Shown here in pieces: positions 1 to 64,000 of a stretch of 64,000 bases of DNA (position 1 is its first letter; every line of letters starts with the position of its first letter). Location of the stretch: the NCBI GenBank assembly GCA_947184155.2, contig CAMXCT020000259.1, positions 123,501 to 187,500 of the forward strand, in the 5' to 3' direction. The notes below the pieces were generated by a model. It was not told where the DNA came from. It worked only from the letters and a program-made list of their open reading frames with translations, and did no database searches. Source of the DNA: Cladocopium goreaui (lineage: Eukaryota > Sar > Dinophyceae > Suessiales > Symbiodiniaceae). Made by a program: the position numbers and the translations under genes.

Positions 1-365
1 GACGTGAAGTTGAAGCCGTACCTGTCAAGAAAGGTGGAGCGCAGCAACACCGAAAGCCCATTATCATTAAAATGATTTGAATGTTTTTTTCAGCTTTTGG
101 TTGTTTTGGGGTTGAAAACAACAAGCTAGAATAGAAGATACTATATATATTCACATATAATATAACTATTCGCTGTATTCGTCATTATTGACCTATATTG
201 TCCTTACTATAGTTTATTCATTTCATTGTATTGCATCCTCTTCTGCCATGTGTCGGGCAAGCACGGTGCTTTAAAGCCATGATGGATTTCTGAACAAAGT
301 ATCTTCAGTCAGTACAGTAGTTCCCCATCCGCAAACTCGGCAGAACTCAGCAGTGCTCACAAGAT

Positions 366-469
366 TACCCTCTGGTAATTTAACATAGCTATTGAAAATG
401 ACCATTTATAGTGGATTTTCCCATTGAAAATGGTGATTTTCTATAGTTATGTTAGTTTACCAGAGGGCA
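366..469. mobile_element. ~100-bp palindromic MITE, copy 1
   Basis: The two halves are inverted copies of each other. The left end reads TACCCTCTGGTAATTTAACA and the right end is close to its complement. Five further copies occur at 2147, 14838, 19196, 20677 and 61586, so this is a dispersed non-autonomous fold-back element. No coding capacity is visible. Confidence 0.8.
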
Positions 470-474
470 ACACA

Positions 475-1057
475 GAGCTGCCTGTAGAAAAGACGGCCAG
501 CATAGAAGCGACGTTCCAAATGGTCGTGTCTATCCGACAAAGCGCGATACACCTGGCCAGGCATCCACCGGCGTCCAGGGTCGAGCCTGCTGTACAGTCG
601 TTGCCCCGCCTGGTCCTTGTAGTGGAACTCTGGAGGCAGGGTCCTGACCAGGAACCAATGAGATTGGCCATGCCCCGAGGCTAAACTGCTTGGATGAAAG
701 GAGCTCTGCTTGATTCCTTGAAACCAGGCCCTCACATCAGCAGCCATGTTGCCATAGAAAATGAAAAAAAGTGACATACTCCTGACTTCCCACGCAATGC
801 GTGTCAGGCAGTCGATCACAGCTCCGCTCTCCTCAAAGACTGCAGCAACAGTTTCACATAGGGCAAAACCTGGCTGTGGCAACGATGGGAAACGACATTG
901 CCACTCATATATCCCAGCATAAATATCATACATGGGGAACAACTTTATCAAAACTGTGGCCATAGGAGGCCATAGGTTACAACTGCCATCAACATCAATA
1001 AGCAGTGTGGAGTTGCAAACCCCACTGTATGAGATCATAATTAGTCTTGGCCAGGCA
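475..1057 (-). CDS. uncharacterised host coding fragment
   Basis: About 190 codons stay open on the minus strand with a mixed, non-repetitive composition. Several aromatic and charged stretches (for example MAADVRAWFQGIKQ) look like real protein. An in-frame stop lies a few codons upstream, so it could be a single exon or a gene fragment. Its 3' end runs into the palindromic MITE at 366-469. I do not recognise the family. It could be a chance open frame, but the length and lack of simple repeats argue for coding. Confidence 0.35.
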
Positions 1058-1221
1058 CCTTCATCATACCCTCAGACATCTCATCATCCACTTGCCGGGC
1101 ATTCGCATTGTTGAGATACCTCTGGCGAGAAATAAAGTTGACTGCTGTTATCAAACCTATATACTTAAGACACCAAAAGACATGCATTCATTGGGAAACT
1201 TCAAATATGTGTGCTTACGAT

Positions 1222-1492
1222 AAACAACAAAAAACAAACCACAACAAAATACAAAATGAAAAAACAAAAAAGAAACAAATTGCGCTAGAATGCTTTGTAT
1301 TTGTTTCTTTTTTGTTTCTTTTTTTTCCTCGGGAGACTCCGGAATCCCAAATCTGCATTTTTCTTTGGAAAAGAACGCGAAAAAAAAACCAAACAGAAAC
1401 GAAAAAGAAACAAATACAAAGCACTCTGGCGCAATTTGTTTCGTTTTTGCTTTTTTCATTTTGTATTGTTTGTGGTTTGTTTTTTGGGTTTG
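1222..1492. repeat. fold-back (inverted repeat) element
   Basis: The left arm (about 1222-1312, rich in AAACAAAAAAGAAACAAATT) is mirrored by the right arm (about 1400-1492). A ~90-bp loop around 1325-1395 separates them. ORFs read through it on both strands are mirror images of the repeat and are not genes. A TA microsatellite follows at 1558-1590. Confidence 0.6.
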
Positions 1493-2146
1493 TTTATTTT
1501 TCGTTTTCAAAACTGTTTGTTTGTTTCCAGTAAAATGCAGCATTTTGCGTTATAAAATAAATATATATATAATTATATATATATATATACATCAACACTT
1601 GATGGTGGATATGGCTTGGCATCTACACTCGCATCATGTTTCCTGTATTTTCCTGCGGCCAACTATGGCCAGTAAAATATCATGCGGCCAACTATGGCCA
1701 GTAAAATACACCCCACTTGTTGGGTATTTTGAGGACCCTGTCAGCCGCGTTTCATCTTGGAACATGTCGGACACCATGAAGCGCCCCAAAAGCTGCAGCT
1801 TGAAATGCGCTTGAAAGGCCATTAAAATCCATTAAGCTTCAGCTTCTACCATCGATTGTGTAGGTGCACAGTGTTCCTGATATTTCTGTTCCTGGTATTT
1901 TTTCCACTTCTTTCCAGATCAAATGCGAGGGGAATGACAGAGGTTCATGACAAAAATCTCCGGCGCACTGCTGGCTGACAAGCTCGAATAGATTGGGCTG
2001 CTCCACCAAAAGACCTCAGCACCATTAAATATTATTACATTACTACTGTGCCATGTGGTGTTATCCGAGTCGAATCCTGCCAATGTTTTTGTGTGTAACT
2101 CTCCAAACAGCAACTGTGCACGGCTGTGCAGCCTCAGCATTCCTTC

Positions 2147-2249
2147 TACCCTCTGGTAATTTAACATAGCTATTGAAAATGGCAATTTTTAATGGAAAAT
2201 CCACTATAAATCACCATTTTCAATAGCTATGTTAGTTTACCAGAGGGTA
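2147..2249. mobile_element. ~100-bp palindromic MITE, copy 2
   Basis: Same family as copy 1. The ends are TACCCTCTGG and CCAGAGGGTA, and the inner parts are inverted AACATAGCTATTGAAAATGG blocks. Confidence 0.8.
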
Positions 2250-2789
2250 TCTTGCCTGAAATGATGTCATGATGTCATGCTGATTGATCACCATAGCCCA
2301 GGAGCTGAAGATCGTCGGCAAGCCATCGGGGTGTTCCTCATGGTAGGCTCTCAACTCGGCCGAATTTCTCTTCAACACCTCGCGTTGCCATGGTCACCGA
2401 TCTCCCAAGAAGTGGGAGCCAAGGAAGTTTCAAAAAGGGTAAGTTGGTAGTTGTGCTTTGATTTGGGTACACAATGATACAGTAGATGGCCCCAAAATTG
2501 CTTTTTTTTTCAAAAATGGTTCAATACAAAAATGACCACTTTCTTGGGTAGTGGTACTCCACCTGATCTTTTCCAGCCAAGCAACAGAGAGGAGCACCTT
2601 CTTTCTGAAGTGGTGGATCTGCTCCAGAACCAATTCCCTCGCAGGGTCAAAGAAACATGCAGTTTGAATAATGTGTCTCTTGAAATTAGGTGTACCGGTG
2701 TACCCCAAACCATTGGTTCCCCCATTCAAACATGATCCATTTTCAATGATGTTGAATGATTTTGGTATCATTTGGTATCCCCTATGACT

Positions 2790-3035
2790 CAGGAAACCTA
2801 CAGATGGTCGCAGGAAGATGACCACCGTGCCTCTCCATGTCTTCCAGAGGCAACTTCTGAATGGCTTCCTCCGGCCACCAGAAATGGAAGTGAAACTGGC
2901 AAGATCTCTCAATCTGGGGAGCTCTGAAGAGGGCAGTGGTGCCAAACATGATATCCATGGGTCCATGGCAGCAGTTTCGCGCCTCCAGTTTGGGACACCA
3001 AGCCTCCTCCAAGGCGCTCTGAAAGATGCACCTGG
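2790..3035 (-). CDS. possible host exon, unidentified
   Basis: A minus-strand stretch of about 75 open codons has balanced composition (a segment reads CQFHFHFWWPEEAIQKLPLE) and follows a plausible polypyrimidine/AG acceptor near 3037. Other minus frames are also partly open here, so frame and borders are uncertain. No family is recognised. The regions at 3.1-4.3 kb and 4.5-5.3 kb show no gene I can support. Confidence 0.22.
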
Positions 3036-4325
3036 CACTGTAATTGTGAGATGCGTCAGTAAAATATTGTCATATGATATCTCATGCTCGAAAAAAAGAC
3101 AGGTGCAGAGCGGAAAAAGAATAGCAACTAGAAACTTCAATACTCACGACATTTCCGGGACAAAGAGTGAGAGATGCGTTGGCGACTAGACCAAACGATA
3201 TAATCTTGTCTGCCGCAACCTGTGGTTATACATACCTAAAAACAAATCTCCTGTCCTACCATTTTGGGTGGATATGGATCGTTCCTTGAAAGTCGACTAT
3301 CTATATATCATATCTATCTATGTTTAGTAGAACCACTTTCACTGAAAATAGTCTAGCCAGGAATAGTGGCCAGTCGGGGTATGAAGCATCCACTCTCGAC
3401 AAGAAAACAACGAGATCCGTTTAAATATCTGCGGCTCCTTGCCTCCAACTGTGATCGTCTTGTGCTAGCTTTCCGCTGCGTTGCTTGCTCATGGCGAATT
3501 CGGAGTGCTAATCCCTTACAAGGGCGTACCGCTTGGTCTGAAAATAGGCAACCCCGGTTCCACTGGTGAATCATGATTGTCCCATTCACGGCTACACTAT
3601 TTGGGGGTACAAGAGCAGGGGTTTGCTATCACTGTCTGAATCGTTCACAGGGATCACCTCCCTATGATCTTCACCGTAAAACAACAATCGCTTAAAAACA
3701 AAGAGACTTTGGTACTGAAATGGAATTATCCAAGCTGTTCCTCTTATTGTTGGTGGCCTTTGAATCCATGAATCGTGTACATTCAACATGCCATCGCTTC
3801 AAGCATGTCTCGAACAGGGCCCTCTTGTGCAAGTTTGCCAACGAACGGCTCATGCGATGACACAACAAAAAAAGGGGCTGCAGCAAAATCGTCACGCGCA
3901 AAGCTAAACGTCATTCACCCTACTCTACGCCTAGCTGGCGCACGTATCAGCTGTTGTCATACGAACTAGTTCAGTCAATCAATAGAGAAATGTGTGCTCC
4001 ATGAACATTCCATTCTTAAATCTTTGCAGCATACAAAAACCAATTGCGGAATGTAAACAGGCGGCCAGTTTTAGGCCCAAATATATTTAGCGGGATCTCC
4101 CAGTGGGTATCTCATGGTGAATCATGAATTTTCCCAGTGGCCCATGTGGCCATAAATTGTGGTAAATCACCCAATTTCTGGACAAACCCAGTTGATCCAA
4201 TCTCTATTTCGGGCCTGGTCAAATCCCCGTTTGCACCTGCTTGCCCGACAGCTGAAAGAGGCCAGTCACCTGCAAGAAGGAATTGGCTGGTTAATGATAA
4301 ATCATTGGTCAATTGGCTTATGGTT

Positions 4326-4460
4326 CATCAATATTCGTCAATATTCGTCAATATTATTCATCAATAATTATTCATCAATATTCATCAATATTCATCAATA
4401 TTCATCAATATTCTTCAATATTCATCAATATTCATCAATATTCATCAATATTCATCAATC
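4326..4460 (+). repeat. 10-bp tandem repeat (ATTCATCAAT)n
   Basis: About thirteen near-perfect copies of ATTCATCAAT. ORFs through it (repeated SSIFINIHQY) are repeat translations. Confidence 0.85.
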
Positions 4461-5377
4461 ATCATTACCAAAAGCAAGTGGTTTCGACATGGTATTAACT
4501 GAACCAATGAACAAATGATAACAAATGAATCAGCAAAGATGGAGAAAATACAACCAACATGAAGCTGGCTGTTGGTCGAGCTACCCATGCTCAAAATGTG
4601 TCTGTCCCGTGGGAATCAGCATCGCATAGTTTTGAAGCCACCAACAGTCGCTTCGCCAGCTCACCAGTAACCAGCAGTCGGGTGCCTCGACATAATCCAA
4701 ATCAGCCAATGGCTTCTCCGTGCTGGTATCACCCCAGCCGGTCTGAGCCAAGTTGAGCCAATCCTATGTGCCTCTCACTCTTTTTCAACTCAAGTACCAA
4801 TCATAATTCATGTATATTCATGTTGACTGATGATAATCGCTGTTGATTAATGTTGCTCAAGGTTGCTCAATGTTGATTTCTGTTGGTTCCTGTTGGTGAA
4901 TGTTGACTGTTGGTTCAGCTCTTTGGATTTGATTTCTTTCCTTTCTGATAATTACCCCCAATGAAAACTCCCCATGTACCGGAAACGCCTCTACAAAGCG
5001 TTTTAGGGTAAAAGGTCAGGACTTTTCCACAAAACCTGAGTAGCTGATGATTCCATATAGTCCTATACTGCCTATATTAAAAACATGTGGGGTGTATTGA
5101 AAGGCAGCAGATGCATCGAGTCCTTTTTTTCGTGGCCGCTGTGCCGCTGGTCACTTCTTTGAGGTGGACCTGACCATGGCCGTGAGAGATTTTTTGGCCC
5201 TGTGGGGTCCAGGTCCCCCCAAAACAGCACCATGGGAATCCACCATTTGATGCTGTGGATGCTATGGAAATCGATTCTAAATCTATGATTAAATCTGGAA
5301 ATTGATTCTAAATCTATGGCTAAATCTATGACTTGGTCGCTGGAATATTTGGAGATATTTGGAGCAAAGTGCTTCAC

Positions 5378-5430
5378 GCGCCTTGAAGAAGTGCACACCT
5401 CCATCCTCATCCGAAAACGCCAGGTTCCGC
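5378..5430 (-). CDS. WD40-repeat host exon
   Basis: A short exon is bounded by acceptor ..CGCAG and donor GTGAAG on the minus strand. It encodes RNLAFSDEDGGVHFFKAR, the strand c/d part of a WD40 blade. It is the lowest-coordinate member of the minus-strand WD40 exon series. Borders are read by eye. Confidence 0.45.
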
Positions 5431-5554
5431 CTGCGACGCAGGCGAGCTTTCCAGGTTACCATCCCATGGATCATCCAGCGGGGGTTTATCTCATTGTTAT
5501 GGCAATTCTGACTACGAAAGTGATGATAAACCACTGGGAAACAATATGCCTTCA

Positions 5555-5601
5555 TCTTCATCATCATCATCATCATCATCCTCATCCTCATCCTCATCCT
5601 A
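5555..5601 (+). repeat. (CAT)n / (CATCCT)n microsatellite
   Basis: Uninterrupted CAT trinucleotides followed by CATCCT hexamers. This is simple intronic repeat. Confidence 0.85.
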
Positions 5602-6719
5602 TTAATTACCATCAACTGTAATTGAAAAAACAATGGCATATCCTGGTTTATCACCGTGTTATACCACCTTTCCCCCATTAACATGGCATCTTTTCTCTGG
5701 CGGAAAATGATGAAACATCAACCAATCGACCATGGTCTTCTCCCTAGCCTTACTCCATCTTCCCAGCGCAGGGCGCATGCCATGTGAACCAAGGAGGCAT
5801 CGCCTAGAACGAAGCCACCGAGAGGGAGATGCGTCCAAAACTGGAAGATACACGGATACCATCACTGTCAGTCTTGTTTTATGGTGATTGGTGGATTATA
5901 TATATATATACCGTATACCCAAATAAACTCAAATGAACGGAAATGTGAGTTCCTTCATTATCATTGAAAAACATTGAAATGAATCATGAAGATAAAATGG
6001 ATCAGCTATACTAGCATAGGCTGTATAGGGATTCAGTATTGAACAATGTACGTCTTCATGTCCAAAAAGCGCTTTTGCGACATGATGTAGCGAGTCTAGT
6101 GGCGACCAAATTTGCTTGCTTCAACCACCGCTGCAGGTGCCGGGACAAAGCAGGTAGAACAGAAAAGAGCAACATTGATCTCAAATCACCACTTCATTCT
6201 GTGTTGATGTTTCAGAATCGAGAAAGTTTGTAGCTTGAAGGATCATGAAGACATGGATGTTTGAGCAAAAGTTCCAAAAGGGATTCAATTGACACATTGG
6301 CTGAGTCTTCGAAGTCGTTGTTTCTTCGTTCACTCTGGGTCCCCCTGACACTGGCAGGAGCTCAGTCGTTGTGGAGCATCTTGGGCATCAACCACCAGAA
6401 GGGGAGACTTCTGCGAAGTACCTCTGCAGGCGCGGAGAGATGCCAGGGGTGGCCCGCAAAATTGGCAGTTTGGGATTAGACCATCCCTTTTGAGAGGGGA
6501 ATCATTCTGACCCATATCCGTTTTGGATCATTCTAGTAGCATCAGCTCTGCTTTGCGGATATGCTGTTCCCAGTTTCTTCAACCAAGTCGGCGGGTTTTG
6601 GCTTGCTCACCTTGTATCACCCTTTTTCGCTGCTTTGAAGAAATCGAAAAACAGAGTGGTCTCTGGCGGTATCTGGTGTTTACCATTGACATCTCAATGG
6701 TGGTTGCTGAAGCTGGTAC

Positions 6720-6797
6720 CGGATGTCGCACGAAGACATGGCAGATTCCACAACTGGACTTGTCGATCCCAGCTGTAGGAGACCTGGAGAGATTGGT
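6720..6797 (-). CDS. WD40-repeat host exon
   Basis: The acceptor is CTGCAG and the donor GTACCA on the minus strand. The translation contains VSYSWDRQVQLWNLPC, a clear WD40 blade end (S-W-D-R then L-W-N-L). The 78-nt length is typical of the other exons here. The gaps from 5.9 to 6.7 kb and 6.8 to 7.25 kb hold no other gene I can support. Confidence 0.55.
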
Positions 6798-7257
6798 CTG
6801 CAGCTCAGACGGCCACGTACGATTTATACCATGTCATATCACGGTGAAAGTATGAATATCATCATTTAATTATCATCTCTAACTGTCGTATCATTTACAG
6901 TATATCACATATTTATAGCATCTAAAAAAAAACTGCATGAAAGACTATGGTAACGAACAGTCAGTTGTAAATGGTCCAAATTACATGGTATATAAAACTG
7001 ATTAAAAGTGTATTAAATATTAAATGTCATGTGCGTTTAAAGAACATTATCTATGAAACTTCGTGGTTTGCATTAGGAACATTGGCTATGGTTGGTTGCA
7101 GTGTAGCTATCCCCCCCTGTAAATCATGGAAGCTGAAGATTTTGTTACTCAAGCAGTAGCCAGTGGAGGAGTTCGTGGAAGGGAAGGTGAACCCTTGAGT
7201 TGAGTAAATACGATAAGAATGAAAAACAGGTGCTGAAAAAATGAAGAAAACATAGAA

Positions 7258-7430
7258 ATATAATGTAATATAATGTAATATAATGTAATATAATGTAACA
7301 TAATGTAATATAATGTAATATAATGTAACATAATGTAACATAATGTAATATAATGTAATATAATGTAACATAATGTAATATAATGTAATATAATGTAATA
7401 TAATGTAATATAATGTAATATAATGTAATA
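7258..7430 (+). repeat. 10-bp satellite (AATGTAATAT)n, left block
   Basis: About 17 copies of AATGTAATAT with AATGTAACAT variants. The same 10-mer in the same orientation forms the array at 12359-12672, so the two arrays frame the satellite block between them. Confidence 0.9.
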
Positions 7431-7462
7431 ACATAGACCCGGGCAAGCCGGCGGCGGAAGTT

Positions 7463-8163
7463 TCCCAAGAATAAATGACCTATAGTTCAAGGCCAGCCTG
7501 TCCCGAGCGTGTCCTTCCCTCGACAAGCGGTTTTTTTTTTCAGCGAGAGACGAAGCAAAGTCTTCACACTCCACACTTCACACTTCACTCTTCGCACTCC
7601 AAACTTCACACTCCACAGTCCACACTTCTCACTGCTTCCTTCACACTCCAAACTTCACACTCCACACTTCACACTTCGCACTTCACAGTCCACACTTCTC
7701 ACTTCTCACTGCTTCCTTCACACTCCAAACTTCACACTTCACACTTCTCACTTCGCACTTCACACTCCACACTTCACACTCCACACTTCACACTCCAAAC
7801 CTCACACTTCACACTTCTCACTTTGCACTTCACACTCCACACTTCACACTTCACACTTCTCACTTCGCACTTCACACTCCACATTTCACACTTCACACTT
7901 GACAGTCCACACTTCACACTTCTCACTGCTCACTGCTTCCTTCACACTCCAAACTTCACACTTCACACTCACTTCGCACTTCACATTCCACATTTCACAC
8001 TTCACACTTCACAGTCCACACTTCACACTTCTTACTGCTCACTGCTTCCTTCACACTCCAAACTTCACACTTCACACTCCACACTCCACACTTCACACTG
8101 CACTCTTTGCACTCCAAACTTCACACTCCACACTTCACAGTTTCTAGTCATTTATTCTTGGGA
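7463..8163 (+). repeat. CACACTTCA minisatellite bracketed by a 17-bp inverted repeat
   Basis: A degenerate 7-9-bp array (CACACTTCACACTCCA and similar) fills 7565-8140. It is bracketed by TCCCAAGAATAAATGAC at 7463-7479 and its exact reverse complement at 8147-8163. A second array of the same type occupies about 8424-8575. Serine/threonine/histidine-rich ORFs here are satellite translations. Confidence 0.8.
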
Positions 8164-8577
8164 CACTAATGCCGTCACTTCTACTTCCCACTGTCATTAC
8201 CTAAAAAGGGGCCAGTCCAAACAGTTACAATACTCATTGTCACTACAGTTACAGCCACAACGGTCATTGTCAAAGTAGTCTTTGTCATAGTATCTATGGT
8301 CACAGTAGTCATGATCAGAATAGTCACAGTCACAGTCACATCAGGTATGGTCACACTAATCAAAGTCACGGTGGTCATTTTATGGAGGTTATCAACATAC
8401 AACCGCACGAACGATGGAATTACTTCACACTCCACACTTCACACTTGTCACTTCTCACTGCTTCCTTCACACTCCAAACTTAAACTTCACACTCCACACT
8501 TCTCACTTCCCACTGCTTCCTTCACACTGCACACTTCACACTGCACTCTTCACGCCCCACACTTCACTGCTCTAAAC

Positions 8578-9425
8578 CTACGTGCAACGGCGTCGGAAAA
8601 TTGTAGCTCCAAAACCGGATCTCGACGCCAGAGCGAAAAAAAGACGATTTTGAAGCACTTTTTAAAAGGATTTTTAAAAGGAAAATTACTAGCGCCAAAA
8701 TGGAGGAAATCTGCTGACAAATCACTGTCGCAGCCTTCATGCAGCCACTCCAATACGATTTACGAAGTCCAGCTGCAAAAGACAATAGTATTACGCATGC
8801 AGCCTCAGCATGAAGCAACCTTGACGCAGCTATTACAATGCGATCTGCGGAGACTGAGTTGCAAAACACAATAGAACTACGCGCAACTGGGTCGGAAATT
8901 GCAGGTCCAAAACCGGATCTCGACGCCAGAGCGAAAAAAAGACGATTTTGAAGCACTTTTTAAAAGGATTTTTAGAAGGAAAATCACTAGCGCCAAAATG
9001 GAGAAAATCTGCTGACAAATCACTGTCGCAGCCTTCATGCAGCCACTCCAATACGATTTACGAAGTCCAGCTGCAAAAAACAATAGTATTACGCATGCAG
9101 CCGCGGCACCAAGCAACCTTGACGCAGCCATTACAATGCGATCTGCAGAGACTGAGTTGCAAAACACAATAGAACTACGCGCAACGGCGTCGGAAATTGT
9201 AGCTCCAAAACCGGATCTCGACGCCAGAGCGAAAAAAAGACGATTTTGAAGCACTTTTTAAAAGGATTTTTAAAGGAAAATTACTAGCGCCAAAATGGAG
9301 AAAATCTGCTGACAAATCACTGTCGCAGCCTTCATGCAGCCACTCCAATACGATTTACGAAGTCCAGCTGCAAAAGACAATAGTATTACGCATGCAGCCG
9401 TGGCAAGAAGCAACCTTGACGCAGC
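8578..9425 (+). repeat. ~298-bp tandem repeat, about 2.9 copies
   Basis: Copies start at about 8578, 8877 and 9174, each beginning CTACGYGCAAC. Each contains a shared segment that includes CCGGATCTCGACGCCAGAGC and an A-rich tract. Copies differ by point changes and small indels. No consistent ORF is conserved. Confidence 0.85.
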
Positions 9426-11371
9426 CATTTACACTGCGGGAACGATCCTACAGTTGCAAAGCACAATGGAATTCCATCGGCAACTCATCCACCAGCACCA
9501 CTTGCAATCCCATTTACATTGCGGGAACGATCCTAGAGTTGCAAATCACAATGAAATTCCATCGGCAACTCATCCACCAGCACCACTTGCAATCCCATTT
9601 ACATTGCGGGAACGATCCTACAGTTGCAAAGCACAATGGAATTCCATCGGCAACTCCTCCACCAGCACCACTTGCAATCCCATTTACAGTGAGGGAACGA
9701 TCCTAGAGTTGCAAATCACAATGGAATTCCATCGGCAACTCATCCACCAGCACCACTTGCAACCCCATTTACATTGCGGGAACGATCCTACAGTTGCAAA
9801 TCACAATGGAATTCTGTCGACCACACATGCACGAAAAACAGTTGAAACCCCATTTACAATGCGGAACCGATCCGACCATGATCCGCCATGATCCGAGCAT
9901 ATCCGATGATCCGACCACACACGAGACCGTCTCGCACCCGTCGCACCGCAGAGGTAGATCATCGAGGTTCGGGGACGGACTTTGTATGGAAAAACATAGG
10001 GTTTCGTGCATCTGCTATCTCTCAAAAACGCATTTCGTGCGAGACTTCCTTCAAAACTCCATCGGCAACTCCTCCACCAGCACCACTTGCAATCCCATTT
10101 ACATTGCGGGAACGATCCTAGAGTTGCAAATCACAATGGAATTCCATCGGCAACTCATCCACCAGCACCACTTGCATCCCATTTACAATGCGGGAACGAT
10201 CCTACAGTTGCAAATCACAATGGAATTCTGTCGACCACACATGCACGAAAAACAGTTGACACCCCATTTACAATGCGGAACCGATCCGAGAATGATCCGA
10301 ACATGATCCGAGCATGATCCGACCACACACGAGACCGTCTCGCACCCGTCGCACCGCAGAGGTAGATCATCGAGGTTCGGGGACGCACTTTGTATGGAAA
10401 AACATAGGGTTTCGTGCATCTGCTATCTTCTCAAAAACGCATTTCGTGCGAGACTTCCTTCAAACTCCATCGGCAACTCATTCCACCAGCACCACTTGCA
10501 ATCCCATTTACATGAGGGAACGATCCTAAGTTGCAAATCACAATGGAATTCCATCGGCAACTCATCCACCAGCACCACTTGCAATCCCATTTACAATGCG
10601 GGAACGATCCTACAGTTGCAAATCACAATGGAATTCTGTCGACCACACATGCACGAAAAACAGTTGAAACCCCATTTACAATGCGGAACCGATCCGAGAC
10701 CATCCGACCATGATCCGAGGATGATCCGACCACACACGAGACCGTCTCGCACCCGTCGCACCGCAGAGGTAGATCATCGAGGTTCGGGGACGGACTTTGT
10801 ATGGAAAAACATAGGGTTTCGTGCATCTGCTATCTCTCAAAAACGCATTTCGTGCGAGACTTCCTTCAAAACTCCATCGGCAACTCCTCCACCAGCACCA
10901 CTTGCAATCCCATTTACAGTGAGGGAACGATCCTAGAGTTGCAAATCACAATGGAATTCCATCGGCAACTCATCCACCAGCACCACTTGCATCCCATTTA
11001 CAATGCGGGAACGATCCGACAGTTGCAAATCACAATGGAATTCTGTCGACCACACATGCACGAAAAACAGTTGACACCCCATTTACAATGCGGAACCGAT
11101 CCGACATGATCCGCCCCATGATCCGAACATGATCGACATGATCCAACCACACACGAGACCGTCTCGCACCCGTCGCACCGCAGAGGTAGATCATCGAGGT
11201 TCGGGGACGCACTTTGTATGGAAAAACATAGGGTTTCGTGCATCTGCTATCTCTCAAAAACGCATTTCGTGCGAGACTTCCTCCAAAACTCCATCGGCAA
11301 CTCCTCCACCAGCACCACTTGCAATCCCATTTACATTGCGGGAACGATCCTACAGTTGCAAATCACAATGC
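9425..11371 (+). repeat. higher-order satellite: ~80-bp units inside ~410-bp repeats
   Basis: An ~80-bp monomer (marker CATCCACCAGCACCACTTGC) recurs many times. From 9.8 kb it is organised into ~410-bp higher-order repeats. The marker ATGCACGAAAAACAGTTGA appears near 9826, 10240, 10649 and 11054. Each long unit also carries a block containing GAGACCGTCTCGCACCCGTC. ORFs over it repeat with the satellite and are not genes. Confidence 0.85.
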
Positions 11372-11372
11372 C

Positions 11373-12308
11373 CTGACTAACTCTTTCCCTCACTAACTCT
11401 TTCTTTGACTAACTCTTTCCCTCACCAACTCTTTCCACTAACTCTTTCTTTGACTACCTCTTTCTTTAACTAACTGTTTCTTTGACTAACTGTTTCTTTG
11501 ACTAACTGTTTCTTTGACTAACTGTTTCTTTGACTAACTCTTTCTTTGACTAACTCTTTCTTTGACTAACTGTTTCTTTGACTAACTCTTTCTTTGACTA
11601 ACTCTTTCTTTGACTAACTGTTTCTTTCACTAACTCTTTCTTTGACTAACTCTTTCTTTGACTAACTGTTTCTTTGACTAACTCTTTCTTTAACTAACTC
11701 TTTCTTTGACTAACTGTTGCTTTGACTGACTCTTTCTTTTACTAACTCTTTCTTTGACTAACTGTTTCTTTGACTAACTGTTTCTTTGACTCACTCTTTC
11801 TTTGACTAACTGTTTCTTTGACTAACTGTTTCTTTGACTAACTGTTTCTTTGACTGACTAACTTTTCTTTGACTAACTGTTTCTTTGACTAACTGTTTCT
11901 TTGACTAACTCTTTCTTTGACTAACTCTTTCTTTGACTAACTGTTTCTTTGACTAACTGTTTCTTTGACTAACTGTTTCTTTGACTAACTGTTTCTTTGA
12001 CTAACTCTTTCTTTGACTAACTCTTTCTTTGACTAACTGTTTCTTTGACTAACTGTTCTTTGACTTTGACTAACTCTTTCTTTGACTAACTGTTTCTTTG
12101 ACTAACTGTTTCTTTGACTAACTGTTTCTTTGACTAACTCTTTCTTTGACTAACTCTTTCTTTGACTAACTGTTTCTTTGACTAACTGTTTCTTTGACTA
12201 ACTGTTTTTTTGACTAACTGTTTCTTTGACTAACTCTTTCTTTGACTAACTCTTTCTTTGACTAACTGTTTCTTTGACTAACTGTTTCTTTGACTAACTC
12301 TTTCCCTG
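11373..12308 (+). repeat. 16-bp satellite (TTTGACTAACTSTTTC)n
   Basis: Nearly sixty head-to-tail copies of a 16-mer, mostly ACTAACTGTTTCTTTG or ACTAACTCTTTCTTTG, with few length changes. Confidence 0.9.
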
Positions 12309-12358
12309 ACATTCTAAAAGTCCGTAACACGGAAGTTTCTCCCCCTAAACTTCCTTTG

Positions 12359-12672
12359 ATAATGTAATATAATGTAATATAATGTAATATAATGTAATAT
12401 AATGTAATATAATGTAATATAATGTAATATAATGTAATATAATGTGATATAATGTAATATAATGTAATATAATGTAACATAATGTAATATAATGTAACAT
12501 AATGTAATATAATGTAACATAATGTAATATAATGTAATATAATGTAATATAATGTAATATAATGTAATATAATGTAACATAATGTAATATAATGTAATAT
12601 AATGTAATATAATGTAATATAATGTAATATCATGTAATATAATGTAATATCATGTAATATAATGTAATATAA
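12359..12672 (+). repeat. 10-bp satellite (AATGTAATAT)n, right block
   Basis: About 31 copies of the 10-mer also found at 7258-7430. The two arrays bracket the 5.4 kb satellite region. Confidence 0.9.
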
Positions 12673-13304
12673 TAATAGTAATTATGTTTTTTTCAGAGCA
12701 ACGAAATCTCTCGTTGAGGCACCAACTGTTCAGTACATTGCAGTACTACCATCTTCAGATTCGAGATCTCTAGAGCCCCTGAAGCACACTTGGTGTCCGA
12801 CACAAAGACAAGCGCAGTCACCTCAACTTGTGCTATGGATAATAGTGGTTAATAGTCGTTAATAGTGGTTAATAGTGGTTAATAATGGGCTTTAACCAAT
12901 TATATATTTGGGAATGGGAAAAAAACACCAGCGCTGAGTGAAAAAAAATGCAGTTCCTTTAAGTAATGGCTACCTACGTTCATCTTCACCAGTGGACTGA
13001 TCTGCAAATACCTCTGGTGACAGCCAAAAAAATGTGGATTCAAAGTTAAGGTCCCCTACCTGCAAGTGTAGCTCCAAAGCCTTTCACAACCCAGTCCGAC
13101 ACCTGCAGGCTGCTTCAGCCCAAGTCTCTATGAGCCGAGAGACTTTGGCAACTCTGCTTTGAAAATCAGGGTTCCAATGTTCCAAGAAAAGAAAAGCGGA
13201 AATTCGAGTAGATTCGAGTAGGATGAACAAGTTTGAGGTTCCGGACTTTTGTCAACAGCCAGCAGCTTAAAAGCAGCTTTAATCAAAGCAGCTGTCAACC
13301 CCAC

Positions 13305-13358
13305 CTGGGTCACCACCAGCAACAGTTCTCCCGAGTCGACATCCCAAACTCGCAAGGC
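13305..13358 (-). CDS. WD40-repeat host exon
   Basis: The acceptor GTGCAG precedes GCC TTG CGA. The exon encodes ALRVWDVDSGELLLVVTQ and ends at donor GTGGGG. Joined in phase to the exon at 13691-13768, which ends ..CSWDK, it completes the canonical blade end S-W-D-K-x-L-R-V-W-D. This phase match is the best internal evidence for the minus-strand WD40 gene. Confidence 0.7.
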
Positions 13359-13690
13359 CTGCACAGCTCCGACATATTTGGACCAGGGGAGATCTTCACT
13401 GTCCCAACGGCCTAACTACCATATTGTTGGTGTTGTAGCCAAGGTTTATATTCTTTATATCCCCACTATATAATTATCCCACATATCATTATATACATCA
13501 CCATTTTTAGGCGTGATTCAATCTGAAATTACCTTTGAATACCTCTGAATACCTTTGATGGATCGAAAATCTAACTTGTGATAGATTTTCCGAAAACATC
13601 GCAAACCCACCAGAATCCCAAGTTTCAGTTGGAGACTTCCCCCGTGTTTTCCAATGGTTCCACCGTCCGTGAAAAACGTTGAATCCCCAC

Positions 13691-13768
13691 CTTATCCCAG
13701 CTGCAGGTCACGGCTTTCAGGTCATCCGAGCTCAAAGAGATGCTACAGGAGGTGCTCACTGTCAGCTC
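13691..13768 (-). CDS. WD40-repeat host exon
   Basis: Acceptor GACCAG and donor AAG|GTGGGG bound a 78-nt exon. It encodes a stretch containing SLSSDDLKAVTCSWDK, a WD40 motif in the same phase as the next exon at 13305-13358. The stretch from 12.7 to 13.3 kb shows nothing else. Confidence 0.7.
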
Positions 13769-14281
13769 CTGGTCAAACCGTCAAAGGATGGCTAGGAAAA
13801 TTAGGATATCCCTGAATCAATGGAGGTTTATGATGCTTTATGATGCTTTATGGCTGGGAAGTTTATGCGAAAATCTTCTGTGAAAAAATGTCTGGATGAC
13901 TGGTAGGCAATAGAAAATGGGGACGTGGGACTGGTCCAAAATTATCGATTTCTGACTAAGAGATATATGGGATTATATGGGGACTGGTTATTTTATAAAT
14001 GTTTTGGGGTTCGTCTGAAATGGGGACATGACCCAACTAGAATGAGGCCACAAGCATGCACTCGCTTGTCAATTTTTGACCCAGCACCGTTCAGAACATC
14101 AAAACCATTCGATTCTGTCGGGACTCTGTACGAAGCCATCAAGTCAAGGCTGATTAAATGTGCGGGTCTCGAAATATTTTGATCCAACCCAGGATTGTGA
14201 CGGCCTGCGAAAGCTGGTTGCGGTGGGTACCAAGTTGATGTTAGTTGGATGAATCTCTGCCACAGATCCCGCTGAGTGAAC

Positions 14282-14375
14282 CTCGCCTGTCGAATGATGT
14301 CCTTGTACTCCATGAGCAGGTAGCCATCTTCATCTGCTCCGCCGAGGTGCACCAAACGCGGAGATTGGTAGTCTC
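14282..14375 (-). CDS. probable exon of the WD40 gene
   Basis: Acceptor ..CCCAG at 14376 and donor GTTCAC bound an open frame containing VHLGGADEDGYLLMEYKD. It resembles a WD blade core (G-G-A-D-x-D-G-x-L). Borders are by eye. Confidence 0.45.
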
Positions 14376-14656
14376 CTGGGTCTGATGACCTCTTGTGACT
14401 TTTCGGTGTTGCAAACTTTCAGTGAAACTAGTGAAACTTAATGATGGTTGGCAAGTGTGGTCTGGAATTTAGTAACCTGAGTCGACATCAAAAATATTCA
14501 AAAATACAACTTCACTTGGCATAATATCCCATGGACAAACTGATTCCACCATTTGAAACCCATGGTCTTGGGATGTCTTGGGGATCCCTCATGTTCAGAA
14601 ACCCAGAAACCCCCATATCATGTCACATCTTAATCGATCTCCCTCCCCCTCCTCCG

Positions 14657-14772
14657 CACAGCACCCTCTGTCGGTCGTTGGTCCAGGCGAAGCACCTCAG
14701 CCCCGCGTCGTACGGCCGCGCGGCGGCGCTGCAGCAGTGATGCATCAGAGACCAACAGCAGACGCGGCCGTC
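14657..14772 (-). CDS. WD40-repeat host exon
   Basis: A CCAG acceptor precedes an open frame that begins DGRVCCWSL and later reads GLRCFAWTNDRQRVLCGGGG, a blade end followed by the start of the next blade. The segment is GC-rich compared with flanking intron. The 3' border is uncertain. Confidence 0.55.
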
Positions 14773-14837
14773 CTGGAAAAGTCCGCCAGATGGACCAGGT
14801 GGTCTGGGGTTGAATACGAGAGATTCAATTTTCAGGG

Positions 14838-14933
14838 TACCCTCTGGTGTAGCTATGGAAAATGACCATTAATAGTGGATTTTCCCATTAAAAATGGTGA
14901 TTTTCAATAGCTATGTTAAATTACCAGAGGGTA
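14838..14933. mobile_element. ~100-bp palindromic MITE, copy 3
   Basis: Same family as 366-469, with a short deletion in the left arm. The ends are TACCCTCTGG and CCAGAGGGTA. Confidence 0.8.
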
Positions 14934-15319
14934 TCCGTTTTGGCATGTTTTGGCATTTGCCTGCACTTGAGTAGCGTAATTGCAATACTGCATACTCCAG
15001 TAATTTTCAATCCTGAACCGTCCAATTTTTCTCCAATTTTCCATCTGGTATAGTGTATGAAACAATAAAATTAAATCCAAATTCCATCAATTCCTACCAT
15101 TATTCTTATTCTTATTATTTCTTGATATTTTTCTTGGGGCTTGGATTGTTAAACAAATTTTGAAATTATTGTCATCCTTTCTTGACGTCTCTTGGGCCAA
15201 GGTTTAAGAACAGTAGTTTCATGTATTTTCTACCGCGGGAAGTAAGAAGCAAGGGGAAGCTATCGCCACCTTGAAAATTCCGGACCGCAAGCGCGGCAAG
15301 CTTTCCCCTGCGTCCTCAC

Positions 15320-15467
15320 TTCCGGTGGCAACGGAATCATCTTCTAACCACTCGCAACAGAAGATCCGTTCACTGTGTGCTTCGTTCATTTCCCACAGCG
15401 TCTTGCCTAACGACGAGGCCATGGAGCAGGCGATTTGTGCACCGCAGCTTGGAGAGAAGCTTTGCCG
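15320..15467 (-). CDS. WD40-repeat host exon
   Basis: The acceptor AAAATTAG and donor GTGAGG fit a 148-nt exon. The protein contains LGKTLWEMNEAHSERIFCCE and then WLEDDSVATG, the usual WD40 order (blade end, H-x-x-x-I-x-C loop, then S-V-A-T-G strand). Confidence 0.65.
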
Positions 15468-15611
15468 CTAATTTTGATGCCAGATGATTGATGAGTTCAC
15501 GGCCAATTGAGGATTCCTTTGTTGACAGATATTGACAATACCTGTAGTATATGATTTAAATCTAATGAAGCTGCAGTACTATTATGGCTTCAAACGACAG
15601 TTGAACATTGC

Positions 15612-15770
15612 CTGGATATCCTCGAACCCCCACTTCGGCTTCTGCTGAGCATCCATCTTCGGTACGCAGAAACCATAGTTTCCCTGTGTCGCATCCCACG
15701 GCTGCAGTCAAGCCATCTGGACTTACACAGATGCAAAGAGGACGGTCATCATCTTCTTTCCTGGCAAGCT
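15612..15770 (-). CDS. WD40-repeat host exon
   Basis: The minus frame reads RPLCICVSPDGLTAAVGCDT then GKLWFLRTEDG, a textbook WD40 blade (V-S-P-D-G then G-K-L-W). The acceptor is near CTTGCCAG. The donor may be GC-type after ATATCCAG. A (GA)n microsatellite lies just beyond, at 15886-15911. Confidence 0.65.
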
Positions 15771-15879
15771 TCGCCAGGCTTTACTTATGTATCTTTTGAT
15801 ATTTTTTATCTTTTGTCTTTTGTTCAAGTCTTTTGAATTCTATCAACTCCTGAGGTCCCAACGTCATGTTAATTTCTAG

Positions 15880-15913
<34 letters not shown>

Positions 15914-16249
15914 TGGTGACACGCAGAGACAATGCAGTTTGTGGTTTGAATTATGCGGAAAGTGTTCCAAATCAAATCAACCCCCAACTCAGAATACAAA
16001 GAACGAAACGAGGTCAACCAGTCTGAACTAGCATACGCCTGCACCATGTGTCCGCCCGACTAGCCTTATAAAACGTGGTTTTCACTCTGCAAGTATTGCT
16101 CATGAGTTCTTTATAAAGAATAATTAGCATGGAAAGAATGCCCACCAAAAAAAAGATTGCTCATTGGTCATTGCCAAGTCATTGCCCATTCACTCCACGA
16201 TGTTCCTGGATTTATGGCTATTTTATAGCCCGTTTTGTTATTTTTTGTT

Positions 16250-16355
16250 GGTGCCAAATGGGTGACCCATCGATCATGTTGGCGCCCAGCATCGATCCAG
16301 GTACTGTGATGAAGGACTGTTGAGTAGCTCCTTCTGCATCCTCAAAACTGGGGAT
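16250..16355 (-). CDS. probable host exon, same gene
   Basis: After an acceptor ATCTGCAG the frame reads IPSFEDAEGATQQSFITVPG and on through SMLGANMIDGSPIW. Composition is coding-like and the phase is compatible with the series. No WD motif is complete in this piece. The 3' border is not resolved. Confidence 0.45.
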
Positions 16356-16599
16356 CTGCAGATCGAACGCAAAATCCCATGGCATGTTGCGTTCAAGTTA
16401 CACTTGAAATGAGTTGATTGATAGTTCGCAAAGTAATTGATACCAAGTTAGTCTGTAATTCATGTACAAATATAATCAAATATATATATATATATGTTTA
16501 CCTGTGGTATAGAATCTCTCGATATGTTTTAATCAACAACGGGTAGGAAATTGTTTGGGGATTTTTTTTTTTTTAGTTTGGGGAATTTTTTTTGGATTT

Positions 16600-17105
16600 C
16601 CGGTTCTCACCATTTTCTATGCTATTTGCAGCATTTTGGAGCTGGAAACTGCCATTTCCACGGTATGTGCAACGGTTTTGAGTTCGAACCTCTCATTTTC
16701 CATTGTATTTTCCACGGTATTTGCAACAGTTTGCAGCATGTTCTGTCCATTTTCCATGCTCTTTGCAACATTTTTGAGCTGGAATCTGCATTTCCACCGT
16801 ATGTGCAACATTTTACAGCTACATTCCTCACAGTACTTGCAGGATTTTGGAGCTGAAGGCTGACATTCCAACAGTTGTTTGTTGTTACTGTTACTGTTGT
16901 TGGTGTTGGTGTTGGTGGTGTTGTTGTTGTTGGTGTTGTTGTTGGTGTTGTTGTTGTTGTTGTTGTTGTTACCGTTAATGTTGTTAGTGTTGCTAGTGTT
17001 AGTGTTGTTATATATATATACAATATATATATACAATATATATATATAATATATATATACAATATATATATATATATATACAATGTATATATATATATAT
17101 ATTCT
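16600..17105 (+). repeat. ~60-bp degenerate repeat, (GTT)n and (TA)n tracts
   Basis: From 16600 to 16860 a ~60-bp unit (markers TTTCCACGGTATGTGCAACA and GAGCTGGAA) recurs about four times. GTT/GGTGTT trinucleotides follow at 16873-17000, then TATA tracts to 17103. A run of G and C occurs at 17160-17205. No gene is visible from 17.1 to 17.4 kb. Confidence 0.8.
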
Positions 17106-17444
17106 AACCAAAGTAGTGTATTGAAATGTGTGCAAGCTTGAATTTAAATAAAAAAAAGCGGGAGGGGGGGATTGGGGGGGACGGCGCAGCGCCTCCCCCC
17201 CAAAGCAGATTGGAAACACCTATTTTCACATGCAAGGTGCTAGGTTGAATGTGATACTCAAGGTGTATATACTACACGACATGCACCTTGGAAACATGTG
17301 GAATGTAGGTTAAGGCACAACGATGCACAATAGTTTCATTTGATGTTATCATCGAGTTGGTTTAAGATCTATTTATATAAGGTTTGGTTCAGGGTTGGCT
17401 TGGGGTTTGAATATCATCCGCATGATAATGCAAACCTTTTAGGT

Positions 17445-18250
<806 letters not shown>

Positions 18251-18287
18251 AGATGGATAGAAGATGTTGCTCCACACCTCATGGAAA

Positions 18288-18545
18288 AGCAAAAAAGCAA
18301 AGAAAAGCAAAAAAGCAAAAAAGCAAAGAAAAGCAAGAAAAGCAAAAAAGCAAAGAAAAGCAGAAAAGCGAGAAAAGCAAAAAAGCAAAGAAAAGCAAGG
18401 AAAGCAAAAAAGCAAAAAAGCAAAGAAAAGCAAGAAAAGCAAAAAAGCAAAGAAAAGCAGAAAAGCGAGAAAAGCAAAAAAGCAAAAAAGCAAAGAAAAG
18501 CAAGGGAAGCAAAAAAGCAAAAAAGCAAAGAAAAGTAAAAAAAAC
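18288..18545 (+). repeat. purine-rich AAAAGCAAAG array
   Basis: A 10-15-bp polypurine repeat (AAAAGCAAAGAAAAGCAAAA), almost free of pyrimidines except the C of each unit. Lysine-rich and Phe/Leu-rich ORFs here are translations of the repeat. Confidence 0.85.
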
Positions 18546-18704
18546 AAAAAAAGGAATAGAAGCAAAGAAGCAGAGAAGCACTGCAGGAGGCAATAGAGTA
18601 AGCAGGAAGAAATCCAAAAAAAAATCCCTAAACTAAAAAAAAAAAATCCCTAAATAAATGGCCCTCCATCAACAACTGCCAAATGTGAAACATGCCCCTC
18701 ATGT

Positions 18705-18941
18705 TCGCCAAGTCTCCCAAATGCTCAGCTGCAAGCCTCCGTTGGGTTTGCCATCACTTTGATCTGGCGACACAGCAACGGCTTTGGAGCCGTCTTTGTT
18801 CATCGTTAGTCCAGCGATAGCACAGCAATGCCTTCGGGACATGGCTTCGCTTTGCATCTGCTGGAGCATTTTGGGCACACTCCAGACCCGAATGTCCCCG
18901 CTCGCTGAGAATAGCCAGTTGGAATTGGGTGACAGAACCAC
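18705..18941 (-). CDS. WD40-repeat host exon
   Basis: Acceptor CCATTGCAG at 18942 is followed by VVLSPNSNWLFSASGDIRVW and, further on, LTMNKDGSKAVAVSPDQSDG and LQLSIWETW. That is one blade end plus a complete next blade. The donor is uncertain, perhaps GC-type. Among the clearest coding segments outside the virus. Confidence 0.7.
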
Positions 18942-19195
18942 CTGCAATGGGAAAAAAGGGGAGACTTTGAAAACTGAAAAAATAATGAGACACACAACTG
19001 AACTATATTGAACTGCACAGCAAACAACTTTAATAAATGAGCCAGTTCAAGCAAAAGCAAGGTACGGAGAATGCACCAGAGAAGATCTTGACGATGCCCG
19101 CACGCTGCTGTTTCTTCACATCCTGACTCATCGAATCACTTCGGTATACCATCAATTTCAATCAAGATTCATAAACCAACACCCCACATTTAACA

Positions 19196-19299
19196 TACCC
19201 TCTGGTAAACTAACATAGCTATTGAAAATCACCATTTATAGTGAGTTTTCCCACTAAAAATGGTGATTTTCCATAGTTATGTTAGTTTACCAGAGGGTA
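19196..19299. mobile_element. ~100-bp palindromic MITE, copy 4
   Basis: Complete copy with both TACCCTCTGG-type ends and the inner inverted AACATAGCTATTGAAAAT arms. Confidence 0.8.
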
Positions 19300-19764
19300 C
19301 CCACAGCAACATATGGAACGGAGATTCGGACCTTGCAGGCACTACCAGGTACGATGCACTACGTATGTTTGCATGTTGAGAAACAAATAAGGAAAGAACT
19401 TCCGATGGCTGTGGTGAGAAACGTTCAACATCTTCCCAGTATGACATTTTCAAAACTGAACAGCTGATGGGGGAGGCGGGCCGTAAAGAGGAGAAATCTC
19501 AGTAATCTCTAATTTCACATGTGGGGCTACCTATCAGACTCACACTGCCATAGCTTCTGATTGATGCACGGAACAAGTGCTGCTAAAGACCTTTTGTTTC
19601 TCACCAGCGGATCATAGCCTAGTATCACAACAATATACCGTAATCACTCAAGTTCAAGTAGTTGCGGCGAGATCAATGCATATTCGTAGACCATGTAGAC
19701 CCTTCCAAAAGATTCAAGAACATACCAGGTTTCTTCCTGAGCCAACAAAAACACTCGGCATCAC

Positions 19765-19846
19765 TGGGAGGCCAAGAAGCGTAGAGGGAGATGGAATTGT
19801 CGTCTGATCCAGATGCCACGAGTGCGCCAGTTGCAGCCATACTAAC
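19765..19846 (-). CDS. WD40-repeat host exon
   Basis: Acceptor TTGGCCCAG precedes VSMAATGALVASGSDDNSIS, a WD40 strand b/c core. Donor CCA|GTGATG closes an 82-nt exon. Confidence 0.65.
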
Positions 19847-19968
19847 CTGGGCCAAAGGAGAGCAGGCGATTTCATTGCACAGCAAGGGCAAGTTCTTATG
19901 CACCCAATACACTAAGTCAAGACACCGAATGTATCCAGTCGGTGTGCAGGTTGGCTGCACACAATGAC

Positions 19969-20035
19969 TGCACAGATACTTCAGAGTTCTTCGCAATGGT
20001 GACGTGGAAAACTCGAAGCGTGCTGTCGTCGTTGC
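19969..20035 (-). CDS. WD40-repeat host exon
   Basis: Acceptor AAAAATCAG precedes NDDSTLRVFHVTIAKNSEVS, a WD40 blade end (D-D-S-T-L-R-V-F). The donor is GTCATT. The exon is in the right order with the exon at 20268-20324. Confidence 0.6.
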
Positions 20036-20267
20036 CTGATTTTTTTGTGTTTCAAACGTGGGTTTGTAGGATGGTGTGTGTGTGTCAAAACCAGCAGATT
20101 CAATCCTGTTTGATCCAATTGTAGCAGAGGGTGGCATCCTCCAATCAAAACATGAGAGCTTTCGCGGAGCCCAGGCTTCAAGTCTCCAGGTGCTTTCCAA
20201 AGGTTTGGTCAAACGGTTTGGTCCGAAGTCCGAATCATCATTTTGCATATCTTGGGCGCCCGGATCC

Positions 20268-20324
20268 CTGAACTCCAGTGCCGCCTGCTGCCAGAAGGTC
20301 ACCCTTTCCACTGAAACATATGGC
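20268..20324 (-). CDS. WD40-repeat host exon
   Basis: Acceptor GGGCTCAG precedes AICFSGKGDLLAAGGTGVQ, a WD40 core (F-S-x-x-G-D-L-L-A-A-G-G). The 3' border is uncertain within about 20 nt. Another possible piece at 20.13-20.18 kb is not resolved. Confidence 0.5.
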
Positions 20325-20676
20325 CTGAGCCCAGTGGGACCACTTTGACCGATACAACTGGGCATCTCAGAGCACACCATGAAACAACCAAAGTTGATTG
20401 ATATATAGATAGATGGATGAATGGATGGATGGATATTATATGTATATATAATTTTATATAATTATATATATATATATCATAATTAGATTTGGACATCATT
20501 ATATATATACATATTCTGGGGTCTCTAAGTTTCCCTAACTTTCAAAAAATTGCCCAAGCGGCGCGGACATCTTGTTCTCCAGCGCTAAATCTGGACAGCA
20601 TTGTGGGGGTAAACTCCGGGGCTGTCCTTAGCAGCTCCGCGGAGGACTAACCATGCGTGTTTTATTCCGTCATCGC

Positions 20677-20782
20677 TACCCTCTGGTAATGACTGACATA
20701 GCTATGGAAAATGGCCATTTATAGTGGATTTTCCCATCAAAAATGGTGATTTTCCATAGTTATGTTAAATTACCAGAGGGTA
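20677..20782. mobile_element. ~100-bp palindromic MITE, copy 5
   Basis: Complete copy with TACCCTCTGG and CCAGAGGGTA ends. The arms differ from the other copies by a few substitutions. Confidence 0.8.
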
Positions 20783-20994
20783 ATCAATGTGGTAATAGTA
20801 AACCCAATGATAAACTTCAAGGTGGGGACGGTTTAATATACATAATATACCAACTATTTCGGGCAAAATTGGGGATGTGTATTTGATTACCAAATCATAT
20901 TCTGCGGTCGAAAAACATCCAAAGTGCAATCCTCTGTCCTGAAGGCCACAGTCAATCTCCAAAATCCACCGATCCACCAGCCGAGGCTCTTAAC

Positions 20995-21074
20995 TTTGGA
21001 TCCCTTTGAGATCGCAGACAATTTCCAGAGGACCACATGTGCGTCAACACATCCACATGCCATCAAGAAGTCAC
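20995..21074 (-). CDS. WD40-repeat host exon
   Basis: Acceptor CCCTGGAG and donor GTTAAG bound an 80-nt exon reading FLMACGCVDAHVVLWKLSA, a WD40 strand with V-D-A-H-V-V-L-W-K. Confidence 0.6.
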
Positions 21075-21339
21075 CTCCAGGGGCTGGATGTCAGGCAGAT
21101 TTTCTTCAAATTTCATTAAACCAAACCTTGAGAACTTGCTCTGTCCCAAGGAATTTGTAGAGAATGTGTCATGTGCTAGTCACGATCAAGGGGTGAAACA
21201 GGGTGGAACTCAGGGTGGAACTTCAGGGACCATCTGCATCTATAGACACACTTAAAACCTCCACAAAGTTGCCCTTGATGTCTTAGCCAAAATCAAGGTA
21301 CAACGGTACAACAACTGTTGGATTTCCATGGATTTCCAC

Positions 21340-21540
21340 CAACTCCCTGCAGCAAGTTGCCAGTTTTCTCTGGAAATGGCACAGAGTGCACGGCAGCAAC
21401 TCTTGCTTCATGTGATAGTTTCACACTCTTGAAGCCTGAGAATGGGTACGATGGAGGCACTAGAGTCACTGGAGGTGGATTGGGATGACAACTGTCGTTC
21501 CAGGTGGAACATGGTGGACCCAACACTGACACTTGAGAGC
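21340..21540 (-). CDS. probable host exon, WD40-like
   Basis: A 201-nt open stretch lies between acceptor CGGAAG and donor GTGGAA. It contains a proline-rich linker (NPPPVTLVPPSYPFSGF) and then KLSHEARVAAVHSVPFPEKT, which resembles the start of a WD blade (H-x-x-x-V-x-x-V). Interpreted as the linker before a blade. Confidence 0.45.
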
Positions 21541-21659
21541 CTTCCGAATCTTCCGACTTCGATTCAACATGATTCAACATTCGTTGGTGTTCCATCACTT
21601 TGTTTGAATAAAGCTTGAATCAGCCTTAAAACTCTTCAATTCGGTTTCCTCCAACTCGA

Positions 21660-21793
21660 ATCATGGGCGTTTTCTCAGGGAAGAACGAAAATTTTCAAAT
21701 TTGCCATCTCCAGTTGTCAGCTGCGACATTTCCTGAAGTTCAACAGTCTCTGCAGCCAAAGATCTGGAACTGCTGATGGAGGCCAAATGAACC
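21660..21793 (-). CDS. possible host exon, Ser/Glu-rich
   Basis: After acceptor GAGCAG the frame reads VHLASISSSRSLAAETVELQ and on to ENFRSSLRKRP before a stop. It could be a terminal exon or an exon whose donor I cannot place. Upstream GATGAT microsatellite sequence is intronic. Confidence 0.35.
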
Positions 21794-22149
21794 TGCTCAG
21801 TAGAGCCCAAACAACCATGGCAATCGTTTTTTTTCGAAACTGACAGCTTTGTTGATGATGTTGTTGCTGATGATGATGATGACGATGACGATGACGACTC
21901 GATGCCCCGATGGCTCGATGACAATGACGATGTCAGGTCCAAGTACTGACAACACCATCGGGCTGAAGATGTGACAATGGTGGACTTGCAAAAAAATGAT
22001 CAGTATCCCGGCAAGAGACCCCAAACAGTGTGTAGTTAGGATTCTAAAGGGAAAGGTGGAAAGGACCGAAAACCATCAGTGGCTGAAAGCTAGCAAGACA
22101 GAGCGACCCTAGTAGTGAAAAGAAGAGATACCAGGTAAGATTCTGCAAG

Positions 22150-23890
22150 TTCCCTTTGTCAAGATCTCTGTAGAAGATCGTGCGCAATATCTCCTTGACA
22201 GGTTCTCTGTAGAAGCTGCTGTGCAAGATCCCTGTGTAAAGCTATCTGTTCAAGGTGTCTATAGCAGATCTCCACAGAAGATCTTGGTAAGGGATCTCAA
22301 ATGGATTGAGGGAAAATTTGCAGGAATATAAATTCGATTAAATGAACGAAATTAAATTGCAATATTTTCTGATATATTATCATAAATTTAGCATGTTTCG
22401 AGACTTCAGGAACTAGGCAGGAACAAGATTGTGCCAAGCACACTCCATCCCACTGAACCGTTCTTAAAGGTGCATCAGGTTTGGAAAATACACAAATTCT
22501 ATATTTTTTTGGCACGGACAAAAATAGCACAACGTGGGAACTGTGCAAACATGCGCACATAGAAAAAGTATGCAACCCCCTGACCATCTTGACACCGTTT
22601 CCTAACCGCAAACACCTACGAAAGTTGATTGCAGAATATTGCAAGCACGCCCAAGGCACACCAATTATCTCAGTTCAATTGGAGACAAACGCAAGGAAAA
22701 AATCCAAGTTTTCCATCGAAAAATTGTTTTGAGGAGGTAAATTCTCACAAATTTTGGGAATTGTAGGAAATGCGTCAGTTAGTTGCAGGTTGGGTTTCGG
22801 GAAAACAATTTTCGTTAAATTCGATTAAAATTTGGTTAAAATTGGTTAAATGCTCAATTTGGTAGATTTGAAACAAATCGGTTGCATGTTGGTTAATTTT
22901 GAGATATTTTGAGTAATTTATTGAATATGGTTACACATGTTTAATCAATTATTGTCAAAACTTGTTCCAAAAGTGTCCGAAAATTTCAAACTTTAATGCA
23001 CATGCAAATGCATTGCAATTCGGGCATTTTTGCGCACGGGACACGCAATAAAGCAAAGAAATGATCAAGGACCTTGTGTATCAAATTTACACATGGATTT
23101 AAAAAAAAAAACGTTTGCAAAAAACACCACAAGTGAACCAGTTGCTCCTTTTCGAGCGGCCTGCTAATTGATTTTTTAATGGAAATCAAAACCAGTAACC
23201 ACTACTTACTACATCTTATTACAAAACACATGATTTTCCGCAACTTATCCATTTTTATCCAAAATTAGTTTCCTGCAAAATTTCCTGTATTCTTTTTCTA
23301 TTGAGTCAAAGTAAGATCTCTGTTCAAGCTATCTATAAACGATCTCCGAGCAAGACCTCGGCTCTCTTCACCAGGTCTCTGTACAAGATCTCCATAAGAG
23401 GTCTCCTGGCAAGATCTCTGTACAAGATCTCTGTAAGAGACCTCTTGGCAAGATCTCTGTAAGAGGTCTCTTGGCCAAATCTCTGAACAAGATCTCTATA
23501 AGAGATCTCTTGGCAAGACCTCCCCGACAAGATCTGTAGAAGAGATCTCTTGGCAACATCTCTTTATGAGATCCCTGTACAATACAAGCTCTGTACAAAA
23601 GCTCTCTTGGCAAGATTTCTGTAAAAGACCACTTGGCAGATCTCAACAGATTTCTATGCAATGTCTCTGTACAAGGCCTCTTTTTGAAACCTCTGTGCAA
23701 GCTCTCTAGAAGAGTTCTCTTGGCAAGATTTATGTAAGAGACCTCTTGGCAAGATCTCCGCGGCAGATCTCTATGCAATGTCTCTGTACAATATCTCCGT
23801 AAGAGGTGTCCTGGCAAGATCTCTGTACAAAATCTCTGTAAGAGCTCTGCTGGCAAGATCTCTGTAAGAGGTCTCTTGGCAAAATCTCTC
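22150..23890 (+). repeat. degenerate ~26-bp repeat (AGATCTCTGTAAGAGGTCTCTTGGCA)-type array
   Basis: Dense at 23310-23890 and sparse at 22150-22290. Each unit has AGATCTCTGTAMRAG and TCTCTTGGCAAG-like blocks with frequent AGATCT palindromes. The 232-codon minus ORF (Glu-Ile-Leu/Arg-Asp-Leu periodicity) is the array translated. Between the two parts, 22.3-23.3 kb is AT-rich, with one short coding-like stretch at about 22481-22732 (+) that I cannot identify. Confidence 0.7.
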
Positions 23891-24229
23891 ACATTACATG
23901 CGGCATCGGCAGAGACATCTTGTCTATCCACGAGCCGGCAATGCCAACGGTTGATTGGCAATGAGGTCGCTTGCATGTTCGATCGTTTCTCAAATGTTGG
24001 CTTCGAAATCTCATGATGGGGAAGATAGACAAAAAGCTGAATACTCGCATTCACATCTGCTGTCATGGAACGTGAGATGAAAAAACAGCGCCGATTTGTT
24101 TTTATATTTCAGTCGGTGCCAAAAATGGCTCACAAACGGAACTCAGATGCGCATTCACGTGAAAGATATAGCAAAGGGATGGTAGGCTAAACTACATGAG
24201 GTCTGCGACAATCATAGATCTCTGCGATC

Positions 24230-24425
24230 CAGGTCTTTTCATCTCAGAGATTTCAACCGTTTGTGGTTCAAAATGATCTTATCCGCGCGTAGTTAGAAGC
24301 CCTTTCTGCGCGCGGTTAAGCCCAAAATTTGTCGCACGTGCTCAAGAACTGCCATGCGCGTGGTCAAAGACTTGAGTGCGCGTGGTAAACAGCACACCTG
24401 CGCGTGGTTAAGGGGCGCTCTGCGC
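24230..24425 (+). repeat. degenerate GCGCGTGGTTAAG repeat
   Basis: Six imperfect copies of a ~30-bp unit centred on GCGCGTGGT. TA microsatellites follow at 24430-24610 and again at 24780-24860. Confidence 0.6.
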
Positions 24426-24640
24426 TCTCATCATAAATATATATATATATCATATGATATGTGTAAAGTTGTAAACATATTATATCCATCATATGTATAA
24501 AATTGTATATATATATATATATATATCATATTTAAACATATATATATACATATATCATGTATATATATATATACCATAATATATGCATATATCATACAAC
24601 TATATATATCATATAGATACCCCCATGTTTGCTCCCCAAC

Positions 24641-24737
24641 TTCCGCCTCCGTACCGGCCGCGATGGCCACCTCGCCGGAGCTGTCGCGGTGGATCTGACG
24701 CACCACGCTCAGCTGGCTGTCAAAAGCGGCCCAGCGC
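24641..24737 (-). CDS. WD40-repeat host exon
   Basis: A 97-nt exon with acceptor CCGGCAG and donor GTTGGG. It encodes RWAAFDSQLSVVRQIHRDSS and GEVAIAAGTEAE, a WD40 blade end, loop and next strand. It is GC-rich against an AT microsatellite background. Confidence 0.6.
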
Positions 24738-25139
24738 CTGCCGGAAATCCATGGGCAATGGATGCTTTATGATGTTTTTGGGATATATATATATATGTGT
24801 GATATATATATATATATTATAGTATATATAATATTATATATTATATATATATATATTTGTATATAGGAAAATTCATCTGGAAATCCAGAAATGGAGGTGT
24901 TTTCCTGAAATGCATGGGATATTCAGGTGGTATATCATGGGAATTCAATGGGATTTTGCCGGATTTCAATGATCTTTTTGTTGTATTTTCATGGGAGCGT
25001 AACCCCCCAGAAATTGAACAGGTTTTAACGTAGATTTAAGCAAGAAAAATTGAAATATATTAGATATAACACCAACAAGCATGGGGATATAGCTGGATAT
25101 AATGGGATGACCCCCTTCCAAATGTGAATGCTTGGGCTG

Positions 25140-25300
25140 ATTAAGGGCCCAACTTCGGCGCCAGATGTTCGCACACAGGACCAAGTTGCACATGTTAAGC
25201 CCAACTTGCGCCCAAACCTGCCCAAGTTGCGCCATGTTGGGCTCAAGTCGTGCCCAAGTTGGGCCCAAGTTGGAGCCAACTGGCCCGAGTTCGGCGCAAG
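25140..25300 (+). repeat. degenerate CCCAAGTTGG-type repeat
   Basis: About nine imperfect copies of a ~15-bp unit (GCCCAAGTTG). ORFs with N-L-A-Q-L periodicity are repeat translations. Confidence 0.6.
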
Positions 25301-25454
25301 TTACGTTCTTTCCTCTCTATCCCTTGGGCGCGGGCGGTTCTCGTCGCGAAGCGACTCGAATATCACCAGAAAAGTGGTATAAACACTGCACATGTATAAA
25401 CCCTCCAAAATTGGTGGCATATTCTCGGGTTCAGGTCTGATTTCCTCGAATCAC

Positions 25455-25619
25455 GCAGCGCCTCAAGATGTTGCCATCCGCCAGGCTCCAAACGATCGCT
25501 TCGTCCTTGTCGCCTGAGATCAGCTGCTCGCTCTCGAGGTCCACCGTGAAGATGGGACTGTTGTGTCCAAGGAGCTCCAGCAACATACGACAGTCTTGGG
25601 TGAGATCCCACACTTTCAC
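25455..25619 (-). CDS. WD40-repeat host exon
   Basis: After acceptor GGCTAG the frame reads VKVWDLTQDCRMLLELLGHN, then SEQLISGDKDEAIVWSLADG. This is one blade end plus a complete WD40 blade with the GH...SGD.D..V.W signature. The donor is probably GTGATT. One of the strongest host exons. Confidence 0.8.
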
Positions 25620-26033
25620 CTAGCCATCAGAACGGGGGTCTGAAAATATTGAAAATGGAGTTTAACAGATTTTAATTCCCAAGTGGCGATTTTTGGGGAT
25701 TGGTGGGATTGGGGGTCCCCAACTGGGTTTGGGCACTAAATCCTTTCGGCTGCCTCTGCAACGACTGGCCAACACCGTTCTGACCCCTCGGCCCTTTTCA
25801 TCTCTCATTGCGGGATCCCAAAAATAAACGTGTTCCTTGTACTTTCCCCCAATAGTCCCAACGGGAAATCCAAAACAAGACGAAATCACAGAAAAAAGCA
25901 CATCAACTCCCACCAAACACAACCAAATACCACACTGTACAGACTGTACATGAATTTGTCTTATCCAAACTGGTTAAAATCACTTGTCAACAGGGAAAAA
26001 TCCGAACATTTCCAGCCAGTTCCAGCCAGTGAC

Positions 26034-26096
26034 CGTGAGATCGTTGGATGCACTGGCCAACAGCGTGCCATCACTGTTCATTGCGAGACATCTGAC
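26034..26096 (-). CDS. WD40-repeat host exon nearest the virus, left side
   Basis: Acceptor TCGGCAG and donor GTCACT bound a 63-nt exon reading VRCLAMNSDGTLLASASND, a textbook WD40 strand. It lies 886 bp from the viral terminal repeat, so the virus sits in or beside the intron upstream of it. The stretch 26.1-26.98 kb has no other gene I can support. Confidence 0.7.
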
Positions 26097-26981
26097 CTGC
26101 CGATGAGGTGATGGGAAGCAGCAAAATCAGCAAACACAAATATTCATGGGATATCATAATATCATTGGATTATACCAAGCACAATGGGGGAATAGTATAA
26201 TGATGGCGATATAGCTAACGATGACATATGATATTTGGGGTGTCTGAAAATGGGAAACTCCAAGTCATTGCTTGATTTTTTTCAATGGGGAAATGACCAT
26301 AGACAATGAAATGTGCGGGTAAAAGCCGATTGCATGATAGTGATTCACAGAAAGGGGCACAAAATATCACAAAATAAATCTGGATACAGTAGTTTACAAG
26401 AAGTCACTAGCTTCAAATCTTCTGCTATTTTAGGATATCATTTCAGTGACGCCGTGAGGTCATTGCCATTAATAGCGTCAGAAATGGGATCTTGTTGGAT
26501 GATAGTGACGATAGTAAGCTAGACATACTTGGATGATATACAACTGGCATAAGTGTAATTACTCTTAACTCTATATATATATAATTATATATATATATAT
26601 ATCCCAAGAAAAACATTGATACTATTGGGAATTAGATAGAGGAATTAAATGATGTAAAACCCTTATTGCCAACAATGATGGGCATCACCTTCTACTAACA
26701 GTCTCACATGCTACCACCAATCATATGGATGGCCAAACACCGGTGTGTGTCCGTGCTGCAATGTTTGGGGGGCGTGCATGATGGCGCGTGCTGGCTGGCT
26801 GGCTGGCTGGACACCTCTTTGCCAGTTCTGTGATCTCTGAATATCTCTGATGCAGCTCACTTAATTGCAAGGTTATAACTTCAGACCGTGATCAATTTCG
26901 TATATCTACAGTATAATGTACATCTATATACATCTATATACAATGATATATATATATATTATATCTATATTATAATTATAT

Positions 26982-27643
26982 AGCTAGCAAGTGGCAGGCC
27001 TCCGTTCATACCCCAGTCCCCCCATCCCGCAAAAATATAAATCATAAATTTTTATCATCCAAAAAAAAATAACTTTAGGATATATTTTTCAAAAACTATA
27101 TCCTACAGTTATGATTTATTTTGCTTCTTCTCTTCTTCGTTTCTTAAATGCTTCTGTGTCTTCAAATGTTGAGACATTCCATTCTTCTTCACTTTGCATT
27201 CACAAATTTCACAATAAACTTCTATTTGACGATATGCCCTTCTTTCTTCAATATGTTCTGCATACCACTTCTTATTCATTTCTAATCTTTTGTCTCTGTT
27301 CTTCCAATGTTTTTCTCTGTTCGTTTCTAAGCATCTTAAACAATATTTATTAACATCATTAAACTCTTCTACAGCTTTGGTTGCATTGCATCTCTTACAA
27401 TATCTTTTCTCCATACTCTACATAGGCATTACTTCTTTAAGGTGTTTTGCACCAGTTATTTCCAAAAAACATTTTTTTCAAAAATCTAAATTTTATTTTT
27501 CAAAAAATATTTTCCAAACTTTCATCACAAAAAAATTTCACAAAAAATATTCCAAAAAAATCATAAGTCTTAAAAATAAATTTCACTTTTAAGACTTAAG
27601 GATTAGTCCTCATTATATTAAGGTAACTTTTCTTTAAGTGTTT
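26982..27643 (+). repeat. left terminal inverted repeat of the viral element
   Basis: About 660 bp that reappear in reverse complement at 46616-47276 with only a few differences. The outer end is AGCTAGCAAGTGGCAGGC; the inner end is near ACTTTTCTTTAAGTGTTT. It contains one complete 101-codon gene plus AT-rich flanks with T/A runs. Confidence 0.92.
27109..27414 (-). CDS. TIR-encoded zinc-finger protein, left copy
   Basis: A 101-residue basic protein with two metal-binding clusters: C-x2-C (YCKRCNATKAVEEF) paired with C-x2-C (YCLRCLE) in the first 30 residues, and a C-terminal C2H2 finger (CEICECKVKK then HLKTQKH). The right-hand copy at 46844-47149 differs visibly at one residue (T for K in the RCLE[T/K]NREKHW segment). 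The C-terminal finger resembles the tails of both GIY-YIG nucleases in this element, so a DNA-binding role is likely. The exact function is unknown. A CTTAAAGAA motif lies 19 nt upstream of the start. Confidence 0.75.
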   Translation of the reverse strand: MEKRYCKRCNATKAVEEFNDVNKYCLRCLETNREKHWKNRDKRLEMNKKWYAEHIEERRAYRQIEVYCEICECKVKKNGMSQHLKTQKHLRNEEEKKQNKS

Positions 27644-27664
27644 GCGCGTTAAAAGTCAAAAATA

Positions 27665-28909
27665 TTATGATTGATTTTTGAAAGCATCCTTCAATTTTGT
27701 AAATAAGACTTCTCTATAAACATCTCTTGCCTCTTTTATTATTTGTGATTTTCTGTTTTGGTTTCCCTTTGCTGATATAAAGTTTTTATATAGTGTGCTA
27801 AATTTGTTGTATTCTTCTTTGGTAATCATTCCCTTGTTATTTGCATTCACAAATTCTTCTCTTAATCTTTGAATTCCTATTTTGTAAGGTGCTAATGGTT
27901 TTTGAATTGTTTTTCTTCTGTTGTCGCCTTGTTGTTCTTCATCTTCATCATCTGCATCGTCTCCCATTCCTAAACCTAAATCTTTTTTCTTGTTTCTTTT
28001 TTTCTTTGCTGTTGTGTCTTCTGGCTCGCTTCCATCCCTTTTAGTTCCATCTCCTCTTTCAGTTCCTGCTTTGTGCATTTTTGGTCGTCCTGCTTTGCCT
28101 CTTGGTTCTACTCTTGTTTCTGGTTCTGCTCTTTTGCTTGAACTACTTACATCCATTACTTGAACAACTGGCATTGGTGCTTGGTTGCTTGATGCTGGTA
28201 TGCTTGAATTTGCTATTGATGCTGGTTCTCTTTTGGATTTGGCTTGTCTGTCTTTTACTATTTTCTTTGCTCTGCTTTGTTTCATGTCAGTTTCATTTGT
28301 TTCATCTTCTGTAGCTATGTTAAAAGTTTCTGGTTTTATTGGTTCAAAACTTCTTGGTGGGTTGATGTGATGTATTTGTTCAGTGATTGTTGGCTTGTTT
28401 TGTTTGAATACTTCCCCTCTGTGATTTACTGCTGTTTCTTCTCTCCTTTTGGTTGCTGTGCTTTGTCTTTGTGTAAGCTCTGCATTCAATTGAGATGCTT
28501 GTTGTGTTGAAGATGATGGCACTGTTGGTGTTGTTTGCGTTGTTAGTTCTTCATCTACATTCATAGGTTGTGTTGGTTGTGCTATTGTTGATGATGTTGT
28601 GGGTAGTTGTTGTAGTCTTTCAGTGTGATATGTTCTACCTGCTGTTCTTACATTTTGCCTTAACAATATGTCTGACATTTGCCTCAATAATAATCTGCCT
28701 TGTTCTTCTTTCAGTTGTTCCATAGCATCTGCCCCATCAAATATACTGCCCTCTGGTGAATTTCTGAAAAATGTAGCGTCTCTGTTTGGTAAAGTGCCAG
28801 TCAGTTTTTCATTTTCTGATATTAAATTGGTGATTTCTTCATAAGTTGGTTTTCTGCGTAATCCATATTTGGACATTTTATTTACATTCTCTATCACTGC
28901 TGTTGCCAT
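27665..28909 (-). CDS. conserved virus-type protein, 414 aa, unknown function
   Basis: The N-terminal ~100 residues are well ordered (KYGLRRKPTYEEITNLI, then RQMSDILLRQNVRT). A long low-complexity middle follows, rich in Thr, Gln, Ser, Lys and Glu, with a DADDEDEEQQ acidic patch and KKKRNKKK basic patch. A conserved-looking C-terminus begins near residue 340 (IGIQRLREEFVNANNKG, later FISAKGNQNRKS). It heads the leftward virion cluster, with the stop 22 nt inside the left terminal repeat border. It has no recognised enzyme motif. The position beside the capsid genes suggests a virion or DNA-associated protein; that is inference. TCTAAAA lies about 15 nt upstream of the ATG. Confidence 0.7.
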   Translation of the reverse strand: MATAVIENVNKMSKYGLRRKPTYEEITNLISENEKLTGTLPNRDATFFRNSPEGSIFDGADAMEQLKEEQGRLLLRQMSDILLRQNVRTAGRTYHTERLQQLPTTSSTIAQPTQPMNVDEELTTQTTPTVPSSSTQQASQLNAELTQRQSTATKRREETAVNHRGEVFKQNKPTITEQIHHINPPRSFEPIKPETFNIATEDETNETDMKQSRAKKIVKDRQAKSKREPASIANSSIPASSNQAPMPVVQVMDVSSSSKRAEPETRVEPRGKAGRPKMHKAGTERGDGTKRDGSEPEDTTAKKKRNKKKDLGLGMGDDADDEDEEQQGDNRRKTIQKPLAPYKIGIQRLREEFVNANNKGMITKEEYNKFSTLYKNFISAKGNQNRKSQIIKEARDVYREVLFTKLKDAFKNQS

Positions 28910-28947
28910 TGATAATATAGAATATTTTAGATTAAAAATATTCTATA

Positions 28948-29274
28948 TCAACTAAAATTCAGATTTCTAAATTGATTTATTTGATGCTGTAAATGTTCTA
29001 AACTATTATGGTTAAGATTGTCTCTTTGTATTTCATTATTAACTCTGTCTAATTGATTTCTATAATTCACTCTTTTATTTGCTTCAACTATATCATTTCT
29101 TATTGATATTAATTTATCTCTTGTCTCCTTTTCATCTAATTGCTTCTTTAACCACGCCATATACCTTGTGTCATAGTGTTTAAACATACCACTACCGGTT
29201 GCCTTACCTGCTGGGGCATTCATTTTCTTTCTATAATTTGTTGTAGTTTGTTTTCGCTTATATGCCTGAAACAT
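28948..29274 (-). CDS. small basic protein, 108 aa, unknown
   Basis: Highly charged and mostly helical in appearance, with an N-terminal basic segment (YKRKQTTTNYRKKM) and a long Asn/Gln/Arg-rich helix. Gaps of 36-38 nt separate it from its co-oriented neighbours, so it belongs to the leftward virion cluster next to the major capsid gene. No family is recognised. A small capsid cement or core protein is possible but unproven. Confidence 0.6.
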   Translation of the reverse strand: MFQAYKRKQTTTNYRKKMNAPAGKATGSGMFKHYDTRYMAWLKKQLDEKETRDKLISIRNDIVEANKRVNYRNQLDRVNNEIQRDNLNHNSLEHLQHQINQFRNLNFS

Positions 29275-29310
29275 TTATATATATATATATTAATATTAGA
29301 AATTAATATT

Positions 29311-30879
29311 TTAATCATACACGACGCTTCCATCAGAGCGGATTTCCAAAACTGTTTCAGACACCAATGTAGTGAATATTTCTTCAATCTGTTCTGTTTC
29401 TGCCAGTGTTCCTTCGGTTCCTTTGATTTTAAAAGTGATTAAGCTTCCCATTTTAGTATTAACGCCACTAAAGGCTAAATCAGACATCTTCTCCATTGAA
29501 AACCCAATAACAAATTTATTTTCCCGATACTGCTTATAACTGATATTCAGTGAGTTTTGTTCCGGATTTAAGTAGTGTAATGTCCGCCTCAAAAAATAGA
29601 ATGCTTCTGAAAGTGATTGAACTTCAAACTCAGGAAATTTCTTATTGGCAATTTGAAGTTGGTAAGTAAGTGCCCTACTGTTGTCAGCAAACCCTTTTCC
29701 TTGTTGTAATGGCAATGTATCTGCTAATGGACCGTCGTTAATCTGTCCGTTAATCATAGGATTGTAAAAATAGTTCCACCTCTTATAAATGTAATTATCT
29801 GGCAAGTATTGACCATAAATGCTTCCACCTCTTGGGCTTCTATAAAGTGTGATGAAAGCATTAGTTAATTTGGATGCTGATTTTACAATGTTCATATTAA
29901 TTTCACCTCCACCGGTGTTAAAGGTTTGTGTGATGGTGTGGTATTGTGGGATGATAAGTTTTAATGATTGTCCTTCCAATAAGTGTTTTGTAATGTTATT
30001 ATCAACGGTGTTGTCAAGTGTGATTACTTCTGCTCTAATGATTACATTATTGATTTCCCAACTTACTGATGTATTACCAGATTGAAAGTAATAACCTTGC
30101 TTATCGGTTTCGGTTTCTGGATTTGTTCCAGCATCCCCTTGTGGGACTACAATGGGTTCATTACCATCCGATACAATTGTAAATTCTAATTCTAATGGGG
30201 CAACTCTCAATGGTAAGTAGTAATTGCTTTCTAATAATCCACAACAAGGCTTATGAGAAAGACGGGCTTTTCCATTAGCACCGGGAATTCCTGATAAACT
30301 ATGTCTGGTAGGTCTAAAATCAATTCTCCCATATTCATTGTGGTCTGCGGTTGTATCAACAGTTGCTACACCACCAGCATTAGTTGCTCCTGATGTTGTA
30401 TAATCAATAAAGTTATTTAATCCATTAGCGTATTTATGGTAATCATCATCAAAAGACGGATTAGCACTACTTTCAATATCATCCATCTCATTTACATTTT
30501 TTGATTTGAAACTTTTAAACAACTCACAATGACGGTTGTATTCAATAATGTCTTGAACCATTTGCCCTCCTACCGTTGCCCTGTATCGGTTAAAGAATGA
30601 ATGAAGACCCCCTAATGGTCTTAAAAACTTTTCTCTTGTAGTATCAGTATTCTGAACAGTGGCGAATAACCGCACACTGCTTAAATCTAAATATTGGTTT
30701 GCTTCTCCGCTTATGTAAAATCTTATGTTCTTGTTTCCTTGATTACTGGCATAGATGTTAGACCCTGATGGAAAATAATTTACAAAACGGCGGTCAGTGA
30801 TATATTGTGCGGTTTCTGGGATTCCAAAGTTAAGATTATTAATCATAACATCTTGTGCTTCGCTAACTAAATTGTCCAT
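29311..30879 (-). CDS. MCP: double-jelly-roll major capsid protein
   Basis: The 522-residue length matches Polinton-like and virophage-sized capsid proteins. The N-terminus has the family layout: ITDRRFVNYFPSGSNIY, then strands around residues 45-75 (IRFYISGEANQYLDLSSVRL) and GGLHSFFNRYRATVGGQMVQ near residue 90-110. LLESNYYLPLRVAPLELEFT near residue 220 is the loop and strand closing the first jelly roll. The second jelly roll includes SLKLIIPQYHTITQTF and an Arg/Tyr-rich LYRSPRGGSIYGQYLPDN. It should form trimeric capsomers of an icosahedral shell. A palindromic ATCTAAATTTAGAT motif lies 5-18 nt upstream of the ATG. Assigned from family pattern, not from an alignment. Confidence 0.85.
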   Translation of the reverse strand: MDNLVSEAQDVMINNLNFGIPETAQYITDRRFVNYFPSGSNIYASNQGNKNIRFYISGEANQYLDLSSVRLFATVQNTDTTREKFLRPLGGLHSFFNRYRATVGGQMVQDIIEYNRHCELFKSFKSKNVNEMDDIESSANPSFDDDYHKYANGLNNFIDYTTSGATNAGGVATVDTTADHNEYGRIDFRPTRHSLSGIPGANGKARLSHKPCCGLLESNYYLPLRVAPLELEFTIVSDGNEPIVVPQGDAGTNPETETDKQGYYFQSGNTSVSWEINNVIIRAEVITLDNTVDNNITKHLLEGQSLKLIIPQYHTITQTFNTGGGEINMNIVKSASKLTNAFITLYRSPRGGSIYGQYLPDNYIYKRWNYFYNPMINGQINDGPLADTLPLQQGKGFADNSRALTYQLQIANKKFPEFEVQSLSEAFYFLRRTLHYLNPEQNSLNISYKQYRENKFVIGFSMEKMSDLAFSGVNTKMGSLITFKIKGTEGTLAETEQIEEIFTTLVSETVLEIRSDGSVVYD

Positions 30880-30883
30880 TATA

Positions 30884-30897
30884 TATCTAAATTTAGA
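30884..30897 (-). promoter_or_regulatory. palindromic TCTAAAT promoter-like box of the capsid gene
   Basis: ATCTAAATTTAGAT is a perfect 14-bp palindrome just upstream of the capsid ATG. Its TCTAAAT half recurs before other virion genes (33650, 36415, 37478 on minus, 38335) and as TCTAAAG before 32092 and 38742. The relation to TCTA-type late promoters of Cafeteria-infecting giant viruses and mavirus is by analogy. Confidence 0.4.
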
Positions 30898-30912
30898 TAT
30901 TTTTATTTTATT

Positions 30913-31164
30913 TCATTTCTTTTTATGTGGAATTAACTTAACATTTTTTGGTTGAATATTATTACTGATTTTTTCTATATGTTTATTGTCGCGAATGCCT
31001 CGCGAGGCGTCTGCCGACGCGTCATTATTTTCTACTAAACTTTTTATAGCATTGTATTCTTTTGGTGCTTCATTCATTTCTTTTTGTAGTTTGTTATAGT
31101 TTGACTGTCCTTTTGTTAAAAGTATTGGTTTTTGTTGATTTTTATAATCTATTCTTTTTAACAT
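30913..31164 (-). CDS. small protein, 83 aa, with GC-rich palindromic insert
   Basis: A lysine/asparagine-rich protein lying between the lipase-fold gene and the capsid gene in the leftward cluster. Residues about 48-59 (DASADASRGIRD) are encoded by a 36-nt GC-rich palindromic block at 30988-31023 that is unlike the AT-rich remainder. The rest (KPILLTKGQSNYNKLQKEMN) is helical in character. No family is recognised. Confidence 0.55.
   Translation of the reverse strand: MLKRIDYKNQQKPILLTKGQSNYNKLQKEMNEAPKEYNAIKSLVENNDASADASRGIRDNKHIEKISNNIQPKNVKLIPHKKK
30988..31023. repeat. 36-bp GC-rich palindromic insert inside an ORF
   Basis: GCCTCGCGAGGC is a perfect palindrome flanked by GACGCGTC and a second CG-rich half. 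The block is in frame, adds exactly twelve codons and stands out in composition. It looks like a small selfish palindromic element. Confidence 0.6.
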
Positions 31165-31176
31165 TATTAATATAGT

Positions 31177-32046
31177 TTATATTTTTATTGGATGATTTGG
31201 ATTGATGCCATTGCTAATTTTTGTTGTAGGGTGTAAATGCCACTTGCCTTGATGAACGAAGTTTATATAACTATGTGCTAATAAGGGGTTTAATTCCTTC
31301 CAGTCGCTTGTTTCAGCGTATCCATCTAACAAACTCACTACATCATTGGGATTACGCAGGTCAATTCTTCTTGGGTCTTGTTTCCCTTTTCTTCTTGATT
31401 TTATGGTTGGTGTGGCATAAGTTGTAGTAGCAAATCTTTCAGGCATATCATTGTTTATTTGATTGACTACTGCTGACGCTAAACTGTGTGATACAAGACG
31501 CTTAACATCAGGGTTTTCTTTCAAATACTTCACTACATCTTGGTATTTTTCACTTGCTTTTATGTTTCGGGTTGGGACTAACAATAAGTCATCCATTATG
31601 TCTCGCGTCAATGAACCATTTTTGCCACCAGTCCCAGCAATGTATAATGTAGAACCAGTCTTATATAAACCCGCTTTACTATCATAAGCATTCCATAAGC
31701 CCCTCCTGTCTTCAATTTTGTTTTTGTTCTGTATGTTTCTTACTTCTTTATATAAGGTTGTATTCTTTCTGAATTCATCATCTAAATTTCTTGTAAAGTC
31801 GTTCATTCTTGCGTTCCAGTCTGCGTTCTTTTTATTGTAATCTTCCATTATGGCATCTTTGCCCTGTTTCATTAATTCATTAAATGCTACTCTACCTGTC
31901 TTCTTTGCAAGTTCCCTTAATTGGTCTCTTGTTAAGACGCTTTCAATTGCTTCACCTGACATTATTCTTTCCATAGCTTCTCGCCCGAATTGCCTTGCTA
32001 CTTGTGATAATGCTGTTCTTGCTACTCCTGTTATAACTCCTATCAT
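31177..32046 (-). CDS. lipase-like alpha/beta-hydrolase domain protein
   Basis: 289 residues. The first ~100 are helical, starting with a short hydrophobic segment (MIGVITGVARTALSQVARQF). From residue 130 a lipase (class 3)-like core is visible: TLYIAGTGG (strand and oxyanion region), LVSHSLASAV with candidate nucleophile Ser188 in an S-H-S-L-A elbow in place of the usual G-H-S-L-G, NPNDVVSLLDG with candidate acid Asp235, and LLAHSY with candidate His258. All three triad members occur in the expected order. The gene starts divergently from the minor capsid gene with a 45-nt shared spacer. A virion-borne lipase used in membrane passage is plausible; phospholipase domains play that part in parvoviruses. 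Loss of the first elbow glycine leaves activity uncertain. Confidence 0.6.
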   Translation of the reverse strand: MIGVITGVARTALSQVARQFGREAMERIMSGEAIESVLTRDQLRELAKKTGRVAFNELMKQGKDAIMEDYNKKNADWNARMNDFTRNLDDEFRKNTTLYKEVRNIQNKNKIEDRRGLWNAYDSKAGLYKTGSTLYIAGTGGKNGSLTRDIMDDLLLVPTRNIKASEKYQDVVKYLKENPDVKRLVSHSLASAVVNQINNDMPERFATTTYATPTIKSRRKGKQDPRRIDLRNPNDVVSLLDGYAETSDWKELNPLLAHSYINFVHQGKWHLHPTTKISNGINPNHPIKI

Positions 32047-32091
32047 TCAATTTATATAATATAATATAAAATTCTAAAGTAATAATATATT
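32047..32091. promoter_or_regulatory. divergent promoter region between virion genes
   Basis: A 45-nt AT-only spacer separates the leftward lipase-like gene from the rightward minor capsid gene. TCTAAAG at 32073-32079 points to the minor capsid gene. Confidence 0.45.
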
Positions 32092-32958
32092 ATGATGAGT
32101 AACAGATTGACTTATAAAAAAGTTTTTGTTGATAGTCAGTATCGTTTGCCTCAATCAAAATCATCATCTGATTTTGTAATAGAACTGGAACAAAATTTTG
32201 AAGTCCCTGCTGGGACAAAGTGTTGGATTACAGAAGTATCTTTGCCAACCACGTGGAAAACAACTGAGGTTGGCTTCTATGAATATTTGTATGTAATGAT
32301 TTACGACAACAATGATACATTCGTTAAAAACTTTAGGGTATATGTTGGGAACAAAATTTATTTTAGTGAGCAGTTGTGTTTTGACTTGAATGAGGGTATG
32401 AATAATAATACAACAGATTTATCAGCAGGTGGTATTTTCGTTTATAGTTATGATAGTGCAACAAGAACAGTAGAGTTTAAGATAAAAGAAGGGTTGAATT
32501 ATAAAGTTAAAATTCCTACTGACACCGAATTAAGCAACTATGTAAATGGACTGTGGGAAACTTCCAGTGCCCCTTATGATAATAGAGATGTTGTATCAAT
32601 TAACTATTTGTTAAGTAATTTTGTTCCTACAAACGGTGGTTTAACAACTTGGACTTCATCTTATTTAAATCTTGTTCCGTTTCGTTCTGTGATGCTTCAT
32701 TGCCCCGAGTTAGCAGACCATCATTATTCATCACCCGCATCATATTCATCAAACATTGTAAAGAAGATACTTATAGATGCTCAATTAGGCGGGGTAGTCA
32801 ATGACAATAACACTGCTTTTCATGAAGACTTTTTGGACGTTGGAGGTCGTAATCTTAAAAGACTTTCATTCAGAATAACTGATACAAATAACAAAACCAT
32901 CAATCTATATGACATAAACTGCCAATTTTCTTTAGTATTCTCGAATCCAAATTATTAA
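32092..32958 (+). CDS. mCP: minor capsid (penton) protein
   Basis: 288 residues starting YKKVFVDSQYRLP, the usual opening of Polinton-like penton proteins, followed by DFVIELEQNFEVPAGTKCWI and ITEVSLPTTWKT. A beta-rich middle is followed by PFRSVMLHCPELADHHYSSP near residue 205, then SNIVKKILID. The C-terminal strand KTINLYDINCQFSLVF closes a jelly-roll fold. It is expected to form pentamers at the capsid vertices. Its position opposite the leftward capsid cluster fits. The call rests on pattern recognition of the DSxYR start and the HCPELxDHHYSS segment. Confidence 0.75.
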   Translation: MMSNRLTYKKVFVDSQYRLPQSKSSSDFVIELEQNFEVPAGTKCWITEVSLPTTWKTTEVGFYEYLYVMIYDNNDTFVKNFRVYVGNKIYFSEQLCFDLNEGMNNNTTDLSAGGIFVYSYDSATRTVEFKIKEGLNYKVKIPTDTELSNYVNGLWETSSAPYDNRDVVSINYLLSNFVPTNGGLTTWTSSYLNLVPFRSVMLHCPELADHHYSSPASYSSNIVKKILIDAQLGGVVNDNNTAFHEDFLDVGGRNLKRLSFRITDTNNKTINLYDINCQFSLVFSNPNY

Positions 32959-33056
32959 ATCATAACAACCACCAAAGAGTAAATTAACATTCTATATATT
33001 TTCCTTCAAACTAAATATATAGAATATTGAAAGAATTTTTATAGAACATCTTATAT

Positions 33057-33641
33057 ATGAGTATCCAAGTTGTGGATTTACAAAATGAAGAAGTGAAAGA
33101 ACTACCAACAATTGAAGAAACAAAAGAAGAACCCAAAGAAGATTTTGACGATGATGATGATGAAATAAAAAATGAAGTAGTGGAAGAGCAGAATAATAAT
33201 GAAATACCAGAACCGCCTAAGGAACAAACACAAGAAGCACCACCTAAACCTAAAAGACAAACGCAAAAGGACAGAATGCAATGTCCGAAATGTTTCAAGG
33301 AAATGTCAGTCAAGTCATACAAATATTCACATGAAAAAAACTGTGGTGGCAAACTATCAGATAGACCTGTGAAGCATCATGCGAAACCTAAAGCAAAAAC
33401 TAAAACAAAGCCTACACCAAAACCAGCCCCCGATGTTTATTATTCTGATAGCGAAGAAGAAGATGTCAAACCTTTATCAAAACCAATTAAAAATCAAGTT
33501 TTAAAACCGCAACCCATCAATCCACAAACGGCATTGGCTCAACACTACCAATTATTACAACAACAGTTGAGACAACAAAAACAAGATAGATATAATAATT
33601 TATGTCAATCAATTTTTAGTAGCAAAAGTAAAAAACGTTAA
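33057..33641 (+). CDS. acidic/basic protein with a C2HC zinc finger, 194 aa
   Basis: Residues 1-60 are very acidic (EDFDDDDDEIKNEVVEEQ). A zinc finger follows at about residue 80 (MQCPKCFKEMSVKSY, then HEKNC). The remainder is Lys/Pro-rich (KPKAKTKTKPTPKPAPD), with an SDSEEED patch and a Gln-rich helix. The 37757 gene has a similar Lys/Pro linker and DDE patch, so the two may be related adaptors. No enzyme motif is seen. A DNA- or core-binding role is inferred. Confidence 0.6.
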   Translation: MSIQVVDLQNEEVKELPTIEETKEEPKEDFDDDDDEIKNEVVEEQNNNEIPEPPKEQTQEAPPKPKRQTQKDRMQCPKCFKEMSVKSYKYSHEKNCGGKLSDRPVKHHAKPKAKTKTKPTPKPAPDVYYSDSEEEDVKPLSKPIKNQVLKPQPINPQTALAQHYQLLQQQLRQQKQDRYNNLCQSIFSSKSKKR

Positions 33642-33649
33642 TATTATAA

Positions 33650-33656
33650 TCTAAAT
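33650..33656 (+). promoter_or_regulatory. TCTAAAT box before the fibre gene
   Basis: TCTAAATATATAATATTA directly precedes the fibre ATG at 33668. Same motif as at the capsid gene. Confidence 0.35.
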
Positions 33657-33667
33657 ATATAATATTA

Positions 33668-36349
33668 ATGGTTAGTCTGGATGGTCATACATCTTTTATA
33701 GGAACTGAATTCATAAAATTATTGAACACTGGTTCATCAAACCTTGCTACCGAAGAGTTTGTAAATACAGCAGTTGCTAATGGTGGAGTTGGTGGAGGAA
33801 CAGGCACGACTGACTTAACAAACTACTATAATAAAACCGAGACAGATGCTTTATTGAATAATAAATACAATAAATCAGAGACAGATACATTATTAAACAA
33901 TAAGTATAATAAAGCAGAGACAGATACATTGTTAGATACAAAACTGAATATCAACAACCCCCAAGACATAGAAGGGACAATGAGACTTGGGTATATTAAT
34001 GGGACTTCTAAAATAATCCTAAATGCTGTTTCTTCTGATAAGTCGTTTTATGTTAATGGCGATGCACAAGTATTAGGTAATCATTTAGTAGCATCATTAG
34101 ACAGTAGCGGTTATATCAAAGGTTCTAATATTCAGTCAAATACATTCAACACACTAAATTTAAATGATATATTTTTTCAAAGCAACAACGATACTTACTT
34201 ACACTATGATGTTTCAGCAACTAAAATTGTAGCAAGTAAATTAATACAGTGTGGAGGCAATCTTAAAACCCAAGAGATAGACACCATAGCACCGTTAGAT
34301 TTAATCATAAAAAGAAACGATGTCAGTATGATTGAACTTCAAGATAATCTGACGGTATTGAATACTAAAACTCAATGCGAAAATTTTATTGTATGTGATA
34401 ATTTTGAAAGTAGAAATACATCAACAATCATAAACCATATTATGAACGAAAGCACAGGAGAAATGAAGTTTTATGTAGGCAGTCCAGTAGTCCCCGATAC
34501 AACAACCAATTTAATTATGACATTGAAAAACGGGATTGTTGAATTTAATAAACCTACCAATTTAGATTTATCAGGCGACACTTCAAATTGCCTAAAACTG
34601 ACAGGAGAAACCGACCAACAAGTAGCAGGAACTGTTGCCGTTAATGGTGCTAAAAATGGAAGTAATGTATTAACTGTAAATGGTGCTTCATACTTTTCAA
34701 ACAACTTAGAATGTGTTAATAATATTTTATGTGACTATATTGAAAGCAAGAACGCATCAACCGTAATGAATTATGTTATGAATGAAAGCACTGGAGAAAT
34801 TAAATTTTATGTAGGTAGTCCCACAGTTCCCGATGCTACAACTAATTTGGTTATGACATTACAAAATAATCTAATTACATTCCATAAACCGACAAGTCCA
34901 GATATTGGAGGTGGTGGTGTTGATGATACTAATTTAGTAAAATATACCGGTGAAACATTGCAGACAATAGAAGGTGATGTAGTTATAGGTGGTGGTTCTC
35001 AATTTTCTACTTATGACTTAACGGTTAATGGTATTTCTTATTTTAACGCTGCCATAGAGTTTCCATTAGGAGGAGCGATTAATTTAGGAACTGGTAAAGG
35101 TTATATTAGGTCTATTAATTTAGGAAGTGGTAATACTGGTTATGATTATTGTATTTTTGGTGGTGGTGGATTACATCGGTTTTATGTTGGAGGTAGTCCC
35201 TTTCCTCAATATTTAAGATATCAATTATCATCCACTCAGGCATATTTTAATGTTGATGTCGTGTGTCATACTGAATTACAAACCGATGTCATCAATACAA
35301 AAAATGCTACTGATGTTGATTTGGTCTTTAAAAGGGGTGATGTTGAATATATGAAGTTTGAAGGAACGCTGCAAGCAGTGGAACTAACAAAAGGTGCCAA
35401 ATCAAACACTTATGATAGTATCGGTAATGCTGATGTCAGCTTTAGAAGGAACACGATAGATTTTATGTATCTCAGAAATGGCAATGTAGAAGTAAATACA
35501 GGTGTATCATTAGTTGCTGAAAGCGGTAAGTTTGATGTGATTGATAGTGCCACTCCTACTAATGTAGTATTTAAAAGGGGCGGTGTTAATTTCTTTACAT
35601 TAGACGGCGCTAAAAATATAATTGATGTATCAACAGGTAGGGCGTTGTCGTCTCAATATATTTATGGAGACTTTTTTATCCATAGAAATTCTGGTGCTGA
35701 TATGGTGTTTCAAGGTAGTAATACAACAGATGACGGTTCAGTAGAATATATGAGATACAGAAAAGCAGATGAAGATGTTAATTTTTCAAAAGATGTATAT
35801 ATCAATCAAGGTAGAAAATTATACATCCATAAAGAAACAGGTAAAGATAGTTATATTGACTCGGTAAATATAGCATCAGTTAATCATACAACTTTTAGAA
35901 ATGATGATATTAATGGGGAACTACGATTTAGAACTAACGGTTCTACTAAATTCTATGTCCGTGCTAATGATATGTCAATGTCTGCTAATCTAACTTCAGG
36001 TGCCAATATTACGTGTGTAGCACTGACAGAGACGAGTGATAAAAACTTAAAAGAGGACATTAAAACGATAACTACAAAATGTAGCAACATAGTAAAGAAA
36101 ATTAAGGTTAAGAAATACACAATGAAAAATGATGAGAAGAAAAGAACAAATATAGGGTTTGTAGCACAAGAGGTTAAAAGTGCTATACCAAAAGAATTTG
36201 AAAATATTGTTAATGAAGATAATGAATATATGAGTTTGAATTATGGAAGATTAACAGTTGTGTTGTGGAAATCTTGTCAGGAGATGATGAATAAAATGGA
36301 TAAGATGGAAGAAGAAATAAAAGAATTAAAAAGCAAAATCAAAACCTGA
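33668..36349 (+). CDS. fibre/spike protein with C-terminal peptidase S74 chaperone domain
   Basis: 893 residues, the longest intact virion gene. An N-terminal anchor (residues 1-50) is followed by three 13-residue repeats of the form YNKxETDxLLNNK (about residues 56-96), which often form trimeric stalks in phage and algal-virus fibres. A long beta-repetitive shaft (recurring VxFKRGxVxFxxLxG and NESTGExKFYVGSPxVPD blocks) suggests a trimeric beta-helix. The last ~105 residues form an S74 intramolecular chaperone: SDKNLKEDIK, then GFVAQEV and a terminal coiled coil (MDKMEEEIKELKSK). Ser790 and Lys795 have the spacing of the catalytic Ser-Lys pair of endosialidase-type domains, predicting self-cleavage just before Ser790. 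Likely role: receptor-binding spike at a capsid vertex. Confidence 0.85.
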   Translation: MVSLDGHTSFIGTEFIKLLNTGSSNLATEEFVNTAVANGGVGGGTGTTDLTNYYNKTETDALLNNKYNKSETDTLLNNKYNKAETDTLLDTKLNINNPQDIEGTMRLGYINGTSKIILNAVSSDKSFYVNGDAQVLGNHLVASLDSSGYIKGSNIQSNTFNTLNLNDIFFQSNNDTYLHYDVSATKIVASKLIQCGGNLKTQEIDTIAPLDLIIKRNDVSMIELQDNLTVLNTKTQCENFIVCDNFESRNTSTIINHIMNESTGEMKFYVGSPVVPDTTTNLIMTLKNGIVEFNKPTNLDLSGDTSNCLKLTGETDQQVAGTVAVNGAKNGSNVLTVNGASYFSNNLECVNNILCDYIESKNASTVMNYVMNESTGEIKFYVGSPTVPDATTNLVMTLQNNLITFHKPTSPDIGGGGVDDTNLVKYTGETLQTIEGDVVIGGGSQFSTYDLTVNGISYFNAAIEFPLGGAINLGTGKGYIRSINLGSGNTGYDYCIFGGGGLHRFYVGGSPFPQYLRYQLSSTQAYFNVDVVCHTELQTDVINTKNATDVDLVFKRGDVEYMKFEGTLQAVELTKGAKSNTYDSIGNADVSFRRNTIDFMYLRNGNVEVNTGVSLVAESGKFDVIDSATPTNVVFKRGGVNFFTLDGAKNIIDVSTGRALSSQYIYGDFFIHRNSGADMVFQGSNTTDDGSVEYMRYRKADEDVNFSKDVYINQGRKLYIHKETGKDSYIDSVNIASVNHTTFRNDDINGELRFRTNGSTKFYVRANDMSMSANLTSGANITCVALTETSDKNLKEDIKTITTKCSNIVKKIKVKKYTMKNDEKKRTNIGFVAQEVKSAIPKEFENIVNEDNEYMSLNYGRLTVVLWKSCQEMMNKMDKMEEEIKELKSKIKT

Positions 36350-36446
36350 AAAATTACAATGATTTAATCAAACTTTGTTTGATTAAAATTATTCTTAATT
36401 TAGATTTATAAAAATCTAAATTAACAATATATATTATAATATATAA

Positions 36447-36656
36447 ATGGGAAATAAGCAATCTACAGTTAAAAATGATTGTATAGAAGAATTCAGCAAT
36501 ATAAACGAAGAAGATTTAGACATCAGTAATATAGATAGGCTACAGATTAAAGCAATAAAAGAAATATCCAATAAACTAAAGGAAATGCAAGAAAAGAAAA
36601 GCGATAAGATTATGTATAGACTACCAGTTCAAATTTGTAATTATAGCTTGTTTTGA
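36447..36656 (+). CDS. small protein with predicted N-myristoylation signal, 69 aa
   Basis: It starts MGNKQST, matching the M-G-x-x-x-S/T myristoylation consensus, then continues with an acidic helix and a Lys-rich coiled-coil-like segment (LQIKAIKEISNKLKEMQEKK). TCTAAAT at 36415 precedes it. It sits convergent to the packaging ATPase. A membrane-associated virion protein is possible; no family is recognised. Confidence 0.5.
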   Translation: MGNKQSTVKNDCIEEFSNINEEDLDISNIDRLQIKAIKEISNKLKEMQEKKSDKIMYRLPVQICNYSLF

Positions 36657-36685
36657 TTTAATAATATTATATTTTAATAATATTA

Positions 36686-37467
36686 TTAATCTGATATTTG
36701 TAAATACTGGTTGAAATTACGCATAAACATTTTTTGAGGGTCTTTTTCAAGAAGGTTAATATAAAGAAAGTTATAACATTCTTGTGTAGCAATTTCATAC
36801 AACTGATAAATCAATTTCTTGCTTTCGTGCAAATTGTTTCTTCTAACAACTGCCGATAATTCATCTTGCAATATTTCAATCTCTTTGAAATTCCTGACCT
36901 TGAAAAAGAACAAGTGCGTAGCATTAACTCTAATCAATGGCGGGACTGTGGAAACCTTTTGAACGCTTGTTATTACACTAATATTATTATGGCGACCTCT
37001 AACATAAAGTGAGTTTAACAGTTTATTATGTCTTGATACTCTGGGGTCATCGCTTATATCATCCAAAATACATAATATACCAAACAGCTTTTTCATGTTA
37101 TGTTTCTTTTGATATTCTACTACTCTATGTTGTGTGTCTATAATCTTTTCCATATCTTCGGCGTTAAATTCTTGAAAGAAACAAGGCTCTTTATCTGTGT
37201 CAATTTTCATTTGAGTTTTTATATATTTCTTCACTGGCAACCAAATAGTATCAACATTTATTGAAGGTGACCAATGTATATACGGGAGAAGGCATTTTTG
37301 TAAATGTCTAAAATCATATTTATCAACAAATTACTTTTTCCACAGCCCGACGGACCCGTTATTAAAGCACGAAATGGAATTTTTGGCGCTACATCATATT
37401 TGCTTTTTTCATAAATGTATTTGACCTCATCAATCGGTTCTATTTTAGGAATATTATTTTTATTCAT
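36686..37467 (-). CDS. A32-type genome-packaging ATPase, frameshifted
   Basis: The upstream part (37258-37467) carries the Walker A motif GPSGCGKSN at about residues 38-46. The downstream part (36686 to about 37255) carries the Walker B strand LFGILCILDDI, the family block YVRGRHNNISVITSVQKVS, and RVNATHLFFFKVRN. These are the marks of FtsK/HerA-type packaging ATPases of Polintons, Polinton-like viruses and giant viruses. Both parts are in the right order but in different frames. The break is near 37272-37280, and one missing base explains it. Total length of about 260 residues equals the usual family size. The role would be pumping the genome into the capsid; as sequenced the gene is broken, or the consensus has an indel. 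Confidence 0.8.
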
Positions 37468-37756
37468 ATAATAATATATTTAGAAAATAAATTTGTAATA
37501 TATATTGTAATATGACATATCATTTTGCTTGATTTTTGGTCGGCAAAAAAACAGGACAGGTTGTCATTTACCCTCATAAGAAGTTAATTCATGCGTTCCC
37601 ACCCCGCACGACCCTTGGTGCATGCTTTTGAAGCTCCCTCCCCGTGTGTCATTATTAGATTATAGCAAAAATATTATCTAATAATAATATGGCTCATGAT
37701 ACTTTTTGAATTCATAAAAGTAGTAATTTATTATATAAAATATTCTATAGATAGAA

Positions 37757-38250
37757 ATGTCACCAAAACCGAAACAAAAACAAAAACCAAAAAGTAAATT
37801 CAAGAAGCAACCAATCCCCGAGGATTTTGAACTTTCAGATGATGAACCCACGACAATAAACCTGAATGAAGAACAGAAGTTGTCAAGTAAATTCATTACC
37901 TTTGACTGTCCTTTATGTCAAGGAAAGTTGCAACTGAGAAATGAAATTGAAATCAATCCAAAAGGCATAAAATGTACAGTAAATGCAATCCATGTAGCTT
38001 CAAAATCAGTAAAAACGATAAGACTATGAATGTGAGTAGAGATGATAACGGTGAAATAGTTTTAGAAAGTGAAGACCACAGCATCAGTTTCTCTTTTAAT
38101 CGTAGGCAAATAACACCTGAAAGCGAAGATGAAAAATATAGAAACGATATGATAAAAGATGTCATGAATACGGCTCACCAGAGCCCTATAGGGTCTAAAG
38201 ACCCGAATACCCCAAGGAATAGAGACATAAAGATAAACGACATGGATTAA
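37757..38250 (+). CDS. zinc-ribbon protein, frameshifted
   Basis: The first frame (37757-about 37975) has a Lys/Pro-rich start, an acidic patch (FELSDDEPTT) and FDCPLCQGKL. The second frame (about 37965-38250) continues with SKCNPCSFKI and a charged tail. The two C-x2-C halves of one zinc ribbon therefore lie in different frames, joined by a shift close to 37960-37975 in an A-rich stretch. A transcription-factor-like zinc ribbon is plausible. The 290-nt gap before it (37468-37756) has no gene but contains a short GC-richer patch at 37590-37650. Confidence 0.55.
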
Positions 38251-38355
38251 ACACATCTAAAGAGTAGATTTTGTTCAAATCACTTTTCATAAATATATAT
38301 TTAATAAAAACATTTAGTTTTTGAAAAATAAATATCTAAATTATTTATATATACA

Positions 38356-38685
38356 ATGTCTGATGAAGATAATACTGACAAAACCATTGAAATGATTACC
38401 AAACTGAACAAGTTGAACAAGCAAACCAAGGGAATTGCAGATACACTTCAAAAAATCATGGACAAACTTGACAGCAAGGATGCAAAGACTCAAGACGAAG
38501 TCAAAGAGGAAGTGAGCAAAGCCTTTGAAAAAAAACAAATCGGACGCCCAAAAGGCGATTACGACAGCAAACGCAAACAATATTTTGACATGATAGTTGC
38601 GGGAAAAATCAAACAGCCAAAACAGATGACTTTGGACTACTACGGGATTGAGAAAACAGATGATACATACGCGTTGTTGAATTAG
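38356..38685 (+). CDS. coiled-coil/GRPKG basic protein, 109 aa
   Basis: The N-terminal half is a likely coiled coil (IEMITKLNKLNKQTKGIADT...). The C-terminal half has an AT-hook-like QIGRPKGDYDSKRKQYFD, then GKIKQPKQMTLDYYGI. TCTAAAT at 38335 is 15 nt before the ATG-proximal AT tract. DNA-binding is inferred from GRPKG. No named family is recognised. Confidence 0.55.
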   Translation: MSDEDNTDKTIEMITKLNKLNKQTKGIADTLQKIMDKLDSKDAKTQDEVKEEVSKAFEKKQIGRPKGDYDSKRKQYFDMIVAGKIKQPKQMTLDYYGIEKTDDTYALLN

Positions 38686-38741
38686 CACTTATGACCAAAG
38701 TATCTAAAGAAAAAACAACATAAAACAATATATAGCAAGAT

Positions 38742-39290
38742 ATGGTAAATAGTAAGAACACTAAAGACTATAGTAATGGGAAAATTTACATCATAAAAAA
38801 CTCCATTAATGAACTCACATACATAGGGAGCACAACACAAACATTAAGCCAGAGAATGGCGCAACACAGGAAAGCAACAAGAAATCCAACAGCAAAAAGA
38901 TACAAAATTTATAGGTGTATGCGTGATTTGGGTGTAGAAAATTTCTTCATTGAACTGATTGAGTATCACACTTGTAATACTCAAGAAGAACTGCGGAGAA
39001 GAGAAGGACAGTTAATAAAAGAATTTCAACCAGACCTAAATAAACATGTTGCTGGTAGAACACTTAAAGAATACCGCCAAGATTTTGCTGAAGAAATCAA
39101 ACAAAAAGACAGAATACGAGGCAAAAGTGAAAGTGTTTTACAAAGAAGAAGAGAGCGAAAATATGAGTGCTGTTGCGGTTCAATTGTTAGAACCGATGGA
39201 AAAGCCGAGCATTTACGAACAAAGAAACACCAAGAATATATCAAAAAACATAATGATACAGACGGGGTAGGTCAATTACCATGCGATTAA
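38742..39290 (+). CDS. GIY-YIG endonuclease with C-terminal zinc finger (1)
   Basis: 182 residues. The GIY-YIG core occupies residues 13-90: GKIYIIKNS, LTYIGST at 25-31, the Arg-bearing helix LSQRMAQHR, and the catalytic Glu region RRREGQLIKEF. A basic linker leads to a C-terminal finger (CCCGSIVRTDGK, then HLRTKKH) like that of the terminal-repeat protein and the second GIY-YIG gene. It probably cuts DNA, as a homing-type or host-directed nuclease. It sits directly before the cytosine methyltransferase. Confidence 0.8.
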   Translation: MVNSKNTKDYSNGKIYIIKNSINELTYIGSTTQTLSQRMAQHRKATRNPTAKRYKIYRCMRDLGVENFFIELIEYHTCNTQEELRRREGQLIKEFQPDLNKHVAGRTLKEYRQDFAEEIKQKDRIRGKSESVLQRRRERKYECCCGSIVRTDGKAEHLRTKKHQEYIKKHNDTDGVGQLPCD

Positions 39291-39320
39291 TTCATAATAA
39301 TATTTTCTCAATATATTATT

Positions 39321-39932
39321 ATGAAATTACTTGAGATGTTTAGCGGAACGGGTTCGGTGGGAAAAGTTGCAAAAGAGTTTGGTTTTCATGTAGTGTCTTT
39401 GGATTTGAAAAACGCCGATATTAATTGCAATATACTACAATGGGATTATAAACAGTATCCAGTGGGTTATTTTGATTTCATCCATGCTTCCCCACCATGC
39501 ACAGAATATAGTAGGGCTAAAACAGTAGGGGTAAGAAAGATTGATGAAGCAAATACTATTGTATTAAAAACTATTGAGATAATAGATTATTTTAAACCAA
39601 GATATTGGGTAATAGAAAATCCCCAAACTGGATTACTGAAAAATCAATGGTTTATACAAGAACTACCGTATTACGACGTTGATTACTGTAAGTATGGCTT
39701 CAACTACCGCAAACGCACTCGCTTATGGTGTAACATTGATACATGGAAACCACGCGCATTATGCAAAAAGGATTGCGGTAAGGTAATCAACAACAAACAC
39801 ATAGAAACCGCGCAACGCTTACCTAACGGTAAAAAAGAAAATTGGGGCGACTACGCGAAACATACCCAAGACGAACTGTATAAAATCCCATCTGATTTGA
39901 TAAGAGAAATTTTTGAAAATATAAATCTATGA
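39321..39932 (+). CDS. C5-cytosine DNA methyltransferase
   Basis: 203 residues, short but with the key motifs. Motif I MFSGTGSVGK (residues 6-15) binds AdoMet, motif IV ASPPCTEYS has catalytic Cys60, motif VI is VIENP (98-101), and motif VIII-like YRKRTRLW is near residue 130. A recognisable target-recognition domain is minimal, and C-terminal motifs IX/X are weak (HTQDELYKIPSDLI may stand in). Small Dcm-like enzymes of this size occur in algal viruses and Polinton-like viruses. It may mark viral DNA against self- or host-encoded nucleases. Confidence 0.8.
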   Translation: MKLLEMFSGTGSVGKVAKEFGFHVVSLDLKNADINCNILQWDYKQYPVGYFDFIHASPPCTEYSRAKTVGVRKIDEANTIVLKTIEIIDYFKPRYWVIENPQTGLLKNQWFIQELPYYDVDYCKYGFNYRKRTRLWCNIDTWKPRALCKKDCGKVINNKHIETAQRLPNGKKENWGDYAKHTQDELYKIPSDLIREIFENINL

Positions 39933-39959
39933 AAAAATATATTTATAAAAATATTTTAT

Positions 39960-40690
39960 ATTAATTTCCCATCCCAGTGCCAGACCAGTGCCAGACCGCC
40001 GTTGTCCCTTCTGCCAAGCAGGGGGGTGAAAACAAAGGGGTTATATATATATATATATGGGGATATATTCATATAATATGTGTGTGGGATATGTGGTATG
40101 ATATGCACAAATATATGTATATACCCCACGGGAATGGAACATGTCCCCCAAAAAAAGTAAAACAGAACCCTTATCTACTTCTACCATGTTAGTTCTTATT
40201 AGGATTGACTAACCCTTGTTCAATTGCTGTTCTTGCAAAACCCTTCTACACTTCAGCCGTTTTAAAGTTCTCATTTGAACCCTTCTCCACTTCAGCCTTC
40301 AAACCATAGGACAGATACAGCTTTGACATAGGCAGACTGCCACGCGCCATACACACCAGATGCAGGGAAACCCACATAGCAGATGTAGGGAAACCCACAT
40401 AGCAGATGCAGGGAAACCCACATAGCAGATGTAGGGAAACCCACATAGCAGATGTAGGGAAACCCACATAGCAGATGTAGGGAAACCCACATAGCAGATG
40501 TAGGGAAACCTTGAAAATCCACGCATTTTTGTAAATCAGATGTAGCAGTTCCTACACACCAAATGTAGAAAATCACATAACTGAATGTAGGAAACCCCAC
40601 ATCCAGTTTGTGAAAAACCTTGATATTGAATGCGTGTCAGTCTGGAGGATGCCATTAAACACTGCGCTACATAAATAAAAATAATTTTAT
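39960..40690. other. host-like non-coding patch inside the virus
   Basis: No viral gene is visible for about 720 bp. Composition switches from AT-rich to mixed, with G/C runs (AGGGGGGTGAAAACAAAGGG near 40020), a TA microsatellite at 40042-40060 and the 23-bp array at 40360-40510. Viral composition resumes near 40690. It could be a small host transposon inserted between viral genes. Confidence 0.5.
40360..40510 (+). repeat. 23-bp tandem repeat, ~6.5 copies
   Basis: Head-to-tail AGATGTAGGGAAACCCACAT + AGC units with one T/C variant position. There are no spacers, so it is not a CRISPR array. Confidence 0.85.
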
Positions 40691-40720
40691 CATGTTTGAA
40701 GAATGATAAAAATATTTTTT

Positions 40721-40981
40721 TTACTTTACAACATCCACTAAAAGAACCTCAGAATAGTTGTATTTTCTGTTTCCAACTTTTGGTTCTGGGTTGGGATTGT
40801 TTGCTTTTTCTCTTTCTTTCTTTCTGTAATATTTCTGTCTTTGTCTTTCCCTTTCCTTTTCAAGGTATTCAGGGTCTTCTTTCTTTCTTCTTTTTTGGTA
40901 AAGGTTGTGATATATCGCCAGTTGAGCTTTGATTTCATCTAATGTCAAGTCTTCTAACTTTTTTGTGACTTTTTCTGTCAT
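40721..40981 (-). CDS. small very basic helical protein, 86 aa
   Basis: Starts MTEKVTKKLEDLTLDEIKAQ and continues with a Lys/Arg/Glu-rich helix (KRRKKEDPEYLEKERERQ) and a Pro/Asn segment. It is divergent from the polymerase gene, and a CTTAAAGAA motif (41008-41016, minus) lies about 27 nt upstream. Probably an early, nucleic-acid-associated protein; no family is recognised. Confidence 0.5.
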   Translation of the reverse strand: MTEKVTKKLEDLTLDEIKAQLAIYHNLYQKRRKKEDPEYLEKERERQRQKYYRKKEREKANNPNPEPKVGNRKYNYSEVLLVDVVK

Positions 40982-41061
40982 AGTTGATTAATATACATAG
41001 GGAATATTTCTTTAAGTCAATTTCATTGAAAAAATCATGACTATCATTTAAGGTAAAACTA

Positions 41062-41070
41062 CTTAAAGAA
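41062..41070 (+). promoter_or_regulatory. CTTAAAGAA motif before the polymerase gene
   Basis: CTTAAAGAA also occurs on minus at 41008-41016 and 27433-27441, and on plus at 46621 and 46817. It lies 19-33 nt before the terminal-repeat gene, the small basic gene and the polymerase region. A candidate early promoter element. Confidence 0.4.
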
Positions 41071-41102
41071 TTGATAACTATAATTTTTATATAGACTAAT
41101 TT

Positions 41103-41252
41103 ATGACTAAAAAATCTATAATAAGAAATCTTGATATTTTGAGGAGCATGAGGATAGAAAGAGGAGAAGGGTTAATGCAACAACCCTTGAAAAAATCAAC
41201 AATGTTATTGAACTTTATCAGGACAGAAAGATTTCACAAATGGCAACCGCAG
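41103..41252 (+). CDS. likely N-terminus of the polymerase gene in another frame
   Basis: A 49-codon ORF starts MTKKSIIRNLDILRSM. The main polymerase frame stays open upstream of its first ATG back to about 41135, without an in-frame start, and reads TLEKINNVIELYQDRKISQM before 41240. Together they suggest that the gene begins at 41103 and is shifted near 41150-41165. It could instead be a separate short ORF. Confidence 0.4.
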
Positions 41253-43180
41253 AAAATCTACTGAATGGATTAGTGGAAGGAAAGGAAAAGGGAATGAAAG
41301 CATATGAAAAAGCGGTTGCCAAATATCAAGACGCTGAGCCCATTGGAGAAAAAATTAATGTAAGACTTGCAGTTCAAAAAGCAAACGAAGGAAGAACGAG
41401 AGCGGTGGTGAAAAGAAAGGGGAAGTTGTATTCAGTTAAGTATATGCTTTTTTCAAAGGAAAGAGGGGTAACAAACAAAAACAGAAGCTTTGTTCATAAA
41501 GGTCGTAGATACTACCCGCTTTTGATGAACCCTATGGAGAGAACGGGAAGCGTTAAGAGTCAAAAATGGATTGAAGAAAAAGTTGGAGAAAGAATTTTCA
41601 GAGATGACAAAGACACAGAAAAAGATTTTGCAAAATTAATGGTTATCATGAGAACCGACAAAGATTTTGATGAAATTGTTAAAGGCGAACTTTATCATTA
41701 CGTTGATGCAATCAAAATTATGAAGGCTGAACTAATTGATGAGAGTGCTGAGGACTATGATATTTTCGCTGATGAACTGACTGATGCAAAACACAATGTC
41801 AGTATTTTTAATAGATATGTTCAAACAGAACTTAACCCAGACTGTTTAAAATTCAAAGAAGCCATCAAGAAAAAGGGGCATGTGGATAATGAATGTTGGA
41901 TGAATACACTATTAGACCATTATTCAGAGACATTGTTTAAACACAAAAGGGGAAGCTTAGCAAGAAACATGTGTAGAGAAAAAATATTGGAATGTATCGG
42001 TAAGACCGATGATGAGTTTAAACAGAATGGAGCATCAATAAATGACATGGAAAAAGTCTTTAAAGAATTCAAAATTAAAGCAAGACTTTATGACATTGAC
42101 AGTAATCTGATTTACAAACACGACCCCGAAAACTACAACAGTAAAAAGTTTATTACATTTAATGGCTTAGTTGCAAATAGCCATATCTACACTTTAAACC
42201 ATGACCTACAATCAATCAAACAAAGAAAGGATGGAGATGATTACACTAAAGATGTAAGAGGAATAAGTAACAACTACTACATAAATGACAAAAAAGAACC
42301 GTTGAAATACAAAATGATTAAATCCATTGATGACCTACTGCAACTCAAAGAAGAAGATGAATACAAAATCATTTTAGAAAACAATTGTTTGAACAAGGCA
42401 CTGCATGACTTAAAAGTATCTGGATACACACCACAAATAAGATACAATGCCCATAAAACAACACAAATTACATTAGAACTCACTCACAAAATTGCTGAGA
42501 AGAAATTTAAAACTGTAAAGTATACAATTGTAACACAGTCACTGAACGAGGATAAAATAGATGAAGACATAGCGGTAAATACAGAAGAGAAACATAACAA
42601 AGTCAGTGCGAAAATGTTCAAGTTTCATAAGCAACTTTTCAATGAAAATTTTAAATCATATTATAATGAAACTGATGTTAAGATATTGGATGAATGTAGG
42701 ACAATAGTTCCAAATGGAAGATTTTATGGAAGAGATACCTTTGATGATGTGAGGAAGTGTAGCATCGATAGGAGAAAGGCATACTCATATCAAGCAAAAA
42801 TGATTTCAAAAGTTCCAGTGTTCAAAGAGTTTGATGTATGGCAACATTATGATTATTCAAAATGTGATGTGCATAGGAACGGTAATTACAGTTTATACTT
42901 GGTTAAAGTGTGTCAAGCAAATCTGTTTTTCAACAAAAAGTTTAATTTAGTGTATGGCAAGCATCTGAAAGAATTGATTAAAAGAGGTGTCGCTATGAAA
43001 ATCATTGCATTCAAAAAACCTTCTTTCATTCACAAAGTCAAGTTTAACAAAGCATTGGAAGAACTTTACAAAAGTAAAATCAGCGACGATGAAACCGAGA
43101 ATAACAAGATTCACAAAACCATCGCAAATATTGCTTTTGGATTGTGGGAGAAGAGTTATAACAAAAAAAACCGTGAGTAG
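41240..43180 (+). CDS. divergent family-B-like DNA polymerase region
   Basis: 646 open codons. The middle part has NECWMNTLLDHYSETLF (about residue 221) and HIYTLNHDLQSI (near 318), blocks I associate with polymerases of Polinton-like elements. Motif A appears as SIDRRKAYSYQ (about 508), followed by VPVFKEFDVWQHYD. Motif B appears as KTIANIAFG just before the frame ends. Motif C (VKTDAF) lies in the next frame, at about 43551. The frame stops at 43180 just after an A8 run (43163-43170), and the continuation is in the +1 frame. A protein-primed-type B polymerase is inferred; I cannot verify exonuclease motifs. Confidence 0.6.
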   Translation: MATAENLLNGLVEGKEKGMKAYEKAVAKYQDAEPIGEKINVRLAVQKANEGRTRAVVKRKGKLYSVKYMLFSKERGVTNKNRSFVHKGRRYYPLLMNPMERTGSVKSQKWIEEKVGERIFRDDKDTEKDFAKLMVIMRTDKDFDEIVKGELYHYVDAIKIMKAELIDESAEDYDIFADELTDAKHNVSIFNRYVQTELNPDCLKFKEAIKKKGHVDNECWMNTLLDHYSETLFKHKRGSLARNMCREKILECIGKTDDEFKQNGASINDMEKVFKEFKIKARLYDIDSNLIYKHDPENYNSKKFITFNGLVANSHIYTLNHDLQSIKQRKDGDDYTKDVRGISNNYYINDKKEPLKYKMIKSIDDLLQLKEEDEYKIILENNCLNKALHDLKVSGYTPQIRYNAHKTTQITLELTHKIAEKKFKTVKYTIVTQSLNEDKIDEDIAVNTEEKHNKVSAKMFKFHKQLFNENFKSYYNETDVKILDECRTIVPNGRFYGRDTFDDVRKCSIDRRKAYSYQAKMISKVPVFKEFDVWQHYDYSKCDVHRNGNYSLYLVKVCQANLFFNKKFNLVYGKHLKELIKRGVAMKIIAFKKPSFIHKVKFNKALEELYKSKISDDETENNKIHKTIANIAFGLWEKSYNKKNRE

Positions 43181-45089
43181 GATTTTTAACAATTTGAAGG
43201 AAGCTTTGGCTCATCAGAAAAAGTATGATGGAAGAATTTACGTATTAGATGAGGTTGAGATGGAGACATACCAAAAGTGGAGAGAAGTTGATGATGATAA
43301 CCCATTTTGGGACGATGATTTTGATTTTAAACATGAAAACCGTAAATTATACAAGTGCTTAAGAAATCCCGAAACATTGGAATGCAAAGAGAAGGGTAGA
43401 ACAAGTAAATACTATATTGTAAGTGTGTCTGGACAACGTCAGATGATGAACGGATTCAGACACATCAAAGAACTACTTTTACAAAATCATAATTTTGAAA
43501 TGTATGATGCATATGAAAAATTAAAGGCTAAAAACATTGAAGTGTATGCTGTTAAAACTGATGCTTTCCATATTGCATATAAAGACTTTAGGAAAGCTAA
43601 AAAGGTTTTGAAATTTGGTAGTGACATTGGAGATTGGAGATTTGAAAAGGACAATGTGAAACAAGTAGATAACATTTATCATTGGCAAAATAACGATATT
43701 CCTAAAATACCCGTTTATAAAACTGAAAGGATAGAAGTAAAAGATGAATGGGATACTGAGGCAATTGCCAAACAGATTATTGAAAAGAAACAAGTAATGA
43801 TTAGAAGTAAATTTGCGGGTGGGGGTAAGTCTCATATAGGCAAACATCTTCAAAAGATGGGCTATAATGTTTTGGCAGTAGTTCCACAGAACATGTTAAA
43901 ACAAGAAACTGAATGCGATGCAGTAACATTAAATACATTTTTCAGTGTTCCCGTTCATAAGGGGGATAAATTACCGTGGTTTGATTATAGCGGTTTTGAT
44001 GTAATATTTTTTGATGAAATCTATATGGCAAGCCCATATATTTTAAATAGAATTAGGCAATTTGTCATTAACAATCCTAATTTAATTGTCATAGGTGCAG
44101 GTGATGTAAAACAATTACCGAGCATAGAACCATTTACTAATGTTAGAAATGTTGAGCATTATGTGGATGGATGTATGAACATAATTTTTAAGTATAACAT
44201 CTTCTTAAAAATTTGTAAGAGAGTAGGCGGTAAGGATACAGAACATGGGGAAAGAAACAGAAAGAAGTTAGATGAGATTTATGACGACTGGTGGATAAAA
44301 GAAATGCCATTGAAAGAATGGATTGAGAAGCATTTTAAATACACTGATGACATCATGATTAGTGAAAACAACATTGCATATACAAATTTGAGATGTCAAG
44401 CTGTATCAAATGAAATCAGAAAGAAGTTAAATAAACAAGCTAAGTATGAAGTAGGAGAAATATTGATATGTAGGTTGTATAGGGACGATGAGCAAGGAAA
44501 ACTGAATGTGAATATAAGGTGGAGAGTTGAAAAGGTAGAAGGTAAGAAGGTTAAAATCAGAGACATCAAAGATAGTAAGAATGTCAGAACATATGATGAA
44601 TATTTGATAGAAAAACATTTTAGATACGCATACTGTGCAACAACACATAGTAGGCAAGGACAATCAATAGATGGTGCTTTAGTAATTCACGAATGGCATA
44701 AATCATATCTGGTAAGTAGAGAATGGATTTGGACAAGTATCACAAGAGCAAGAGTTTTTGACAAAGTATATTTTTACAAAAATGAAAAGGGTGATAGTGA
44801 CATGTTTGAAGGTTTGTTAATGGATTACTTCAAGAACAAAATTAATGGTTACAAAATGCAAGATAAGAAAGCTGGAAGAGACATAGATGAAAATGAATAT
44901 GCCGATGAACAGTTTTGCTTGAAACTTTTTAAGAGTTGTTGTTCAAACTGTGGAGTTCAGTTTAACATAGAAATGAAACAAGGGAAACTGAGTTCAAATT
45001 TTACATTACAACGTTGCGATAACCTAATCCCGCACAACAAAAATAATTGCATTGGTTTTTGTTGCTACTGTAATTCTTCTACTCATTAA
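43165..45089 (+). CDS. polymerase C-terminus plus SF1 helicase
   Basis: This frame carries on from the polymerase at the A8 run. It starts with the polymerase thumb-side region, including motif C VKTDAFHIAYKDF (43551), which keeps one aspartate of the usual D-T-D. From about 43790 an SF1 (Pif1/RecD-like) helicase follows: Walker A AGGGKSHIG (43814), Walker B VIFFDEIY (about 44000), GAGDVKQLPS (motif III), ATTHSRQGQSIDGALV (motif V) and WTSITRARV (motif VI). The C-terminus has a cysteine-rich tail (CCSNCGVQF, then CIGFCCYC) that could bind zinc. A natural polymerase-helicase fusion of roughly 1,270 residues is inferred. The ORF opens at 43005, but its first ~55 codons overlap the polymerase and are not real. 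Confidence 0.75.
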
Positions 45090-45129
45090 AAGGGTTTAAA
45101 GGGTAAATGGTTATGATAGATAGATAGGT

Positions 45130-45657
45130 ATGAGTGGGTATGAAAAGGGACAGATTTACAAGATTGTTGATGTTGGGTTCAATCTTTGCTATATTGGCTC
45201 AACAACAGAAAAATTAGTGAAGAGATTTGGAAGACATAGAAGACACTATAGAGCATATTTGTTGGGAACAAAAGATAGACTTACGGTGTTCAAAATCTTT
45301 GACACATACGGGATTGAAAATTGCAAAATTTATTGGATTGAAGATTACCCATGCAAGACTAAAAAAGAACTGGAAGCAAGAGAAGGATATTGGATACAAA
45401 AGACGGACTGTGTAAATAAAAGAATTGAAGGAAGAACTAAGCAACAATACCAACGCGATAGAAGGCTTGAATTGAGAGAATATCATAATAACTACTACCA
45501 CCTCAATAAAAAGACAATATGCAAACCTATTACTTGTGGATGTGGAACTACTTACAATAGAGACCACAAAGCAAGGCACGAAAAATGTCAAAAACATCAA
45601 GACTGGTTGAAGCATCAAGAGACAGAAAAAGAACTTGAATTAGAACAATTAATTTAA
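45130..45657 (+). CDS. GIY-YIG endonuclease with C-terminal zinc finger (2)
   Basis: 175 residues. GQIYKIVDVGFNLCYIGST at residues 7-25 has both GIY and YIG elements, followed by the Arg-helix KRFGRHRRHY and the catalytic Glu in AREGYWIQK. The C-terminal tail reads CGCGTTYNRDHK then HEKCQKHQDW, matching the finger of the first GIY-YIG gene. The two nucleases are clearly different in sequence, so they are not a recent duplication. It sits 41 nt after the helicase and just before the integrase. Confidence 0.8.
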   Translation: MSGYEKGQIYKIVDVGFNLCYIGSTTEKLVKRFGRHRRHYRAYLLGTKDRLTVFKIFDTYGIENCKIYWIEDYPCKTKKELEAREGYWIQKTDCVNKRIEGRTKQQYQRDRRLELREYHNNYYHLNKKTICKPITCGCGTTYNRDHKARHEKCQKHQDWLKHQETEKELELEQLI

Positions 45658-45677
45658 ATAATATCTTGTTTATTAAT

Positions 45678-46598
45678 ATGAGTTCTAAACAAGATATTAT
45701 ATCAAAAATATATTATGATAGAGCTGGTTTTGGTTCTAAGCAAAATACCTTGAAAGATGCAAGAGAAAAAGACACGAGTATAACAAAAGAAGATGTTGAA
45801 GAGTTCTTTAAAAAGAACGTTGAAGTGAAAAGAAAACCAAGAGGATACAATTCATTTACAGCACCGCATAACAATTATTCTTATCAGATAGATTTGTTTT
45901 TTATTTCCAAAAAAGATTTGAAAGTAAAACAAAAATTTAGAGCTGGATTAGTTTGTATTGATGTTTTGAGCAAGTATGCCGTGGTAGTTCCCGTAAGAAC
46001 AAAATTAACAAACAGTGTCATCAATGGCACAAAACAAGCCATAGAAAAAATGGGTAAGAAGCCAAAGATGATTTATACAGATAATGAAAGTGCTGTGAAG
46101 AGTGCTGAATTTCAACAATATTGTGAAGATGAAGGCATTGAACTTTATAGAACAAGAGGACACCCTGCATTCGCTGAACGTTTTATTAGGACGTTCAAAG
46201 ATAAATTATTTAAGAGGATTGAAAAGGATGAGAAAGACAGAAAGCCTAACATTCAATGGATTGATTATATAACTGAAATCATGCTAACATATAACAATAA
46301 AGATATTCATTCATCCATTGGTCAAACACCAAACGAAGCAAGGAAAAAAGAAAATGAATTTAAATCAAAACTAAATGTATCCATCAAAGCAAAAAGAAAT
46401 AGGATGTATCCCGAGTTGAATGTGGGAGACAGAGTAAAAATTGTAAGAAAAAAGGCGATTACAGAAAAAGAGAGAACAAGCAACTTTTTAAAAGGTGAAT
46501 ATATCGTGGAAGAAATTTTTGAAAAATTAAATCAAAAGTATTACAGATTGGGTGACTTCAATAGACCGCTTATGCGACACGAGTTGTTAAAAGTATGA
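45678..46598 (+). CDS. retroviral-type (rve/DDE) integrase
   Basis: 306 residues from the ATG at 45678; an earlier TTG at 45666 is less likely. The catalytic triad is Asp72 (YQIDLFF), Asp135 (IYTDNESA) and Glu167 (AFAERFIRTFK), spaced D-D-31-E, slightly shorter than D35E. QTPNEARKK marks the end of the core. A C-terminal SH3/chromo-like segment follows (NVGDRVKIVRKKA, then YYRLGDFNRPLMRHELLKV). It should cut and join the terminal repeats into host DNA. It ends 18 nt before the right terminal repeat, the usual place for Polinton integrases. Confidence 0.88.
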   Translation: MSSKQDIISKIYYDRAGFGSKQNTLKDAREKDTSITKEDVEEFFKKNVEVKRKPRGYNSFTAPHNNYSYQIDLFFISKKDLKVKQKFRAGLVCIDVLSKYAVVVPVRTKLTNSVINGTKQAIEKMGKKPKMIYTDNESAVKSAEFQQYCEDEGIELYRTRGHPAFAERFIRTFKDKLFKRIEKDEKDRKPNIQWIDYITEIMLTYNNKDIHSSIGQTPNEARKKENEFKSKLNVSIKAKRNRMYPELNVGDRVKIVRKKAITEKERTSNFLKGEYIVEEIFEKLNQKYYRLGDFNRPLMRHELLKV

Positions 46599-46615
46599 TT
46601 TACGTTTTAAGGCAA

Positions 46616-47276
46616 AAACACTTAAAGAAAAGTTATCTTAATACAATGAGGACTAATCCTTAAGTCTTAAAAGTAGAATTTATTTTTAAGACTTATGATT
46701 TTTTGGAATATTTTTTGTGAAATTTTTTTGTGATGAAAATTTGGAAAATATTTTTTGAAAAATAAAATTTAGATTTTTGAAAAAAATGTTTTTTGGAAAT
46801 AACTGGTGCAAAACACCTTAAAGAAGTAATGCCTATGTAGAGTATGGAGAAAAGATATTGTAAGAGATGCAATGCAACCAAAGCTGTAGAAGAGTTTAAT
46901 GATGTTAATAAATATTGTTTAAGATGCTTAGAAAAGAACAGAGAAAAACATTGGAAGAACAGAGACAAAAGATTAGAAATGAATAAGAAGTGGTATGCAG
47001 AACATATTGAAGAAAGAAGGGCATATCGTCAAATAGAAGTTTATTGTGAAATTTGTGAATGCAAAGTGAAGAAGAATGGAATGTCTCAACATTTGAAGAC
47101 ACAGAAGCATTTAAGAAACGAAGAAGAGAAGAAGCAAAATAAATCATAACTGTAGGATATAGTTTTTGAAAAATATATCCTAAAGTTATTTTTTTTTGGA
47201 TGATAAAAATTTATGATTTATATTTTTGCGGGATGGGGGGACTGGGGTATGAACGGAGGCCTGCCACTTGCTAGCT
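46616..47276 (-). repeat. right terminal inverted repeat of the viral element
   Basis: Reverse complement of 26982-27643 with few changes. It ends ..GGCCTGCCACTTGCTAGCT, then continues into a host TA microsatellite (47277-47380). Confidence 0.92.
46844..47149 (+). CDS. TIR-encoded zinc-finger protein, right copy
   Basis: 101 residues, nearly identical to the left copy at 27109-27414. It has the same C-x2-C pairs (YCKRCN and YCLRCLEKN) and the same C-terminal C2H2 finger (CEICECKVKK then HLKTQKH). CTTAAAGAA at 46817-46825 is 19 nt upstream of the ATG in both copies. A gene kept intact in both inverted repeats may act early, or may recognise the element ends; that is inference. Confidence 0.75.
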   Translation: MEKRYCKRCNATKAVEEFNDVNKYCLRCLEKNREKHWKNRDKRLEMNKKWYAEHIEERRAYRQIEVYCEICECKVKKNGMSQHLKTQKHLRNEEEKKQNKS

Positions 47277-47484
47277 TATATATATAATATATATAATTAT
47301 ATATATTATATATATATTATAATTATATATATATAATTATGTATATATATAATTATGTATATATATATACATATATACAGTATACACATCATTATACATC
47401 TGTATGTACATCTATGATCACGGATGATCCCTACTTCTCAGAGGTCGGATCATCCATCTGAAGCAGAATCTAGATAGTCTAGCA

Positions 47485-47610
47485 ATATGACTGGGGGAAC
47501 GTGCTGACCGTTGGAATTTCCTCCCTGGGCGGCCAAACCCAATCTTTGTGAAGCTGAAGAGTGCGTTGCAGGGGCCCACCCACCCCCTGCAAGCTTCCTT
47601 TGGACACCTT
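47485..47610 (-). CDS. possible degraded WD40 exon, right flank of the virus
   Basis: One minus frame reads RTLQLHKDWVW, the H-K-D-W-V signature of a WD40 blade start. A neighbouring frame reads NSNGQHV, the expected next block. They are out of frame with each other, so this is either a decayed exon or an exon border I cannot place. 47.6-51.2 kb holds no other confident exon; a short coding-like stretch at 48130-48255 (minus) is unresolved. Confidence 0.28.
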
Positions 47611-49451
47611 GGAGCTGCGAATCAACGGAGGCAGGCAACCGAGGAACTCCATGGAGTACAGTGAGAAATGGTCATGAAGTTTGAATACCCGCAACATCCC
47701 ACAACCAACATCAAGAAATACTGTAAAAACATGTAAAAACCAGTGATTTCTTTTGCCAAAAACATCATAAACTATCTGGTGTTTTCTTGAATCTTCATAA
47801 ATCTTGCTGTGTTCCGTGCTCCGCAAGTCAGCTGCAGTTCCAACATGTTCCAACCCTAGGGCTCCGACAGGAGAAATGCTGGTTTGCCATTGAGATGTCC
47901 CATCCACTCTGTAGACACCTGCCTGGCTGATAAGGCCAAGAGATCGTGCAAGTTATTGGAATATTGTTGGAGTTCAAAGTTCGAAAATCTGGCTTGCATA
48001 ATCTTGCATAACTAAACCTGACAATACGAAACTTTGCAGAACTGGTCCAGGCTCAAGCGAAAACTAGCTTTCTCAGACGGGCAACATGTAGAGGGTGTCA
48101 TGTCAATTATGGTAGAATTTTCCTATGTTTTTCGCTCCACAAAAGGTCACGCCTTGTTGCCATGCACCCCGAAGCGCCTCCAGTGCAGCAGTCGCACCCG
48201 CACAAATGGCAGCCACAGGACCCTGATCCTGTGGGAGCCATGCCCTCTTTGCCCTTTTCTGCACAATGAGACCAAATGACAAAAAAACAAAGTTTTCACT
48301 ATTGAATAATATACTTATTATAACAATATACTATGTAAGAATAATTTCATACGTATATAAACCAGTGTAAATATATACTATAGAAAAGACCAGCGTAAAT
48401 GTATACTATAGAAACAATAGAAATATGATAAAATGACCCTATAAATGTACTGTTGTAAGGCACCACTGATCCAAATCAGCCGGGCTCCTCCAGCCCCAGG
48501 AATCGTCCCAGAACCTGGCACCGTTGAAAAACTGGGATCCAATTCTGGAAGCTATCAGGTGTTTTTCATGTTTTATCAATCATGATGTCATGATGATCAT
48601 GCCTTTTGGAATATATATAATTATATATATATTATTTATAATATGTTGATCAATATTGACAGTCCTCTAATCATGTGGTAAACCCATGTAAACCCAATCG
48701 TAAAGCTCCGATTTTGGGTACCCGCCTGGAAGGGCAGCTGCGAAGCATCTTCTGTCAGAATGTGGGCGCTGAGCGTCAAGACCTGGACTGGAGGCCACAG
48801 GGGCCAGCAGGAAGGGCCGGTGGGAAGATCAAGGGTTAAAAACTTAAAACATCTTAAAACCATGGTTTTTCCCAGTTAATATTTGTAATATATTGTAATA
48901 TACAGGTTTCCTGGACGTGTTTCCTTCATCCACTTCTGGGGTTGATGGTGTTTCATACGGAGTGTCACCGCTGGTCCACCACAGTCAGTGGGCATAAGTA
49001 AGTCGCCTGAGAGTTGGTCTAAGTTAGATCTGGTCCCAAGGATTTCCCAAAGTTCTAGATCCACACCACACCGGAAGAAAACTCTGTTTGGGTTTCCATG
49101 TGTGTTTGCCCGCTTAATCATGCTTGATCACTTGCAGCTCCCATGATTTTGGGAGAGAAGGCTCATGTTTTCCAAGTTGTTCCACGCCTCAAAACCCAAC
49201 AATGCCTGGAATGGCAACTGCAGCCAGTGGCCTCCAGCAAGGCGTTCCACACAAGGTCTGCCTGCAGAAATTTCCCATTGCGGGAAAATCTAGGCATCCT
49301 ATGGTTCACGCTGCCAAAACTATTTGGACAGTCAACACAGCACAATAGTTGCGTCTATTCAGAAACTATGACTTTTGGTTTCCATGCTGCAGCCTGAACT
49401 GTTTGGAGGGATAGTTGGGATGCTGCTGATGATTGAGAAACACACACACAC

Positions 49452-49751
49452 ACTAGACAAGAACTGGATCATTTGAGCGATCCGTCGGCAACTGAATCCC
49501 GTAAAACCTTAACCAAACCTCATTATATTTTGTTATATCTTATTATAATACATAATATATATATATATATATACGGTGGCCACCAGCTGCGACTTAAATG
49601 CGCCCACGTGCGCCACGGATGTCCTGCGGTCCCGGGGAGGTGTCTTCGTTGCTCACTGACCCCCCCGGGACCCCGGTGACCCCCCGCTAGAAAAAAAGGA
49701 AATATAGCAGATGTTTTACATCTGTTCAAATGTCACACACACACACACACC
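49452..49751 (+). repeat. direct repeat unit A (~300 bp)
   Basis: Begins CTAGACAAGAACTGGATCAT and ends in a (CA)n tract after TTTTACATCTGTTCAAATGT. It is repeated at 50482-50977. It contains an internal GGTCCCGGGG/CCCCGGGACC inverted pair and an AT microsatellite. Confidence 0.75.
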
Positions 49752-50481
49752 CACATGGCCGGAGCCCAGCCAACCCTGAAAGGCAAGAGGGAAAAAAAAA
49801 GGGACACAAACGACGGGCAAAAGGCCAAAACAGCGCAAGGGGGGGAAGGGAACAAACGGGCCTCCAGAACCAACCTACACGGCGAAGCGGACCTGACCAA
49901 CACAGAGCACGCACCTGAACCCCACGACACATTGCAGAGGGGCACTCACGGGGTTTAAGGGAATAAGATGGAATAAGTAGGGACCAATGGGGTTACAACG
50001 TTGATTGGGATCCAGTCCCAAAATGCAAGGTCGTGCGTTACTCCCTCGAAGGGAAGGAAGTCGATCCACCCGAAAGGGCATAAAACGGTTGTTCAAATCT
50101 TCACGAATTGGGTGCGCAATTTTTTAACTTCACCAAACACCTATCAAGAGGAAGGAATACCACACCTAAATGCATAAGCCTGACGCCTTTCATGGACACT
50201 TGTATTACTTCTGTCTCTGTGGTCAAAAGAGAAGGTTTGCGACTGTTCCGTTAGTCTCTCTTGAGCAAAGGTGAAAATTGCCCGAAGGTTCTCAAAGACA
50301 GCAGGAGCGGCGAGAAGTCGCAAAAAGGTGATGAACAGAATGGCCGACTGTTTCACTTTACGTAAACGAATTACCAGATTAAAATGTGTAAATTCAGAGG
50401 TCAGTTCGTCTTCATTCACCCTGAAGAGGGTTCCCTCAAATGGGTCCATGGCACCATGTTGGAACAACCGTGGGGATCACG

Positions 50482-50977
50482 CTAGACAAGAACTGGATCA
50501 TTTGAGCGATCTGTCGGGAACTGAATCCCGTAAAACCCTAAACAAGCCTGATTATATTATATCGTATTATATTATATTATACTATATTATATTTTATCAT
50601 ATTATATCATATTATATTATATTATATTTTATTATATTATATTGTATTGTATTATATTTTATTTTATCAGTATTATGTTATACTATATTATATCAAAATT
50701 AAACTAAATTATATCAAAATATCTTAGATTATATAATATTATATGATATGATATGATGTGATATTATATTATATATATAGGACTACAGTGGCCACCAGCT
50801 GCGATTTAAATGCGCCCAGGTGCACCACCGAAGTCCTGCGAGTACGTTTACACGGGTCCCGGGGAGGTGTCTTCGTTGGTCACGACCCCCCCGGGACCCC
50901 GGTGACCCCTGCTGAACTATAGCAGAAGTTTTACATCTGTTCAGATGTTACACACACACATACACACACACACACGG
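50482..50977 (+). repeat. direct repeat unit B (~500 bp)
   Basis: Same start and end as unit A but expanded by a longer TATAT tract (about 50550-50780) and a 14-nt insert near 50840. The 730 bp between the two units has no recognised protein. The pair could be the LTRs of a short non-autonomous LTR element or a duplicated repeat. Confidence 0.7.
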
Positions 50978-51298
50978 TTGATGCACCGTTTGGTACTAAC
51001 TGGTCGATACGATCTGGGGACATCAATGATCAGCAATGAAGAATTGACAGTAGTGTGCTGCTGGGAATCCAATTTGAACACCTAGAATACCTAGAAGCAA
51101 CACCAGTGATACGCCAACTGTGCAATAGATGCAATAGTTTGTGGCGTCAATCCATCACCCAATACGAGGCAATTACACACTTTGATAATCTTTGGGGGGA
51201 TGGAGAAGGTACCAATCACAAAGCAACAAAACTATACATTATCATACAGTAAGACTTGGACGCCACCCATAAATTTGGACCAACTGCAGGAGTTTCAC

Positions 51299-51382
51299 CC
51301 CAAAAAAAATCCTGTCGTAGCCACATGGCACCTCTACCTCTGCCTTTGTCTCCACAGGGCTGGCCTGGTCGGACCCAAGGGG
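51299..51382 (-). CDS. probable host exon
   Basis: Strong acceptor TTCTCCCCCAG precedes PLGSDQASPVETKAEVEVPC and GYDRIFFG, and donor GTGAAA follows, giving an exact 84-nt (28-codon) exon. No WD motif is complete in it, but the style matches the minus-strand series. Confidence 0.5.
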
Positions 51383-51425
51383 CTGGGGGAGAATGATGAT
51401 CAAATGATGATTAACATTGATTCAC

Positions 51426-51580
51426 CCATTTTTTGATCCAAATTGGGCAATGGGTCCAACATTGTGAATCCGAAAACCAGCACGATCTGTGGCCCGTTGC
51501 GCAGCCGCCTTTGGCTTCGGGGCAGAAGCAGCCTTGGAGGATTGGCGCGATTGGCGCATGTATTGCAGGGATCCTCTCAT
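51426..51580 (-). CDS. possible host exon or gene start
   Basis: The frame opens with MRGSLQYMRQSRQSSKAASA and continues PKPKAAAQRATDRAG to a GTGAAT donor. It is basic, Ala/Ser-rich and coding-like. The phase does not join cleanly to the exon at 51299-51382, so the border or the frame is unsure. Confidence 0.35.
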
Positions 51581-51999
51581 GTTTAAGGTATATATTTACA
51601 TATATTTATATACTATACTACTGAAAAGTTTGGGGGGTAAGACCCAAATGGGGTGAGAAAACCACCTTTAAACATATGAGAAAACATGGGAAATTAGGGA
51701 AAATCATGGAAGATAATGAAGAAAATATGACAACATGACAAGGGACATAAAAACATGACAATTTGAAAATTTGACAGTTTGCGAGAACTGTGGCTCAAAT
51801 TTCTCAGTCAATGCGCTTGGATGGTATCCAGCACGAGTTTGCAATGTCAAGGGCTCAGGTTCGTGCAAAGCCTGTGGGCAGATCCATTACATGTGATTCT
51901 CAAAGGAGAATCAGGACAGCAGTGGTCTCCTGTTTCTTGAAGGTCAAAACATCTTCAAATGAATGGGCTTCAAATGGCAGGGTCTCACAGAGGGCAAGG

Positions 52000-54900
52000 T
52001 AGGGCAGGGTCTCGCCCATCAAACATCTTCAAATAAGTAAGAGCAGATGGCAGGGTCTCACACATCAAGGAAGGCAGAATCTCACATAAAGGCAGGGCTT
52101 CACAGAAGACATGGTCTCGCCCACTAAACAAAGGCAGGGTCTCACAGAAGGCAGGGCATCATAAAATAAAACATAAATAAACAAAGTCAGGGTTTCTCAC
52201 AGAAGGAAGAGTCTCACAGAAGGCAAAGCCTCACAGAAGCTAGGGTCTCACAGAAGGCAAGGCCTCACAGAAGCCAGGGTCTCACAGAAGGCAAGGTCTC
52301 ACAGAGGGCATGGTCTCACAGACAGCAAGGTGTGTCACTCATAGCAGGGACTCACACAAGGCATGGTTTAACAGAACACAAGGTGTCACATGTTGAACTG
52401 AGGCCTAACTCCCATAGAAGGCAGGGCATCACAGAAGGCAGGGCCTCACAGAAGGCAAGGCCTCAAAGAAAGCAAGGTCTCACAGAGGGCCCAACATTAT
52501 GAACAAAGGCAGGGTCTCAGAGAAGGAAGGGCCTCACAGAAGGCAACGCCTCACAGAAGCCAGGGTCTCACAGAAGGCAAGGCCTCACGGAAGCCAGGGT
52601 CTCACGGAAGGCCAAGTCTCACAAAAGGTCTCGCAGAAAGGCTTCACAGAAGACACAGTCTCGCCCATTGAACAAAGCCAGGCTCACAGAAGGCAGGGGG
52701 GTGCCAAGCCTAGTTTGGCTACAAGCATGCGTATCACATATGGCGCAATGCAGGGTCTCACACAATAGACAGGGAAATAAAGGATTCCGCACCTGAAGGT
52801 GTTTTCACCCGTGAAATCACACGCTCCCGAACTGTTGCTCTCCTCTACTGCTCCCACACGCGAGCTGCTCTTGCTCACTTTCCGGCCCTGGACACTCTTC
52901 CATAACTGAAGCTTAGGATTTTATATTTGGTCTTCGATAGGAGCAAGATTCAATCTATAGACATGCTGCACATTTTTCGATAAGAACAGATGGCAGGGTC
53001 TCACACATCAAGGAAGGCAGGGTCTCACAGAAAGGCAGGGCTTCACAGAAGACAGGGTCTCGCCAGGGTCTCACAGAAGGCAGCAGGGTATGTTAGAATA
53101 TAGTTAAGGACAGCTGGTAGGCAGGGATCCGCGCTGATGATCTAGTAAGCAGATTAGGTACACTTAAGTACCCCCATGATAGCAAATTCTGAGGTACACT
53201 TCTGCCCACTGGGGTGCCTTTGTTTGTATGTTGTATGTAGCTGAATCTGCCTACTGGGGCCGGGGTTCCCACCATTATGTATATAAACAAATTACATATA
53301 CCTCAGAATTTACTATCACGGGGGTACTTAAGTGTACTTGCCAACTAGATGGGCATGGGGGTACAATTCTTACTAGATATTACTAGATCATCAGCGCGGA
53401 TCCCTGCCTACAGGCCATCCTTAGCTATGAATAGTATCGGTGGGAGATGCACCCTCTGCCAACTGGTAGGAGTGGCGGTCTTGATTTTTCTTGCACCTAG
53501 TATCCAATACCCCAAGGTCATGAAACACATAGTACTGCAGTAAGCAGATGGTGGGGGGGGCGGGTTTGCTTTCTTTTTCCCCTCTTCTTGGTCCTTCTCT
53601 ACCCCATGATGGAACTACATTACTATTTGCTCCTAATTTGCGGGGTTGTATGGGTCCCCGTGCGGACAGGCAGCGTACATGCATACATTAAGGATAGACA
53701 GTATAGACAGTGCTAGTGCTGGTGCTAGTGTTAGTGCCAGTGCTGTTCAGCAAATGGAGCCGCGAACTGAGGCGATGTCTCTCTATCTATCTATATATCT
53801 ATATCTACCTATCTACCTATCTATTTGTATATATGCACATGTCTATGTATATGCTCATTATATCCTCAATGGAAAGGAGGTGCAGTAAGCAGAAGCCACA
53901 ATATGTTTCGCACCCTTCTGAGGTACACTTCTGCCTACTACCCCTGCTTGTCCAAAACCTGCGAAAATAGCCTCCCCGACGAACATGCTAAAAACACACC
54001 AAATCGGACACATTTTAGGGCAGTAGTAACACTAAATTTCCTGCCTCCTGCCTACCGGACGTCTCAGACTATAAGCCAAGTCAAGGTCTCACAGAAGGAA
54101 GGGTCTCACAAAAGGCAAAGCCTCACAGAAGCCAGGGAGGCAAGGCCTCACAGAAGCCAGAGTCTCACAGAAGGCAAGTCTTAGAGGGCAAGGTCTCACA
54201 GAAAGCAAGGTGTGTCACTCATAGCAGGGACTCACACAAGGCATGGTTTCACATCTGAAACAAAGGCATGGTTTCACAGAACATAAGGTGTCACATGTTG
54301 AATTGAGGCTTAACTCTCACAGAAGGCCGGGCCTCACAGAAGGCAGGGCCTCACAGAAGGCAGGGCCTCACAGAATGCAAGGTCTCACAGAAAGCAAGGT
54401 CTCAGAGAAGGAAGGGTCTCACAGAAGGCAAAGCTTCACAGAAGCCAGAGTCTCACAGAAAGCAAGGCCTCCCAGAAGCCAGGGCCTCGCAGAAGGGCAA
54501 GATCTCACAGAGGGTCTCACAGAAAGGCAGGGCTTCACAGAAGACAGAGACCATTAAACAAAGGCAGAGTCTCACAGAAGGCAAGGCCTCACAGAAGCCA
54601 AGGTCTCACGGAAGGCGAAGTCTCACAGAGGGCAAAGCCTCACAGAAAGCAAGGTGTGTCACTCATAGCAGGGACTCACATAAGGCACGTTTTTACATCT
54701 GAAACAAAGGCATAGTCACACAGACGCAAGGTCTCACATGTTGGATGAAGGCCTAGCTCTCACAGAGGCAGGTCCTCACAGAAGGCAGGGCCTCACAGAA
54801 TGCAAGGTCTCACAGAATGCAAGGTCTCACAGAAAGCAAGGTCTCACAGAGGGTCTAACATTATGAACAAAGGCAAGGTCTCAGAGAAGGCACAGGAGGG

Positions 54901-55400
54901 AAGGCCTCACAGAAACGCAGGCTCTCACAGACTGCAGGGCCTGACTGAAGGCAAGGCCCAACATGTGAAAGAAGGCTGGGTCTCATAGAAGGCAGGGTCG
55001 CACATAGGACAGAAGGCAAAACTTCACATGTGAGAGAAAGCAAGGTCGGACATGTGACAAAAGGTAGGGTCTCACATATGGCAGAAGAGGGTCTCGCATA
55101 TGACAGAAGGCAGGGTGTCACACACGAAAGAAGGAGGGGTCTCGCACATGACAGATTGCAGGGTCTCACAGATCTAACAGGGTCTCGCATGACAAGGCCT
55201 CACTCACTGGGCAAGCAAATTCAAATAAAGGTCGTAAACAGGCCAGAAGGGAAGGCATCAGAGAAGGCAGGGCGTCATAGCAATTTCTCGCCAAAAAAAG
55301 CATCTTGCAGAAGTCTGGGTGCAGCATGGTTTCACAGATGGCAAGGTCTCACGGAGGGGAAGGCAGGGTCTCACAGGAGGCAGGGTCCCACATCTGAAAG
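52000..55400 (+). repeat. ~17-bp repeat array, left arm (TCTCACAGAAGGCAGGG)
   Basis: Over a hundred degenerate units of GGTCTCACAGAAGGCA-type sequence, interrupted by a unique block at 52690-53000 and a nested fold-back at 53101-53427. All ORFs over it share the unit's periodicity and are not genes. Confidence 0.85.
53101..53427. mobile_element. nested ~330-bp fold-back element
   Basis: Left arm TAGTTAAGGACAGCTGGTAG and on through GATCCGCGCTGATGATCTAG; the right arm is the complement, ending TCCTTAGCTA. A second inner pair holds ACTTAAGTACCCCC and GGGGGTACTTAAGT. I do not see it in the opposite arm of the giant fold-back, so it probably inserted afterwards. Confidence 0.65.
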
Positions 55401-55539
55401 AAAGCATCTTATTTGCAAAGGAAGCATAGGAAAGCAAAATGTTTTTTTTCCGTGATTCTTATGTTTTTCTCTTGTTTTTACCAAATAATCATGTGCCTTC
55501 CATGTTTTTCCTGGCAACCCTGGAAAACATCTAATGGGA

Positions 55540-56110
55540 GGGGTTTGGGAAGGATTATGGGGTGTGTGGGGAGGTGGGTGGGGGGGTTGGTGGTGGTGGA
55601 GGTGGTGGGGGTGGGAAGGGGAGGGGTTAAGGAGAATGGAAGGGGTTGGGCAAAGTGTTAAGGGGGTGTGGAGGGGGGTGGGGGGGCGGGGGTGGACAGG
55701 AGGGGGTGTGCTGAGGGAGGGAAGTCTTGCTCGCCCCGTTAATTGCGTTTTCCTCGCCCCGTTAATGTTGTCGAACGTTTGTCGGAGGAGGGGGTGGGAG
55801 GGATTAAGGGAGAATGGAAGGGGTTGGGGAGGGTGTTAAGGGGGTGTGGAAGGGGGTGGGGGTGGACAGGAGGGGGGGTGGTCCTGCTCGCCCCGTTAAT
55901 TGTGTTTTCCTCGCCCCGTTAATGATGTCGAACGTTTGTCGGAGGAAGGGGTGGGAGGGATTAAGGGAGAAGGGAAGGGGTTGGGGAGGGTGTTAAGGGG
56001 GCGTGGAAGCGGGTGGAAGGGGGTGGGGGTGGACAGGAGGGGGTGGTGGTCCTGCTCGCCCCGTTAATTGCGTTTTCCTCGCCCCGTTAATGTTGTCGAA
56101 CGTTTGTCGG
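55540..56110 (+). repeat. G-rich ~165-bp tandem repeat at the fold-back centre
   Basis: Three copies of a unit combining a G-rich tract (GGGGTGGGGGTGGACAGGAG) with CTCGCCCCGTTAATTGYGTT and GTCGAACGTTTGTCGG. It is strongly strand-asymmetric and able to form G-quadruplex-type structures. Confidence 0.75.
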
Positions 56111-56139
56111 AAATCTGCCCTATTCCGACCCTTCCAGCT

Positions 56140-59030
56140 GCTGTGAGACGCTGCCTTCTGAAAGACCCTACCTACTAGGCTTCTGTCCTGCGAGATCCTG
56201 TTAGATCTGTGAGACTTGCAATCTGTCATCTGTGAGACCCTTCCTTCTTTCGTGTGTGAGACCCTGCCTTCTGTCATAAGCGAGACCCTGTTAGATCTGT
56301 GAGACCTTGCAATGTGTCATGTGCGAGACCCTCCTTCTTTCGCGTGTGAGACCTTGCCTTCTGTCATATGCGGGACCCTCTTCTGCCATATGTGAGACCC
56401 TACCTTTTGTCACATGTCCGACCTTGCTTTCTCTCACATGTGAAGTTTTGCCTTTTGTCCTATGTGCGACCCTGCCTTCTATGAGACCCAGCCTTCTTTC
56501 ACATGTTGGGCCTTGCCTTCAGTCAGGCCCTGCAGTCTGTGAGAGCCTGCGTTTCTGTGAGGCCTTCCCTCCTGTGCCTTCTCTGAGACCTTGCCTTTGT
56601 TCATAATGTTAGACCCTCTGTGAGACCTTGCTTTCTGTGAGGCTTTGCCTTCTGTGAGACCATGGCTTCTGTGAGGCCTTGCCCTCTGTGAGGCCCTGGC
56701 TTCTGTGAGGCTTTGCCTTCTGTGAGACCCTGACTTGGTTTATTTTATGATACCCTGCCCCTTGTGAGACCCTGCCTTTGTTTAAGGGGCGAGACCCTGT
56801 CTTCTGTGAAGCCCTGCCTTTCTGTGAGACCCTGCCGTCTGTTCAATTTATATCGAAAAATGTGCTACATGTCTATAGATTGTACCTTGCTCCTAGTATA
56901 GACCAAATATAAAATCCTAAACTTCAGTTATGGAAGAATGTCCAGGGCCGGTCCTGTCATTCTGCCGCCAACCAGAAAGTGAGCAAGAGCAGTTCGCGTG
57001 TGGGAGCAGTAGAGGAGAGCAACAGTTCGGGAGCGTGTGATTTCACGGGTGAAAACACCTTCAGGTGCGGAATCCATTGTTTCCCCCTGTCTATTGTGTG
57101 AGTCCCTGCTATGAGTGACACACCTTGCTTTCTCTAAAGTTTTGCCCTCTGCTAAACCTGGCCTTCCGTGAGACCCTGGCTTCTGTGAGGCCTTGCCTTC
57201 TGTGAGACCCTGGCTTCTGTGAGGCTTTGCCTTCTGTGAGGCCCTTCCTTCTGTGAGACCCTGACTTAGTTTATTTTATGATACCCTGCCGTCCGTGAGA
57301 CCCTGCCTTTGTTTAATGGGCGAGACCCTGTCTCCTGTGAAGCCCTGCCTTTCTGTGAGACCCTGCCTTCCTTGATGTGTGAGACCCTGACTTCTGTTCT
57401 AATTTATATCGAAAGCTACATATCTATAGATTGTATCTTGCTCCTATCATTGGCCAAATATAAAACCCTAAAACTTCAGTTTTGGAAGAATGTCCAGGGC
57501 CGGTCCTGTCATTCTGCCGCCAACCAGAAAGTGAGCAAGAGCAGTTCGCGTGTCGGAGCAGTAGGGGAGAGCAACAGTTCGGGAGCGTGTGATTTCACGG
57601 GTGAAAACACCTTCAGGTGCGAGGTCCTTTATTTCCCTGTCTATTGTGTGAGACCCTGCATTGCGTCATATGTGATACGCATGCCTGTAGCCAAACTAGG
57701 CTTGGCACCCCCTGCCTTCTGTGAGACCCTGCCATTGTGTAATGGGCGGGACCCTGTCTTCTGTGAAGCCCTGCCTTTCTGTGAGACCCTCTGTGAGATC
57801 TTGCCTTCTGTGAGACCATGGCTTCTGTGAGGCTTTGCCTTCTGTGGGACCCTGGCTTCTGTGAGGCTTTGCCTTCTGTGAGGCCCTTCCTTCTGTGAGA
57901 CCCTGACTTAGTTTATTTTATGATATCCTGCCTTCTGTGAGACCCTGCCTTTGTTTAATGGGCGAGACCCTGTCTTCTGTGAGGCCTTGCCTTTCTGTGA
58001 GACCCTGCCTTCCTTGATGTGTGAGACCCTGCCATCTGTTCTAATTTATATCGAAAACTGTGCTACATATCTATAGATTGTATCTTGCTCCTATCGAAGA
58101 CCAAATATAAAATCCTAAGCTTCAGTTATGGAAGAGTGTCCAGGGCCGGTCCTGTCATTCTGCCGCCAACCAGAAAGTGAGCAAGAGCAGCTCGCGTGTG
58201 GGAGCAGTAGAGGAGAGCAACAGTTCGGGAGCGTGTGATTTCACGGGTGAAAACACCTTCAGGTGCGAGGTCCTTTATTTCCCTGTCTATTGTGTGAGAC
58301 CCTGCATTGCGTCATATGTGATACGCATGCCTGTAGCCAAACTAGGCTTGGCACCCCCTGCCTTCTGTGAGACCCTGCCTTTGTTTAGTGGGCCAGACCC
58401 TGCCTTCTGTGAAGCCCTGCCTTTCTGTGAGACCCTCTGTGAGGTCTTGCCTTCTGTGGGACCCTGGCTTCTGTGAGGCTTTGCCTTCTGTGAGACCCTT
58501 CCTTCTCTGAGACCCTGCCTTTGTTCATAATGTTGGACCCTCTGTGAGACTTTGCTTTCTGTGAGACCTTGCATTCTGTGAGGCCCTGCCTTCTGCGAGG
58601 CCCTTCCTTCTGTGAGAGTTAGGCCTCAGTTCAACATGTGACACCTTGTGTTCTGTGAAACCAGGCCTTTGTTTCAGATGTGAAACCATGCCTTGTGTGA
58701 GTCCCTGCTATGAGTGACACGCCTTGCTTTCTGTGAGACCTTGCCCTCTGTGAGACCTTGCCTTCTGTGAGATCCTGGCTTCTGTGACGCTTTGCCTTCT
58801 GCGAGGGGCCTTCCTTCTGTGCTGCCTTCTGTGAGACCCTGCCTTTGTTTAATGGGCGAAACCCTGTCTTCTGTGAAGTCCTGCCTTTCTGTGAGACCCT
58901 GCCTTCCTTGATGTGTGAGACCCTGCCATCTGTTCTAATTCATTTGAAGATATTTGAAGATGTTTGATGGGCGAGATTTTGCCCTACCTTGCCCTCTGTG
59001 AGACCATGCCATTTCAAGCTCGTTCATTTG
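56140..59030 (-). repeat. ~17-bp repeat array, right arm (inverted)
   Basis: The same units as the left arm in reverse complement (CCCTGCCTTCTGTGAGA). A unique ~220-bp block containing AAGTGAGCAAGAGCAG recurs three times here (about 56930, 57480, 58125) and once inverted at about 52732-52920 in the left arm. Confidence 0.85.
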
Positions 59031-59547
59031 AAGATGTTTTGACCTACAAGAAACAGGAGACCACTGCTGTCCTGATTCTCCTTTGAGAATCACATGTGAT
59101 GGATCTGCTCACAGGCTTTGTACGAACCTGAGCCCTTGACATTGCAAACTCGTGCTGGATACCATCCAAGCGCACTGACTGAGAAGTTTGAGCCACAGTT
59201 CTCGCAAACTGTCAAATTCTCAAATTGTCATGTTTTTATGTCCCTTGTCATGTTGTCATATTTTCTTCATTGTCTTCCATTATTTTCTCTAATTTCCCAT
59301 GTTTTCTCATATTTTTAAAGGGGTTTTTCTCACCCCATTTGGGTCTCACCCCCCAAACTTTTCAGTGACTATATTTTACTATAGTATAGTTCAATACACT
59401 TTATATTTTACTATAGTATAGTTCAATACACTTAAAGGTCATCATTCATTTGATGATGATAATCCCAGTGTGAAATTGGGGGGAATTACATGGAATCACA
59501 TATAATTACAGCATCTAATAATGTTGAGATGGTACACCATGTTACAC

Positions 59548-59626
59548 CCAATGTGCAATCCAGTTCCTGCCCCTCGCGCCTTGCGACCTGCAGCGCGAGC
59601 CTGTGCCGGTGCTTTGCATCGGATGT
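59548..59626 (-). CDS. probable host exon, same series
   Basis: Acceptor TCTCACAG and donor GTGTAA bound a 79-nt exon reading TSDAKHRHRLALQVARREGQ then ELDCTL. It is charged, helical and coding-like. No WD motif is complete. Confidence 0.45.
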
Positions 59627-59982
59627 CTGTGAGACTTGGAGTGGAAAGAAAGTCAAAAAGTCAAAGAGCGGCCCATGAACTTTGATGAATAAAGCTAGGA
59701 ACAAACCGTGAATTCACAGGAACAACCGATATTTAATGACATTCACTTGCGGGCCAGCACTCCGCCGCAGTGCCCGAATGCCTTTGCTTGCGGAGAGGAA
59801 CCTGAAACAAAAGGTTCGACGTCAGATTCCAAGATCATGCAATTTCTGATTCCTGCACAGCACCCAGAATGGGATATGATAAAATCATGAATTCCTCCCT
59901 TTCAAACAAATTTGAAAACAGCATAGGTGGAATGCCACTGATAAATCACATCAAGCAGCACATGCCATAAGTCATCGCTCAC

Positions 59983-60044
59983 CACATGGCTCAGCTCCCA
60001 GCCCAGCGCAGTGGCGGCGGCGCTACCGGAGCCGGAGATCGGGC
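59983..60044 (-). CDS. probable WD40-gene exon
   Basis: A very good acceptor (TTTTTTCCCCAG) and donor (GTGAGC) bound a 62-nt exon reading PISGSGSAAATALGWELSHV, similar to a WD strand followed by a blade end. The canonical borders support a normal spliceosomal gene. Confidence 0.55.
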
Positions 60045-61585
60045 CTGGGGAAAAAACGATAAAAAACGCAGTCCAGGCGTAGCTTTGAGTGATCAATGGG
60101 TTTTTGAAAATGGTAACTTACAAGACTTGACTGTGACTAAATCTAAAATGTGTTTGATGTTTTGGAAGGACATGCCGGAAGCTATGATTGCTGTTTGCAC
60201 GCTTGACGGATTCGCAATCATTCTTGAACTGCCGATACATGCAATCAGTAAATGATCCCATTCTACATCTTACCTCCCGACTTCCGGAGAAAAATGGCAG
60301 TCAAACTCAAAGTGTCAACCATCAATGGAGTACACAATCTACCAACATCTATCAACCGATATCATCCTTAGGTCTGAGGTGCTACCAACCCAACATCAAT
60401 GTGGATCTGGGCTCCAACTGGAAAGCAACGCTCCCTTGGGAGCGAAGCTTCTGAGATCTGCCACCTGGGAAAGATGAGTCCTGGATGGTAGCCATGGTAC
60501 TGTAACCCTAAATTTTACAGTATATAATCTTACCTTGCTTTATGTACATACACGGTTTTATGTATAGACATAGTATGACATATTATACTTCTTTACTTTT
60601 GTTTCACTTCAACAATCGTCAATCCCAAGTTGAGGTAAATATATATATATGTGCATTTCTATGCGCACCCTTCATGGTCAAGTTCCTCGTCCTACAAAAT
60701 GTATGATGCCTTTTGTGGCAGTTACCAAAAAAAACTATATATATTGATCCACGCACTTTGCATGTGGCTAATTGAGATTGACTGATCGCATGCTACACTC
60801 AGGAGCCCTGTCAAACATTTGCAGCTACACAAGCAAGGAGGAAACTTCCCTTGCAATCTGATCTGATCGTTACTCCCTCATCACCTCAGAAAGTCAGGAC
60901 ATGCGATGCGCAGCGATGCGCTATATGCAGGTGTGTCGAAACATGCCGGACCTAAACCCGGCATGTTGGTCTGTTGGTCAATCATTTCGGCGACCCAACC
61001 ATTCGATGGATGAGCCCAGACACCATTGCAAGAACATCTCCGGGTTGTCGGATGCGAGCGGCCATCCACTCCCAACTGCAAGCACGCAACAAAAAAGTGG
61101 ATCTATAGACAGGCTAAATAAATGCCAGACATGGTCACAAAGGATCAATAGACACCAATAGACTCAAGAGACATCAATATATATACTTGAAGATAAACAA
61201 TCAATCATACCAACAATAAGTCAGAACATTATACAATATAGTGGGGCCAAAGCCAAACATGGCAAGAGAAGATTAACTTGAATGTGACAACAAATCCTCC
61301 AAAACACGATGCACAGCGGCCCCATGTGGCCTCAGCAAGAGAGCTCTTCCTGTGAAGCCAGGAATGGTCAAAACTTGTTTTCCCCCAACAAAAAAACTAC
61401 CCCTCTTGAAATCAATGATGTAGTATATATGTATGTATATGTAGTACTGGACCTATTCATTTTTGGGGCCAGGTTTCAGGGCTTGACACCAACCATGGAC
61501 TGTAAAAAGTCCACAACCATCAGCAGTGGCTCAAAATTGACGTACTCAAGCTCAGAACCGGGACCGTTTTAGTGTTAAACCATGT

Positions 61586-61686
61586 TACCTTCTGGTAAAC
61601 TATATAACAACTTATTGGAAAATCACCATTTTTTAATAGTCTAAAAATGGCCATGTTCAATAGCTATGTTAGTTTACCAGACGGTA
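61586..61686. mobile_element. ~100-bp palindromic MITE, copy 6 (diverged)
   Basis: Same ends with changes (TACCTTCTGG and CCAGACGGTA), making it the most diverged copy. From 60.1 to 62.9 kb I see no confident exon; a coding-like minus stretch at 62580-62810 is unresolved. Confidence 0.7.
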
Positions 61687-62932
61687 AACCAAACCTTCAA
61701 GGGGCCAATAATTGACGTGTAGAGCTGATCTGCTGTGACAGATAACTTTATTTTGGCCCGTGGAGTGGCTGACCCGCACTACGTCTGCAATGTTCAAAGA
61801 GAGGAAAATTTCGTGATATATTGAAGGGCATGACTATGCGAATATTCTTGATATGTTCTGTACCCTTCAATTTGATATCAAGAATGTTGAAGGGTATGAG
61901 GTATATCAGCGGCTTGATAAAATTGTTTATGACTTCAACTAAAGATACCGGGGCAGCAACTTACCACTGAACCCCTCCCAAAGCGGTCCTTCACTCTCTC
62001 GCCCGGCCAAAGCTAGATGATGCAATAGCCTCCCAAGCCAGTCATTTCACAACAAACAAGCAAACTTGCCAGGACTTGTTTAGGACTTGTTCAACCTTGT
62101 GTTCCTTCACCTTATTCCTTGGCCCAGAATGAATGGAGCTTAATGATTGTTTCTCTCGCAACTCCGAGACATTCGCAGTGCTAACTATACATCCTTTGCG
62201 TGGGACATCATACGTAAGGACTAGGATGTTTGAAGAACAAAGGATTCACTAAGCCACAATATTCATAGCTCTCAGTTTATGAACACTGCAACCCAGAGAC
62301 AAGCGATAAAATCAACGTCCAAAATCAACCATAAACAGCAAAATCTATGGAACGTTGCATTGCTTGTCATCTATCCTACGTGACTCGGATGAAAACACAC
62401 TTGATACAGGACAAACATGGACAAACCTTGATGTTATCAAACAAAATGTTGAAGTTGAGTGTGATATTGCAAAAGTATAAATGTTTGTACTGTATATATA
62501 AGATATGTATGACAGAAAAAAACACCTGTGAAGAATATACGGGAATTATATATATATACATACATATACATTATAATGGCACATCATTGGTCATACAACA
62601 AAATATAGCCACATCTGGCTGTCTCTGAGCAGCTGCCCACTGCTGTAGCGGGCAAGGCCATAAGATATGTATGTCTGGACTCAAGACCCTTGGTGAGATG
62701 CCATGTGTCTCGACAAAATCCAGGTGTGATCCATGCCTCGGATCCCAAGACGAATCGGGAGTAACTCCATCCATGAATCGTTGCTGGTTTGAACCCTCCA
62801 CAAAATGAGAGTGATGATGAGTGATGTGACATTTGTCACTGAGATGAAGATCACAAGTCAGAAAGTAGGAAGCATGGAAACATATGGAAACACCAACTGG
62901 ATAGAGTTCGGTACTTCCGTACCCGCCTCTGA

Positions 62933-63001
62933 AAATAGTAGCCATCATCTGGCCCAGTCCACCATTGTCCGGGTGCCTGTGATCAGAGCCGAAGGAAAGA
63001 T
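62933..63001 (-). CDS. possible host exon, same series
   Basis: After acceptor CCCTGTAG the frame reads LSFGSDHRHPDNGGLGQMMA and TIFRG, and donor GTACGG follows. It is WD-like at the start (L-S-F-G-S-D). Confidence 0.4.
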
Positions 63002-63068
63002 CTACAGGGCGTTACGTAGAACTTGACATGGCAAAAGTAAGTACCTCAAAGATCCTCAAAAGCATCAC

Positions 63069-63179
63069 CTTTCAGCTGGCCGCGAGTTGCTGCAAGCGAA
63101 CTTAATGCGAACTTGCAGAGAGCGCCATCGGTCGCACAGATGAAGTGGGCAGTTCCAGGCAACATCTGGCCAGCAATGT
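63069..63179 (-). CDS. WD40-like host exon
   Basis: Acceptor ATACTGCAG and donor GTGATG bound 111 nt reading IAGQMLPGTAHFICATDGAL then CKFALSSLAATRGQLK. The F-I-C-A-T-D-G-A-L-C-K-F block is a WD40 blade core. Confidence 0.55.
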
Positions 63180-63889
63180 CTGCAGTATGTTGCAGTTGTT
63201 ACGTGTTGTTAGGTGTTGTTACTGGTTTCAAAAGAAGAATTGGATCAAATTGGGAGTTTCATATCAGAGCCTCCCGTTCCAGTTGCAAAATCTTACAAAC
63301 ATGGGCCTTCCATGGCCTTCCTCTATGCCACACTATGCTGGACGTGAACCATGATGAACACAATCTGCTCCATGCTCGCCAGCGTCCTACCCTGACGGCC
63401 TGTGAACATCGCGCTCATGCTTTGCTGCAAGTATCATACTCGACAGCCGAGCGTCAAGATCTCTAACTCCAAGATGTTCCAAGGTTAATGTCTGTCACGT
63501 CTACAGAGTCTTTCAGCAAAGCCAAGATTCTGTGTCTGCGATGTGAGCTCTACTTTATCCAGTTGAAGGCATTAACCTTTCTGCGTTTTTCTTTGGCGCT
63601 ACTATTAGCAGCGCAGCCACCGATCTCACATTCGAGTGTTGCTCAAATTGAGACACAGAATATCTTCTGCTCCACCCTGTTCAGGTCTCACAATGCAGCT
63701 GGTGAGTCTACGAATCATCACAGAATATCACAGAGCGCACCTTGCAATACACAAGCCTTGGGAAGTATCTTTTGGCTGTATGTCTATGTTTAGAACATTC
63801 CAGAACTCTTCAAACTACCCAGAAGCTCTAATGACAAATAGTAAGGACAAATACCTGCAATTGTCATCAGAATCTCCAATCAATAGATA

Positions 63890-64000
63890 TCGATAGCCGA
63901 TCCTCCGGCCTTGACCAGTTCATCCATGACGCGATTCCTAGGCCCAGTCGAAGGGGAATCAGCTTGGGCACAGCGACGTCTCTCGTAGTCGATCCAGTGG
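63890..64000 (-). CDS. partial host exon at the window edge
   Basis: An open minus frame runs in from the window edge, reading HWIDYERRRCAQADSPSTGP then RNRVMDELVKAGGSAI. It is coding-like and truncated by the window. A donor could be GTCAAG after DEL, near 63922. Confidence 0.4.

Follow-up and report, generated by a model that had tools for sequence, protein, structure and literature searches.

A probable endogenous Polinton-like virus of mosaic structure in a dinoflagellate genome

The first set of Polinton-like viruses (PLVs) already included lipases, GIY-YIG nucleases and Dcm methylases and contained no protease, and an rve integrase was present in only one of its elements (PMC4642659). 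In two PLV clusters from cryptophytes rve is the main integrase, and S74 fibres have been termed ubiquitous in the PLVs of most eukaryotic groups (PMC12220804). The combination of a polymerase palm and an SF1 helicase is described as the Tlr1-like enzyme (PMC11071308). Among dinoflagellates, a 'Dino group' takes in most capsids (PMC10120064), and the reference polinton is an element of about 21 kb from S. kawagutii (PMC12721341). These sources are cited here for the portions available, and in those portions the exact gene set described below was not found listed within a single paper.

The window analyzed in this study is a stretch of 64,000 nucleotides from Cladocopium goreaui. The element found in it is very probably an endogenous, mosaic PLV of a dinoflagellate-type host. 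Its features are listed below in window positions, with Pfam E values where available.

26977-26981, target site duplication, left copy TATAT (low complexity; backed by two relatives)
26982-27654, plus strand, left terminal inverted repeat (TIR), terminus AGCTAG (arm alignment, terminus pattern search)
27109-27414, minus, zinc-finger-like ORF of 101 aa within the left TIR (Pfam matches all sub-threshold)
27665-28909, minus, low-complexity protein of 414 aa (ORF); left mosaic junction inside, at about 28300-28500
28948-29274, minus, 108-aa protein (ORF), shared by copies L041 and L046
29311-30879, minus, gene listed between the 108-aa protein and the 83-aa ORF
30913-31164, minus, 83-aa ORF (nothing above the Pfam cut-off)
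31177-32046, minus, lipase-like protein of 289 aa (motif only)
32092-32958, plus, penton (minor capsid) protein of 288 aa (AF2 fold, sequence matches)
33057-33641, plus, acidic/basic protein of 194 aa (Pfam below cut-off only)
33668-36349, plus, fibre of 893 aa with C-terminal Peptidase_S74 chaperone (E 1.1e-13)
36689-37479, minus, A32-like packaging ATPase, interrupted frame (pieces 37261-37479 and 36689-37330)
37372-37591, right mosaic junction, approximate (C67 match ends at 37591, C255 match starts at 37372)
37757-38029, plus, small ORF of 90 aa
38356-38685, plus, small ORF of 109 aa
38742-39290, plus, free-standing GIY-YIG endonuclease (E 4e-12)
39321-39932, plus, Dcm-like cytosine methyltransferase of 203 aa (E 2e-6)
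40357-40510, minisatellite, 23 bp x 6.7 copies
41135-45089, plus, pPolB(palm)-SF1 helicase with vOTU-like domain (motif alignment)
45130-45657, plus, second GIY-YIG endonuclease, Cys/His-rich tail (E 2.3e-6)
45666-46598, plus, rve (DDE) integrase of 310 aa (E 8.6e-13)
46605-47276, minus, right TIR (arm alignment)
46844-47149, plus, 101-aa ORF within the right TIR, one residue unlike the left copy
47277-47281, target site duplication, right copy TATAT (flank comparison)

The locus is a single TIR-bounded insertion with a 5-bp duplication, genes of virion fold, an rve integrase and two interrupted core genes. Its ends are exact, the inverted arms starting at 26982 and stopping at 47276 (20.3 kb). 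Over an aligned length of 672-673 nt the arms are 98.5% identical, differing by one indel and 9 mismatches, only 2 of the latter falling in the outermost 572 nt, which bore out the enclosing repeats of about 660 bp described in an earlier sequence-only reading of this DNA. Each TIR carries a 101-aa ORF, and the left one is retained in the arm of C2101 (L003) with 94% amino acid identity over residues 1-90. The pair TATAT/TATAT is uninformative by itself because the flank is (TA)n; a pair of relatives sharing this terminus have GTATA/GTATA and GTAAT/GTAAT as their flanks, so that a 5-bp duplication was seen in all three elements with both ends visible. Together with the long TIRs and the rve integrase, this duplication, within the 5-6 bp range, assigns the insertion to the rve-integrating elements. 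GC content per kb was 27-38% inside the element and mostly 38-54% outside, where three lower 1-kb bins lie at 12-13 and 17-19 kb. The possibility that the TIRs are an assembly artefact, which the earlier reading had named as a refuting outcome, was rejected as unlikely because the terminus pattern occurred nine times at six loci of the host assembly and a reversed control pattern gave no match.

Four of the six terminus loci fall within (TA)n/(TGTA)n repeats, and those on C2101 and C109 do not; at three of the six only one flank was visible. A preference of insertion for such repeats is suggestive only.

The capsid model was of modest confidence (pLDDT 58.5) and its fold resembles virophage capsids (Sputnik, mavirus); the capsid sequence gave no match to the Sputnik and mavirus chains. 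The penton model (pLDDT 72) provides the jelly-roll penton/minor capsid protein expected of a PLV, and its sequence matched the mavirus penton (E 6e-9) and a protein of Tetraselmis viridis virus S1 (E 8e-11). A lack of jelly-roll hits for these two proteins had been named in advance as fatal to the viral reading, and both folds were found. The fibre resembles the distal subunit of a phage long tail fibre (6f45, E 2e-4). Pox_A32 scored 37.4 bits on the second ATPase piece against a cut-off of 22.8, so the A32/FtsK-type packaging ATPase of PLVs is recognizable on one piece of an interrupted frame; a search of PDB sequences with an ATPase piece returned one chance-level row. The lipase-like protein gave no match above the Pfam cut-off, and the motif [SG]HSL[AG]SAV is kept among its relatives. 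All genes named in the sequence-only reading were therefore located, the lipase fold as a motif only. A Pfam scan of 20 ORFs gave no protease profile above the cut-off, the self-cleaving S74 domain of the fibre aside, and remote homologues could escape such a scan.

The same reading had proposed that the gene combination is distinctive and may define an undescribed lineage. PDB sequence searches with the capsid and the penton returned one chance-level row each, and in viral_contigs a search with the capsid found none and a pattern search gave 43 matches, none confirmed; these negatives for the capsid would suit such a lineage. Against this, every gene type of the element has a precedent in PLVs, and elements from dinoflagellates have been published, as far as the available portions go (PMC10120064, PMC12721341, PMC12220804). 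Among the matches listed, capsid relatives were unlabelled or Skav-labelled only, the Skav-labelled proteins being 68-70% identical for the capsid and up to 79% for a polymerase piece. We take the Skav label to stand for S. kawagutii; these relatives, along with genome size and repeats, mark the host as dinoflagellate-type. The inference of a new lineage from gene content was consequently rejected, and we give it hardly any credence; the element joins the many PLVs of dinoflagellates and represents a known kind.

No Rfam family reached gathering score over 24-50 kb, and hence no group I intron was detected around the GIY-YIG gene at 38742; a tRNA search found none. The catalytic motifs of the polymerase-helicase line up with those of 17 relatives of at least 1000 aa, although the alignment is not uniform (His replaces the motif A Asp in P0134, Walker A is altered in P0236, and some rows have gaps). 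By these motifs the enzyme is Tlr1-like: a vOTU domain, a palm that appears to be without the first Asp of motif C and a C-terminal SF1 helicase were read across two pieces (41135-43177 and 42999-45086), the frame being interrupted near 43.2 kb. Pfam scans gave no profile match for an exonuclease domain and, among the element ORFs, none for PF03175. The ends and genes of a 'near-complete' virus are present, but the term needs qualifying because neither the ATPase nor the polymerase-helicase has an unbroken frame. For the same reason the element need not be active as a copy, and sequencing error could conceivably lie behind both breaks.

A search of the host assembly for other copies, which had been recommended, revealed at least 83 similar capsid loci, and 65 of the 83 scored capsid matches had no in-frame stop. 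Median capsid dN/dS was 0.068-0.076 among 339 pairs with dS of at least 0.05 from 29 copies, a set that leaves out the partial L033 and retains L022 and L025 (one stop each) and L024 and L030 (match short of the gene end). The printed dS bins take 363 of the 406 pairs, and the 24 pairs with dS below 0.02 (median 0.35) are too close to judge. These values bear on the question of virus versus transposon. A canonical Polinton/Maverick transposon, carrying its capsid genes as inert passengers and spreading solely by transposition, would likewise possess an rve integrase, TIRs, a target duplication and many copies; however, the capsid dN/dS of about 0.07 between copies, the predominance of matches free of stops and the retention of penton and S74 fibre all indicate selection on the virion, and the polymerase motifs are of the Tlr1-like type typical of PLVs, which makes such a transposon improbable.

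Sequence comparison identifies the virus as a recombinant, a structure beyond the reach of the sequence-only reading. The left junction was placed by diagnostic sites, where three copies of the capsid lineage share a state that C2101 lacks, and the right junction by a shift in the best-matching relative. At 27600-28299, 178 sites followed C2101, 17 the capsid lineage and 8 neither; at 28300-28499 the capsid lineage had 27, C2101 11 and neither 7; and at 28500-29199 the counts were 154, 7 and 3, respectively. Matches to a small second lineage cover the TIRs, one end of the 414-aa gene and the half with the GIY-YIG, methylase, polymerase and integrase genes; the virion half (MCP, lipase-like protein, penton, fibre and ATPase; about 28.4-37.5 kb) is matched best by the genome's common lineage pool. 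Among the fetched copies with capsid identity of at least 95%, 14 of 15 were followed by a polymerase piece only 26-36% identical at the amino acid level in the best stretch, other stretches reaching up to 44%. In C556 the capsid is 99% identical (amino acids; dS 0.07) and the polymerase only about 31%, and the capsid proteins of C2101 and C2115 (the latter a relative of 21.6 kb) are 71% identical to that of the element. For polymerase DNA, C255, C109 and C2101 reached 87-88% and C2115 92% and 85%, with no other listed match exceeding 77% (40 of 210 candidates scored). The ATPase stretch matched C67 at 84% and C6111 at 85%, and the sequence beyond it C2115, C255 and C109 at 84-86% (40 of 317 scored). 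The fibre matched C556 at 91%, its C-terminal part reaching 94% in three copies (32 of 337 scored for the virion half). With just a fraction of the candidates scored in each search, some closer parent may have escaped notice.

The segment 36418-36690 beside the ATPase matches both lineages (second-lineage C2101 87%, C2115 85%, C109 84%; also C67 84%); the virion half is therefore not demonstrably one clean block, and C255 matches a portion of that half at 81%. The virion half probably came from more than one parent, and more than two parents of the whole element seem likely because the best relatives differ by part (C556, C97, C67, C5815). Separate insertions misjoined at homologous stretches could also produce the mismatch between capsid and polymerase, and misjoins do occur in settings such as this assembly of 6202 contigs with its many similar capsid loci. 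Two misjoins would nevertheless be required, one of them within a 414-aa gene still open throughout, and the TIRs agree at both ends between equal flanking 5-mers; we regard such a chimera as quite unlikely.

The gene set suggests how the virus would work. The integrase would insert linear DNA with TIR ends, replication would be protein-primed with the vOTU domain releasing the terminal protein, and the ATPase would fill a double-jelly-roll capsid with DNA. Trimerisation and attachment would fall to the S74 fibre, and the putative lipase may help membrane passage. Two such genomes may have recombined, either during replication in the same cell or by exchange among resident copies; the virion module would have been swapped, and TIR, polymerase and integrase, which must recognise each other, would have stayed as a set. 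We tentatively suggest, at somewhat less than even confidence, that resident virus lineages of one algal nuclear genome trade whole virion modules, a rare TIR/integrase/polymerase backbone (six loci) having acquired the capsid-lipase-penton-fibre-ATPase half of the common lineage. Such trade would be possible because the backbone must stay matched and the virion set is interchangeable. If so, coat and attachment fibre would in effect have been changed, and the genome would act as a standing library of interchangeable coats. That shell genes and copying genes come from two virus lineages of one genome was less expected. The value of the element lies in a mapped module exchange, with the left junction placed within about 200 bases inside a gene. 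With such a case, the sites and manner of PLV recombination, and the inheritance of TIR, polymerase and integrase as a single unit, can be put to a direct test.

Compared with known systems, in the available portions of their descriptions, the element may be likened to the Symbiodinium kawagutii polinton (VSDK01003953.1:97440-118633; PMC12721341), also from a dinoflagellate and 21.2 kb long versus 20.3 kb here. Capsids of Dino group PLVs likewise exist in many copies per genome, with 2,535 in Polarella glacialis (PMC10120064). Tlr1 of Tetrahymena shares the rve integrase, the palm-SF1 helicase with vOTU and altered motif C, and GIY-YIG (PMC11071308, PMC12721341), but there GIY-YIG is fused to the helicase; in the present element it has a gene of its own immediately downstream. 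OmPLV of Oxyrrhis marina is also a low-GC dinoflagellate element with TIRs, ATPase, GIY-YIG and polymerase plus SF1 helicase within one protein; it differs in that its helicase comes first, that it has an exonuclease and a tyrosine recombinase, and that it lacks a target duplication (PMC12721341). In the present element the palm comes first, the integrase is of the rve type and the target duplication measures 5 bp. Cryptophyte PLVs share the rve integrase, short target duplications (6 bp typical), S74 fibres and separate histories of capsid and polymerase genes; there the evidence consists of incongruent trees (PMC12220804), and here the junctions have been located in one element.

The sequence-only reading had placed an integrated Polinton-like virus (PLV) at 26982-47276, and both its identity and its location were borne out: the element is real. 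The first and last bases of the inverted arms fall exactly at these positions. The features considered here are listed below.

7257-12673: host sequence dense in tandem arrays, their units including 7, 10, 16, 85, 298 and 407 bp
27109-27414 and 46844-47149: 101-aa zinc-finger-like ORF
27665-28909, minus strand: 414-aa gene containing the left mosaic junction
~28.4-37.5 kb: virion half (capsid, lipase-like protein, penton, fibre, ATPase)
~37372-37591: right junction
40357-40510: 23-bp minisatellite (6.7 copies) between methylase and polymerase
51620-59366: FoldBack-like element with 416-nt inverted arms (95%) and, between them, long 17-bp minisatellite arrays, those on one side oriented oppositely to those on the other

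The terminal inverted repeats (TIRs) are 672-673 nt long and 98.5% identical when aligned, with 2 mismatches in the outer 572 nt, and GC within the element is 27-38% per kb. In the host assembly (6202 contigs, 1.17 Gb) the window occupies C259:123501-187500. This assembly was searched with a degenerate terminus pattern, which gave 9 matches at six loci, on contigs C109, C255, C259 (the present element), C1932, C2101 and C2115; the reversed control gave 0 there. Both ends were seen for three elements, and in each of them the two flanking 5-mers are identical (C259, TATAT; C2101, GTATA; C2115, GTAAT) and the flanking 6-mers unequal, which fits the rve integrase encoded by the element (Pfam rve, E 8.6e-13). 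Insertion flanks at four of the six loci (C259, C2115, C1932 and C255) are (TA)n or (TGTA)n repeats; those of C2101 and C109 are not. The 101-aa ORF is present twice because it is contained whole in each TIR, and its Cys/His tail resembles by eye the C-termini of the element's two GIY-YIG proteins.

Two core genes are interrupted in the window copy. One is the polymerase, whose pieces were searched separately. When its residues were aligned with 17 relatives of at least 1000 aa, a few of which have a segment or a motif residue missing, the Cys and His of the vOTU-like domain, palm motifs A and B, motif C in the form K[TS]D, and the helicase Walker A, Walker B and HSxQG motifs were found, by which it is assigned to the Tlr1-like pPolB-S1H described in the accessible text of PMC11071308, predicted active by its authors despite loss of the first Asp of motif C. 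A short Dcm-like methylase and a pair of GIY-YIG genes complete the replication and integration genes.

The search of the host genome for further copies considered 300 candidates and yielded 83 scored capsid matches, the element's own among them, with identities of 67-100%; 65 of the 83 are free of in-frame stops. In protein databases 379 proteins matched, and the named relatives among the best 120 of these were Skav-labelled EukProt proteins (68-70%). Median capsid dN/dS was 0.068-0.076 in each dS class of at least 0.05 (29 own copies); capsid function was therefore under selection as copies diverged, which has no bearing on the activity of any present copy. Four copies on C5989 (15564, 63380, 106777 and 110790), each with one TAG stop and three scoring equally, look as if a dead element had been duplicated locally.

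The two halves of the element differ in their closest matches. Polymerase DNA matched C255, C2101, C109 and C2115 at 85-92%, all others among the matches listed reaching at most 77%. C2115, C255 and C109 matched from ~37.4 kb onward (84-86%) and, with C2101, near 41 kb (90-95%). The TIR matched C2101 along the entire arm (87-88%), with partial similarity only to C2115, C255, C1932 and C109. Within the virion half, the fibre matched C556 (91%; three copies at 94% for its C-terminal part), 31176-35856 matched C97 (82%) and the ATPase stretch matched C67 (84%) and C6111 (85%). Among the six terminus loci, C255 alone appeared in the search that gave the C556 and C97 matches, at 81% (32 scored of 337 candidates), and the scored capsid proteins of C2101 and C2115 are each 71% identical to the element's. 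At 36418-36690, C2101, C2115 and C109 matched at 84-87%, as did C67, which counts against a clean block. The virion half thus matches the common capsid-lineage pool best and probably had several parents, and the small lineage sharing the terminus is the best match for the half with the TIRs and replication genes.

At the left junction, 20 copies were examined 3' of the capsid gene. In the 15 with capsid identity of at least 95%, close similarity to the window ends at ~28.3 kb; beyond that point the copies whose ORFs were inspected (capsid copies L041 and L046) have no TIR but a polymerase gene, encoded on the same strand as the capsid. A polymerase piece was found in 14 of the 15 (best stretch 26-36% amino acid identity, others up to 44%); copy L044 had none within the 6.2 kb examined. 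The window polymerase lies at the opposite end and on the opposite strand relative to that arrangement. By bins, C2101 was 90-98% identical over 27600-28299, against 48-79% for four aligned capsid-lineage copies; from 28500 onward C983 and C556 were 93-100% identical in every bin except one (86%), and C2101 58-73% to the end of its compared sequence (~29.1 kb). Informative sites favoured C2101 by 178 to 17 at 27600-28299, and the capsid lineage by 27 to 11 at 28300-28499 and by 154 to 7 at 28500-29199.

Capsid dS between the element and C556 is 0.07, which makes the exchange recent by this measure. TIR divergence is 1.5% in C259, 4-6% in C2101 and about 5% over 358 nt in C2115, by which C259 looks the youngest of the three. 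The C2101 element (C2101:20027-56681; capsid copies L003 and L004) has the same terminus, is flanked by the 5-bp duplication GTATA and spans 36.7 kb, a length probably explained by two nested insertions, because matches adjacent in the query lie ~7.5 kb (30277-37765) and 7.6 kb (37987-45597) apart in the contig.

The proposal of an undescribed lineage was not supported; the element appears to belong, as an unexceptional case, to a group already in the literature. In the accessible text of the papers cited, PLVs are reported that have lipases, GIY-YIG and Dcm methylases, and lack a protease and, bar one, rve integrase (PMC4642659); S74 fibres occur in PLVs of most eukaryotic groups and rve integrase is accompanied by target duplications (PMC12220804); a Dino group is described and Polarella glacialis is credited with 2,535 capsid genes (PMC10120064); an S. 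kawagutii element is ~21 kb (PMC12721341); and Breviolum minutum Maverick elements are rich in 5-hmU (PMC11071213). A non-exhaustive literature search, covering few subscription papers, found no published description of PLV module exchange within one dinoflagellate genome. The special value of the element is the mapped exchange between virion and replication modules. In the accessible text, cryptophyte capsid and polymerase trees disagree (PMC12220804), and OmPLV has a fusion of its own, ordered differently from that of the present element (PMC12721341).
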